A DNA stretch of 64,000 bases. Source: Blastobasis lacticolella (taxonomy: Eukaryota; Arthropoda; Insecta; Lepidoptera; Blastobasidae). The translations under genes and the position numbers were made by a program. Numbering within the stretch: position 1 is the first letter of the stretch; the number at the start of each line of letters is the position of its first letter. The stretch covers positions 9,124,001 to 9,188,000 of the forward strand of contig LR990056.1 in the NCBI GenBank assembly GCA_905147135.1, written 5' to 3'. Under the pieces are notes generated by a model, which was not told where the DNA came from, made no database searches, and was given only the letters and a program-made list of their open reading frames with translations. Below, one piece after another: positions 1-64,000 of this stretch.

Positions 1-250
1 CTGATTTAGTTTTGATATTGGGCAGTAGAAATAATGTTTATTTTTATTTTATTTTATTTTGTTGTTTTTGTAGAGATGACACCGTAAACAGTTGTTCGGA
101 TCTGTGACGATTACTTGTTGTGTAACTCGTAGACCGTTATTGACCGGGTTATGATAGCAGATAGACTGTTACCTATCACTGACTTAGTACAGATTTGGTC
201 GAAGGATTGACCACGAGCTGAGAATCTATAGACAGCTTCTATTTATTTGT
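1..250. other. No gene seen
   Basis: AT-rich sequence with no credible coding exon, RNA gene or recognisable repeat. It ends where the 15-bp minisatellite begins. Confidence 0.5.
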
Positions 251-430
251 CCCGCCTGTGTGGCTCCCGTCTGTGTGGCTCCCGCCTGTGTAGCTCCCGT
301 CTGTGTGGCTCCCGCCTGTGTGGCTCCCGCCTGTGTGGCTCCCGCCTGTGTGGCTCCCGCTTATGTGGCTCCCGCTTGTGTGGCTCCCGCCTGTGTGGCT
401 CCCGCCTGTGTGGCTCCCGCCTGTGTGGCA
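251..430 (+). repeat. 15-bp minisatellite, 12 units
   Basis: Twelve consecutive 15-bp units of the form CCCGCCTGTGTGGCT, with single-base variants such as CCCGTC and CCCGCTTATG. The unit is a multiple of three, so all frames stay open and give spurious low-complexity peptides on both strands. These are not genes. Confidence 0.95.
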
Positions 431-860
431 TCCCGCCTGTTTGGCATTTCGCCTGTGTGGCATAGTCTGTGTGACATTAAGTCTGTGTGACATTAAGTCT
501 GTGTGGTATTTAGCCTGTGAGGCATTCTACCTGTATGGCATTTCGCCGGTGTGGCATTTTTATGTGTGGCATTTTGCCTCTGTGAAATTTACCCGTGTGT
601 GACATCTTACCTGTATCGTGCTTTGGTAGACGTGACACAGGATATATGATGAATAAACTTATAGTTTGACGATTAGAGTGGCACTGACCAGAGTGACACC
701 CAACCTGTGTGGCACCTAGTCTGTGTGGTATTTCGCTTGTGTGCAGGTCCAGTTGCGTGGCGGCCTGGTTGCGTGGCGGCCTGATGGCGTGGCGGCCCGA
801 CTGATGGCGTCCGTCGTGTGGTGGTTCGTCGCCTGTGTGTCATTTCTCCTGTATGGTAAC
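431..860 (+). repeat. Degenerate flank of the minisatellite
   Basis: Diverged CCTGTGTGGCAT-like units of uneven spacing continue from the tight array, for example near 445-620 and 700-740. A short GCGTGGCGGCCTG-type repeat follows near 756-800. The array therefore appears to have a decayed older part and a homogenised core. Confidence 0.65.
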
Positions 861-2149
861 ATTACTTATTCTTTTTAAATTAGGATGGCGCTGACGGATG
901 ACCAAAAATCATATGGCATTTAATGAAGGAGTGTTTCAATCCCACTCGAAGTAACATTGGGTCTTTTGCTGAGTACTGAAAATTTGATGTAGGTATGTCA
1001 CATATTTGTAGTGAATCTAAGTACCTACAGTAATGGACGTCGGGGACGATACGCGAGCTCTGTGATTGGGGCTTGTTTCCCACTCAACAAGAGCATCAAG
1101 GGGAAAACACTGGTGACGATGATTAAACCTCCTTCATTGGTGGTAATTGTGATACAGTTTATGAACCGTCTGGTGTTATACCTTGTCACGCCTCTCTAAT
1201 GAACTGAAGTCGTAGCTGAATTTATGTCGGCAACTTATAAAGAATAATTTATGTACAAGATGATGTTGTTATCTCTCAATCTACAGAAGTTTAGTATGAT
1301 AAATGATAATGGACGTATGTTTTATGTGAAGAATTGGTGGGTTAATGCAGTCGTGATAGATCCAATCACATGATTCATAAGACTTATTTGGGTGATGTGT
1401 TGTGGTCAGAAGTGACCGAGCGAATATAGTACTGTGCTATGGTTTTCATGTTTCAGATTACACACGAGGACGTGTGTACAGCAGGACGGCCGTGACGGAT
1501 CACGGTCAATAGTATGGACTCATGTGGTCAATAGTACGGACTCATGACGATGAAAACGGAAGTGGGAGTGCGCCCTCTGGTGGGGCGTGCTGACAGAGTC
1601 TCGACGGCACGACTCGGGCCGAGTGGCGGTCATTCTTGGCGCGACCGCCGCCGAGGAGTGACGCGTCTTGAAACTGTCTCCTCATTTCGTTTGTTTACGT
1701 TTGAAGTTCGTTAATAGAAAGTGTTATTTACGTTTAAAAACAAAGTAATTTTAAAATCACCTTTGAAATAAGAAAGTAAATTACCTCAACTGCCTACATT
1801 TGTAATACCGCTCTGAATTCTAGTGAAATTATAAGTGATGTGCAAAAATGAAATGGAATAAATACAGTGGAGTAAATGTGAACCTTTTCTTTAATTTATC
1901 TGGACGAATACGACCTAATACTGATATCACCACCCTGATGACAATGATCCTGATACACCCCTTTCCTTCACGCGACGACATATTCTATTAACAAAATGGC
2001 TAAATATCGTTCAGCCAAGTAGCTGCACGTTACATTCAACTACTTGGCTAGTTGTCCTTTAGCCATTCGATTGAATGCCGGCGTTTAATTAACGTACTAG
2101 CCTTCTAATTAAATGGCTAATTTAACCAGATGGCTGCGACATATATATA
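861..2149. other. No gene seen; GC-richer patch at about 1540-1680
   Basis: No exon with homology was recognised. A GC-richer stretch around 1540-1680 precedes very AT-rich DNA. It could be a transposon leader or a regulatory patch, but nothing in it supports a specific call. Confidence 0.4.
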
Positions 2150-2159
2150 TTTATTTAAA

Positions 2160-3270
2160 CTAAGTCCGGTTATTTTTAAAAGTAAGCCTCGAGCCTCTGT
2201 CGCTCGCTAAAGCTCCTTTCGGCTTGTCTAAGGTTAGCTGAAAGAGACCCCGTTGTGAGATAAGCTCACCTTTGCTTTGTAAGTGCTTTCTTTTGAAATG
2301 TATCTACTTTATTGTTGCAATAATGAGTTTACATACATACATACTTACCTATATTAGACAGACAGAGAAAGGGAGAGACACGTTTTTTGAAAATGGCTAT
2401 GGATGAGCTTTCCCATATTTCATACGGAAGAGTTTTCTAAATCTTGCTGCGAGGACAGGAAACGAACAAGAGAAGAAATCAGTGAGGTATGGGGATAATA
2501 TCTTACATTTGTTTGACGGAGGTGCGACAGGATTTGTCTTTTGTTTGTTTGTTGAGACTGACTGCCGATCAGCAGGGCTTGAGACTTCTTTAGGTTGACT
2601 AGCAGACCATAGGATTTGGCCAAGGCGGAAATTCGTTGAAGGTCGGTGTTAATGACTCTAAAGGCATCATCCATATCAGCAAGCCCGAAATGCCGATATA
2701 TCTGTAGGTCGTTACCGTAGAGATGAAAATGGGCACATATGATAGAACAAAAATAGAGAAAAGAAGAGAAGATAAGACGCCACCCTGCGGTACACCTGAA
2801 GCTAGATCGCACCACTCAGAGGAGACCTTGCCAAGGAGGACCCGCTGCGAGTGACCGCGCAGATATGAGTCAAACCACGCTGTCGCAGAAGGATAAATAT
2901 TAAGTGAGCGTACCAAGTAGAACATCGCATTACTAAAATCACAATTACGCATTACTAAAATCAAGCAATACTAAAAATTTTATACACTTGTTTTCCATAG
3001 CACAGCGTATGTCATCGGTAACTTTTAACAGCGCTGTGACAGTGCTATAGGGGCTTAAAGCCCGACTGGAAAGATTAAAGAAGACAATTAGACGTTAAGT
3101 ACTCGGAAAGCTGCTTGTGGAATATGTGTTCTAGGATATTGGACAGAAAAAGCAGGAGAGAAATTGGACCGGCATTGGAAAAGGAAGATGGGTTGGAGAT
3201 TTTAAGTAGAGGAATAATATTGGCTTGTTTCCAAGAGGTCGGGAGAGATTTCACTAACCAGGGAATGATT
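2160..3270 (-). mobile_element. Non-LTR retrotransposon remnant (reverse transcriptase), copy A
   Basis: The minus strand encodes broken pieces of a reverse transcriptase, including [18 protein letters not shown] and YGNDLQIY. The second is a damaged form of the (Y/F)xDD catalytic box. Frames are interrupted by deletions and stops. The 3' side ends in a run of TATG-type tetranucleotides near 2330-2345, typical of a LINE tail. The same insertion is in copy B at 39820-40976, so it predates the duplication. Family assignment beyond non-LTR LINE is uncertain. Confidence 0.8.
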
Positions 3271-3427
3271 TAAAATGTCACTGAGAATAGGTAGGGGTTC
3301 GGGAAGTAGGATCATTGCCCACAGCGATAGAGGTGATCTAGATGACATGCTTCCTAAAAGCATGAGTTGTCTTAAAATACGACAAAAACTTAGTATAACG
3401 ACAAATGCTATTATTTTGACGTTTCAG

Positions 3428-5003
3428 GTATCACTACATAGCGTCGGACCTGACAGCTTGCTGATTGACCTGGTCCAAATTCCTAATCAGGACATATTTG
3501 ATTACGGAATGTCAAATCTTACATTCTCAAGAAATTAAGTATATTGCGGTGGATCTTTCAGCTATTTTCGACGATGAAAATTTAGATTTACAAATTGTAA
3601 GTACTCTATCGATCGATTTTACTCGATTTTATTAACATCGAAGATCCTACTGTGAAAAGATAAAGCAAGTCACTGAAAAATATAGTAAGAACTATGAAGT
3701 TAAAATTGACCATGTGGTGCACGTCAGAGTAGTAGTGTAGAATTTAAGTATTACGAGAGTTTTTCAGGGGACGGGGATTTTCAGGATGGGGTGACGATAC
3801 TCACCCGATGGACGGTTACTGTGATAGAGTGTGAGAAGGGTTGTTCTCAGCGATTTCTGTAGAGTATTTAGTACTGATATTTTCAATCCGCCTCTGTCAA
3901 GAAATTATGGAAAACCTTTCACTAATAATACAGAGCAGTTTGATACACTGGTTGATGATTTTATATATTAAAAGGAGGCAACGACGATGAAAAACTAAAT
4001 CAATATCGTTGAGCAAAATTTCTTTATGATTCGGTTGATGGTAACGTTATTATTGGTTGAACTTGCAGCGACTGCAGAGTATGGTGAGCTCGGGGATTGC
4101 GCGCGGGCTGGTTCGGCCGTTGTCGCGTGCAGTGTTCTCGCCATTCGACACGACGCGCCAGCCGGCACCGTGGGCGCGCGCTGCTGCATCTGCAGCAGCC
4201 CCTGCCACCGCCACAGCCACGGTACGACTCACTGCCATCCTCCGGACAACGGTACTCCACCATATCGCGCCACGCACTTACAGTCGCCGTGTTGCAGGCT
4301 GTGCTACGCCGGCGATGCCTGGCAGGTGCTGGTGTGCCACGGGGACGCGTTCGCGCTAGCGCTTGCGGAGCGGCTCGTGGCGCGCGGCGCCCTCCATCTG
4401 ATGCTGCATTGCGGGGCCGAAGCGCCACTACCGGCTCTGCGCTTCAAGCTAAAGTTAGATTCATATGCACTTCTAAAATTAAGACCTTCATACATTGTAT
4501 ATCTACATTTTTCCACTAAGTTATAATCTTGACTTCTTATCCTTGTTTCTTTAACAATTATCTAAATTATCATACACATTTTTATATTACACTAGCGACC
4601 CACCCTGGCTTCCTCATGAATCACTCTATCTGTTCGTGAAAACCACATGAAAATCCGTTTAGTATTTTTTGAGTTTATCACGAACAGACAGACAAACAGA
4701 CGCGTCGTGGGACTTTGTTTTATTAATATAGTGATGGTGATTACAGTCTTCTTAATAATTCTCATTTGGTATTCTACTACTTTACAGCTTACGGAAAGAA
4801 CTTGGAGTAAATGTGGTTATTTCTAGTGAAGACCTAACCACTGATAAAGGAGCTCTAAATTTGTTAACTGACGTTAGTAGACTGGGTCCAGTAGAGGGTA
4901 TATACGTAATTGCTAATGTGACATCTAATGCGGCAGGGGACAAGGTTGATGCCGAAATAAGCAACCTAGATAAGGCATCGAGGAAATTATGCCCATCAAT
5001 TAA
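3428..5003 (+). pseudogene. Orphan pseudo-exons 29-32 of the fatty acid synthase-like gene
   Basis: Four exon copies with splice sites still visible: 3428-3596, 4069-4221, 4298-4453 and 4788-5003. They correspond to exons 29-32 of the main gene (end of ER and first part of KR). The first has a 4-bp insertion that shifts frame and creates a stop just after a TFSRN stretch. The second lacks 20 bp net relative to 41769-41941, which also shifts frame. The last two remain open. No other synthase exons occur upstream or immediately downstream, and the transporter gene lies between these and the real gene. They are best read as dead passengers of the segmental duplication. Confidence 0.95.
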
Positions 5004-6585
5004 GTAAGTATTTATACGTAGGTAGGTATATGTGATTTTTCGTTGCTGCTTCTGAAAACGGTAAAATTTTTCGTTTGGCTATTTTTTACTATAATCTGGC
5101 CAGACTGACTTGTCTTATTTGGTTAAGTAAATTATGTATTAAAATGGATAATGTGCAGCAGTATTCGTTAAAGTTCACATTTTATGTGTTTCTTGTATAA
5201 TTCTCGACATCTATACACAATATGCGTGTCGTGATTTTGGGCATTGTTTGTTGACCAAATAAGACAAGTCAGTTTAAACAGATCATAGTAATATTTTTTT
5301 TATATTTCATACAATGATAACCCTCTGCAACTGACGTGCCCTAACTTTAACAATTCTGCTGTCCAGGTAGGACAGACCCCAACGTGACAGGTCATATCTT
5401 TAAAAGTTTGATTCAATACTCGACAATATCGAATATATTTTATAATGTGAGATGCTCTTTATTAAATAACAAATAATTACATACAAATAAAAGTCATAGT
5501 ACCAATTATTAATGTTTCTTTCGATATTTTATAACAGCATGACGACAACATCCAAATAAAAAATGAACTAAAACAAAGTTAAAGCTTTACCAGCGACATA
5601 GGTGACCTACCAATCGTGGCGCTAATTCTGCGTTTTATGTAGCAACACCGGAAGTAGTATAATCTGTCATCAAATTCATATGTCGCTATAAGAATGTCAG
5701 ATATTAAATATTAATAAATATTACCTATTTATGTTCCCGTATACATATATGTATGGATGTACTTATGTTACTCCGTCACGCAACTAATATATAATTTTGA
5801 TAAATTACTTAATTATCACTTCTTATTATTGATAAAATACATGAAGAGTATAATATGCAAAATAGCACGCAAGCTATAATCAAATGGGGAAAAAAATTCC
5901 ACAAGAACGGGTCCGCAATGTAAAATCGAATTCTACGCAGACGCAGATGCGAGCAATATCTAGTACTGCATATATAGGTTCATAACAGAAAAAGAGCCAG
6001 AGTCAGCCATGGACAAGAAATAGCAAAGAACGAGCATAAATGACATATATTATGTTTTGTTTCACTGACACTGAACACTATCACTACTAATTTTCACGTG
6101 TTTCAAGTTTGATTTCTAAATAAATATAACGCTGCAGACTAACATTTGATGTACTAAAAATGTCAAAGTACGAATATAAATTAAAAATATTATATTATAA
6201 AGTACAATTCTAGCATTTATTTCAATTAAAAAAATACTATGTTTCAAAATAAAAGTGCAAAACGGATCGTTACTACGCTCATTCATTTCGTTCATTTTGC
6301 CGGTGGTTTGACCAGCGTACGAATTCTGTAACGTCATTCCTGAGCAATGCGATTGGAGTTATGCGATACCGTTCCAGGAAGATCACCCACGTGTTTTATT
6401 TAATTACATAAAGAATGTAAATGTAATTCAAGTTCATGCAGCCGAGCAATTAAGTTTTCTTAATAAAAATAATTATATTAAAACTAAAATTCCCGTTGTC
6501 CCCCATTCGGGAAAAAACGGGTATGAAACCATGGAAGGTTCTATAAATATCAAAGGTTCAAAGAATATTGATACCTAAAGACATT
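5004..6585. other. Duplicated non-coding DNA (intron 32 equivalent)
   Basis: AT-rich sequence matching 42723-44297 in copy B with scattered substitutions and small indels. It corresponds to the start of the big intron after exon 32. No exon is seen. Confidence 0.8.
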
Positions 6586-6595
6586 ATTGGTGACA

Positions 6596-9430
6596 TATAT
6601 CGCAAAACATCTAAATGAGTTACAAGTGGTTCTAAGCACAAACAATATTGATATTTGCCTAATATCAGAATCCCATTGCAACAGAGAGTCGCTTATAAAA
6701 ATCAAAGACAATTAAGTCTATCATGCTTTACACCCTGATAACACTGCAAAGTGAGGAAGCACTGTCATAATAAAAGAAAATATTTACCATTATGAAGAGC
6801 ATAAATGTAAGGAACAGGCTATACAAACAGTGGCTGTTTGTGTAAGAACTAAACGTTACCCTGTTACCATTTCCGCCATATACTGTCCACCAAAGCATTC
6901 CCTAAAACGCGAACAGTATAAAAACCTTCTATACAATCTAGGTAACAGATTCATACTTGGAGGTGATTTTAATGCTAAACACATCCACTGGGGATCAAGA
7001 TTAACTACAACTAAAGGGAAAGAGCTTCTTTATGCTACTAGATATATGAATTGTGGCGTAATATCAACCGCAAAACCAACGTATTGGCCCACTGATCGTA
7101 ATAAAGTCCCAGACCTCATTGACTTTTTCATATGTAAAAATATACCAACTAGTTTTCTTTACATTGAGGAAGGATATGAAATGAGCTCAGATCACTCGCC
7201 AATAATTTTGACTCTTAGTGAGAGCATAATACTAAAAGAGAGCAATGTTACCCTGTCAAACAAGAAAACCGACTGGGAAAGCTTTAAACATGATCTAGAC
7301 TCTATTACTGAACTTAATGTTTCATTGAAAAGTCCACAAGAGCTAGATACAGATCTAAGTAAATTCATTACAAATATACAGCAATGTGCTTGGAAAAATA
7401 CACCAACAGTGAAGAAGAGATCAAAAGGTATCTGCTATCCAGCCGAAATTCTAAACCTCCTTAAAGAAAAGAGAAAGCAAAGACGCAAATGGCAACAAAG
7501 TAGATATCCCATGGACAAAAAGCGGCTAAACTACTTAACAAAAAAACTAAGGGAAGAAACTCAGAACTCTCGTGATGAATCTACGAATATCTACCTAAGA
7601 AAGTTAACAAGTGATCGCACAACTGATTACTCCTTGTGGAAAACAATAAAGCACATAAAGACGCCAACTTTACACATACCTCCCATTAAAGAAACTAATG
7701 GGGGGTGGGCCATAAATAATAAACAAAAAGCTATTAGATTTGCTAATCACCTGGAACAAATATTCCAAACTAACATGCATAACTCTGAGAACACAGAACT
7801 GGAGGAAGCATCTTGTAATGATAGATTAGAAATAAAACTCGTTACCCCTAAGGAGGTTCAGACTGAGATAAAACGCTTAAAGAAAAATAAAGCTCCTGGC
7901 TTTGATCTAATTACGGGCGAAATTCTCCAAAATCTTCCACGTAAAGCCATCGTAAAACTTACCACCCTTATCAATGCTTCGTTTAGACTAAAATACGTGC
8001 CTGATATGTGGAAAGTTGCAGAAATTATTATGATACCGAAACCTGGAAAACCACCTCAGGAAATAACATCCTATAGACCAATTTCTCTATTGCCAGTTAT
8101 GTCAAAGTTGTTCGAAAAGCTCCTATTAAGACGACTGAGCCCCATAATAGAAGAAAGAAAGCTTATCCCTGATTATCAGTTTGGATTTAGGGAGAAGCAT
8201 TCAACAATCGATCAAGTGCACAGAATAACTAGTTTAATATAAAAAACATTAGAAGAAAATAAAGTCTGTTCTACTGTTTTCCTAGACGTGGCACAAGCAT
8301 TTGATAAGGTTTGGCATGAAGGTCTTATGCACAAAATAAGACATAAACTTCCGAAGCAGTTTGCAGATATTCTGGAATCTTATCTTACGCAGAGAATGTT
8401 TCGAGTTAGACAGGATGAGGAATATTCAGAACTTAAGTACATAAAAGCTGGAGTACCACAAGGAAGCGTCCTAGGTCCGATGTTTTATTTATTATCCCAG
8501 AACTAAAAAATAAAATCATTGCAACCTTTGCGGATGATACGGCTATCATGGCTACAGGGTCCACTCAAGAAGAAGCAGTAACGAAACTGCAAATAGCTAT
8601 CAACACTATATTTGATTGGACAGTAAAGTGGCGAATCAAACTGAATGAGTCAAAATCGATTCATGTCGATTTTACTAACAAAAGACCGTCTTATCATCCG
8701 GTATTTATAAACAATCAAGCAATACCGCACAAAAACATAGCTAAATATTTAGGTATGACCTTAGACGCAAATCTTCGCTGGAAAGCTCATGTCAAAAAGA
8801 AACGCGACGAATTAGAACTTCGCTACAAAAAGATGTACTGGCTACTTGGAAAGCATTCTTCTTTATCAGTACACAACAAACTACTTTTGTACAAACAAGT
8901 CCTAATGCCAGTATGGACTTATGGTATTCAGCTATGGGGCTGTACCAAACAAAGCAACACACAGATGATACAACGCTTTCAAAACAAAGTATTGAGGGAC
9001 ATTGTAAATGCGCCCTGGTACATTAGAAACAATGATCTTCACCGGGACCTCAATGTGGATCTTGTTGCAACTATAATTAAAAAACACGCCAAAGCCCATG
9101 AAAGAAGGCTTCATCATCATGTGAATGTCGAGGCTATCCAGCTCGTTGACAACACGAACATAGTGCGAAGACTAAAAAGGACAAAACCTTTTGAGTTAGT
9201 GTAGTGAATATTAGTGATAAGTAGTGCGATGAGTGCTTACTGCAAAGAACACAATATTGTCTTCCCCTTAATAGAGACAATAAGAAAAGGTGTTAATGGA
9301 CACATTCTTATATTATTCTAACCTAGCAAATTATGTTAAATTTAAATGACTTATTAGTCTTTAGGCTAGATTGTAATTGCAATGCTCTACCTACTTGTCA
9401 GATAGGTAGATCATCTTAGATAAAAAAAAA
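6596..9430 (+). mobile_element. 5'-truncated Jockey-clade LINE with target site duplication
   Basis: The element starts inside the endonuclease domain (ICLISESHCN) and continues with the endonuclease motifs FILGGDFNAKHIHWGS and SSDHSPI. The reverse transcriptase follows (SYRPISLLPVMSKLFEK, then AFDKVWH, GVPQGSVLGPMF and the catalytic FADDTA), then a C-terminal domain ending near 9204. The frame is broken by a stop at about 8240 and a frameshift near 8490-8500, so it is dead. The target site duplication ATTGGTGACA lies at 6586-6595 and 9431-9440, after a short A run. Copy B has a single ATTGGTGACA (44298-44307), the unoccupied site. Insertion therefore occurred in copy A after duplication, or was lost precisely from B, which is less likely. 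Confidence 0.95.
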
Positions 9431-9440
9431 ATTGGTGACA

Positions 9441-11084
9441 ATACAATATAAATTTTTCTTTAAACATTTATTCATCATCGTCATAGCGCTTATCCCTGGC
9501 TGTGCTAGGGTCCGCTTTCCTACGCATGATGACTGCCTACCATCAGGCGGGCCGTAAGCATGTTTGACACCTTAGTGGTACAAAAAAAATTGTTCTCCCA
9601 TTCGCCCAGTCTACGCCATCCTCGCGTCGTAAGCCATTGGCTTTCGCATTCGACTCAGCGATGGCAATCCATGGGTTCTTGAGCCGCCCTTTTCTGATAC
9701 CGGCAGGTTCAGGCACCTTTTCCCCACGTATCCCTGGGGCTTACGCAACACGTGACCATATTTTTAGCTATAAGATGCTATCTATAACTATTGTTAGTGT
9801 AAGTCTTGTTGGTTATTCTAAATAAATAAATACCAGCGCAGGCGAGCCCCCTTGCCCTCATTCGCGGTATCCCTCACGATGATAATATAATTTCTTGTCG
9901 AAATTGTGTAGGTACATCGGTGCTATAGACTTTGGGGTACCAGCCATCGGGCACATGACATACGAACTGAAGCAGTAAATTCTTCCTTTTCTGCTTATCG
10001 ACAAAAATATTAAAATTACATTGAACCGATCGATATCGATACTTTTTTTAGTCTTTGAATCCCTATGAACTTATTTTTACGCTTTCTTAGTGACATTGTC
10101 ACAATAATTATTCCTCCATTTTCCTTTTTAAACCGATCAATTTTAGAAGGTATACAATGACGAAGATGGTGGTAAATGCTTTAGGCTATTTAATAATGTC
10201 GAGGTAAATTTTTTTCGTCTATTATTGCCAGTAAAATAACTTTAGTATACACATTTCTCCGCAACCTGTCAGAGTAAGCTAGGGTCGACCTATACTTATA
10301 TTATTAAGTTATAATTTTTTTATCAAAGGCAACAAATATATCAATTCGATTTTTTGGTAATCAGGAAATTTCGCTGGTTCAGGTATATATGTCATATTAA
10401 ATTTAATAAAATTCGAAACCTTGGTACACCCGTCCGACTTACACTTTACCGGTTTTTATTAGATGCTATTATACTTTAGCGTACATAAATGTATGCGTTT
10501 ATTTATTGCATATTTTATAACAGAAATAATCAAAATAACAGAAAAAGTACCAGAAAATGTAGGGTTTTTTATAGCAGGCTTTCTAAATTTTATTTGTTTT
10601 AAAGAGCTTGGCTAAAAAGTCATAGACAAAAAGCCCAGAAAAGCCAGCAACGAAATTAATAAAAATGGGTCCACTAAAGTAAACTCATTGTGTATTCAAA
10701 AAATCAGCCTCTTAAACCATGTAATATATAAGTTATTATACTGTATGAGAATCGTACCTACCAAACTCAAAGTAAAAAAGGGTATGTAGGGGCATTTTTT
10801 TTCTTTCATACTAACCATCCCTGCATTATAACCATAAAAACAAAAGAAGAATTATTCAAATAGGTCCAGCCGTTTTCGAGTTATAGCGAGATTAACGAAG
10901 AACAATTGATTGATTTGTATGGAGATTGTATCATTTACAAACAAAATATCTAGTACGAGTATACCATATTGAATTTAAAGTAAATTATTATATATGTCTG
11001 ATGTACATATAATGGATATAATAATGGCATATATACAATTTCTGGCGACTCTGGGTTTTTTAGCCCAGACCTTTATTTGTGTTC
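9441..11084. other. Duplicated non-coding DNA with a conserved repeat block
   Basis: Matches 44308-45828 plus 51424-51559 of copy B. A block around 9475-9900, containing the phrase AAGCATGTTTGACACC, is well preserved between copies and resembles a dispersed repeat, but I cannot name the family. No exon is seen. Confidence 0.7.
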
Positions 11085-12316
11085 CAAGGAGAACTTTCGA
11101 AGTAGAAATTAAAAAATCAAACGTCATTTTTTTAAATATTTATTCGTGTGCTTGCGATAACCCGCTTGGGTTAATTAGCAAATTTACATGTCATTTATAT
11201 GATAACTCCTTTTAAATCAGTTTTAAAATTCGCATAACAATTCTTCGAATATGTTAATCATGATGAATAATTATGTTTAGTTGATTTGACGCGTTCAAAT
11301 TATTTAATCAAATTTCAATGTTTAGTTCGAATAAGTTCCACATGCGCAGTAGACGTTCCACGTGCGCAGCACATGTTCCACTTGCGCAATGAATTCAACG
11401 AGTTAAAATATAATACCCTGACAATAAAAATATTCATATTTTAATGAATTTTTGATTAATGAGCAAAATTAATGATCTAACTGTCAGAAAAAAGGGAAAT
11501 ACAACTTTTGTATTCTAAATATTTTCATACTTTACATTTAAATCATATTGAAACCCAAAATACAACTAAAAGTACTTATCCCTCGATGTTAGTCACACGA
11601 GACTAACCTTGAGGTCTTATCTGCCTATGTTATCTCGGTCAAAAGTGCATTTTATTAACAACAAACTCTTTGCTGATAATTCAGTCCAACACATTTTGAT
11701 TTCAAATAAAATTTCTTGTTAGAACCTGTCAGAATTCAAATCACAGATCAAACAAATACGAAAAATATTTGAGTCGTAAGATGACAAGCCAAGAGGATAC
11801 CAACATTCTTGAGCTATTTTAAAACTTGCGGCTCAACGGATTACTAGGAAAACTAATTACAGGAAATCCAACACCTCGCAAGTACGTGCGAGGATTAATT
11901 AGCACATTCGCGCAGCTCACACTATCAATTCTGTGCGTGCCTGGGTGTCGGTTATTGATTGCGGGAGTTTTTCAAAGTTTTACTTATGCCTTTTGATTCA
12001 TTACTTCAGACCGGATGTGCATAACGTGACCCAAAATTACATAACTAATTGACCAATAATAATAATAACAGTTGTAACAATACAAATGATACAATAAAAT
12101 TGATTACAATTGAACTTGGTCTTAACCGAGTCTGCCTACGTCAATCATTAAGTTGTTCCATTTATAAACAAGCGACGAGAATGAAGTGCTTCAGTATTCG
12201 CTCGCAATTTGTGGAGGAATGTGTCCGCCGTACCATTCTCCCAAAGCTTCAAACTTTAAAAAATTAAATCGTGTATTAAAATTTTTAGTGTGAACAGTGA
12301 AAATAATTTGTGAACA

Positions 12317-14614
12317 ATGGGTGAGAACTTCAAACCTGATAAGTATTTATTTTTACTAGATTTTTACTAGACCGGACTAGTCGTCTACGCTCAGATCATT
12401 AGAGCGCAGGGTTCCGTGTTCGAATCCGGGTGACGTCAAAATTGTAAAATGAAATTAAAGTAATTTTTTTCTTAAATTATTTTGATGTTTCTTCCCTAGT
12501 AATAGTTTAATTTACAATTTTCCAGATGTGAAACCCCAAGATCCGATCCAGGATGCAATGGGAGTGATGGGTCGCTGGCAAATAATAATCACCGTAGTGA
12601 TTTCCTTGATAAACTTCCCTGCAGCGTGGAACCAGCTTGCAATCGCAGTGATGGCGCCAGGAGGAAATTTCGAGTGCGTATATCCTTTGCCATACAACAA
12701 GAGTATTTCTCGATGGGGATCTTGTTCCGTCAAAGTCGACGAGAATTTGCCTCCAGTAGAATGCACGCACTTCATCTTCGATGAAAAAAGCCCTTTCAGA
12801 TCGACTATCGTCAGTGAGGTGAGCCTGCGATTACCTACAATCTTTTTAAATTCTTAATTTCGGTCTATTCTTATTCTTTGAATCTTCCAGTGGGACCTGG
12901 TATGCAACCGCAAGTATCTCTTGAGTCTGGTGCAGCCCTTGACTCAAACAGGAATTCTCCTTGGCAATTTGGGCTTTGGGATACTAGCAGACAGGTAAAT
13001 ACTGTGCATCGCATCAGCACTATATTTGAAACGAACAAATTAAGCTCTGAAGATTTGTAATTTATAATTAATTTCAGGATCGGTCGGAAGATTCCTCTGA
13101 TGATTGCTGTGGTGCTCCAGGCGATTTTCATGCTAATAACATCATTCATGCCCTTATTCCCAATGTTTTTGGCATTCAAAACCCTCTCCGCCATCGCAAC
13201 TGGCGGAACAATGCTCATCAGCTTCGTAATCGGTAAGTACTGATCTAAAAAAACGTTTTGCTATATATCACACAGTTCACTAACAAATTGAAATTTCAGT
13301 GATGGAAATCATCGGGACCGAAGTCAGGTCCAAGGTTCTCACACTGTACCACGTGCCATTTGTGCTTGGAATTCTGACAGTTCCATTGTTCTCTCATCTG
13401 ACAAGAACCTATGATGGCTACTGGCTGATGATCTCACTTCCCTCATGCCTGCTTCTATCCTATTACTGGTAAGTCATAGCAACCATCAATTCCCAATTCT
13501 TCTTCAAGCGAATCCCGTACTAATGCAATTTTCTGGCATAGGCTGATACCCGAGTCTCCTCGTTGGTTGCTGGCAGTTGGAAGAGTTGAACAGGCTGAGA
13601 AAATTCTGCTCAAGGCTGCCAAAATCAACAGAATATCCGAGATAAAAGTGATAGCTGCCATAGAGAGCCATGAAGCATTGATACCATCAACCATAACGAA
13701 AATTAACACTACGGAGAAACAGAAAACCTACGGAGTCATCGATCTGATTAGAACTCCAAATATGAGGCTCAAAACCATCTGCATAGTCTTCAATTGGCTC
13801 AAATGTGGCATGGTGTTCTTTGGCATAGAACACTACCTAGGCCACATGAGCAATAACGTCTTGAGCGACCTCGCCATCTCAGGTACAAACTGTCTAAACC
13901 TTCTCCAACAATCTGAACAATCTTCTGCTCCATCTTCACACTGTATTTCATCTTCCAGCTGCCTTCCAGCTCCCAGGGCTACTGATAGTCTTCGTCCTGA
14001 TTTCGCGTGTGTCCCGGCTCAAGATTTTGATCGTCGCGAATGTGCTAGCAGGAATCAGCTTGCTGCTGATCATTCCGTTCTACAACAGCGACATTGCAAA
14101 ATTGGTACTGGTGACAGTAGCTCTCACCTGCATGACCATCAGCTTCCCGACGATTTACTTGTACACCGGAGAGCTCTTCCCAACAGTTGTAAGGAACATC
14201 GGATTCGCCGTTTGCAGCGTCGCTTCGAAAACCGGGAGCATTTTCGCGCCATTTCTTATTGACTACGTAAGACCTACTATTTTTTTATCTAAACCACTCT
14301 AATTATTAATTCTAATTTATAATTTATATTATAATAAATTTAATGTTCGATTGCATTCAGGTGGATGATCTTGCCTACTGGGTGATTCCTGTAGTCTTTG
14401 GAATAGGACCAATCCTGGGCGCCATTCTCTGCATATGGTTGCCTGAGACCATGAACTGCAAGCTGCCAGAGACCATTGAAGATGGCGAAAATTTCAAGAG
14501 GCAAGTATTGAACACCATTACAAACTACTTGAAAAACAAAATACTTGTAATTTGTGCTAATTTTTTTTTTGTTACAGGAACAAAGAGAAGAAACCAGCCG
14601 GGTCGCCGATATAG
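12317..14614 (+). CDS. SLC22-like organic cation/carnitine transporter
   Basis: A plasma-membrane transporter of the major facilitator superfamily. By family it moves organic cations, anions or carnitine; the substrate cannot be told from sequence. Coding exons are 12317-12320, 12526-12818, 12891-12994, 13078-13232, 13300-13468, 13542-13882, 13959-14266, 14361-14500 and 14578-14614. They join in phase to 516 residues, close to the usual SLC22 length. Seen in order: a first membrane segment, a Cys-containing extracellular loop, the MFS signature ILADRIGRKIP after helix 2, PESPRWLL before the central loop, ELFPTVVRN before the last helices, and LPET near the end. The first coding exon is only ATGG, chosen because it has a strong GTGAGA donor and gives the right phase. 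The last intron is GC-AG (donor GCAAGT). The gene is intact and single-copy here; copy B of the duplication lacks it. Confidence 0.93.
12370..12437 (+). repeat. tRNA-like SINE fragment
   Basis: Contains a B-box-like GTTCGAATCC followed by GGGTGACGTC, preceded by a poor A-box-like region. It does not fold into a convincing tRNA. It sits in the first intron of the transporter gene and is most likely a SINE head fragment. Confidence 0.4.
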
Positions 14615-16760
14615 TTCAAATTATGCCTCTTAGATAATTGTAAATAATTATTTATTATAATGTTAGATACTTATTATCGATGTAAATATAATTTGTTACT
14701 TTTGATCTAATATTTAAGTTTGTAAATACATTAATTGTAATATTAGGTTAATATTAATCACATCCTGAAGCCATGGCACCCTCAGGAAGTAAGGATACAA
14801 ATGTATACATTTAATGCAATGCTTATAATGCGATTACAAAAAACTATTCTATAGTTAAACTTTTTTTTTCATACCTTATCCAAAGAAAAGAACATTTCTT
14901 CTTTACTGCTGATGGCTGACCTGTTGCAAATGTATTGTAAATGCTACAGTAATTCTAACAGTACATTACAATTGAGATAGAACAGCTGTAGATAACCTCA
15001 AATATAAAATGTATATATTTGTTATTAAAATCTTGGAAACGTGGACAAAATTATTAAGATGTTATATTTTTTAAAAATGGATGAGAATCTACATAATGAT
15101 AAAATATAAAATTCAGGTACTAGGTATGAGAAATAATGATACAATATTTATATACTTTGTACCATGAATATATTTACAATTTTCCTGTTTACATAAAACT
15201 GGTCAAGGTTAAACAAATAATCAGAAGCTTCATATGCAAAACACTAAGTGTAAATTTGTAATTAGACAGTTTCATGTAATTGTGATGCATCATCATCCAG
15301 AATTTGATTGTAGCACGTGGTATATCTCTTTCTGATTCATAATACTGAATATTGCATCATACAAATAAATAAACAGTAGTAAATATTGTGCGCAGAGGAA
15401 ACTGAATGAGATACCCACGCGAACTTCCTAAAATAACCTATGAGTCATCTCTTCGATAAGCTGGACACGAAACACTAGTTCCATAATGGCGCGTATCTGA
15501 AATTTGCTTTGAAATATTACACTCCTAGGTCGCAGTGACAGTGCAGTGTATTATCGTACAACTGAGTAAATATATTGTGAAACGCATGAAATTTGCGTCA
15601 GTCACTCGTTTCTCATTTATTCTGAACTGATGTAATATTCACTCTCACTGTCCATTGTAGCAGACAGAGGCTTTAGCATTGCAGCGCCATCTATGAGAAG
15701 CATGTAGTACTTCTTCAGCTTATGTTACACAAGGCTAATAAAAACTGTGAAACTCCGGCAGACGTCCCGTCAAGTTTATTTTTTGATATTTTTTTTCAAT
15801 TGATTGGTTCTGGAATTTACCGGAATATTGGTACGATTAGATTGATGCGCATGCTCTAATAATTAGCACTCAAGTACAATTGAGAGACCGTCAACCCAAA
15901 AATCATGCGACGTCTTTTTTGCTGCGACGCACAACAATTCAGTAGAAATGATTGACATTCTAAAAACAATATGACTTTGAATCGTTTGATTGTTAGTGGG
16001 CCATTTACCCGTAGCCAATTTTACAACATTTTTATTATTCATAACAATAAACTGCGCAGTACTTGGTTCCTTAATTGTAGCATCAGTTCTGCACATGACG
16101 GTTGACGTCAGCTCTTATCAAACATTATATATCGTTTGCCGATTAAACATCTGAGATAACGAAAACAAATGCGCAATATGCAGCGTAAGTAGATTAAAAT
16201 TTTTTGATTACAAATCATAAAATACTTATATATAATATTAATTAGTAATTTGTTGTACTTCGGGGATTAAAGGATTTGAACTGTTAAGTATTTGATAAAG
16301 TTATTAGAAATAATTGATCAATTTTCATTGGACATCACAGCGTCATCTTTTGAGAGCGTCTCAAAACAATTGGCGCGAAGCGCCCCGTGTCTCTGGGGCG
16401 TAACTTAAATTATTTCTGACCAATTATAGAGTTCGAGTCAATGTTTACGATCTAAATATCTGAGCTATGAATTTAATTAGTCTCTCAATTGCTAATTAAC
16501 GATCCTTTTTTAATGATCTATGTGTCGATTAATGTAAACTGCTAAGCTTTTTTAATACTGAACAAAAATACTGAACAAAATAGAGTTTGTAGATTTCTCG
16601 GCACATTTCTTCTTTGCTATCTACAAATTATCTGTTTGATTTTCATTATAGTCCATTATGATTTCCATTCAGTTTAGAATGGATTCATGTATCCTTACAC
16701 ATCCCAAAAAATCTAAAAAACAAAGTTACTAACTTTCAGGTTAGAGAATTTTCCTTGTTC
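14615..16760. other. No gene seen; transporter 3' flank
   Basis: AT-rich, with many stops in every frame and no recognised exon. With 11085-12316 and the transporter gene it makes up the segment present in copy A but missing in copy B. A GC-rich mini-hairpin lies near 16378-16400 (GCGCCCCGTGTCTCTGGGGCG). Confidence 0.5.
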
Positions 16761-17225
16761 TGCGAAGCAGTCTGCGAAAAATTCAAGTGTATCTATCACG
16801 GTTCTAAAGATACAGCCTTATCACACATTTCTATTGGTTCCTATTTTACCATATGGAGACGGAACTGTATAATAGTCGTATCATTTTAAACCAATCAATA
16901 AGTCTAAATTTCAAATAAATTACACAATATTTATGTTATATGACGTGTAGTCTAGGAGACACTGTAAAAATATAGTGATTTTATTGAGGTAGTTGTCTCA
17001 CAGACAGAAGCGTCGTGGTTTTTTTTCGAAAAATGTACCATGAATAATGTCGTACTTCATAGACAAGTACCGCTACTTTAGTAAAGTGCTACGAATAACG
17101 AATAACAACAGACAATCGAAAATCGGTATTCAAATAAAATAATCGAACATTTAAAATTAATATTTAATTGTTTAGGTAATTATATTATTTTTTGTAACTA
17201 AATTCTAATTTCTTGTTTGGATTTT

Positions 17226-17326
17226 ACCCTTTCATACCAACGATTTCGACTCGCGCGTATTCTGCGGAATAGGCTGACTGACTGAATAAAAATACGCACG
17301 TGTCGAAATCGTCGTTGTGGAAGGGT
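17226..17326. repeat. Imperfect inverted repeat (hairpin)
   Basis: ACCCTTTCATACCAACGATT at the left pairs with the right arm ending in GTGGAAGGGT. The shared core CGATTTCGAC is conserved in both arms, around a central GCTGACTGACTGA loop. In copy B (about 52021-52129) the left arm is damaged. It is probably a small foldback element or a decayed MITE. Confidence 0.7.
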
Positions 17327-17558
17327 TTTTAATGTCCTATTAAATAATGATTAATTAAAAAAATACTTTAAAATAATTTATTTAGTGTAAATAGATACAG
17401 TTCCATGCAACTATCGATTAAAAGTTCTATGAGAATGATAATCGATAACCGAATAGTATTATTAACAATTACCTAGTGTCAGCTTTCAAAATTATCATAC
17501 TAAAGGAGACAGTCTAAAATATTCCTGACCTATCGGCATAAAGAGAGTTGTAATGGAT

Positions 17559-18224
17559 TTCAAGCTTAGTCTTACACCATAGGAATAAACATGTGCTCTT
17601 ACACACCAAACACATATACACACACGAATACATACACCACACACATTATTACACACACACACATTAGTACATCGATCAATCCTTATTTAAAGGCGAATAG
17701 TATTAAATAATTTTCCTTGATTACTAGTTATAAGTCCAGTGTAAGTAAGTAAGTAAAAATGTTTTATTTTTCTTTTTGATGTTTTTATTCTATCTATATA
17801 TTTTTTTCTTTCTTTCTTTTTGTATTATTTTCCACTGTGTTCGAACCGCGGATAATATAAATTGTAACGTTCGCCGCGCGGCGCACTGCATGAGTGTGTC
17901 TTCAAGCTTAGTCTTGCACCATAGGAATAAACATGTGCTCTTACACACCAAACACATACCACACACATTATTACACACACACACACACATAGACACAGGC
18001 ATGCGTTTGTGTTGTACATCGATCAATCCTTATTTAAAGGCGAATAGTATTAGATAATTTTCCTTGATTACTAGTTATAAGTCCAGTGTAAGTAAGTAAG
18101 TAAGTAAAAATGTTTTATTTTTCTTTTTGATGTTTTTATTCTATCTATATATTTTTTTCTTTCTTTCTTTTTGTATTATTTTCCACTGCGTTTGAACCGC
18201 GGATAATACAAATTGTACCGTTCG
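17559..18224 (+). repeat. Tandem duplication of a 0.3-kb unit
   Basis: Unit 1 at 17559-17873 and unit 2 at 17901-18224 share the order: TTCAAGCTTAGTCTT, a CA-rich microsatellite, AGGCGAATAGTATTA, a GTAA run, a T-rich tract and GAACCGCGGATAATA. The main differences are microsatellite lengths. It begins exactly where the segmental duplication ends. Confidence 0.9.
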
Positions 18225-18374
18225 TTTCTTTTGAGATCAGGCTTCTGCGATACAAGGTGTTATCTTAGTGCAAAGCCTACTGATAATTGTACTGAAATTG
18301 CGATTTTTGTGGAAATAAAGTTTTATTTTTATTTTTTTATTATTAAGTAAGAAATGACCGACACTTTTACAATA

Positions 18375-20148
18375 TTTGTTTCAAACTAAACTCGCGTTCT
18401 TTACACATATTATTATATTAGACGGGACTTGGACGCGACGTACCTTTATGATTTGTTTTCCCGACGTTTCGGTAGGGTTACACCCACCGTGGTCACGAGA
18501 TGACTGCCGTGGGAGGTGACAGCTGTGGTGATGTGCTGGTAGACTCCTACCCTCACATAAAATTGTCAATTTGTTGTTGTTCGGAACTGCACGACACACA
18601 ACACTCACGATATCCACGGATGCGTCCGACGATAACTCTTGTGTCTTACGGTTATTTATTTTGCACACCACTGGATTCCACGACGCCGAAAGCTTATATC
18701 CATCTTCACGATTGAAAGTTTGGTACTTTTTAATTTCAATCGCTTCCCGAACCATACGTGGATAATATTGCCGGTCAGTGGAGAGGACATTAGGCGCATG
18801 CAGTTCTATCCAGTGGTTTGGGCCTGAGTTGAGCAGGTGGTCTGCTATGGCAGATTTATTCGTCTGGTGGTTTTTAACTGCAGCTATATGCTCTTTGACC
18901 CTTTCGGCAATCGAACGTTTAGTTTGGCCAATGTATGAGCTTCCACAGCTACAGTCAATCTTATAGACACCTGGCGTCTGATACGGGATCACATCCTTTG
19001 GCGTACGCAGCAGGTTCGCTACCTTGAGGTGCGGGACATAAATTGTCGGAATCGAGTAACTACTCAGTACTGATCCGATCTTATCTGTCACCCCTTTCAC
19101 ATACGGTAGGAATGCTGATTGCCGACTTACTTCTGTGAGCTTATCCCTCTTTTTCCGTCTCGCCGGCTTCTTTATCACCTTGTACCCGTTCTTCCGTAGT
19201 ACCAGCTGGACATGTGACAACTCGCTCTCTACGTGGTCCGAGTCACAAAGATCTCTAGCTCTTCTTGTGAGCGAGGTTATGACGGAGAGTAAATGTCGGG
19301 GATGATGGTGTGATGAAGCATTCAGGTATCTTTCCGTGTGTGTTGTCTTTCTGTATACCGAGTGCGCCAGAGATCCATCATTTCGTACCTTTACCAGGAC
19401 ATCTAGAAACGGCAATTGTCGGTCATTTTCCACCTCCAGCGTGAATTTTGTTTTTGGGTGGATTGAATTTAGATGTTCTAAATATTGTCTTACTTCCGGC
19501 TCACTACCTTTAAAAATGCAGAAGATGTCATCCACATACCTTTTCCAAAAAGTTATCATTGAGGAATTCACGCTTAGGGCTTTTTGTTCAAAATACTCCA
19601 TCCAAATGTTCGCTATGACTGGGGCAACCGGACTGCCCATAGCAACGCCATCAATTTGGAGGTAATATTGGCCTCTACACAAAAAGTAATTTCCTTCCAA
19701 ACAATGTTTTAGTAAGACAATGTAGTCCCGCGACAATCCTGCGCTCCCTAACTACTTCCAGGCAATCCGCTAGGGGTACGTTGGTTAACAATGATTCTAC
19801 ATCGAAACTTACCATTTTGTCTTCTGGACCCACTTTTATGCCTTTCAGCATTTGTACGAACTGACGAGAATCCTTCACGTAGGATGATGTCCGACCCACC
19901 AGCGACTGTAGCACAGACGCAACGTGCTTTGCAAGATCGTAAGTGGGGGAATCAATCTGACTTACGATGGGCCGCAATAATGCATATGCTGTAAAACTGT
20001 GAAATAAATGAATAAATAAATAAATAAATAGGCAAGTTTGCCTTATGTATCTTCGGCAGTCCATACAGTTTTGGGGGCTGAGTATTCATTAAGGTCGGGA
20101 AAACAAATCATAAAGGTACGTCGCGTCCAAGTCCCGTCTAATATAATA
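18375..20148 (-). mobile_element. Penelope-like element with GIY-YIG endonuclease
   Basis: The minus strand encodes a Penelope-type reverse transcriptase ([36 protein letters not shown], catalytic YVDDIFCIF) followed by a GIY-YIG nuclease ([20 protein letters not shown]). A frameshift near 19700-19740 separates the two RT parts. A TTTA-type insertion breaks the YGLPKIHK region, and sequence upstream of it is missing. The termini carry a 55-bp inverted repeat (18411-18465 and 20094-20148). A 12-bp direct repeat ACTTTTACAATA at 18363-18374 and 20149-20160 looks like the target site duplication. The element is 5'-truncated and dead. Confidence 0.93.
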
Positions 20149-20685
20149 ACTTTTACAATACTCAGTAAATATACTAGATTAGTAAAAAAAATAAAAAAAT
20201 TCCGTCAGATTCATTTTCAAATAATTTTGACACGTATTTTTTGTTTTATTTAATATAGAAAGAAATAAATGATGCAGTCTGTTGCAATATCAGCCCCCAT
20301 TACCAAACCTTTACTCGATGATGATGATGATCTAAGTAAATTTTATTTAAATAACCGAAATCTATGGCTTTATGGTTATCGCATACATTTTGCAAAGTAC
20401 ACGGTAAACTGACTTCCTTTTCAAATATCAAATACGGTCTAAGCGGTAATGTAAAATTTTGATTTTTAAATTAGAATAGGCACCTAAATCACCACGGTTA
20501 AAGATGGAATAAAACGTCCACTTTGAATACAATGGGCATTTATAAAAAGCTTATTTTTAGGCCAGTGACGTAATCATGTTAGTGTTACGCTATTGTAGGT
20601 GTTAGGTAACTTTAGGGTATCGTTTCTCAACGAGTCCCCAAACCTCATAATCTTATTTATTTTCTTGATAATTTTCACCATCATC

Positions 20686-21000
20686 ATCTTGGCGTTAATG
20701 CTCCGGTTGAGTTCTCGCGTGCGATAGCCCGGGGTCCGCCTTAACCATAATCTAGGATTTTTAGATCTGGTAATTACCTACAGTGAAGCGACTGCCATCT
20801 GGCCACCGTGACATTGTTCACGGGAACCGCATCATGGTTACCTGAATATGCAGGTTCCATTACGATGTTTTCCCTTACCGTAAGAGCATCGAGTTGTGTT
20901 CAAATAATGTACGTAACTTAGAAAAGAGTCATTGGTACATGGTAGCACTGGGGTTTGAAGCCGGGAACCCCATAACCACTTGGCCACCGACATTCTTGGG
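20686..21000 (+). repeat. Dispersed SINE-like repeat, copy 1
   Basis: Starts with TTGGCGTTAATGCTCCGGTT and CCGGGGTCCGCCTTAACC and matches the block at 61390-61560. It contains the GATGTTTTCCCTTACCGTAA phrase and ends with a minus-strand tRNA-like head (GTGGCCAAGTGGTTA and GGCTTCAAACCCC read on the minus strand). The A and B boxes suggest a tRNA-derived SINE oriented on the minus strand. Confidence 0.7.
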
Positions 21001-23039
21001 ACCATTTAAGTATTTCATAATATACTAGCGATTATCGATAAGCGATAAGGCCGCCTTTGGGCGCATGTAATAATATGTATTCCTAATTATATAAATTGTA
21101 TATGTTATGAGCGACAGTAAATACTTACCATCAGGTGGTCTATGGTAATATATTGTGCATATTCTTGTTGATATGGTCATAACTATGTGTGCAATAAAAA
21201 GTTTTTTTACTTTACTTCTAGTTACTTCTTCTTCTTGGAAGACACCAAGGCACTATCAAATAATTAAATAATTATTGAAACACCCCTCCTCAATTATTCA
21301 TTTATTTATTGCTTCACATGGTGATATAATAACATTGGATCTTAGTTAGTGCAGCGCCACCACACTCCGTGCTTCAGAGGGCAGAGCCGATCTCGGTTGT
21401 TGTCGATTGATAGCAGTTGTTACGCTAAGTCGAAGGCTGCATCGAATCTTCGACACCAGACGTGATATCAAAAGAAACAGAACATTATTTTTGTTTAACG
21501 GTAGAAGCAAGTCAGAGAATACTCGTAATTATGTTGAACATACGGAACCCACTGCAGATACTTCTGCTTGTAGTTGCTTAATTGTAAATTACCATTGATA
21601 TATAACAACTTATCATACGAATTCGTAGGTTATTGTTCGAGCCGACTTGGTGTGGTAATACAATCAAATTAACATACAACATTTTGCAGTGATAGAAAAC
21701 TATAGAAGTAAGTAATTACTTCCTTTAACCTACACTATAAGCACCATTTTAGAGGTGGTAAAAGTTTGAAAATTATCTGTCCGTGTGTATGTGTGTACTG
21801 TGTATATCTAATACATGAAACTTATAATTGTGGTCTGTCTGCTAATATCATTCTTTAACAACTTGACAGTTTCTTGTGTTTTAATTTTAATATATATTAC
21901 TATGACGGACTCGGCAGTTTCTATCTTTCTTAGAAGATCCTCTTTGAGCTGCTTTAAACCTTCCATGCGAATCACATGACGTCCCTATTTTGCCCAGAAA
22001 ACGTTCACGTAATGAATTATTTCCTTTTTAATTCACCCTTTTCCACCCGCAGTTATGTAGGTTACGATTACTCGTATCTAGGGAATGCAATACCGGAAAC
22101 CGGGAACCCGAAATACCGGGATCCAATCTCGGTTGGGAATTTCGTGGATCCCGCTAGACTGGCAGGATTACAGAAAAGCGTGGTTCATACGTGCTATTCT
22201 ATTACTATTTTAATTTATTAATTATTTGAAATTGCCTTCTTGTTTGAAAGCAATAACTCTAATTGACGATCTCTTTTATTGACCTAATAAGAATATTATA
22301 ATTTTGTAAGAACTTTAACAGAGAAATAAATAAATCTAAATCACACTCGCCTCGATGTGAATGTTTTTGCTGTTACCCGGCGATTGTCTTGTAGGCAATA
22401 TTCCCTTTTCGCTGTGACCCGTTATTATATTCCGATAAGATGTGAAGATTCCACTGTTTTACTATCGGACTCATTTAAAGTCGAGTTTTGGAATGCGGAC
22501 AATCCTACAGGAACACTATACAAATTCCATGCACCACACTTCGAGTTAATGGTTTTTAAAGTTTCGTCAAGATAGAACGCAGTTAAACCTATTCTAATAA
22601 ACATCTCTTCATATACTTCATTTTATAAAATTAAAACCACGTCGACTTAGTTATTGATTAGGAAAGAGTCTATATTTTAATTTTGGCCCTTGTTTCAGGC
22701 CCCACACTGTGTATCCGAAATTTTATTCTGCACGTAAGATAAAATTTCGTCTGTGACAATGTTACACACATTACACTTATAACAATGTTTGTCGTCATAT
22801 TTACGTCGTAATAAATACACGGGGTGAGGTCCTCAGTCATGCTACGATGCCACAGATAAATACATCAATCTTTTAACACCTGATTGTTTTCATCGGGGGC
22901 ACAGACTAATTATTTATGTCAATATCTTTGATCGGTCTTTATAAATTAACCCATTCGATCCAGCGATGTTCTCAAGTAAACCGGATTCAAACAAACAGGA
23001 TTTAATTTAGATTAGTAGATAATAGTTAACTTATTTCAG
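21001..23039. other. No gene seen; upstream region of the synthase-like gene
   Basis: AT-rich with short random open frames only. A promoter and 5' untranslated exon of the synthase-like gene may lie here, because its first coding exon is preceded by a splice acceptor. I cannot place them. Confidence 0.4.
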
Positions 23040-23180
23040 ATCCCCATGATCCAATCTGGTCAGGTTCCCCTGTTAACAGGGTCATGGAGGTCAGATGGCA
23101 GTCGCTCTATTCTAATTATATGATCTGATCATGGTCTTTTGAGCACGAGACCACGATCGGGATATAGACGCCAAGATAAG
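23040..23180 (-). repeat. Dispersed SINE-like repeat, copy 2, next to the synthase start exon
   Basis: Shares CCAATCTGGTCAGGTTCCCC and TGTTAACAGGGTCATGGAGG with 53245-53405 and, inverted, with 61390-61560. It ends about 20 bases before the acceptor TTTCAG that precedes the first coding ATG. Confidence 0.8.
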
Positions 23181-23203
23181 ATTTTAACTTATTTCAGGTC
23201 ACT

Positions 23204-26200
23204 ATGACGCCCACACCGCAAGAGATGCCAGCCCGCGATGACGAAAGCGATCTGTGCAGCAGCCGCGATCGCATCGTTATCTCCGGGATGTCAGGCCTCT
23301 ACCCGGACTCACGGCACGTCAAAGACCTTGCTGAAAAACTTTACAACAAGGTCAGCTATAAGTCTTTTTGTTTGTGTTTTCGAGAAATGATTAATTTACG
23401 AATACGTCCATTTTGATTATTCGGCTTATTAGCTATGTTCATTGCAAAATTGTGAAAGCAAGTTATTTACCACCCGGCTGTTTCCGTAGTTGTGTTTCAC
23501 TGTTCCACATAGTTATTTGTCCAGCCACAAGCTCTTTTTCTCATAAAAATTAAAATATTAATATATTTTAGGAAAATCCAATTAAAGCGGCTACGCGCTG
23601 GAATTACTCCGACCCCGAGACATCGAAATACAGTGGCACGGTGCCAGGTCTGGATCGCTTCGACGCTCAATTCTTCAAAGTACATTACCGTTTAGCAGTG
23701 AACATGGACTCGATGGGACGCAAGGTGCTCGAACAGGCTTATCAAGCCATTTATGACTCCGGTAAGAACCAGTTTCGGTGCTAAGATGTGTGATTATTTG
23801 GCCGTGTGGTGTCCGGCAGAGTAGAATAGCACCAACCACTTACACTCATGGGTGTCGTACAAGGCGACTAATGTTTTCGAGGCAAAAGATCAAGATGCTC
23901 CGTAGTCTGGAAAATGGGCAGCAGCATTTTCCATTGTTATATTTAAACACTGCGATATCCAACCCGCCTGCCAAGCGTGAAGATTATGGCAATAACTTCC
24001 CCTTTCGTGGGAGAGGCCCTAAGTCCTGCAGTGGACTGTTACGGGCTGTGATGATGTGATGTGTGATTATGTACCGTAACTTAAAGGTCTTCTGGAAACC
24101 GAGCCATTTTGACTGATTAACCAATTTTTTTTCAGGTACAAACCCAGATAGCCTCAATGGTAAGAAAATTGCGGTATTCATTGGGGCATGTTATTCGGAG
24201 ACTGAGAAGTATTGTTTTTACGAGCTTCATGCGAGAACTGGACTTGGACTTGCAGGGTTGGTATTATATAACAAGTAATTAATATATACAGGTTGAATTT
24301 TCCGAGTTATATGATTTGTGTACCTCTCTAATTTGTGACATTTATTGCATTAATCATAGACTTTTATTAGTTCTCTTCATCGTATGAACATGTTTTACAA
24401 CTTTTAATCTTTCTTCAGGTGCAGTAAAGCTATGTTTTCGAATCGTGTGTCGTACTGGTTGAATGTCAAGGGTCCATCGGTGACTATCGATAGTGCGTGC
24501 GCCAGCTCGCTGGTGGCGTTGCAACAAGGTTACGAGGCCATCAAGCGAGGGGACTGCGAGGCGGCGATTGTTGCGGGCACTAGCATCACGCTGCATCCCC
24601 AGCAAACTATTCATTACGCAAGGTAACTTTACCTAAAACCGATAATTGTTCGTGTTAGTTTCTAACTTAAATGTCTCAAAGAGAATCCTATAATAATCTA
24701 TATACGTTTATGTAGAATGGTGAAAATGAGCCAGGATGGCAACACGAGGTCGTTTGATGAGAATGCTGCTGGGTTCTGCCGGACAGAAGCCATCAACGTC
24801 CTTTACATTCAAAAATCACAAGATGCCAAGAGGTAATTGAAAAGATATTCGATTTATGGTTTATAAATTTGATTTATAATTGCAAATACACAGATATAAA
24901 ATATTTATTAAAGAAACAGACAAAACAGGAAGGGTATTTACATTTAAAGAAGAAGAGGAAAAAAAACTTAAAAATCACTATACATACACATAAAAAATTT
25001 AAAATGTCGTCCACACCGGCACCGCTGCCTCCGGAATTGTGCACAAAAAGCTGGCTCGTTGAATAGCAATGCTTATTCTGTAACCAAGGATTGAGCCTGC
25101 TCTCCGGTCATCTGTGGTGTCTATTAGATTTTTGAATTTAAAAAAAATAAGTTTTTAGCACTAGGGTCCCACGGCCCCAACGTCTTGACCCCAAACAGCT
25201 GAAATGTACTAGGCTTTCATATTTTCGTCGCTTGAGATCTTCAGTAGTAGAGACCGCAGCTCCAGCGCAACAAGTGTTGGCTACTACATGAGACGGCGCC
25301 AGACTGTCCACACATGTAGCGTCCTATACCAGCGCCTTCCCACGTTGCCAAGCAATGATCGTCATATCATCAGGTCACTTACTTACACTTACATTCGGCT
25401 CGAATATAGCCGGTACGTTGACGGTGACAAGTGCACTACGGATGACGTCATTTATTGCCGCGTGCCTGGAGATACACGTGCCTGCGTTGCGGATACACGA
25501 AAGACCGTGGTAACCTAGCGCATCTACGAGGCACCACAGGGACAACAATGTGAACGAACTAGATTGACCCTCAATCTGAAACCCATACATAGTGACAACT
25601 ACAAGTTTTTTTTATACCACCAAGGTGGCAAACAAGCTTACGGCTACCTGTTGGTAAGCAGTCACCGCAGCCTATGGACGTTTGCAATACCAGGGGCACC
25701 ACCCACGCATTGCCGACCCCGTAAAACCCTTTTTAACCCTTTCTTGAAGAACTCCATGTTGTATTCTCCAGGTAAAACCTCTTCAGGTAGTTCATTCCAT
25801 AACCATAGTGTGCGTGGGAAGAAGTTCCTTTGGAACCTCACAGTTCGCGACCAATTTGGCTCCAAGGGGTGAGGATAAACTCCCTGTCTCGGTGGCAAGC
25901 GGTGCGATGATAGAATGTAATTGTCCAAAACTATGCCGATATTGGAGAATGGGACTGTTTGCAGCCAGAATCCCGACTCTCGCTCTGAAACGTTAAGAGA
26001 CGAGCCGGTTCCAAAATATTTGCCGAAGAAATTATTAAATCTTTTAGATTTTTTTTTCATATAGGTGCGTTCCATAGCCGTTGATGCATCGGAGACCCTG
26101 GGGGAAACACACTTGGACTGTACTTAGCCAGGGTTTTTTAGCATCTGTGCAGCAAGGACTGTCAATAAAACGTATGTGTGATAAGAGTCACACTGCCCAA

Positions 26201-29200
26201 CAACAGGTCCTTGTGATGGACCTACGCATTAAATCCCAAGACAAATACCGGTAGCAGTGCTGACTCCAAACGCTGTGGTTGCTTGAAGGAACCAAGTCCC
26301 ACGAGTTCGCCGCTGTGTTGTTACAGCGGTGAACACGTCCAAAAACTCTGGCACAAAACTCAGGCAGATATCGCACGGGCGGGACGGACGGTGCTGGGGT
26401 TGTCTAATGGTGGTCGCAGACTTGACAAAGAGACCTGGTACTGGAACGAATCAGTCCAAAGGGAGACCATGCTTTAGCGATCAGATGTTTTGAAGACCAC
26501 GAGACCACTTACGCCTTTTGTACGATAAGTTGGAATCATTGGAGGTAACCTGTTCTGTGATGACCGCGCGGTAATGGAGAGATGGCGCTCGTACTTCCAT
26601 GAGCTGCTCTTCAAGCAGCACACAGAGGCTTCCTTCGCAACCAAGGACTTGTGCCACAGATAACGTTAGAGAAAGTCGAGATGGCTTTTCGCCGCATGAA
26701 GAATCGGAAAGCCGTCGCACCCGATGGAGTCCCTATCGAGGCATGGAAATTGTTGGGCTCTCGTGGTGTGAGCATCCTTACCGGCCTGTATAACCGTCCT
26801 CCTCGTCCATCCTCCCCACGCACCGGGAAGACACCCGACCAATAGAGGTTAAGTATTATTACTCCAATTTATAAGGGCAAGGGCTCGGTGCGGGAGTGCA
26901 CCAACTACCGCGGTGATGCCTCACACCATAAAACTCTTTGAATGCATTGTGGACTCTCATATTCGACGAAAGTGTACAATCTCGGAATGTCAGTATGGGT
27001 TTCAGTGGGTTGTGGGACCATGGACCCCGAACTTGCCCTGAAAACTCTCATGGAGGGATACAGATCAAAGAACACGCTACTGCATTTCCTGTTTCTGGAT
27101 ATGCAGAAAGCCACTGTGTTGTGTGGAGATAATAAAGTGGGGCGTTGCGATCCAAGTCGATGCCCGAGGCCTATCATTATCCGAAACTACGATTCCGATT
27201 CTATTAGGACTACCGTTCTGTTAGGGCTGCCGTTGGTGACTTAAGCCGTTCCTTATTACCTTTGGTGTACACCAGAGCTCTGTGCTCAGCCCATGTCTGT
27301 TCAACGTGATATTAGACGTATTGTCAGACAGCATCCGAGATTATCCATGGCTGCTCCATAGCTGCTCATGTATGCTGACGATATTGCGTTGACAGACTCT
27401 GACATGGGGCGACTAGTCCAACGTGTTAAAAAGTGGAAGGAAGCCCTTGAGAACGGTGGTCTGAAGATTAATGTGGCGAAGACAGGGAATCATAGATGGC
27501 CTGCAACAGTGCAGATCCCCTTCTCGTGCACATAGGTGAAGATGAAGTCTAGTGCACGGATCAGCGGGGCTATTGGCTAACTCAGTTGAGAACTGTATTT
27601 GACACTGTATAATTCTACACCACGTCATCTACGTTGAAAACTGGCAATAGCGTCTACCAAAGTAGAGTAGTGTCAGATATTTTTATGTCAAATTCAGTTG
27701 TCCACTGAGATAGCCGATAGGCCCTCAGATCAGATACATGGGATCTATACTTAGCGCAACCAGAGACATCGATACGACGTCAAGTCCCAAATATCCGCCG
27801 CTTGGGCCAAATGACGGGAGGTGACAGATGTCAGTTGTGACCCCAAAATGACGATAAAGCTGAAGGGACAGAGCTATAAGACCATCATTAGACCTGCTTT
27901 CCGATACGGTAGCGAGACTTGATCCCTACTAGAGCGACACAAGCAGGAGCTGCGCGTCACGGAAATGAACATGGTGCGGTAGATGTGTGGAGTTTCACGG
28001 AAGGATCGCGTTCGTAACGCCCACATTAGGGGTAGCCTCTTTCTTCTTTCTTTCTTCTTTAAGACCGAGTGAGGTGGTCCAAATGTAGCAGGAAGGTAGA
28101 CCCCTCGTGTGCTGCGCGGGGTTATTTGTTAGTCAAATTTGAGTCCAAAAAGAGATCACATTTTGAAAAATTAAAGAATAAGCCAATTATTCTGAAGAAG
28201 TAAGTTCCAAGTCATCCAAAACTGTAGAAACTCCACCTCCTTATCATTCCTCATCTAAGTACCAAACATTTAATTTGGATTTTAATTTTGAAATAATAGG
28301 AAGTATTGCCACACTGAAGAGCGCTGGTTCGAGCGGGTCTCCCTGTTGACACCCTACTTCTGAGTTCAAAACATGGACTTGTACAATAATATTGACGGGA
28401 ATGATAACATTGTCAAATGTTGGGTAGGAAGTCTGGACACTGAATTTTAATTTCTTTGAGTAGGGTGTCTCTTTTAATAAAAATTTAAACCATTTTTGAC
28501 ATCCATTTTTAGCACGACTTCAGCCTGGTTGTTGGTAAGAAAAGTACGTAAGGCGTGTACTGAAGCTTCGCAGCCACCTAAATGAAATATTAATTTTATT
28601 CATGTTCCTATAGAATATATGCGGAGGTGGTGCATGTGATGAACGAGTTTAATGAATTGATACCGGGCGCGACTGGGCCTAAATATGGCTTCTATCGCAG
28701 CCCGGACCGGTTGGTCGAATTCATGGAGCGATTTTATAAAGAATCAGGAGTTTTCCCGAAGGATGTGGATTACGTAGAAGCATTTGGATCCGGTAATTGC
28801 TTATTCATTAGCTTAGCTGAGTGAATTTTGAGCATTTAATACATGTATAGAAAGTTACTCTGTTTCAAGTGTATTTTAGACTAAATTATGATAGGTACAA
28901 AAAGTTCCAAATGATCTAACGTCTGTATCGGTGACACCACTTCTTTGATTGGTCACATATAATTTTATTTATTAAAGAATTAACAATTTATACAAAGGAA
29001 TATAAAAGAAGACTTAACTTATAATAGAATAGTAATAATACTTACTCCGTAATTAAATATAAAATTGAAACTTAAAAGTGAATAGTATCGATAATTAATT
29101 TAACGAAAAGCAATTCACCAGCCATACCCGAGGTGGACAAGGTGGAGCTGGATGCTCTGGATCGCGTGTTCTGCGAGGGCAAGGAGAAGCCGCTGCTGGT

Positions 29201-29555
29201 TGGCAGTGTGATGTCCAACATCGGCTACGGCGAAGCTGCCTCTGGGATTTCTGGCATCACCAAGGTCGGTTTTGCCCTACGAGCGTGGATTACATGTGAA
29301 TATCATCTGTATCTGGCAGTCATTGGGAACGATGTATTGGTTTGCTTGCAGGTGCTGCTGGGGTTCGAGCGCGGGCAGCTGGCGGCAAACTTGAACTGCG
29401 AGCGGCCGCGGCGCGACGTGGCGGCGCTGCGCGAGGGCCGCATGCGCATCGTGAATGAGCACCAGCCTTTCAGTGGCGCCTACGCAGCTGTCAACGCGCT
29501 TTCGGTCGGCGGCGTAAATGGACATGTCTTGCTGCGAGGATTTCAAAAACAGAAG
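23204..29555 (+). CDS. Synthase-like exons 1-8: ketosynthase domain (residues 1-435)
   Basis: Exons 23204-23350, 23572-23761, 24136-24256, 24419-24622, 24716-24832, 28614-28792, 29122-29264 and 29352-29555. The domain opens with [13 protein letters not shown] and contains the nucleophile box [11 protein letters not shown] (Cys180). In working animal synthases the condensation step also needs a His in EAHGTGT and a Lys and His in KSNMGH. Here these read EAFGS (Phe317), then Met350 and Tyr355 in [15 protein letters not shown]. The fold-defining end, [14 protein letters not shown], is preserved. So the thiol is present but both His and the Lys are replaced. Condensation is unlikely; the Cys could still hold an acyl group. 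Intron 5 (24833-28613) is filled with retroelement remnants. Confidence 0.93.
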
Positions 29556-32500
29556 GTATTACAAAAGTAGACATTGACATAGACAAATACATAATTTTAT
29601 TGGTAGTAAATGTTAACAAGTCATTATTTGTTGTAACCTAGATACATTGTGCATAGGGCAGTATTGAAATAATAAATTTACTACTACAACCTACTAAGTG
29701 TCATCTTTAGTTTTCGTTTTTTTTTTTTATTTTAAGATCCCTACACGATACCAGTCATCCATTCCTTATTTGGTACAAATTTCTGGGAGATTCGACACAG
29801 CTGTACAGAATGTTGTCAACGACTTAAAGTCACGACCTATAGACCCGGAGGAGATCGCACTATTGCATAATATACATTCCTCAAGCATATCTGGACACTT
29901 AGGGAGGGGATACGTTATTCTTGGTAAGTTCAACCTTACGAAAAAGTACATCGAGGGGAAAACAAATAAAACTGATTTTTAATCAACTATATACCTACGA
30001 ATTAAATTTCAGATAAAACCGACATAGGGGAAACCGCGGGTCTTTTCGAAAAGGTCAGCTATTTCGATAAAGCCCGCCGTCCGCTATGGTTCGTGTACAG
30101 CGGAATGGGCTCGCAGTGGGCCGGCATGGGCGAGCAACTCATGCGCATACCATTATTTTCGGCTGCTATAGAAAGGTACGACCATTCACAAGTGACTCAA
30201 AAACACGGCCCCAATTTGTTAAAAGCAGATGATTCTTACTAAAACGCAATGCTATATTGATTTAGTTTTTGACACACAGCAACAGTTTTGAGACATTTTA
30301 AGTTAGTAGGTATATAAATAAGAAGGTACTAAACGGCGGGCGACGTCCGTTGTACGACCATGGTTGCACGACCGTTGCCAATTAGGACAGCGCCTGAGAC
30401 TGGTTAAACAGTCTCTTGAGCCGATTGTTCCCCGTGACGGTATAATTTATTATTGTATATTCCTATTTGTTTTCAGATGCCGTAAAGCGCTGGAACCTAA
30501 AGGAGTGGATATCGTGCACATAATTACCTCGCGAGAAAAAACTATATTCGACAATATTCTACACTCATTCGTGGGCATCGCTGCGATACAGATCGGTCTT
30601 ACCGATGTCCTCACTTCTGTGGGTGTTGTTCCCGACATGATTATCGGTTAATATTGCTACCACATATTAATACTTCTTACACTACAATAAGAGCGGGTAT
30701 CAATGATTAAGGTGCGTACGAATTAGAGGCAGCCTCAGGTTGAGGCACGCACGGCTCGCCTATGTGCTTAAATTCGTACGTGGCTCACGCGCAGCTCACG
30801 GCGCACCGCGAGCGTGTGCGCCGCGAGCCGCCAATTGTGGGTTTTCTGTCCATGCTCAAAGGTGCCTCGGCGTGCGTGCCTCGCGAGTTTGGACGTGTAT
30901 CGGAGCCTCGAAATAAAACTACGAATGCGGGCGTATTGTTTATTGACACTTGACAACTTTCATATTTTCTTTTAAAACTTCAGTGTCGTGACGAAAGGTC
31001 AATTAAACTGTTGGTCTTCCTAATAAATAAATTAAATAGATTAAAAATTAAATTAATAAATTAAAATAACAAATAAAAAAGTAAATAAATAAAATAAATA
31101 GAATAATAAAATAATTAAATGAATAATTTGGAAAACTTATATACTAAACAACATGGTGCGGATCAAGGACAAGGTATTTTATTATTATATGAGCAGAAAA
31201 AAGTGTTATGGGATAGAAAAAACTCAAATTATTTTAACAATCCGATTAATTATTTTAAAAGTAGCATCAGCTGTTATCGCGTACAACGCCATTTTGTTTG
31301 TGCGGCGCATTTGTGGCTCGCCGCGAGTACGTTGCCTCAACGCACAAACAAATGCGCAACTGAGCAGCCTGCGCGCGGCGAGCATGCCTCGGGCTGAGCC
31401 GCTCTAATTCGTACGCACCTTTAGAATGGATGTTTCGTACAGGGCACAGCGTGGGCGAGCTGGGTTGCGCGTACGCCGATGGCTGCTTGACAGCGGAGGA
31501 AATGATCCTGTCTGCATACAGCAGAGGATTGGTTTCTGTTCAGACACCATTCATTAAAGGGTCCATGGCGGCGGTGGGAATAGGTTACGAACAGGTAATA
31601 CTATGATAGTATTTAAATATCATATTTTATTAATGTGTGTTTTTGAACTAGTTTTATATTTAAATTTTCACTTCACATTCAGATTTCTCAACTGGTCCCG
31701 CCAGAAATAGAAGTGGCCTGTCATAATGGACCAGAATCGTGTACGATATCAGGACCTGTAGATAAAATGCGCGATTTCGTGGCTCAGCTAACAGAGCAGA
31801 AGATATTTGCCAAAGAGGTGCCGTGTTCCAACATTGCTTATCACTCCCGGTACATTGCGGAAGCAGGTGTGTACAATAAAAATGATTTGTTTAATCATAT
31901 TATGTTTACTGGAAGATATTGTATTGTATTGAAGCAGGTTAAAGATCAAGCCCAAAGATTTGAGTGTCTGTGTCATCATATCAGCCAGAAGACGCCCACT
32001 GCTGGGCATAGGCCTCCCCCAGAGAACTCCACAAAGGCCGGTCCTGTGCTTTCCGCATCCATCAGGTACCTGCGATACTTACCAGGTCGTCGGTCCACCT
32101 TGTAGGAAGCCTACCCACGCTGCGTCTTCCGGTACGTGGTCGCCACTCGAGAACTTTACTGCCCCATCGGCCATCTGTTCTTCGAGCTATGTGCCCTGCC
32201 CACTGCCACTTTAGTCTGGCAATCCTTAGAGCAATGTCGGTGACCTTGGTTCGCTTGCGGATCTCCTCATTTCTCGTTCGCTTGCGAGCGAGCATAGCTC
32301 TTTCCATTGCCCTGTGGGTATTTGTATTTGTATTTATTTATTTAATTCAAACTACATTTTGTATCTTAACACTTAATGACACAAAACCCGGATGGGTTTG
32401 TCTGTGTCTACCTGGCTATTTATTACAAAACACACTCGTTCACTACAAAATCGAATTTTTTCAAGTTTAACGGATACACACCCACATTATCAATATCCAT

Positions 32501-35500
32501 TTTTCATTCTAATAAAATATTGTGTTTCCTCGACACAATACCACATTACTAATATAAACAAATTAAAACACAGTTATAAGAGTACACTTGGGGGTAACTT
32601 GTGCTCTGATCGGTGCCAAACAATTTCAGTCAACCTCAAAAATGTGAAGATACTAGGTAGAACAATAATGTTAGCATGTGGCGCACCGGGCGAAAGAGTT
32701 CGATGATATTGCGATTTTTAAGTTAGAGCGAGAGCGATATACACACCCTGCACAGTTCTTTATTACCTCGTTTTTAGTTTTTATACATGGTGTTATTTGT
32801 TTTTTTAGTGATAAGTAGATAATTTATATTCGGAATAGTGTAAATAGGTAATATAAGTGGTTAGGTAGGCATTATAGCGAATTATAAGGTTGCTGTTTTA
32901 TTCCTGGGTAACTATTACACAATCATTTAATTATTGTTTAGGGTATTTGTTGTTTAGAATGAAAATATATATTTTTTTAACATGCCAACAAAATATTTGG
33001 TACCGTACCTTGTTCTTAATTCCATAGGGAGCTTGTTGAGTAAGCTAGGCAACATATATGATGACAGTTTTGTGCCATATATATTTTTATAGGGTGGTAT
33101 CGTATATTCTTGGTTCTTTACACTGCGGGTATATACTGTATTGTTTACTTTTGTAGCTTTGGCGGTTGTTCGTTATATGATTTTAGGGTGAAGTATTCAA
33201 TTTGCTTGGTCACCGGCATTACATTACAGTATTCGAATAGTTTTATTGGTTCTGTTTAATATTTATTTTTAACTATTCTGGGTACAATTTGTTTTAAGAT
33301 ACGTATTTGCAATAAGTATATCTGGTTTATGAGATATGGGTAAGTTCTCCCATAGGTGCTTATTCCGTAAATTACTATAGAATCTACTATCGCTCTGTAA
33401 AGAACCAATAATATTGAAGTCGGTAGTCTGTGGTGAAGGATAGTGAATTTTGATAATAAAGCGCGTTATTTTGTGCGTGCATACGCCGTCAATGTGATGT
33501 TTCCAAGTGAATCTGTTATCCACGACTAACCCAACATACCTAATACTCTCCACTAATTCAATATGCCTACATGCACAGTTTTTATTGCTTATACTGTGTA
33601 GACAGTGATGTTCATGTGTAATGATGTTCGGTGTATGGTCTGGTTTATTATGGCTAGAGTGGATATGTAGGAGCTTAGTTTTTTCATGATTGATTATTAA
33701 TCCAGAGTCGTGAGACCATTTAGCTATTCGATCAATGTCATGTTGCAATAGTTTTTGCGCCTCAATTACACTATGATGTGCCGCTACTACAGCAGTGTCG
33801 TCTGCAAACTGAAATATGAGACACTTTTCAATTATACCTGGCCTATCATTGACGTAGATTAAATATTCGATTGGGCCTAGCACAGAACCTTGTGCTGTGC
33901 CCTCATTAAACATAATCTTCGCGTTCTGTTCTTCCCCCAGTTTAACAAAGGAATATCTGTTTTTGTGATAATTTTGTAGTAAGGTTTTAAGTGGTCCTCT
34001 TATTCCACATTCATCCAAAGAGTATCATGCACTAGGGTATCAAATGCTTTACTATAATCAATAAACGCCACCAATACATGCTTCTTGTCGTTAAGCTGGT
34101 TTTTTATTTAATCAGAAAAGTGATTAAGCAATGTCGTTGTACTTTTTCTAGGTTGGAATCCATATTGGGTTGATGAGATGACATTGTTTTTAAAAAAATT
34201 ATTTGGTTTTGTTCAGCAATGAATTTTTCAAATATTTTATCCATACATGATATAAGTTACAGGCCGATAATTTGAATAGCAACGATGGTCACCTTTTTTA
34301 TATATTGGTCTTATAACCCCGACTTTTAGTTCATCTGGATACTTTCCTGTGCGTATGCTAGTATTGATAAAGTTTTTGACGGTGGGAATTATTTTTTCGC
34401 TTAGCATTTTTAGATCTTTAGCTAACAGTGAGCTTTCTTATAAGGCCCACAGTGAGCGACCACGTTTCAGTTCCGTAAGTGTCTGTGTGTTTATAATTAA
34501 ATGGATGCTTTTATCAAGGTCCTGGTCTTCTGAAGTATTTGAAAGAGGTGATCAAGAATCCAAAGCCTAGGACTAAGCGTTGGCTGTCCACCTCGGTGCC
34601 GCAGGCCCAGTGGAATGAATCGTTGGCTCAGACCTCATCTGCCGAGTACCACACCAACAACTTATTGGCAAGTTTTTCTTCAATTATTTCTGGGATCTGG
34701 GTTTCTGATAAAACCGGCATGAAATTCTTAACTAGTTCCAAGAAAACCACTAACTTAACTAGTTTCAAAAAAAGAGCCAGGTGCAACACCTGCAAGCAGG
34801 TGTTGCACCTGGCTCTTATCTTAATGAAAAAAGTATACGGTATACTAGACACTAGTCTTTAGTAAAATATATAAAAGTATATTAAGCCCACCTTAAGGCT
34901 AATTGTAATTAATCCTAAAATCAAATATAAATACTTGCTAATAAACATACTATTTACTCTAGCCTTGAAGATGTCCACTGCCCAGATTTCTATCTATAAA
35001 GTAACTTATAATATTCTTCCTTAGCACTTATAAAAACTAAAATTACTTCATTTAATAGATAGAGGATTAGTATATTATTATTTTGACGAAATATTGAAAT
35101 CCAAACGATTCACAGAACCCCGTGCTGTTCGAGGAGACGGCGCGGCTGGTGCCAGCGGACGCGGTGCTGGTGGAGGTGGCGCCGCACGGGCTGCTGCAGG
35201 CCATCCTCAAGCGCTCACTGCCCGCCTCCTGCTGCCACGTGCCGCTTACCAGGCGTGGACACCCTAATAATCACGCATTTTTACTCGACTCTATCGGAAA
35301 GTATGTTGCGTTAAAGCCATTTATGATTTTTTATGGTCATTTATGATCATAAAAATGATATGATTATCAAGAATGCAATGCAATATTAAAGCATCTTCCC
35401 ATTCAATGAAATTATGGCTAATAACTGTGAATTTGTATTTTGATGAAATTATCGTTTTTTTGTAGGTTATACATGGAGGGATATAATCCAAAGGTTGAAG

Positions 35501-38500
35501 AGTTATATCCTAAAGTTGAATTCCCTGTCTCGTCTGGTACTCCAATGTTATCGCATTTAGTTGAATGGGCTCATGATGAAGCTTGGTCAGTTCCATTGTT
35601 AATATTACTTTAGGTCATGTTTTTCGACATATTTTTTTAATTTTCTGTTTATTTTATGTAGGTTTTTGCCGTTGTATAAAGGTAATCCTCTTAAAGAATC
35701 TGCGATATGCGTCTTCTCTAGAACACTTCACGATGACGAACACAAATTTTTAGAAGGCAATGTCATAAAAGGTAATTCAAATATACTAAAAACAGAAATA
35801 AAAATCGGTTAACGTTGAATGTACTGGGATTTTTATAAATGTCAAAATCAGGTATAAAGTGCCTTGTATTTTAAGGAAAAACTCTATATCCGTTCTCGGC
35901 TGCGCTGGTCGCCGTGTGGGACACGTTGGCGATGTCGGTGGATAAAACTAGAAAGGAAATCTCAGTGAAGTTCAGCGACGTGCATTTCTATTCACAGCCT
36001 TATTTACATGAACAGAGGTACCTGAAACTTACCGTTGCAATTCATCGTGGCACTGGGAGTTTTGAGGTATATTCTATACTGCTATTATATGTCTTTAGGT
36101 ATATGTCAATAGTATTACAACAGTATGTAGATACATTAACCTAATATATATTATTAGTCAATTATTCTAAAATACATATTATCGCAATTGTTAACAATCG
36201 TGTTCCTTAGGTTACGGACCAGTATATGAAGATAGCCTCAGGTTTTGTACATGAGTCACGCGAGCAAGGACTTTTTTTTAAAAGTTTGCAACCAAAAGAA
36301 GATATGGATCTTGACTCTGAATCTATATATCAGCTACTTTATGAGAAAGATATGGCTTACCAGTAAGTAAAATAATTATGGTAACATAACTATTATGCAT
36401 ATTTTTTATTTAGAAATATAATATGGTATTTCCTTGTAATTTTATTGCAGGGGTGAATTCCGTAGCCTAAATAAAGCTAACTCAAAATTTACTGAAGCTC
36501 AAATTGTCTGGAACGATAATTGGGTGACGTTGCTCGACGGCATGCTGCAGCTGTACTTTCTGAAGCAGACGCGCGCTAGTGCCAGTCAGCTGCACAAGAT
36601 CAGAAGAATCAGCATCAATGTCAAGGATCATTGCAATTCCGTTGTAAAATACGGCGACAAATCTGTAATAAACGCTGAATTATCAGAATTTGAGACCTTA
36701 ATGAGGTAACCGTATTTTATACAAATGTAATATGAATAACAAATAATGGTACTTACCCTGATATTTACTTTAGGTGTGGAGGAATTATCGTTGAAGACGT
36801 CAAATGGAAGACACAAATTGAATTAAAAAACGACGATTTGGCACTCAAGGCGGTGACATTTGTGCCACGAATCCAAGCAAATGCGGAGGTGAGAAATAAC
36901 TGTTGAGTTCAAGAGGATGTTTTGACATTCAGATATAGTAGTACTCTAGTGACGAAAGTCGAAATAAGTACAATAACTGAACTAAGATTTTATATAAAAC
37001 AAATTTAGTGCAAAATTGCTATCCTTCTGATTGTTTTTCAGGATTCCGATGTCTTACAAACCTATATACAAATAATAGCAGAGAATGTAACCAAAGAAAC
37101 CATCAATGTATTGGGTGTTACGAGTAATGATGGTGAGACAACGGTTTTCAATAAAATCAAAAACATAATGGATGCAGTTCAGGATGTAAAGATTGATTTC
37201 CAGCAAATAGAGAAGAAAAAATTATCATTAATACCTGATAATGGTTTAGCTGACATCGATCTCATTCTGGTGTATGATCTTATATCAAAAGACAGTGTAA
37301 GTATAACTTTAAACATATAACAAAGATAATATATTCTACAATCATCTGTAGTGAGGCTTTTGGGCAGTTCAATTATAAATTTTTTGATGAAAAATGTTAT
37401 ACTTCCCTATGAATACTTTTTCGTATTTAGCTTCTTTTTTTATATTATTGTAGCTATGCCAACAACTACATCGTACGGTATCGCCGGACACGTTCCTGGT
37501 AAATGCGGGGCAAGTGGTGGCTGACCGTGTGCATCCGTCGGCGCTGTATCGCGTAGTATGTGCCGCCACTGCCGACTCGTTGAAGCTAGAGCTGCTGCGG
37601 TGGCGGCCGGCGCCGCGCCCGGCCACCGCAGCCGTGGCCGCCGTGCGCGTGCCGGCTGACCTGCCGCTGCTGAAGGCCACGCGAGCAAGTCTACCGAGCA
37701 CCCATAGGCTGGTCGTGCTATCGTCTTATCCACCCGTACTGGGACTCATAGAGACGGTGAAGCAGTGGAGGAGAGAGATTGACCGTAATCAGATATTCGT
37801 GGTAATGGTCTCCGAAAAAGACAGTTTGAACGAACTACCCGAGTTAGATTTGGCGTTCAATGTTTTAAAAAATGTAAGTGATTGGAACCTGTGAGATTTT
37901 TTGAACAAATATTTCAAACTTGTGTATTTATTTTCGTATAATTTATAAATCCAGACCATCGTGATATTCATAGCTGAGAGTTTAATATAAGTTATTTTTT
38001 ATCAGGGAGTGTGGGGAGGTGATTATTTTACGGCTTTGGAAGAGAAAGCCGCAGCTAATGGTGTCATGGCTCTCAGCTGTGGGCAGCCCGGTGACCTAGA
38101 CTCCCTGCAGTGGGTGACAGTGCCAGAACCAAAATATAACGGAATTGCTGTTAATGTAGGTAGTACAAAAATATACCAATGCGCTGGTGAGCGATGACCA
38201 AAGAAATAATTGAAATGTTAAAATTTCCTGTAGGTACACTATGCCGCTATAAATAATATAGACGTTAAGAGAGCAACTGGAGTGATTAAGATCCAGGATG
38301 AAAATGACAGTTTGTTTGGAATGGATTTCAGTGGTGTCACTGACGCGTAAGTATCATCACAGCGTTTTAAGTGTTCATTAAACACGCATTATTTAAACGC
38401 AGTGTAATGTGTGTATGCAATGATTCATTAGTGGCGAACGCGTAATGGGCGCGGTGCGCGGCGGTGCGGTGCGTAGCCGTGCTGCGGCGCGCGGCGAGCT

Positions 38501-41500
38501 GCTATGGCCGGTGCCAGCGCACTGGAGTCTGGAGGATGCGGCCACCGTGCCTTTTGCTTATCTGCTGGCATACTATTGCTTGGTGAACATACAATAATAA
38601 TTATTTTAATCTAGATCAGGACCACAAATTCGGTCCACATACTGAGCCTTGTGATACTCCTTCAAGGAACGTTTGAAGAAGCACTTCCTCAGTATTCAAT
38701 AGAGCTTTATTTTATTTTATTCATTATATATTTATAGTGTATTAAATATATATTATATAGTTTAGTTTATAGGGTATATTATATTGATGTGGTACATTGT
38801 GTTTAACATTGTAGTACACTCTTAAAAAATTATAAGCTTTACAAAGACATTATCCTGGCCATGTGGTGTAGATAATAATAGCGCCAAACCCGTTGATTAT
38901 GTCAAAGACTAGGACTACTGTAGACCAGAAAATGTACAACAGCGTTTTCTGTTGCATATTTTAAACACTTATACATATTATACCACAATATCCAACCAAA
39001 GTGTGGAGATAATATCAAAACCACGAGGAAGAGGCACAAGTCCAGCAGTGACTAATATAAATAAATGGATGATACAAATCAGATTTAATATATTTTGCGT
39101 AGATAATTAAAGCGGAGGTGGTTAAAGGCCATCGAATCCTAATCCACGGCGGCGCCGGGGCACTTGGACAGGCTGTGATCTCGGTAGTGCTCTCCATCGG
39201 CTGCGAGGTCTTCACCACCGTCAGCGACAGCCGCAAAAAGAAATTCCTTATGAGACTTTTCCCAAAACTGCAAGGTGTGTCCTGTAATTGTAACACACAT
39301 ACGTTTCAACAATGACAGTTTGAGTTCGTTTTTAAGTGATATTTAATGATTTCAGAGGACCATATTGGAAGTTCTCGTGACATAAGTTTTGGAGACATGG
39401 TACGGCAACTAACCAATGGAGAAGGATGCAATGTAGTAATATCTTGTTTAAGAGGGTCACTGAAAAATGTAAGTCTGAATCAATCAACGAATTAAGTCTC
39501 ATAAGTCTCAATCAATCATTGAAATCATTAGGTACTGCTCGTAAGTACACAAATCTTATTATTTATTAAGACACAACATGCCGAGAAGGGAGAATATGAG
39601 AGAAGTATAGAAGACACAACATGTCCACTTATTTCTATGAACAAATTTCTTCCGTCTACAGTACAGTGATGATGATAGTAAGATGCAGTGACGTGTACAA
39701 CTTAAAATAATAGCAATAAAATAATATAATGAACCTCATTACTATATAGATACATTTATATGTACCTAAGTAAATACATACATATATACAAAAATGTAAA
39801 AACATATACATATATATATTTAAACTAAGTCCGGTTATTTTTAAAAGTAAGCCTCGAGCCTCTGCCGTTCGCTAAAGCTCCTTTCGGCTTGTCTAAGGTT
39901 AGCTGGAAGAGACTCCGTTGTGAGATAAGCTCACCTTTGCTTTGTAAGTGTTTTCTTTTGAAATGTATCTACTTTATTGTTGCAATAAAGAGTTTACATA
40001 CATACATACATACATACCTATATTAGACAGAAAGAGAAAGGGAGTGACACGTTTTTTGAAAATAGCTATGGATGAGCTTTCCCATATTTCATACGGAAGA
40101 GTGTTTCACAATCTTGCTGCGAGGACAGGAAACGAACAAGAGAAGAAATCAGTGTGGTGTAGGGAGAATATCTAACATTTGTTTGACGGAGGTGCGACAG
40201 GGTTTGTCTTTTGTTTATTTGTTGAGACTGACTGCCGATCAGCAGGGCTTGAGACTTCTTTAGGTTGACTAGCAGACCATAAGATTCAGCCAAGGCGGAA
40301 ATTCGTTGAAGGTCGGTGTTAATGACTCTAAAGGCATCATCAATATCAGCAAGCCTGAAATGCCGATATATCTGCAGGTCGTTACCGTAGATATGAAAAT
40401 GGGCAGATATGATAGAAGTAATAGAGTTAACAAAAATAGAGAAAAGAAGAGAAGATAAGACGCCACCCTGCGGTACACCCGAAGCTAGATCGCACCACTC
40501 AGAGGAGACCTTGCCAAGGAGGACCCGCTGCGAGTGACCGAGCAGATATGAGTCAAACCACGCTGTCGCAGAAGGATACATATTAAGTGAGCGTAATGTA
40601 CCAAGTAGAACATCGAAGGAATTTGACGCATTACTAAAATCAAGCAATACTAAAAATTGTATACACTTGTTTTCCATAGCACAGCGTATGTCATCGGTAA
40701 CTTACAACAGCGCTGTGACAATGCTATAGGGGCTTAAAGCCCGACTGGAAAGATTAAAGAAGACAATTAGACGTTAAGTACTCGGAAAGCTGCTTGTGGA
40801 ATATGTGTTCTAGGATATTGGACAGAAAAAGCAGGAGAGAAATTGGACCGGCATTGGCAAAGGAGAGATGGAGAGAAGGAGAAGAAAGGAAGAGGTTGGA
40901 GATTTTAAGTAGAGGAATAATATTTGCTTGTTTCCAAGACGTCGGGAGAGATTTCACTTACCAGGGAATGATTTAAAATGTCACTGAGAATAGGTAGGGG
41001 TTCGGGAAGTAGGATAATTGCCCTCAGCAATAGAGGTGATCTAGATGACATGCTTCCTAAAAGCATGAGTTGTCCTAAAATATGACAAAAACTTAGTATA
41101 ACGACAAATGCTATTATTTTGACGTTTCAGGTATCACTACATAGCGTCGGACCTGACAGCTTGCTGATTGACCTGGTCCAAATTCCTAATCAGGACATAT
41201 TTGATTACGGAATGTCAAATCTTACATTCTCAAGAAATTATATTGCGGTGGATCTTTCAGCTATTTTCGACGATGAAAATTTAGATTTACAAATTGTAAG
41301 TACTCTATCGATCGATTTTACTCGATTTTATTAACATCGAAGATCCTACTGTGAAAAGATAAAGCAAGTCACTGAAAAATATAGTAAGAACTATGAAGTT
41401 AAAATTGACCATGTGGTGCACGTCAGAGTAGTAGTGTAGAATTTAAGTATTACGAGAGTTTTTCAGGGGACGGGGATTTTCAGGATGGGGGTGACGATAC

Positions 41501-44500
41501 TCACCCGATGGACGGTTACTGTGATAGAGTGTGAGAAGGGTTGTTCTCAGCGATTTCTGTAAAGTATTTAGTACTGATATTTTCAATCCGCCTCTGTCAA
41601 GAAATTATGGAAAACCTTTCACTAATAATACAGAGCAGTTTGATACACTGGTTGATGATTTTATATATTGAAAGGAGGCAACGACGATGAAAAACTAAAT
41701 CAATATCGTTGAGCAAAATTTCTTTATGATTCGGTTGATGGTAACGTTATTATTGGTTGAACTTGCAGCGACTGCAGAGTATGGTGAGCTCGGGAATTGC
41801 GCGCGGGCTGGTTCGGCCGTTGTCGCGTGCAGTGTTCTCGCCATGCGACACGGCGCGTGCCTTCCGACTGCTGGCCGCTAGCCGGCACCGTGGGCGCGCG
41901 CTGCTGCATCTGCAGCAGCCTCTGCCAGCGCCACAGCCACGGTACGACTCACTGCCATCCTCCGGACAACGGCCTTTCGCCATATCACGCCACGCACTCA
42001 CAGTCGCCGTGTTGCAGGCTGCGCTGCGCCGGCGATGCCTGGCAGGTGCTGGTGTGCCACGGGGACGCGTTCGCGCTAGCGCTTTCGGAGCGGCTCGTGG
42101 CGCGCGGCGCCCTCCGTCTGATGCTGCATTGTGGGTCCGAAGCGCCACTACCGGCTCTGCGCTTCAAGCTAAAGTTAGATTCATATGCACTTCTAAAATT
42201 AAGACCTTCATACATTCTGAATCTACATTTTTCCACTAAGTTATAATCTTGACTTCTGATCCTTGTTTCTTTAACATTATCAATATTGTCATACACATAT
42301 TTATATCACACTAGCGACCCACGCTAGCTTCCTCATGAATCACTCTATCTGTTCGTGAAAACCACATGAAAATCCGTTTAGTATTTTTTGAGTTTATCAC
42401 GAACAGACAGACAAACAGACGCGTTGTGGAACTTTGTTTTATGAATATAGTGATAGTGATTACAGTCTTCTTAATGATTCTCATTTGGTGTTCTACTATT
42501 TTACAGCTTATGGAAAGAACTTGGAGTAAATGTGGTTACTTCTAGTGAAGACCTAACAACTGATAAAGGAGCTCTAAATTTGTTAACTGACGTTAGTGGA
42601 CTTGGTCCAGTAGAGGGTATATACGTAATTGCTAATGTGACATCTAATGCGGCAGGGGACAAGGTTGATGCCGAAATAAGCAACCTAGATAAGGCATCGA
42701 GGAAATTATGCCCATCAATTAAGTAAGTATTTATAGGTATCTCTGATTTTTCGTTGCTGCTTCTGTAAAATTTTTCGTGCGGCTATTTTTTACTACAACT
42801 TGTCCAGACTGACTAATTTGAGTTATTTGACTGTCTTGTTTGGTTAAGTATATTATGTATTAAAATAGATAATGTGCAGCAGTATTCGTTAAAGTTCACA
42901 TTTTATGGGTTTCTTGTATAATTCTCGACATCTATACACAATATACGTGTCGTGATTTTGGGCATTGTTTGTTCACCAAATATGACAAGTCAGTTTAAAC
43001 AGATCATATTTTAAATTTTTTATATTTCTTACAATGATAACCCTCTGCAACTGACGTGCCCTAACTTTAACAATTCTGCTGTCGTGGTAGGACAGACCCC
43101 AACGTGACAGCTCATATCTTTAAAAGTTTGTTTCAATACTCGACAACGTCGAATATATTTTATAATGTGAGATACTCTTTATTAAATAACAAATAATTAC
43201 ATACAAATAAAAGTCATAGTACCATTTTTTCATGTTCCTTTCGATATTTTATAACAGCATGACGACAACATCCAAATTAAATAAAAAAATTAAAAGAAAG
43301 TTAAAGCTTGACCAGCGACAGAGGTGACCTATCAATTGTGTCGCTAATTCTGCGTTTTATGTAGCAACACCGGAAGTAGTATAATCTGTCATCAAATTCA
43401 TATGTCGCTATAAGAATGTCAGATATTACATATTATTAAATATTACCTATTTATATTCCCGTATACATACGGGATGGATGGATGTACTTATGTTACTCTG
43501 TCACGCAACTTATATATAATTTTGATAAAATTACTTAATTATCACTTCTTATTATTGATAAAATACATGAAGAGCACGTAAGCTATACTTAAATGGTGAA
43601 AAAATATCCCGCAAGAACGGGTCCGCAATGTAAAACCGAATTCTACGCAGACGCAAGACGCAGACGCAGATGCGAGCATATATAGGTTCATAACAGAAAA
43701 AGAGCCAGAGTCGGCCATGGACTACAAATAGCAAAGAACGGGCATAAATGACATATATTATGTTCCGTTTCACTGACACTGAACACTACCACTACTATAT
43801 TTCACGCTTTTCAAGTTTGATTTCTAAATAAATATATTGCTGCAGATTACACTTGATGTACTAAAAACGACAAAGTACGAATATAAATTAAAAATATTAT
43901 ATTATTTAGTACAATTCTAGAATTTATTTCAATTAAAAAAATACGATGTTTCAAAATAAAAGTGCAATACGGATCGTTACTACGCTCATTCACGCTCACG
44001 TGGTTTGATCGGCGGTACTTATTCTGTATCGTCATTTCTGAGTAATGCGATTGGAGTTATGCGGTACCGTTCCAGGAACATCACCCACGTGTTTAATTTA
44101 ATTACATAAAGAATGTAAATGTAATTTAAGTTCATGCAGCCGAGCACTTAAGTTTTCTTAATAAAAATAATTATATTAAAACTAAAATTCCCGTTGTCCC
44201 CCATTCGGGAAAAAAAGGGCATGAAACCATGGACGGTTCTATAAATATCAAAGGTTCAAAGAATATTGATTTCCTAGGCTATTGACCTATCGACATTATT
44301 GGTGACATAATACAATATCAATTTTTCTCTAAACACTTATTCATCATCGCCATAGCGCTTATCCCTGACTCTGCCAGGGTCCGCTTTCCTACACATGATG
44401 ACTGCCTACTATCAGGCGGGCCGTAAGCATGTTTGACACCTTAGTGGTACAAAAAAAATTGTTCTCCCATTCGCCCAGTCTACGCCATCCTCGCGTCGTA

Positions 44501-47500
44501 AGCCATTGGCTTTCGCATCCGACTCAGCGATGGCAATCCATGGGTTCTTGAGCCGCCCTTTTCTGATACCGGCAGGTTCAGGCACCTTTTCCCCACGTAT
44601 CCCTGGGGCGCAACACGTGACCATATTTTTAGCTATAAGATGCTATAACTATTGTTAGTGTAAATCTTGTTGGTTATTCTAAATAAATAAATACCAGCGC
44701 AGGCGAGCCCCCTTGCCCTCATTCGCGGTATCCCTCACGATGATGATATAATTACTTACCGAAATTGTGTAGGCACATCGGTGCTATAGACTTTGGGGTA
44801 CCAGCCATCGGGCACATGACATTCGAACTGAAGCAGCAAATTCTTCCTTTTCTTCTTATCGACAAAAATATTAAAATTACATTGAACCGATCGATATCGA
44901 TACTTTTTTTAGTCTTTAAATCCCTATGAACTTATTTTTACGCTTTCTTAGTGACATTGTCACAATAGTTATTCCTCGCTTTTCCTTTTTAAACCGATCA
45001 ATTTTAGAAGGTATACAATGACGAAGATGGTGGTTAATGCTTTAGGCTATTTAATAATGTCGAGGTACATTTCCTTTTTTTCGTCTATTATTACCAGTAA
45101 AATGACTTTAGTATACTAATTTCTCCGCAACCTGTCAAAGTAACCTAAGTCACTGGTCGACCAGTACTTATATTATTAAGTTATATCAATTTTTGATCAA
45201 AGGCAACAAATATATCAATTAGATTTTTTGGTAATCAGGAAATTTCGTTGGTTCAGTGATAAATGTCAAATTTAATTTAATAAAGTTCGAAACCCGTTTA
45301 CACCTGTCCGACTTACACTTTACCGGTTTTTATTAGTTGCTACTATACTTTAGCGTAACTATGCATGTAAAATCTCATGCGTTTATTTATTACATATTTT
45401 ATAACAGAAAAAATCAAAATAACAGAAAAGGTACCACGAAAATGTAGGGTTTTTTAAAGCAGGCTTTCTAAATTTTATTTGTTTTATTGCTTATGGCTTG
45501 GCTAAAAAGTCATACACAAAAAACCCAGAAACGCCAGCAACGAAATGAATAAAAATGGGTTCACTAAAGTAAACTCATTATGTTTTCAAAAAATCAGCCT
45601 CTTAAACCATGTAATATATAAGTTATTATACTGTATGAGGATCGTACCTACCAATTTCAAAGTAAAAAAGGGTATGTAGGGGCATTTATTTTTCTTTCGT
45701 ACTAACCACCCCTGCATTATAACCATGAAAACAAAAGAAGAATTATTCAAATAGGTCCAGCCGTTTTCGAGTTATAGCGAGATTAACGAAGAACAATTGA
45801 TTGATTTGTATGGAGTATATCTATCATCTTGTATAAATTCACTCTAAATAAAACTCACACACGTTATGTTTTACTCACTGTTGTACTTTTTATTCTCTGT
45901 TACACTTTTTATTCTCTAAACACTCTCGCAACTAAATACCCTATATATGGTGACAAAACGAATTCGATAGCGCGTTCTAAAGTACGCCCAGCGACATCTT
46001 GTGGTAGAAAACGGAACCTATCTTAGACATTCCGCCCACCAAGGACCTTGTCCTTTAAAAATATTCATCACACTTTAAACATCAGTTAACATAAAAAGTA
46101 GAGTTAACACACAACTAACAAAACAGGTAGAGTTAACTCCAAACTTATAATATAAACAAAAAAATAGCAACTATTAACCGCCCACCTTGACATCACTTAA
46201 TAAGCTATCATACACATGGGCTAAAGAAAATTAAAGTTACAGGGTTTGCTTATCTAAAACACAAAGTTTACTCAAAGGTCGCTTTAACATATTATTCTTA
46301 GTTTTAAGTGTTACGACTCTAGTAACATTGTCAAGGCCGGTATGTTTTTGAACAATTTTACCCAATAACAATAACAATATCTCCGCTATTAGGTTCAGAG
46401 TTATTTGAAGTCCACTTATATCTTTGTTTTAAATTAACTAAATACTCTTTAGACCACCTTTCCCAAAAATCATAAACCATCTTTTGGACTAATTTCCATC
46501 TTTCTAAATTTGACAAATTACAGGTTGAATAATCTACATCACTAACATTAATTAATGATTCTCCTATAAAAAAATGACCTGATGTCAGGGGTAGGGGATC
46601 GTCAAGGATTTTACTCTTTCTTCTTCTTGTGTTTCCCTTACATGATCATTCTTTTTCTCTAGTGGTTTAAACTCAGATAGCCATTCAGGACCATTCCACC
46701 ATAAGTGATGATTCTTTAACTCTTCAGGTTTCACTCCTCGCGATGCACAATCTGCCGGATTTGTGTCTGTGGTCACGTGTCCCCACTGTTCGTAATCTAA
46801 TATAGTAAGAATGATTGAGACTCGGTTACTAACAAAAGTTGTCCATTTGCTAGCTCCTCTTTTTAACCAAGCTAAAACTATTGTTGAGTCCGTCCACGCA
46901 AATAGTTGGTTCTTTTGTATATTCATAACTTGCATTATTTCATTCAACAGTTTAGCTGCTAACGTTGCTCCATTCAGTTCCAATCGAGGTATTGACAGTT
47001 CCTTTTTAATGGGAGCTACGGCAGTTTTAGCAGATACTAAACTCACGAACGCTTTCCCACTCTCATTTACCACTCTAAGATACACTGCAGCACTGAATGC
47101 CGCTCTAGAAGCGTCTGAAAAAGTGTGCAACTCTAAGTTAAATTTTTGTTCACAATAGACCCATCTAGGTATAGTGATATTTCGTATTTGTTGCAACTCG
47201 TGACGATACTGTAACCATTCAGCTAACAACTCTTCAGTCAGTGACTCATCCCACTCCAATTCAGCTTTCCAAAGCTTTTGTATCATAATTTTTGCAGTAA
47301 CTACAACTGGCGCAATCCATCCTAATGGATCATAGAGTCTCGCAATGTCTGAAAGCACTTGACGCTTTGTAATGGGATGCTTTGGGGTCGGTAAGCTAAC
47401 AGTATACTCAAATTTATCAGATTTTCTGTTCCAACATAAACCTAGAACCTTTAACATGTTGTCGCCTTTAAGTGGCACAGACACATTTGCATTATGTTTA

Positions 47501-50500
47501 TCTCTAGATATGTGTTGCAATAAGTTCTCATTATTGCTACTCCACTTTTGAATCTGAAAACCTCCTGAATTCATAAGCTCTATCATCTCTTCATAAATTT
47601 GTATAGCTTCGCTCTCAGTGTTACATCCTGTCTATACATCTTTACTAGATCAGCCACTATACATATTGGATGTAGTCTCCATCGCATCAAAAGGTGACGT
47701 AGATCTTGCTGGAGTTTAGGTCCAACCATCAGATCATCGTTTAATGATACACCATTTTCACCTGGACTAGATGCATTGACAACCACACGAACCTTAGTGG
47801 TTTCCCTATCTTCCCTCACTACCGCATGGTGAGGAAGATACACTGCTTTAGGATTCTCTATATCACACTCGTCGACAGCAGTCATATGATTAAGAGCAAG
47901 GTACTCCTCCATTACGTTCTCATACTCACGACGTAAGTAAGGATCGTTAGCCAACCTTCTCTCTAAAGATAGTAACCTCCTCGTTGCTATCTCTCTCGAA
48001 TTTCCATACTGACACTCTGGATCAGCTTGTTTAAAAGGTAGCTTCACAACGAACCTTCCACACTCATTTCTAGTCGTAGTCTCGTTATAAATTTTCTGAC
48101 ACTTTATCTCCTCATCAGTTAGTTTCTTCTGAATACTATCGGTCTCCGCTTCTATCTCCCAGAATCGTTTCAACAAATCATCTTCTTTCACTTGTACATG
48201 CATGTTTATAACTCCATCTGATCTAGAAGACAAGTTTTTAGAAACCTTACCCGATAATACCCAACCAAAGACTGTATTCTGTGCTACGAGGTTCTCATGT
48301 GGACTTTTGACAATTCCATTTAAGATGACTTTGCTGTAGATCTCTGCTCCTAATAAAATGTCGATCTTACCTGGTTTTGCATAACCTGGATCGGCTAACT
48401 CCAAAGTTGGTAACTCTATCCACTCACAAGTCAACTTATCACCTGGGAGCATCGATGTTAGTGTACCTAACACATAAGCATCTATTTGTAATGACAAATC
48501 TGGATTGTGGCGCGCCTCTATTTTCAGTGATACCATGTGTTTAATTCGCGTTTGACCATCTCCCAAACCTGACACCACACCATTTACAGGAATGCGTTTA
48601 AGACTGAGTAATTGTACAGTAGACTCAGTAATAAAAGACGCTTGTGAGCCCTGATCAAGCAAAGCTCTAATTACGTATTTCCTTCCATATGTCGATGATG
48701 CGTAAATCGAAGCTGTAGCTAGTAAAACCTTGTAACTCTGAAGTTCTCCTTTTGCAAAGTGAGCTACAAGTTTAGTCTCCTCAGATGATGATGTCTTCTG
48801 TATTTGTTTACCTCTATCGTTCTTGTCATCCTTTGTACTATCCTCAACAGCACTATTTCTCTCAAAATGTAGCATAGTATGATGCCGTTTTCCACACTTC
48901 TTGCAGCATGTCGGTTGACGGCATTTACTGACTACATGATTTGGTGACAAACAATTGAAACAAAGCCTCGTACTTTGTATAAAATCTACTCTCTGGTTTA
49001 CAGTTTGTTTGTCAAAACTGGGGCAGTGAAATAAATAATGTTGATCGTTACGCATTGAGCAGGTTATATCCGTTTTACGATTATCTTGTACGGCTGCGTG
49101 AAATGACTTTGTTTTAGCAGAGGGTCGAAATTTGTAACTCGGTGTTGCATTCGTCGCTTTACCCGCCTCTATCATTTCTAAACTACGAAATCTGGATTCC
49201 AAGAAATCTACTAGTTGTTCCCAAGTCGACAAGTCTTCTGATAGCACAGACATGTGCTGTTCCCATAGTTTATGCGACTCAGTATCCAATTTAGATACTA
49301 CAATATATATTACCATTACATCACAAATGTCTGGAATGCCCATATTTTTTAAAGATTTTAGACATGACGTTGTGGTGTCCAATAACTGCTTAATTTCGCT
49401 GGCTGACTCTGACATAAGTACTTTTTGTGAAAAGAAGGTTTTTAATACGGCGTTAACATTGTATCTTTTGTTATTGTACCGCCTTACTAACTGTTTCCAT
49501 GCCTCGTCGTAGTTTAAGTCAGTAGTAGGAAAGTTTTGCAGTAACCGCTCTGGTTCTCCTGATAAATTACCCTTTAGATAGTGTAATTTCTGAACATTTG
49601 ATAACGATTTGTTTTTATGTATCAAAGCAGAAAACATGTCATAAAACCCTTGCCACTCATCGTACTTTCCGCTAAAAGTAGGCAACTGTATTCTAGGTAG
49701 TTGAACGTCCACATTTTTAGCTGGCTCAGAACATACTTCTTTTATTGGCTCCTTTACGAACTCATTAAGCGCTGTTTTCAACGTAGTTTTGTATGTAGTG
49801 TACACTTCATCAAATTGATCGTAAATATCATCGATAAAATACTTAGATGACTTTCTTTCGCTTGAAGATGCACAAGAAACTATATCGTAATGTCGCTTTT
49901 TAAAATCTTGCCAAAGTTCCTCTAAAGCTTCCAATCTCGTCTCAATATAAGGTAATTTTAGTCTGTCTTTTGGACTCTTTTTATAGTTAAGTTCAGACTT
50001 CCTAAGTCTCTCCAACAACTCATTTTGAATGATTATTAATCTATCTGCCATTGTCAATAATTTCCAAAGTATAGGCCAATATTTTCAATGTTCGATTTGA
50101 AGCGTAAAATTTTACAAGTTTAAGTAGAATTGACGTAAATTTTCTAAGCTTTTACGATATCACACAAAATATTTCTAAGTCCAAAATGTTGCTAATATTT
50201 TCAAAGTCTTTAACACAAATCGTAAATTTTCACAAGTTATTACGATATCACATACAATATTTTCAAAGTCTTTAACACGAATCGTAGATTTTTACAAGTC
50301 CAAAGTTAATACGAATTGCACTAAGATCTGATTTCACGATTTTTCTAAGTCTATAACTCACGATTTTTACAAGTCCACTGTTCCAGTTCACTTCCCGGTT
50401 TCGGCACCAATGTATAAATTCACTCTAAATAAAACTCACACACGTTATGTTTTACTCACTGTTGTACTTTTTATTCTCTGTTACACTTTTTATTCTCTAA

Positions 50501-53500
50501 ACACTCTCGCAACTAAATACCCTATATATGGTGACAAAACGAATTCGATAGCGCGTTCTAAAGTACGCCCAGCGACATCTTGTGGTAGAAAACGGAACCT
50601 ATCTTAGACACATCTATATATGTATCATTTATAAACAAAATATGGGCGCATTTTCATTGGTCGATAAATCGGTCGTTAGCCCGAATTCGGGGACTTCCCG
50701 CATGCGGGCTAACGACCAATGAAATTCATCGGTCAATAACTCGGTCGATTCAATGCGTACGGAGACTTACCGCATTCGGGATAGCGACCAATGAAATTAA
50801 TCAGTCGATAACTTGGTCGATACAAAGCATTCGGGGACTCCCTCACAGGCGGATACTACACACACGATATATATCGTGATACGTATCGTGATCAATATCG
50901 AGTAATATTTTGGATCGCAAGTCGACCCTACACACACGATAAGTTGCTATAGTATTAGCATTAGGATTGAAAAAACGCGTCAAGAGAAAAAAATGAGTAA
51001 AATTATGAGGATTAGGATCTTGTTGACTTTTTATACTTTTATAGTAACTGTCCAGGTGCATAGTAGCCACAGCGGCTTGAAAATAAACACAAACTATGAA
51101 AATAAATTTGAAATTACGTTATTTATCTGTCAGTTTGACAGAAATGTCGTGATAAATATAGACTAGATACTACACGCTCGATATATATCGCACGATAGTT
51201 AATACGGATCGTAGATTTCTGGATTTTCGGAAATCCTGTGATCCGTATCACGATTCGTGATGCTCTAGGCTACACACTCGATAAATATCGTGATCCTGCG
51301 TGTATCACGATATATATCGTGTGTGTAGTATCCGCCATTGCACCTCGGTCATTAGACGTCATCAGTCAACATGGTTCTTTCGCACCTTGCATGCGGACGC
51401 TAACGACCAATGAAAATGCACCTTATCTAGTACGAGTATACCACATCGAATTAAAAGTAAATTATTAAATATGTTTGATGTACATGTAATGGATATTAAT
51501 GGCATATATACAATTTTTGGCGACTCTGGGTTTTTTAGCCCAGACCTTTATTTGTGTTCTGCGAAGCAGTCTGCGAAAAATTCAAGTGTATCTATCACGG
51601 TTCTAAAGATACAGCCTTATCACACACTTCTATTGGTTCCTATTTTACCATATGAAGACGGAACTGTGTAATAGTCGTATCATGTTAAACCAACAATAAG
51701 TCTAAATTTCAAATAAATTACACAATATTTATATTATATGACGTGTAGTCTAGGAGACACTGTAAAAATATAGTGATTTTATTGAGGTAGTTGTCTCACA
51801 GACACACGCGTCATGTTTTTTTTTTTCGAAAAAATACCGTGAATAATGTCGTACTTCATAGACAGGTACCGCCCCTTTAGTAAAGTGCTACGAATAACGA
51901 ATAACAACAGACAATCAAAAATCGGTATTCAAATAAAATAATCGAACCTTTAAAATTAATATTTAATTGTTTAGGTAATTATATTATTTTTTGTATATAA
52001 ATTCTAATTCCTTGTTTGGATTTTTCCCTTTAATACCAATGATTTCTGAACGATACTGCGGAATAGGCTGACTGACTGAATAAAAGAAATACGCACGTGT
52101 CGAAATCGTCGTTGTGGAAGGGTTTTTAATGTCATATTAAATAATGATTAATTAAAAAAAATAGTTTAAAAATAATTTGTTTTGTGTAAATAGATACAGT
52201 TCCATGCAACTATCGATTAAAAGTTCTATGAGAATGATAAATCGATAACCGAATAGTATTATTAACAATTACCAGATCCCTAGTGTCAGCTTTCAAAATA
52301 TCATATTACATTCCTGACCTATCGGCATAATGAGAGTTGTAATGGAGAAAGCTTATAAAACGTAATATCATCGCGAAATTATTAAAATTTTATAGCTAGC
52401 CAATTTTTTTATATTGATGTTTAAAATATGACTAATTCGCTATGAAACGAACGCATTCTTGGCATGAAATTATGAACACACCCGGAAAAAGGTATGGATG
52501 CACAAAGTTATCTGACCCGGTGGCCAAAACTGCAACCAAGTGTCACCATTTCGAAATGTCATGTCAATGCCATTAACAGCGACGATGTCACCAGAGGGCC
52601 TATCGGCTATCTCAGTGGACAACTGAATTTGACATAAAAAAATCTGACACTACTCTAATTTGGTACTAATTTGGTAGACGCTATTGCCAGTTTTCAACGT
52701 AGATGACGTGGTGTAGAATTATCTAGTGTCAAATACAGTTGTCAACTGAGTTAGCCAATAGCCCCGCAGGTCAGATTAAGTCTGTGGCACTACATAGACA
52801 GACAGGTAAAAAAACCATGGTTCTGACATTGACAATGACAGGCATGTCATTGTCTTTGTCATACACTGCCACTAATGTTGAATGAAACTCCTTATTCCGT
52901 TAGGAAGACCTACCCTGTGGTTGTGATTTCTATGACGAAAACAGGCTGTAGAACCAAGTTTCGCTTATGACTCTTTTCTGAGTTATGTATATTAGTTGAA
53001 CAATTGTTGCTATTACGGTGAGGGAAAACATCGTGATGAAACCAATAGGCTACTTACGTTAGGCTGTTGCCAATAATTATCTGATTTCAATGATTGAAAT
53101 GGTTACTTTTGTGATTCTGTATTATCGATTTCATGGGTTCAATTGCTAACAAAGTTCCATTGCAATAAACTCAGAAATCGATCATAGGCAATCGCATAAG
53201 TAACAATTTCAATTATTGAAATCAGAATTAGGCGACTGAATCCATGAGCCAATCTGGTCAGGTTCCCCTGTTAACAGGGTCATGGAGGACAGATGGCACT
53301 CTCTCCACTGTAATTACCTGATCTACCAAATCTTGGATCATAGTCAAGGCAGACCCCAGGCCCTCACGCGCGATAACACATCCGAGACATGAACGCCAAG
53401 GTGACCATGTTGTACATACCATGATTCTAAGGAAATCTAGTTCTTATGCTAGTTCATTTTGGGCACATCCATCGGCCATTTTATGTAACATCAAAAGGTA

Positions 53501-56500
53501 TGCCGCGGCACGCCGCAATTACTGTTTTCTCAATGCATTACACGCATTATTGAACATAATGCTTTCCCCTCTTATAAGGAGTTTATCTTTGCTTATTGAT
53601 TTCTCTTCGCTATGACGAAAAAAACTTCTTACTCCGGGCGTAAAAGGGGTTTCTTCTTTCGTCATTTACTCTACGGCTTGCGGGCCGTTCTTTATTTTGT
53701 GGTCGCAGTTTTGCTAAAAATATTTATTTTTCAAAAAATAATTGTGTAGGATTGGCTAGACTTAGTTTTTTTTTCACCTGATACGAGTTCCGTATTTTGC
53801 ATTTTTTCGTTTTTCATTCACTTTGTACCGGCTGGATCTTAGTGAACACCTTTTATGAACCGCTAGACCGCATCCTACAAACTATAGGAAGCCACTGAGA
53901 ACGCGGTTATTACAATTTAAAAATACTGTCACGGCTAAAGAGGGCAAACTGTTTTTTATTCTGCGGTGTTTGTGGGACTACCACGTCTGCTGCAGAGGGA
54001 TAAGCAAAAATATGTATAAACTTATAAAATATCTACAAGTTATTGGTATATCTGTGTTAATTTTTAGGACCTTCTTTGTGGTGAATGGCGGAAAAGTAGC
54101 GGGCTTAAAAACATGTCTAAAGCGAGTTGAAGATGGTATGCCGGGAAAAGTATTTCGTCCTCCTGCGATTATCAACGCGACTAAGGTGAGTTTAGCCGTT
54201 TGGTGTTCGGCTGAGTAGAATGTGACACCAACGGGTATCGAGTCACCCAACCAACAAATAACCAACCAGTCAGTACGACCATGTATTTATAGGCAGACTA
54301 CATTGGGGACAGGACAATGAATTGGAATGAACATGACGTTCGTCTAAATTGACTTCTGAAGAAAATGACCTGCCTCGCTAAAAGATGAGAACCTCTTTCG
54401 GTTACTAATGAGGAGGAGGCTCCAGCAGTAAACTGTTACGAGCTACTGATGTGATGGTGCATGAGAGCTTTGATTAGTTTTTTTTGTACCACTAAGGTGG
54501 CAAACAAGCTTACGGCCTGCCTGATGGTAAGCAGTGACCGCAGCCTATGTACGTTTGCAATACCAGGGGCATCACCCACGCGTTGCCGACCCCGTAAAAT
54601 CCTTTTAACCCCTTTCTTGAAGAACTCCATGTTATACTCTCCAGGGAAAACCTCTCCAGGTAGTTCATTCCACAACCTTAGTGTGCGTGGGGGAAAATTC
54701 CTTTGGAACCGCACAGTTCGCGACCAATTTGACTCCAAGGTGTGAGGATGAACTCTCTGTCGGTGGCGAGCGGTGCGATGATAGAATGTAGCTGTAGGCA
54801 TCATGTCAAACAGTTCTTCAGAACAAACACCGTTGTACAAGCGGTAGAACACACAAAGTCTTTATAACGAATGACTGCCTGATGACTGGTGATGGTGTTA
54901 TCCTGCAGGGAACCGGCGTATCTCTGCGTAGTACGGTGCGGGCTGCTGAGAGTGCGCTGGCCGCGTCGCCACTCGCTCTGGTCGCCTACGCGCCGCCGCG
55001 GCCCCCGCGCCGCCTCTTGCGCCAGCTTGCCAAGATTGCAGGTCTGTATTTCTAATCTATCTACAAAAACAGAACACTGTCAACATAATTATCATCCAAG
55101 CGGTTAACTTCGACATCGCCAGGACCCGATTTCCTGATCTTACTCCCTCATTTCGCTCTGTTTTCGAAATCATCACGTCGTATGCATCATCATTGAAAGT
55201 TCTCGGGCAGGCTTTTGACGCAGACTGCGTGTCCGAGTTTTGTGGATGTCAGATATTATTCTGGTAATAGTACAATAAGTAAGTAGTGGTGGCGCCCTTT
55301 GCGCTCGAAGCGAGCTACTAGTATCATATAATTTGCTACCATAAAAATCTTTTGTGCTGCCTCTTCACGGCTTATCGCATTGTAATTCCGCATTTTTTAT
55401 TAGAACAAGATACTGAAAAATATGCAAGTATATGCAGTATAACTAATAGTTGAATATTGTAGGTATCAGCATCCCAGAAGGCGCTGACGCATCGAGCACC
55501 CTTTCCGAATTGGGCATAGTTGTTGAGGTGGCCCCTGCGATCTCCATCTTCTTAAATGACGTGCACGGCCTTAATATCGACGAGACGGTCATTCCACATT
55601 TGACTATTCAGAAGTAAGTTACAGTGTGTGATTACATGTAATTAGAGCGAACAATTACAAGAAAAAAAAAAAGACTATTCCAATAGTGATCGAGCCTAAC
55701 AAAATAATTAATTACATTACCGATATTTTCTAAAATGTCTATTTAAACTAGCTTAATAACAATTTATTCATATTCAGTATTCAGCCTAATCGGAACATTA
55801 AAATGTGGGTGACTTTATAGCACTTAAACGGAAAATATAGCTTTTAATTAATTGCCCATATACCATATCCTTTAAATATTTCTTACGTTGTCAATGGTTG
55901 TTTAACAGAATCCAAGACTTAGACAACAAAGTATTGGGGTATGAATTCAAAGAAGTGTCCGGACTTGCAACCTCCTTCCAGTATGTAGAACCGGATGAAC
56001 TATCGGCGACAGTCGAAATTGTATCCAAGCCGACGTTGATTTCTGCTTGTGATTCGGTAAGTAATAAGCATTTTAGGTAACGAGTATTCCGCTGTGTTGT
56101 TACTATGAAGAAAACTGAGACGTACATTGCCGAGCATTCTCTCAATTCCAAGTAATGTGACATGATGTGACTCTATTCAATATTCCAAATATTTATTTAG
56201 TAATACATAAATTTTTACAAAGACACCCCCTGTCTCATTCCATTCGTCTGTTATAACTACCTGCTTTTTTAGTCATGGTAGGTGATAACGGAAGGTGCAT
56301 TTTCGCGAGAGTATCTCTGATATTGTAATATATTTAAGATAAAAAAAAAACGCAAAGAAGGCTCCAACTCATGGACTTACTACCCAAAGGGACTGCGCAC
56401 TGCTTTGACTAAAACCGGGCAGAGCGAGAGTCACCATCGATAGTCCTTTGTCCCTTTCTAACAGTGTAAACACAATGTTATTGGCATAATCACCGTCATT

Positions 56501-59500
56501 CTAAATTGACAAGTGTCATGTTTGGTGTTGCCATTATTGGAGAAATATATTTACCGTGAATTAAGTATTATTATGAGGTAATCCGTACAATCCGAAAAGT
56601 AGTTGTCAAAATACCTTTTGATCTACTGAACGTTTCTCCGACAAACGTCGAGTCGACATTATTATTAACCTACGATTTTTAGTTCCACAAAACAGATAAA
56701 AGAGTTCGGTAACGATTTATCCTACAACACTAGTTTCTAAAGAGAAGTGATAGTACTCGTCGATATCTACATTTCGGGTGACAGCTGTCAAACTTAAATG
56801 TGTTATAACTCGGAACCCATTGGTTCTAGAACACTAGTTTCTAAAGAGATATGAAAGTACTCGTTGAGATCTACATTTCGGATGACAGTTCTAAGTTTGA
56901 CAGCTGTTATACAAAATGTAGAATAAATATTGTCCACGAATATTTATTTATCATTTCTCTCTAGAAACTAGTGTTTTAGGACCAATGGGTACCGAGTTAC
57001 AAAAGATTTAACTTTGACAGCTGTCATACGAAATGATGATCTCGAGGAGTGCTATCATTTCACTCTAGGAACTAATGTTCTAGGGCCAATAGTTTCCGAG
57101 TAGCAGGGTAAGCTTGGGCTGGACCCTGGTGAAAACATGACCTTCAGATTGCACCCGGTCCAGCTCTGCCTGGCCCTGAGGTCGGTGTCCGCGCCAAATA
57201 ATAAAAGTAATTCGGAATTTGCATCAACAATGGTGGCAACACTAGAAAGGGACACAGGACTATCGATGGTGACTCTCGTTCTGCCCGGTTTTAGTCAAAG
57301 CAGTGCGCAGTCCCTTTGGGTAGTAAGTCCATGCTCCAACTCATGACAAGAATATTCTTTGTCTGCTTTTCTGAAATAGTGAAATTTAGATGTTATGGCC
57401 AAGGTGAAATTGAAGTTATGGTCCACTACATTATGGTTTGTCATTGAAACGTTAAGAAGCTCAAATTCATTGATTATTATGGTGGAATTTCAAATAGGTA
57501 GCCGCCAATGTTTAAAAGTATGATATGAGAAAATAATAATAAAGACTCATTTTTATGTATGCCCACAAAGATAAAAATATCTAGTTTCTATATTTTGTTT
57601 AGTTTGTGACTGGCGTAAATCGAATTTTTCCGAATCAGTAACGAATCAGTAATTTTTAGCGGATAGGGGTGAATGGAGAAAGATAAGCTTTTTTCATGTC
57701 ATAGGGTAGGTGTACAGTCAAGCGGGCCACCTGATGGAAAGTGGTCATTACTGCCTATAGACATTTTGGAAACACTAAGAGTATCGGCAATGCGTTGCTC
57801 ACCTCTATACACTTTGCTCTGGCAGAAAAAAGGCAAATACCCCTCAACTGGGCAAATACCAAAGCCACGGTTCCCAAAATCCCTACCCCATGGAGCACTG
57901 GAGGCCTTACTCACCGGCAGAAACACAATACTATTTAAAAGAGTATTGTCCAGCTGCGGTATTCTGCAAGGTACTGCCCCAGTCCGGCGGCTCCAATTCG
58001 AACGGGATACCCCGATATGCCCTACCTCTCTTAAAACTGCCCTACTGTACCGACCCCAAATGAATGGGATAAGGGCAGGCAAATGATGATCTCTATATGT
58101 ATTTTTCAGCCTGGTAACGAGATAGACGTGAGCTTGCCCCACATAGCAATATTCCCCGGGCTGGAGGATAACAACGTGCGCTTCAATGCGCTATGCGAGC
58201 GACTTAAGTTGGCGGCAGTAGTGCTGCAACGCGGCCTCGACTACCCGCGTGAGACGATATCTGAAACCGCATATCGTTTCACGGATGTCAGTAATATTCC
58301 ACTTTCATTTATATTTGTGTAATTTTAAACTCTGCTTGATCATGCGCTGTGGCCTAGGCTTTAGCCTGGGCTGCAGCATCTAGCGCGATCGAGCAGCCAC
58401 CCGGCGCCACAGTAAAATAAATCTTGCTTAGTGACACATGACTGCTCGTAATTTGAATTTGATATTTCTTTCCGCATTAACGTGCTTAGCTGGATACATT
58501 TTTTTTCGACAGGTTTTACTGAAACGAACGCAAGTCAAAAAGAGATTCTGTCTACTCGGATATGAGACTGGTGTGATAATTGCCCTAGAAGTAGCATCAA
58601 TACTGGAAAAACTTGGTGAGTTATTTATTTACTTCAGTGTTAGATTATCGTTATTAAGGGTAGCTGATGAGTCCATGGTCCGGCAAATCTATGATGGAAA
58701 TATCCATCACTCAACGGAAGGTACGGTGGACGCTAATCTAGATAATCGTATGTCAAGTGAGCCTGATAGCCTGTATACCGACGGTGATTCTAAACTGAGT
58801 GCTCCCGAATTGGTTATTGTATTACCGCGCCTTGTTGCGCTCTCATACTAGGATAGTCCCGTTTTCGTGGAACACTGCCCATATGCACCCTGTGACCAAA
58901 AAAGGCGACAGATCGGTCCCATCGAATTACAGGCCTATCGCTATTACCTGCCTTTTCTCTAAGGTGATAGGGCAAGTTACTTGGAGCTGTCACGTCGTAA
59001 CTAATGTTTTCCAGGCAAAATCTAGACTCCGTAGGCTGGAAAATGGGCAGCAACGTTTTCTATTGTTATATTTATAATACTGCGATCTCCAACCCGCCTG
59101 CCAAGCGTGAATTTTATGATAATAACTTCCCCTCTCGTAGGAGAGGCCTAAGTGCAGGACTGCAAGTGCGCTGTTATAGGCTGTGATGATGATGATGATG
59201 ATGATTATAGAACGCAGTGCGTTAACTTAGCAAATAGTCGCTAACGTGCACTGTGAGAAGTATTTTACTTCGCATAATAAAGCTAAATTATTTAGAATGA
59301 ATTCGACCAAACGAGAGTAAATTTTATTCTTAGATTAAATTGCCAGTAAATCTAGAGTATGCAATTTTACGTTTATAATTTGAAAAATATTGATCCTATT
59401 CGGAAATGAAATGGAATGAAATTACATTTTTGTTGCTTTATGATACCACATCTAAAGCTCGCAATACAAACTACACATATACTTACAGCTGGCAGTAAGT

Positions 59501-60449
59501 AAACGATGCACAATAACAACATTATGTACAAATTATCAAATATTACCTACCTACATGCCACTCAGCATCGGATCTGCTGTAGTGTGGTACCCCCCGACGA
59601 CAAAAGGACCTTGCTCAGCGTATGCAATGGCCTGAAATAAATGGCATACCATCGTTTTGCCTGGATTAGCGGACTTTTAAACTAGTATTGTTTGTAAATA
59701 TGGGTGTAAGAGTCAAGATCCTTCTTAGAACTAACATAGAGTAGGAGTATTTTTTTTTATTTCGATCGTACCTCTATCTTCAGTTTTAATGGAGGCTGAT
59801 AACCAATACACATGCAATTGTAGGAATGATTTTAATCGTGGACATGGTGTGCACAGGTCTGACTGGCACGGTGTTCCTGGTAGGCGGGGGGCCCGCCGAG
59901 ATCCAGGCGGCGCTGGCCAAAGAGCTGGCGTCGTATGGGACCGAATCTGAGCTGCAGATTGCCGTGGCGAAGCACCTGTGTTCACTGATGGCGAGCGAGG
60001 AGAAACCTGAAGACGCGGCAGATATTGCGGAGAAGGTAGCGGCAGCGTTGAATAGTGACGCGCCGTGGAGTAGCCTAGTGGAAGGATGCGTACGTCAACT
60101 GCTGGGCCGCGTGCCGCACTCGGCACAATACGCACGAATACTTATCGAAGCTGTGCCCGCAAAGATTGAGCAGGCGCGCACGTACAAGATGCAGCTACCC
60201 ACGCTTCAGTCGCAGCTCGTGGTAATCCACACAGCTGGGACGCCTGAATGTGCATCGGACCTGCAGCGCTACTCAGCTCAACCACTGGTAGAGTACAACC
60301 TGAATACACCGCTCGGAAACATCACTGATGACTTACGCGTGGCCTCCATCGTCAACCGTCATCTCGATTCGGATGTCCTGACTGCTTTCAATAACACACG
60401 CCTCTGCGTGAAATATGCTTTAGTTAACTATGATTTGAGTAAACGTTAA
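23204..60449 (+). CDS. Fatty acid synthase-like multidomain protein, 39 exons, catalytically degenerate
   Basis: By homology an animal type I fatty acid synthase, a cytosolic megasynthase that builds palmitate from malonyl-CoA. Thirty-nine coding exons (listed in the domain entries) with recognisable splice sites join in phase to 2314 residues, with no stop or frameshift; animal synthases are about 2400-2500. Domain order is KS, AT, DH, central core, ER, KR, ACP, TE. The reading frame is intact, but KS, DH, KR, ACP and TE have lost essential residues while AT keeps its Ser-Arg-His set and ER its nucleotide loop. It therefore cannot be a conventional synthase alone. It may be a pseudoenzyme, a partner subunit, an acyltransferase-only protein, or a very young pseudogene. 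The start is the first ATG after an acceptor at 23197. Introns are packed with transposons. Intron 14 is GC-AG. Confidence 0.93.
23785..24062 (+). repeat. SINE/LINE-tail repeat in intron 2, copy 1
   Basis: Contains GGCCGTGTGGTGTCCGGCAG, TGGAAAATGGGCAGCAG, CCAACCCGCCTGCCAAGCGT and a GTGATGATG tail. The same arrangement recurs at 58980-59205 and, more diverged, at 54190-54455 and 38870-39057. Confidence 0.8.
24833..25560. other. Part of intron 5, unassigned
   Basis: No host exon. The GC-richer part 25150-25540 has coding-like composition and is probably an unrecognised transposon fragment, but I see no diagnostic motif. Confidence 0.4.
25590..26075 (-). mobile_element. LINE 3'-end fragment, copy 1
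   Basis: The minus strand encodes a common C-terminal tail of insect LINE polyproteins ([20 protein letters not shown], then [15 protein letters not shown] and GIANVHRLR), followed by its 3' untranslated sequence. A close relative lies at 54470-54855 on the same strand. Confidence 0.8.
26160..28030 (+). mobile_element. RTE-type LINE remnant in intron 5
   Basis: Plus-strand frames, broken many times, carry an RTE-like succession: [17 protein letters not shown] (end of endonuclease/linker), [20 protein letters not shown], a [22 protein letters not shown] stretch, [13 protein letters not shown] (catalytic box) and a C-terminal [19 protein letters not shown] is nested in it at 27566-27724. It is sense to the host gene and dead. 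Confidence 0.8.
27566..27724 (-). mobile_element. Short MITE, copy 1, nested in the RTE remnant
   Basis: Imperfect terminal inverted repeats (GGGGCTATTGGCTAACTCAG at left; the right arm reads GGGCCTATCGGCTATCTCAG on the minus strand). GATCAG flanks both sides (27559-27564 and 27727-27732), a candidate target duplication. A second copy in opposite orientation is at 52596-52765. Confidence 0.8.
28130..28570 (-). mobile_element. Reverse transcriptase remnant with QQGDPL box
   Basis: The minus strand contains [17 protein letters not shown], then [18 protein letters not shown] and [12 protein letters not shown] followed at once by a stop. These resemble RT motifs of a LINE with a YLDD catalytic box, here damaged. 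It is antisense to the host gene in intron 5, just upstream of exon 6. Confidence 0.75.
28793..29121 (+). other. Intron 6, nothing notable
   Basis: AT-rich intron between exons 6 and 7. No repeat or coding signal is recognised. Confidence 0.6.
29737..35300 (+). CDS. Synthase-like exons 9-15: linker and acyltransferase domain (residues 436-831)
   Basis: Exons 29737-29923, 30013-30175, 30477-30646, 31443-31594, 31683-31866, 34519-34667 and 35116-35300. After a linker the malonyl/acetyl transferase motifs follow: [14 protein letters not shown], the nucleophile elbow GHSVGE (Ser611), the substrate-binding Arg in AYSRG (Arg636), and the catalytic His in AYHSRYI (His713). It ends with [11 protein letters not shown] and [17 protein letters not shown], as in true synthases. 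All three key residues are kept, so this is the one domain predicted to be fully active. Exon 14 ends at a non-canonical GC donor (TTG then GCAAGT), which keeps the frame. Confidence 0.93.
30710..31420. mobile_element. MITE with PIF/Harbinger-like features in intron 11
   Basis: Terminal inverted repeats AGGTGCGTACGAATTAGAG at 30710 and its complement ending at 31420. They are flanked by TTA on both sides (30707-30709 and 31421-31423), the 3-bp target duplication typical of PIF/Harbinger. Both ends are GC-rich with further inverted similarity (GGCTCGCCG-type arms); the middle is an AT-rich AAATAA run. No transposase. Confidence 0.85.
31975..32310 (-). mobile_element. RTE LINE 3'-end fragment in intron 13
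   Basis: The minus strand encodes the C-terminal tail typical of RTE elements ([54 protein letters not shown]). Only the 3' end is present. Confidence 0.85.
32720..34450 (-). mobile_element. Non-LTR LINE remnant in intron 13
   Basis: The minus strand encodes an RT with [18 protein letters not shown] (about 34030-34085), then [32 protein letters not shown] and [14 protein letters not shown], and a C-terminal part ending near 33269. A stop and frameshift lie near 34018. Upstream pieces extend to about 34450, just before exon 14. It is antisense to the host gene and dead. The outer limits are approximate. Confidence 0.82.
34772..34817. repeat. Perfect 22-bp inverted repeat in intron 14
   Basis: AAGAGCCAGGTGCAACACCT and two more bases (34772-34793) pair perfectly with 34796-34817 across a two-base spacer. 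The transcript would form a strong hairpin. Direct AACTAGTTyCAA repeats lie just upstream. Confidence 0.9.
35466..36888 (+). CDS. Synthase-like exons 16-21: dehydratase-type double hotdog (residues 832-1146)
   Basis: Exons 35466-35585, 35662-35771, 35876-36066, 36211-36362, 36451-36705 and 36774-36888. The usual first catalytic box, DHxxxGxxLFPATGYL, reads [16 protein letters not shown], so the catalytic His is Asn905. The second box is kept: [10 protein letters not shown] with Asp1052 and Gln1056. Loss of the His should abolish dehydration. Similarity outside the boxes is moderate but the length fits the family. Confidence 0.87.
37042..37873 (+). CDS. Synthase-like exons 22-23: central core (residues 1147-1371)
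   Basis: Exons 37042-37296 and 37454-37873. They lie between DH and ER, where animal synthases have the inactive methyltransferase-like and structural KR parts. No catalytic motif is expected. The first exon contains [12 protein letters not shown], which resembles the strand motif of the methyltransferase-like fold. Exon 23 is markedly GC-rich in its middle third, unlike its neighbours, and produces misleading open frames on the minus strand. Confidence 0.85.
38006..41941 (+). CDS. Synthase-like exons 24-30: enoyl reductase domain (residues 1372-1716)
   Basis: Exons 38006-38155, 38234-38346, 38432-38582, 39103-39274, 39356-39468, 41131-41295 and 41769-41941. Visible motifs are [33 protein letters not shown], the NADPH loop [13 protein letters not shown] (from residue 1521) and the Lys-rich SDSRKKKFL segment. 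The domain ends with [27 protein letters not shown]. The catalytic-region Asp of other synthases is Asn1592 (GEGCNVV). The domain otherwise looks able to bind NADPH. Exons 29 and 30 lie in segmental duplication copy B and have broken twins at 3428-4221. Confidence 0.9.
38583..39102 (+). other. Intron 26 with a diverged repeat tail
   Basis: No exon. The part 38870-39057 is a diverged copy of the repeat tail seen at 23785-24062 (GACCAGAAAATGTACAACAG, CCACAATATCCAACC, AGTCCAGCAGTGA). Confidence 0.55.
39820..40976 (-). mobile_element. Non-LTR retrotransposon remnant (reverse transcriptase), copy B
   Basis: Better-preserved twin of 2160-3270. The minus strand has [43 protein letters not shown] and [16 protein letters not shown] in one 203-residue frame (40066-40677). 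A further upstream piece, [17 protein letters not shown], lies near 40930. The 3' tail of TATG-type repeats is near 39990-40016. It lies in intron 28 of the synthase-like gene. Confidence 0.85.
42018..55041 (+). CDS. Synthase-like exons 31-34: degenerate ketoreductase domain (residues 1717-1924)
   Basis: Exons 42018-42173, 42507-42722, 54068-54185 and 54909-55041. The ketoreductase nucleotide loop GGLGGFG is replaced by CHGDAFA (residues 1730-1736), followed by the recognisable [13 protein letters not shown]. Exon 32 is well conserved ([13 protein letters not shown]). Exon 33 starts [11 protein letters not shown] and then goes straight to [10 protein letters not shown]. About 16 residues that normally carry the catalytic Ser, Tyr and Lys are absent within one exon. 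An apparent frame jump before exon 31 is explained by a 76-nt GT-AG intron (41942-42017). Intron 32 is 11.3 kb and holds the Pao element and a MITE. Confidence 0.88.
42723..45824 (+). other. Start of intron 32, duplicated non-coding DNA
   Basis: Matches 5004-6585 and 9441-10925 of copy A. The ATTGGTGACA at 44298-44307 is the unoccupied Jockey site. No exon is seen. Confidence 0.8.
46585..47586 (-). CDS. Pao/BEL late RT and RNase H fragment
   Basis: A 333-residue frame starting [19 protein letters not shown], which in complete Pao elements follows the YVDD palm. It continues through [17 protein letters not shown], the RNase H segment ([52 protein letters not shown]) and stops before integrase. 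A piece of integrase C-terminus is readable at about 46340-46580 ([20 protein letters not shown]). The integrase catalytic core is absent. Confidence 0.9.
   Translation of the reverse strand: MIELMNSGGFQIQKWSSNNENLLQHISRDKHNANVSVPLKGDNMLKVLGLCWNRKSDKFEYTVSLPTPKHPITKRQVLSDIARLYDPLGWIAPVVVTAKIMIQKLWKAELEWDESLTEELLAEWLQYRHELQQIRNITIPRWVYCEQKFNLELHTFSDASRAAFSAAVYLRVVNESGKAFVSLVSAKTAVAPIKKELSIPRLELNGATLAAKLLNEIMQVMNIQKNQLFAWTDSTIVLAWLKRGASKWTTFVSNRVSIILTILDYEQWGHVTTDTNPADCASRGVKPEELKNHHLWWNGPEWLSEFKPLEKKNDHVRETQEEERVKSLTIPYP
47583..50057 (-). CDS. Pao/BEL Gag-protease-partial RT polyprotein
   Basis: An 824-residue open frame of the retroelement. The N-terminal half is a Gag-like helical region. 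Zinc knuckles [14 protein letters not shown] and [13 protein letters not shown] follow near residues 370-400. An aspartic protease with [12 protein letters not shown] lies near 470, then the linker and early RT ([29 protein letters not shown]). The frame ends just after this point because an internal deletion fuses it out of frame with late RT. It belongs to the mobile element, not the host. Confidence 0.9.
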   Translation of the reverse strand: MTMADRLIIIQNELLERLRKSELNYKKSPKDRLKLPYIETRLEALEELWQDFKKRHYDIVSCASSSERKSSKYFIDDIYDQFDEVYTTYKTTLKTALNEFVKEPIKEVCSEPAKNVDVQLPRIQLPTFSGKYDEWQGFYDMFSALIHKNKSLSNVQKLHYLKGNLSGEPERLLQNFPTTDLNYDEAWKQLVRRYNNKRYNVNAVLKTFFSQKVLMSESASEIKQLLDTTTSCLKSLKNMGIPDICDVMVIYIVVSKLDTESHKLWEQHMSVLSEDLSTWEQLVDFLESRFRSLEMIEAGKATNATPSYKFRPSAKTKSFHAAVQDNRKTDITCSMRNDQHYLFHCPSFDKQTVNQRVDFIQSTRLCFNCLSPNHVVSKCRQPTCCKKCGKRHHTMLHFERNSAVEDSTKDDKNDRGKQIQKTSSSEETKLVAHFAKGELQSYKVLLATASIYASSTYGRKYVIRALLDQGSQASFITESTVQLLSLKRIPVNGVVSGLGDGQTRIKHMVSLKIEARHNPDLSLQIDAYVLGTLTSMLPGDKLTCEWIELPTLELADPGYAKPGKIDILLGAEIYSKVILNGIVKSPHENLVAQNTVFGWVLSGKVSKNLSSRSDGVINMHVQVKEDDLLKRFWEIEAETDSIQKKLTDEEIKCQKIYNETTTRNECGRFVVKLPFKQADPECQYGNSREIATRRLLSLERRLANDPYLRREYENVMEEYLALNHMTAVDECDIENPKAVYLPHHAVVREDRETTKVRVVVNASSPGENGVSLNDDLMVGPKLQQDLRHLLMRWRLHPICIVADLVKMYRQDVTLRAKLYKFMKR
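50644..51423. mobile_element. MITE present only in copy B
   Basis: Ends GGGCGCATTTTCATTGGTCG and, inverted, AGGTGCATTTTCATTGGTCG. TAT lies on both sides (50641-50643 and 51424-51426), while copy A has a single TAT in AAAATATCTAG (about 10943-10953). Internal GGTCGATAA/TTCGGGGACT phrases repeat. No coding capacity. A second inverted-repeat element is nested inside. Confidence 0.85.
50848..51336. mobile_element. Nested element with perfect 35-bp terminal inverted repeats
   Basis: 50848-50882 begins GGCGGATACTACACACACGA and is the exact reverse complement of 51302-51336. The termini include ATATATAT-centred palindromes (CGATATATATCG). Internal CGATATATATCG and CGATAAATATCG copies recur near 51178-51190 and 51280-51290. 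It lies within the MITE at 50644-51423. Confidence 0.88.
52596..52765 (+). mobile_element. Short MITE, copy 2
   Basis: Opposite-orientation relative of 27566-27724. The ends are GGGCCTATCGGCTATCTCAG and, inverted, GGGGCTATTGGCTAACTCAG. The internal GATGACGTGGTGTAGAATTA is shared with the other copy. It lies in intron 32. Confidence 0.82.
52990..53405 (-). repeat. Dispersed SINE-like repeat, copy 3
   Basis: About 415 bp matching 61390-61825 in inverse orientation, including CGGTGAGGGAAAACATCGTG, ACCAATAGGCTACTTACGTT and TGAGCCAATCTGGTCAGG. Internal ATTTCAAT(G/T)ATTGAAAT palindromes occur twice. Confidence 0.82.
54190..54455 (+). repeat. Diverged repeat starting at the exon 33 donor
   Basis: GCCGTTTGGTGTTCGGCTGA, AGTAGAATGTGACACCAACG and the closing GGCTCCAGCAGTAAACTGTT match the family at 23785-24062. 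It begins within about ten bases of the donor GTGAGT of exon 33. Confidence 0.65.
54470..54855 (-). mobile_element. LINE 3'-end fragment, copy 2
   Basis: The minus strand encodes [35 protein letters not shown] and [10 protein letters not shown], closely related to 25590-26075. It lies in intron 33. Confidence 0.82.
55463..56056 (+). CDS. Synthase-like exons 35-36: acyl carrier protein fold without the phosphopantetheine Ser (residues 1925-2024)
   Basis: Exons 55463-55613 and 55909-56056. [13 protein letters not shown] aligns with the carrier signature SSLADLGLDSLMGVE. Spacing and the following helix ([15 protein letters not shown]) fit, but the DSL becomes VVE, so the Ser that receives the phosphopantetheine arm is Val1945. 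Without that arm the protein cannot shuttle intermediates by itself. Exon 36 is a linker rich in acidic residues. Confidence 0.88.
56370..57333. mobile_element. Non-autonomous DNA transposon with 8-bp target duplication
   Basis: Long inverted terminal repeats: CATGGACTTACTACCCAAAG at 56370, through about 56467, pairs with 57240-57333. CTCCAACT flanks both sides (56362-56369 and 57334-57341). Inside are repeated and inverted blocks (ACACTAGTTTCTAAAGAGA; CTACATTTCGG(G/A)TGACAG). CA...TG ends with an 8-bp duplication fit P-like or hAT-like families; no transposase is present. It lies in intron 36. Confidence 0.88.
57690..58085 (+). repeat. Probable retroelement-derived repeat in intron 36
   Basis: GGGCCACCTGATGGAAAGTGG and CTGCCTATAGACATTTTGG resemble the untranslated tails of dispersed lepidopteran retroelements, and the segment is GC-richer than its surroundings. 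It precedes exon 37 directly. Confidence 0.5.
58110..60449 (+). CDS. Synthase-like exons 37-39: thioesterase domain with Ser-to-Glu change (residues 2025-2314)
   Basis: Exons 58110-58286, 58513-58615 and 59857-60449. [11 protein letters not shown] begins the alpha/beta hydrolase. The nucleophile elbow GYSYG of other synthases reads GYETG, placing Glu2101 at the Ser position. The triad Asp after the next strand (FLFDGSP) is Gly2127 in VFLVGGGP. A His (2286, NRHLDSDVL) lies 28 residues before the end, about where the triad His should be. Product release by hydrolysis is not expected. Exon 37 uses a GTCAGT donor to keep frame. The stop TAA is at 60447. Confidence 0.9.
58640..59205 (+). mobile_element. 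Reverse transcriptase fragment plus repeat tail in intron 38
   Basis: Plus-strand pieces read [20 protein letters not shown] and [20 protein letters not shown] with TCLFSKVIG, the N-terminal motifs of a LINE RT. They are joined to a copy of the tail repeat (TGGAAAATGGGCAGCAACG, CCAACCCGCCTGCCAAGCGT) that ends in a GATGATGATG run near 59190-59205. Confidence 0.8.
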
Positions 60450-60496
60450 ATGTCTCCCAAATATTTAGTACCTGTGCATTGAATGTAGCATTAGTT

Positions 60497-60502
60497 AATA
60501 AA
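60497..60502 (+). promoter_or_regulatory. Polyadenylation signal of the synthase-like gene
   Basis: AATAAA about 48 bases after the stop codon of the synthase-like gene. Confidence 0.7.
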
Positions 60503-61389
60503 CGTCTTTCCGTGGTTATGCTGTATTTATTATTTTGTATAAAAATCTCGAAATTTTATAACTTTGTCTAGGTTTTAATTATAACTCGAAAACGGAGGCC
60601 TCTAGCAAAAATGCTTTTATACTAAGGGATTTTACATAACATACTCTACAAGTTTTGCTTAACACACTTTAAAATGTAATACTTTTCAAATTTCCAATCG
60701 ATTATGAGCAAAACAGTCTCGGTGTTGGCATACATGGTATTTATTTAATATATGCACAAATCTATAATTGTTTCCCCCTTACTTGTGCTGTTAAACCTTG
60801 TATCTAGCCAAATTTAATAATTTTATGTCATGGATAAGTAGGTACCCTATACGTTTTGATACAGTTGTTTTGTAAGTATCAAGCTGTCTGAGAGCTTTGA
60901 TACTCATAGAGTAACTTTATCATAACATCTGTGGCAGTTACCGATGACCAATAATTATGAAATTTAGCAAGACGTGAGAATTGTAATTTAGCACCGCGTA
61001 GCAATGGGACAGAAAACGTGCAGTCAATATCCACCCTATTGGTATATAATAAAACTATTACATGTTCAATTTTGTATATTGATGATACTTGGAAAATTGG
61101 TATTGGAAGGTACTCTAGAAACTGTAATTATTTCATTTTTGTCTGTCTGTCAGCATATTGGCCGCGCATCACCCCGAAACTACTGAACAATTGCAAATGA
61201 AACTTAGTATTATTTAAGTTCATACTACGATACGGTAGGATATTGGATACTTTTTATCCCGAAATTCATAACGGTTCTCGTGGGAGATTAAATTGTGTAC
61301 TTATTTGTAAATCATTAACGCGTAGTCCACTTTCATTTATTGTAAGAATGGTGGTAATTTTGGCCGGCATGTGGACTTTAATTATAAAA
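60503..61389. other. No gene seen; 3' flank
   Basis: AT-rich with no exon or repeat recognised. Confidence 0.5.
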
Positions 61390-61825
61390 TAATCATCTCG
61401 GCGTTAATGTTCCTGTTGTGCTCTCGCGCACGAGGGCCCGGGGTCCGCCTTGACTATGATCCAGGATTTAGTAGATCAGGTAATTACAGTGGAGCGAGTG
61501 CCATCTGACCTCCGTGACCTTGTAAGAGGAGAACCTGACCAGATTGGATCATGGATTTAGTCGCCAAATTATGACTAAAGTACAGTAGGCTAATTATGTA
61601 ACTCTGTTGCAAACTTTGTTACTTTTACGATTGCGTTTGGTCCATTTTTGAGTTTATTGCAATGGAACTTTGTTAGCAACTGAACCCATGAAATCGATAA
61701 TACAGAATCGCAAAAGTAGCAATTTCAATAATTGAAATCAGAGAATTATCGGCAACAGCGTTAGGTAAGTAGCCTATTGGTTTCATCACGATGTTTTCCC
61801 TCACCGTAATAGCATCGCTTACACC
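61390..61825 (+). repeat. Dispersed SINE-like repeat, copy 4 (longest)
   Basis: Opens CTCGGCGTTAATGTTCCTGT, contains CCGGGGTCCGCCTTGACTAT and ACCTGACCAGATTGGATCAT, and closes with CGATGTTTTCCCTCACCGTA. It is the inverse of 52990-53405 over nearly its whole length, so it is the best template for the family's full length in this window. Confidence 0.82.
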
Positions 61826-61942
61826 CGGTTTCTGAAACGCTTGTCAACGCAAAAATTACGTAACAGCTTGTTATTCTCTGATTAAATGCAGTTTGGGTTT
61901 CTGAAAGGGCCAACTGACAGTTTGTTAACAGCTTGCACAGAC

Positions 61943-62331
61943 ATATAATATATGATCAAACGAACTTCGCGAAGTTCGATCGATATTATATGAGTCGCTT
62001 CATTCGAAGATATAAGATAATTCACAACGTAGTCCCTTTAGCCTACAAGGTAGCTTCGCACGTTTATTTAAAGTAAAATCGATTTGTTTTCAATCGATCA
62101 TTTTTATTTTTTGTCGATCCTACGTATCGATACAGCCAGCCGCCATTTTTACGTCATTCTTTTTAGAGATGCTATGCGAAACTTCCCCACGCCTGGGAAT
62201 ATGGGCGGGCGGGTGTTATATCTTCGAATGAAGCGACTCATATAATATCGATCGAACTTCGCGAAGTTCGTTTGATCATATATTATATTTCGTCGCTTCA
62301 TTCTTCAGATATAAGATAATTCACAACGTAG
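61943..62331. repeat. Perfect 73-bp inverted repeat with an extra direct repeat
   Basis: 61943-62015 is the exact reverse complement of 62216-62288. Each arm holds the perfect palindrome GAACTTCGCGAAGTTC. After the right arm, 62290-62331 repeats in direct orientation the sequence that follows the left arm (GTCGCTTCATTC...AGATATAAGATAATTCACAA). A foldback MITE is the likeliest reading. Confidence 0.9.
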
Positions 62332-63489
62332 ATGTTTGGAGAGGGAAGTTTTGCAAATTTTAAACAAAATATTTATTATTCATACATTTTAAACAATGTA
62401 TTAATTATACGGTATCAACCGTAAATTAAACATATAACATAATGGACACTGTGGTTAATTCATTATTAAGAAAGCAAACTGGTTTAACAAATCGGCCGAC
62501 ATCAGCGATCGGCCTGATATAATATCTGGCAAAAACGCGATGTGCTGGTCCTTGCGGCCACCGCATTGCGGGCCCCGCCGCGGAGACGCCGCCGGCCCAG
62601 CGCCGGACACCGGACGCCGGGCACACCGAGCCACAGCACATGGACCCATGACCCACTGCTCTCTGTCATCACCCTGCCAATCCATTGGCTAATGGTTTGT
62701 CCGTGACTTGTTTATGGTGTGGTTTGCACGACAGAAAGAGATACTTAGTATGTGCCAGTACTGAGTTGCTCGATTCTAATCAGATACTCATCGAGTGTGA
62801 TGGAAGGGGTTATGCGTAAATTAGGTACGAAAGAGCCCTGGATACTAGCGACCTGACCCTAATGTTGTAACTAATTATGATTTTAATGCTATTTGAGGTG
62901 GTATTAATATTATAATCCTTAAAAGTGATAGCGTTTGTACCCTGTGTGTGTGGTACACAGGGCCAATATTCCTAATGTTCTGGTTAACTTTTTATTATGT
63001 TTTATTTATTCGGACGGGACCGAATTTGAAATGTTATATATACTCTCGTGAATTCCAAGTGGCAGTATACTTAGGCACGCTTGGATTGAATTTGAAAGCT
63101 CCTTTTAGTGATCGTTTAATTCGAACATCCTAACTGGGACCAAAATGGGATACGGAGCTGAAGGATGATTGTTCAAAGTGTCATACGAAGCATTCGTATT
63201 AAAACGATTACTTAAAATGTTATCACAAATTCGTTAGAATCTTCATATAGATCAGTATTATTCTGCAATCAAAATTGCAAATCGAGAGAAGTGCGGCAAG
63301 TGAGAATGCATGAGATTAATCGCATCTACTGCGATAGCCTCCGAGTCCTGTTTGCAGGATAAATAGCGCTCACAGTCGGCATTGACGCGAGACATGAAAT
63401 CGGTAATCTACCGGTACCTCAGTCATAGTCTGTCTAAAAGTGTGGACTATCTATCGGTAAGCCGAGTCAGAGAGTTTCCACTCTATGTC
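62332..63489. other. No gene seen; short GC-rich patch
   Basis: 62530-62650 is GC-rich and opens artefactual frames on the minus strand. No motif supports coding. The rest is unassigned. Confidence 0.4.
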
Positions 63490-63850
63490 CTTTACTCTCT
63501 TGAGTCCTCGTCAACCTTAATATCACATAACGAAATATGCCGCGCTAGATTCTTTGCATGAAGGTATTCAATACTTCCTTGACAATTTACATAGCTGATA
63601 GCTGTGGTGTTATCTACTCGTACCAATATATCACAATTATGATCGTATGATGCAACATTTTTAGGTTTAGTAAATCCAGTTAATGGGATACTTGAGTTCA
63701 CATTGCTTCCAACACCCGTTGACCCAATCGTCGCCATAGACGGTACCCCAGTCAGTACGATAGCCATTAGTGAAGTTCTCGTTTACATAATGAAGGCCTG
63801 CGGAACAATAAAGGGCCAATGTTTTGCGCCCATCAATTAAGATCCTCAAA
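63490..63850 (-). mobile_element. DIRS-like retroelement RNase H remnant
   Basis: Two broken minus-strand frames read WGTVYGDDWVNGCWKQCE, then CDILVRVDNTTAISYVNCQG, EYLHAKNLARHI. They resemble the RNase H region of tyrosine-recombinase (DIRS-type) retroelements, where the D-N-T-T-A-I-S-Y motif is characteristic. It is fragmentary and dead. Confidence 0.65.
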
Positions 63851-64000
63851 GAACGTAGAACGGGGGGATATTTATGCTAAAGTTTAAGTAGCTATTATAT
63901 TTTTAAATACATTTTAACAATAGATCAAAAATTTTGTGTGCAATCAGCTGTATTGTAGCGCTAGATAAGCTGCTACTGACAGCGCAATAAGTTGAGCGAA

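Follow-up and report, generated by a model that had tools for sequence, protein, structure and literature searches.

A full-length fatty acid synthase-like gene of Blastobasis lacticolella that retains its acyltransferase site and has lost most other active sites

The window, a stretch of 64,000 nucleotides of the Blastobasis lacticolella genome, contains a fatty acid synthase (FAS)-like gene at 23204-60449, whose 39 exons sum to 6945 nt and encode 2314 residues with a single terminal stop (Table 1). All splice sites are GT-AG, except for a GC donor after exon 14. The rebuilt model reproduced the 39 in-phase exons, the 2314 residues, and the absence of any internal stop given in the preliminary description, the ends and counts of which were known beforehand, so the rebuild was not blind. 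Most exons were placed by alignment guided by two synthases from the same genome, whereas for exon 1 and the final seven a manual choice was made among phase-compatible sites. A homologue-free de novo chaining of exons coincidentally also gave 39 exons, but with 2064 aa and many false exons, and was discarded.

A copy located at 9.28 Mb was modelled on the window protein, with the end of exon 38 trimmed manually and the comparison stopping before exon 39; all 38 exons sought were also open in this copy, and the single length difference was 3 nt. Of the introns of an intact FAS paralogue from the same genome (C17:4.59-4.64 Mb), 32/34 were found at the identical place and phase in the window gene, an agreement that is only partly independent since the same paralogue guided the window model. 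When the paralogue exons were used in tblastn searches (E up to 1), no match was obtained in the window at exons 17 (DH histidine), 31 (KR loop), 33 (KR tyrosine), and 35 (ACP), whose placement relies on profile alignment, order, and phase. Exon 31 did give tblastn matches elsewhere, at E 0.005 in the 9.28-Mb copy and at E 0.07 in a copy lying upstream of the window gene.

Table 1. Exons of the FAS-like gene and remains of the upstream pseudogene in the window.
Feature	Position	Strand	Basis
Exon 1, start ATG 23204	23204..23350	+	counterpart exon in 9.28-Mb copy
Exon 2, KS	23572..23761	+	splice sites; recurs in 9.28-Mb copy
Exon 3, KS	24136..24256	+	guided alignment, splice sites; recurs in 9.28-Mb copy
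Exon 4, KS, nucleophile Cys180 kept (codon 24498)	24419..24622	+	guided alignment, splice sites, residue comparison
Exon 5, KS	24716..24832	+	guided alignment, splice sites; recurs in 9.28-Mb copy
Exon 6, KS, HGTGT to FGSAI across splice, Phe317 (codon 28783)	28614..28792	+	guided alignment, residue comparison
Exon 7, KS, Lys to Met350, GHSE to GYGE, Tyr355 (codon 29226)	29122..29264	+	guided alignment, residue comparison
Exon 8, KS end	29352..29555	+	guided alignment, splice sites
Exon 9, KS-AT linker	29737..29923	+	guided alignment, splice sites
Exon 10, AT	30013..30175	+	guided alignment, splice sites
Exon 11, AT	30477..30646	+	guided alignment, splice sites
Exon 12, AT, intact Ser611 (GHSVGE, codon 31448) and Arg636 (31523)	31443..31594	+	residue comparison, Pfam
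Exon 13, AT, intact His713 (AYHSRY, codon 31842)	31683..31866	+	residue comparison, Pfam
Exon 14, AT, then GC donor	34519..34667	+	splice sites
Exon 15, AT	35116..35300	+	guided alignment, splice sites
Exon 16, post-AT linker	35466..35585	+	guided alignment, splice sites
Exon 17, DH, catalytic His to Asn905 (codon 35759)	35662..35771	+	profile alignment and order; no tblastn match
Exon 18, DH	35876..36066	+	guided alignment, splice sites
Exon 19, DH	36211..36362	+	guided alignment, splice sites
Exon 20, DH, Asp1052 kept (codon 36536)	36451..36705	+	residue comparison
Exon 21, DH	36774..36888	+	guided alignment, splice sites
Exon 22, DH to structural region	37042..37296	+	guided alignment, splice sites
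Exon 23, structural region between DH and ER	37454..37873	+	guided alignment, splice sites
Exon 24, ER	38006..38155	+	guided alignment, splice sites
Exon 25, ER	38234..38346	+	guided alignment, splice sites
Exon 26, ER	38432..38582	+	guided alignment, splice sites
Exon 27, ER, cofactor loop GGAGALGQ, Lys1554 kept	39103..39274	+	residue comparison
Exon 28, ER, Asp1575 kept	39356..39468	+	residue comparison
Exon 29, ER	41131..41295	+	guided alignment, splice sites
Exon 30, ER end / KR start	41769..41941	+	guided alignment, splice sites
Exon 31, KR, cofactor loop GGLGGFG to CHGDAFA	42018..42173	+	profile alignment; tblastn match in other copies only
Exon 32, KR	42507..42722	+	guided alignment, splice sites, tblastn
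Exon 33, KR, tyrosine stretch SSVSCGRGNAGQTNY lost	54068..54185	+	order and phase
Exon 34, KR-ACP	54909..55041	+	guided alignment, splice sites
Exon 35, ACP, DS to VV, carrier serine lost (codon 55519)	55463..55613	+	order and phase
Exon 36, ACP-TE linker	55909..56056	+	splice sites; recurs in 9.28-Mb copy
Exon 37, TE	58110..58286	+	guided alignment, splice sites
Exon 38, TE, GYSFG to GYETG, Glu2101 (codon 58564)	58513..58615	+	residue comparison, tblastn
Exon 39, TE, Asp to Gly2127, His lost, stop end 60449	59857..60449	+	guided alignment, residue comparison, tblastn
Upstream pseudogene tail, exon 29 equivalent, 4-nt insertion	3428..3596	+	
Upstream pseudogene, exon 30 equivalent, 20-nt deletion	4069..4221	+	
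Upstream pseudogene, exon 31 equivalent	4298..4453	+	
Upstream pseudogene, exon 32 equivalent, no later exons found	4788..5003	+	

At least eight FAS-like genes of the same kind were found at C17:9.07-9.90 Mb. The upstream copy is, by its sequence, a true pseudogene: its codon 923 is a stop, its frame is disturbed by an insertion of 4 nt and a deletion of 20 nt, its exon 12 is matched over only 124 of 152 nt, and equivalents of exons 33-39 were sought but not found. No such stop or indel was observed in the window gene. This neighbouring pseudogene offers a local example of how decay looks.

The residues that we take to be catalytic in FAS were compared, by alignment, between the window protein and two intact synthases encoded in this genome. 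One is the paralogue mentioned above, in which the catalytic motifs are present and whose best solved match, over part of its length, is 6fn6, a Drosophila FAS. The other is a canonical FAS at C18:18.00 Mb (18 aligned pieces, one of 1 nt), which has the same domain order as the window protein but, unlike it, intact motifs, and which shares 1/14 compared introns with the window gene. In the AT domain, Ser611, Arg636, and His713 are all kept. In KS, Cys180 is kept, but the two histidines are replaced by Phe317 and Tyr355 and the lysine by Met350, leaving the Cys-His-His set incomplete. The DH histidine is replaced by Asn905, yet Asp1052 is kept, and ER retains Lys1554 and Asp1575 among drifted motifs. 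In KR, GGLGGFG is changed to CHGDAFA and the tyrosine stretch SSVSCGRGNAGQTNY is deleted, so that both the cofactor loop and the catalytic tyrosine are missing. The carrier serine of the ACP is lost to Val1944 (DS to VV, in an exon placed by order and phase), and the TE triad is destroyed (Ser to Glu2101, Asp to Gly2127, His lost). The loss of essential residues from KS, DH, KR, ACP, and TE next to an intact AT, proposed in the preliminary description, was thus confirmed, with the refinements that Cys180 and Asp1052 survive and that ER, which had not been mentioned, keeps two residues.

The Pfam profiles gave a similar picture. The AT profile (PF00698) scored 260.5 bits in the window protein versus 254.9 in the intact paralogue, whereas KR scored 23.8 versus 143.2 bits, and PP-binding (PF00550), Thioesterase, PKS_DH_N, and pseudo-KR matches (E up to 0.05) were obtained in the paralogue only. 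Judged by these residues, the window protein is not a functional animal type I FAS, as it fails at KS, ACP, TE, and KR; the residues required for unaided fatty acid synthesis are missing from it, and its AT residues are complete.

The histidine of KS is a tyrosine in 8/8 array members, and the AT Ser/Arg/His residues are present in 8/8, pseudogene included, one KS and two AT exons having been used for the other five members. The status of DH, KR, and ACP was read in the window gene and the 9.28-Mb copy (for the KR loop, the upstream copy was read as well), the TE serine in these same two genes, and the TE aspartate and histidine in the window gene alone. Sequencing errors do not account for the losses, which are found again in separate copies, and since the KS loss is found in 8/8 copies and the others in both fully read copies, they predate those duplications.

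The window protein is 36.5% identical to the intact paralogue overall, and identity is very uneven: 67% in AT, 60% in post-AT exon 16, 42% in KS, 40% in linker exon 9, 33% in ER, 32% in KR, 29% in TE, 23% in DH, 21% in the ACP region, and 18% in exon 23. The two intact synthases are 47% identical to each other in AT and 53, 54, and 52% in KS, ER, and KR. Relative to this intact pair, KS, DH, ER, KR, and the ACP region, but not TE, show the trend opposite to that of AT.

Between the window gene and the 9.28-Mb copy, dN/dS was 0.31 (0.26-0.38) at a dS of 0.18, and 0/150 neutral simulations reached so low a value. By region, dN/dS was 0.24 in KS, 0.26 in linker plus AT, 0.21 in ER, 0.20 in KR, and 0.31 in the ACP region, with 0/300 neutral runs as low in each case. 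DH, at 0.60, was indistinguishable from neutral (76/300), and constraint was no more than suggestive in exon 23 (19/300) and TE exons 37-38 (17/300). The 489 nucleotide differences between the two copies created no stop, as compared with a mean of 14.8 and a minimum of 5 upon neutral placement (300 runs), and a single, in-frame gap occurred in 6352 exon nt, whereas 60 gap runs were counted across 4008 nt of aligned introns. Intron divergence was 0.21 (26/37 introns), a figure raised by introns 8, 10, and 17 (0.31-0.44), which are probably misaligned. Pooled across seven genes, dN/dS was 0.08 in AT (100 codons) versus 0.28 in KS exon 7 (40 codons). As judged from these comparisons, purifying selection kept the frame in most regions of the two fully compared copies. 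The preliminary description had named a lack of expression together with a dN/dS near 1 across all domains as evidence against its reading; such a dN/dS was not observed, as KS, linker plus AT, ER, KR, and the ACP region are constrained.

On its private branch, which begins where the upstream copy diverged, the window gene has accumulated 27 synonymous and 42 non-synonymous changes; this departs from naive neutrality (p 0.004, binomial test) but is borderline against calibrated neutrality (two-sided p 0.06, one-sided 0.035). The branch of the upstream copy (dN/dS 0.37) looks as constrained, though this copy is now broken; past constraint is therefore no proof of present function, and a recent loss of function in the window copy alone would be compatible with its borderline constraint.

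The observed losses could be explained in several ways. Missed exons or sequence errors might produce them, given that exons 17, 31, 33, and 35 have no tblastn match in the window and that the intact paralogue guided the placement of many exons, but such an artefact is hardly credible: exons are bounded by in-phase splice sites, the residues at the lost sites recur in the 9.28-Mb copy, those of KS in 8/8 copies, and a search of the window found no further exon carrying the lost motifs. Errors hiding the missing residues had been considered in the preliminary description; a search of the window with nine paralogue exons (tblastn) and with motif patterns detected no intact version of any lost site, the one chance ACP-pattern match (GLDSL at 13900, minus strand) being judged unrelated by eye. 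It is also rather improbable that the array is decaying by chance and that the window copy has so far escaped a frameshift. The broken upstream copy, the near-neutral evolution of DH, and the borderline result for the window branch taken alone would fit such decay, but the two fully read copies diverged at a dN/dS of 0.31 without a stop, and the losses are older than the duplications of the copies that share them. The product of the window gene is thus, on this evidence, very probably retained and useful, and the proposal of a retained pseudoenzyme or repurposed transferase scaffold gains support from the low dN/dS, the recurrent losses, and the conserved AT.

Whether this product would still be an enzyme is a closer question. 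Pseudoenzyme partners are a known theme, and a retained protein that serves an intact synthase as scaffold, dimerisation partner, regulator, or acyl-CoA sensor, and in which the AT fold binds without any need for turnover, is a possible if less probable explanation. Constraint extends to the dead KS, KR, and ACP regions and to the altered ER, and a lone AT function would need none of them; however, AT is the most conserved part, and its Ser/Arg/His residues are unchanged in 8/8 copies, a nucleophile being superfluous for a pure scaffold. The window gene encodes a relative of animal type I FAS that is full-length but crippled in its catalytic sites, in an array of at least eight members; we lean towards AT being its main working site, and we consider it somewhat likelier than not that AT catalysis is in use. 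The products of the array genes have probably taken on a new role and would not make fatty acids.

The pseudo-FAS would fold like a FAS, with AT as the main working site. The missing ACP serine deprives AT of an acceptor within the same protein. Most likely, AT would move malonyl or another acyl moiety from CoA in trans, either to the ACP of an intact FAS within a mixed dimer or to a non-ACP acceptor. In mutant-complementation work on animal FAS, AT was reportedly able to serve the ACP of the partner subunit. It is put forward tentatively that AT loads or exchanges acyl groups in trans, on the ACP of an intact FAS or on some new acceptor, while the dead KS-KR-ACP body serves as a docking frame; a mixed dimer with an intact FAS specifically seems rather doubtful. 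In such a mixed dimer, AT would change the starter, extender, or chain profile of the intact FAS. The retained Lys and Asp of ER leave room for an activity besides that of AT.

In bacterial polyketide synthases (PKSs), non-elongating ketosynthases (KS0) keep the cysteine and lose the HGTGT histidine, and KS-beta subunits, or chain-length factors, are inactive and paired with an active subunit. The window KS resembles KS0 in retaining the cysteine and losing the HGTGT histidine, but it belongs to an animal megasynthase in which other domains are dead too. A search with a rough draft of the window protein matched EcPKS1 and EcPKS2. Animal FAS-like polyketide synthases (AFPKs) are described as producing polyketide-like lipids, and arthropod AFPKs, tied to hydrocarbons in some insects, are FAS-like paralogues as is the window gene (PMC10764717, in the part considered here); however, the KS and ACP residues that polyketide production calls for are missing from the window protein.

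The closest likeness is to the 'aberrant' FASs (cluster III) of a 2016 grasshopper study, which, in the part of that paper considered here (PMC5039406), have expanded in Lepidoptera among others; RNAi against a similar Tribolium gene is reported there to be lethal. In both cluster III and the window protein, the PP (ACP) domain is absent (for the window protein, by Pfam), DH, ER, KR, and TE are modified, and KS and MAT are present. The KS and MAT of cluster III are termed unmodified, whereas the window KS, despite its Pfam match, has lost both histidines, and the array of at least eight genes also departs from the cluster III description. In the part considered, that study scores domains and does not mention catalytic residues, 'active site' occurring zero times in its text, whereas residues and selection per region were analysed here; among the matches listed, no title or abstract start dealt with residue-level losses in insect FAS arrays. 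The best reading of the window gene would thus be a retained, AT-bearing pseudo-FAS that is aberrant-FAS-like, but with a dead KS and arrayed.

In the parts of PMC5039406 and PMC10764717 considered here, cuticular hydrocarbons are connected with insect FAS paralogues, and domain-deficient insect FAS copies were already known, their function being unexplained. The retention of AT and of the reading frame, with most other sites gone, points to an activity that matters and to a function that is testable. Insect 'FAS' annotations may cover proteins that make no fatty acid, and, if AT does act in trans, an animal megasynthase would have been turned into a dedicated trans-acyltransferase.

The gene under study was rebuilt by spliced alignment with two synthases of the same genome as guides, and its exon 1 and last seven exons were placed by splice site and phase. 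The model has 39 exons and 6945 nt, encodes 2314 residues and ends in a single terminal stop, thus giving totals identical to those of the preliminary description, which were already known when the model was rebuilt and which included the absence of internal stops. All introns are GT-AG, with the sole exception of a GC donor after exon 14. This donor (34668) reads GCAAGT, and it is likewise GC in the broken copy lying upstream and GT in an open copy at 9.28 Mb. The analysis covered one genome (577 Mb, 45 contigs).

Location of the features discussed (plain positions are those of the window, which spans C17:9124001-9188000; C5, C17 and C18 are contigs)
Feature	Position	Strand	Remark
Window gene	23204-60449	+	
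Intact FAS paralogue, many introns	C17:4.59-4.64 Mb		
Canonical FAS	C18:18.00 Mb		
FAS-like gene array	C17:9.07-9.90 Mb	both	
Upstream copy	C17:9074793-9129003		tail in window at 3428-5003
FAS-like trio (L039, L040, L041)	C5:15.92-16.02 Mb		
RT-like stretch (L033)	C17:9316001-9321000		3' of exon 38 of 9.28-Mb copy
Probable recent repeat	272-1983		
Reverse-transcriptase-like ORF (PF00078)	6755-9201	+	
Reverse-transcriptase-like ORF (PF00078)	18384-19751	-	
Reverse-transcriptase-like ORF (PF00078)	33272-34024	-	in intron of window gene
Reverse-transcriptase-like ORF (PF00078)	40069-40701	-	in intron of window gene
260-aa ORF	13480-14259	+	between two FAS-like copies
BEL/Pao-type element ORFs	46588-50084	-	in intron 32

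The window gene lacks the residues that a synthase needs to make fatty acids autonomously, the catalytic residues being assigned from general knowledge of these families. In KS, HGTGT reads FGSAI, GS-K-SN reads GS-M-SN and NxGHSE reads NIGYGE; in DH, GHVIDG reads GNVIKG; in KR, GGLGGFG reads CHGDAFA and SSVSCGRGNAGQTNY is lost; in ACP, GMDSMM reads GIVVEV; and in TE, GYSFG reads GYETG, the LLDGAP aspartate is replaced by Gly and the histidine is gone. AT retains Ser611 (GHSVGE), Arg636 and His713 (AYHSRY), and ER retains Lys1554 and Asp1575, with drift in motifs close to them. The view that KS, DH, KR, ACP and TE lack essential residues and that AT is intact was therefore borne out, but Cys180 of KS and Asp1052 of DH are retained. 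Six-frame motif patterns revealed none of the lost sites in intact form in the window; their only matches were the retained KS Cys motif in exon 4 and, at 13900 on the minus strand, an ACP-like GLDSL that was taken as a chance match. With the paralogue exons as queries, tblastn recovered the KS, KR-lysine and TE exons of the window, but exons 17 (DH His), 31 (KR loop), 33 (KR Tyr) and 35 (ACP) were unmatched at E values up to 1 and were assigned by profile alignment, order and phase. Paralogue exon 31 did have a match in each of the other two copies, with E 0.005 at 9.28 Mb and E 0.07 in the upstream one.

Both comparison models are incomplete N-terminally; the canonical one consists of 18 aligned pieces, one of only 1 nt, and that of the paralogue is uncertain between ACP and TE, where it was edited by hand. 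Solved animal FAS chains (9b7z, 6fn6 and 9b80, from human and fly) align to the KS, DH-ER and KR-ACP-TE regions of the paralogue, and a draft of the window protein aligns to 8vf7 across KS and AT. Introns at identical place and phase were shared with the paralogue in 32 of 34 modelled cases; for the canonical gene the figure was 1 of 14. The count for the paralogue is only partly independent, since the window model was itself built with that gene as a guide. These positions point to a descent of the window gene from the line of the paralogue.

Regional identity (%) and selection (dN/dS of window gene versus 9.28-Mb copy; neutral runs at or below the observed value)
Region	Window/paralogue	Two intact synthases	dN/dS	Neutral runs
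KS	42	53	0.24	0/300
Linker (exon 9)	40	44		
AT	67	47		
Linker + AT			0.26	0/300
Post-AT (exon 16)	60	47		
DH	23	38	0.60	76/300
Exon 23	18	27	0.39	19/300
ER	33	54	0.21	0/300
KR	32	52	0.20	0/300
ACP region	21	41	0.31	0/300
TE (dN/dS: exons 37-38)	29	23	0.41	17/300

Judged against the intact pair, AT and the post-AT stretch are closer to the paralogue than expected and most other regions, TE excepted, are further. The Pfam AT score was 260.5 bits in the window protein versus 254.9 in the paralogue, and the KR score 23.8 versus 143.2. PP-binding, Thioesterase, PKS_DH_N and pseudo-KR, all present in the paralogue, were absent from the window protein at E values up to 0.05. Pooled over seven genes in non-independent pairs, dN/dS was 0.081 in AT exons 12-13 (100 codons) versus 0.275 in KS exon 7 (40 codons).

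At least eight FAS-like genes form the array, as found by genome searches with KS and AT and counted by KS C-terminal matches, which give lower bounds. All eight have a tyrosine in place of the GHSE histidine and retain Ser, Arg and His in AT. For the losses in DH, KR and ACP and for that of the TE Ser, the evidence comes from the window gene and the 9.28-Mb copy, supplemented for the KR loop by the upstream copy. For the TE Asp and His it comes from the window gene alone, the 9.28-Mb copy having been covered as far as exon 38. The other five copies are represented by one KS and two AT exons each. The C5 trio, whose members lie close together, retains this histidine within KSIMGHSE and forms a cluster of its own. 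The RT-like stretch beyond exon 38 of the 9.28-Mb copy was judged as such by eye and contains stops.

The window and 9.28-Mb lines have clearly been under long-term constraint. Over 2117 codons (exons 1-38), dS was 0.176 and dN 0.054, and their ratio, the measure proposed per domain in the preliminary description, was 0.308 overall (bootstrap 0.26-0.38), compared with a mean of 0.77 in neutral simulations matched for differences and run with the same estimator; the overall value (0/150) and those of KS, linker + AT, ER, KR and ACP lay below every neutral run. The 489 differences, placed neutrally, produced 14.8 stops on average and never fewer than 5 in any of 300 runs, versus none observed. 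Across 6352 nt of exon the two copies differed in length once, by 3 nt, after manual trimming of exon 38 at its end in the 9.28-Mb copy. Their introns diverged by 0.21 and contained 60 gap runs over 4008 nt; this comparison covered the 26 of 37 introns that do not exceed 600 nt in either copy, among which introns 8, 10 and 17 (0.31-0.44) are probably misaligned.

The upstream copy is 95-99% identical to the window gene in most of the 32 exons found. It is disrupted by a stop at codon 923 and by indels in exons 29 (4-nt insertion) and 30 (20-nt deletion), and its exon 12 matches across only 124 of 152 nt. Its exons 33-38 were not found as far as window position 9000, and a search of window 1-23150 with a rough draft did not find the rest of its C terminus. 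When changes were polarised by the 9.28-Mb copy as outgroup, the window branch showed 27 synonymous, 42 non-synonymous and no stop changes (ratio 0.47), and the upstream branch 47, 57 and one (0.37), with no difference between them (p 0.44). The broken copy was thus also under constraint during most of its existence. The window branch departed from naive neutrality (p 0.004), but when the expectation was calibrated the departure became borderline (two-sided p 0.060; one-sided p 0.035). The proposal of a frame retained under selection thus holds for the long term, and constraint since the last duplication is likely but not proven.

Other features of the window include mobile elements. Within the 11-kb intron 32, before a KR exon, the BEL/Pao-type ORFs contain the domains Pao retrotransposon peptidase (PF05380) and DUF1759 (PF03564). 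Two of five PF00078 ORFs score under the cut-off, and one additionally carries PF14529. The 1.7-kb probable repeat, which has a short repeat close to its own start, recurs in inverted orientation 12-14 kb before the window begins (97.7% identity), and a third place matches 489 bp at 99.8%. The 260-aa ORF weakly matches the sugar-transporter family (PF00083, 22.8 bits; cut-off 22.3).

At the domain level, the window gene matches insect "aberrant" FAS cluster III, which is described as having KS and MAT domains, no PP domain and altered DH, ER, KR and TE; expansions of aberrant FASs are reported there in Lepidoptera and other orders, and RNAi of a similar Tribolium gene as lethal (PMC5039406). 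It differs from arthropod AFPKs, presented as makers of polyketide-like lipids, in lacking residues needed to make such lipids (PMC10764717).

The window gene would encode a FAS-shaped protein with AT as its main intact site. Loss of the carrier serine means that this protein could transfer acyl groups only in trans. A mixed dimer of the window protein with the intact paralogue would account for the constraint on the KS, ER and KR regions; alternatively, the protein may act as an independent AT or as a non-catalytic scaffold.
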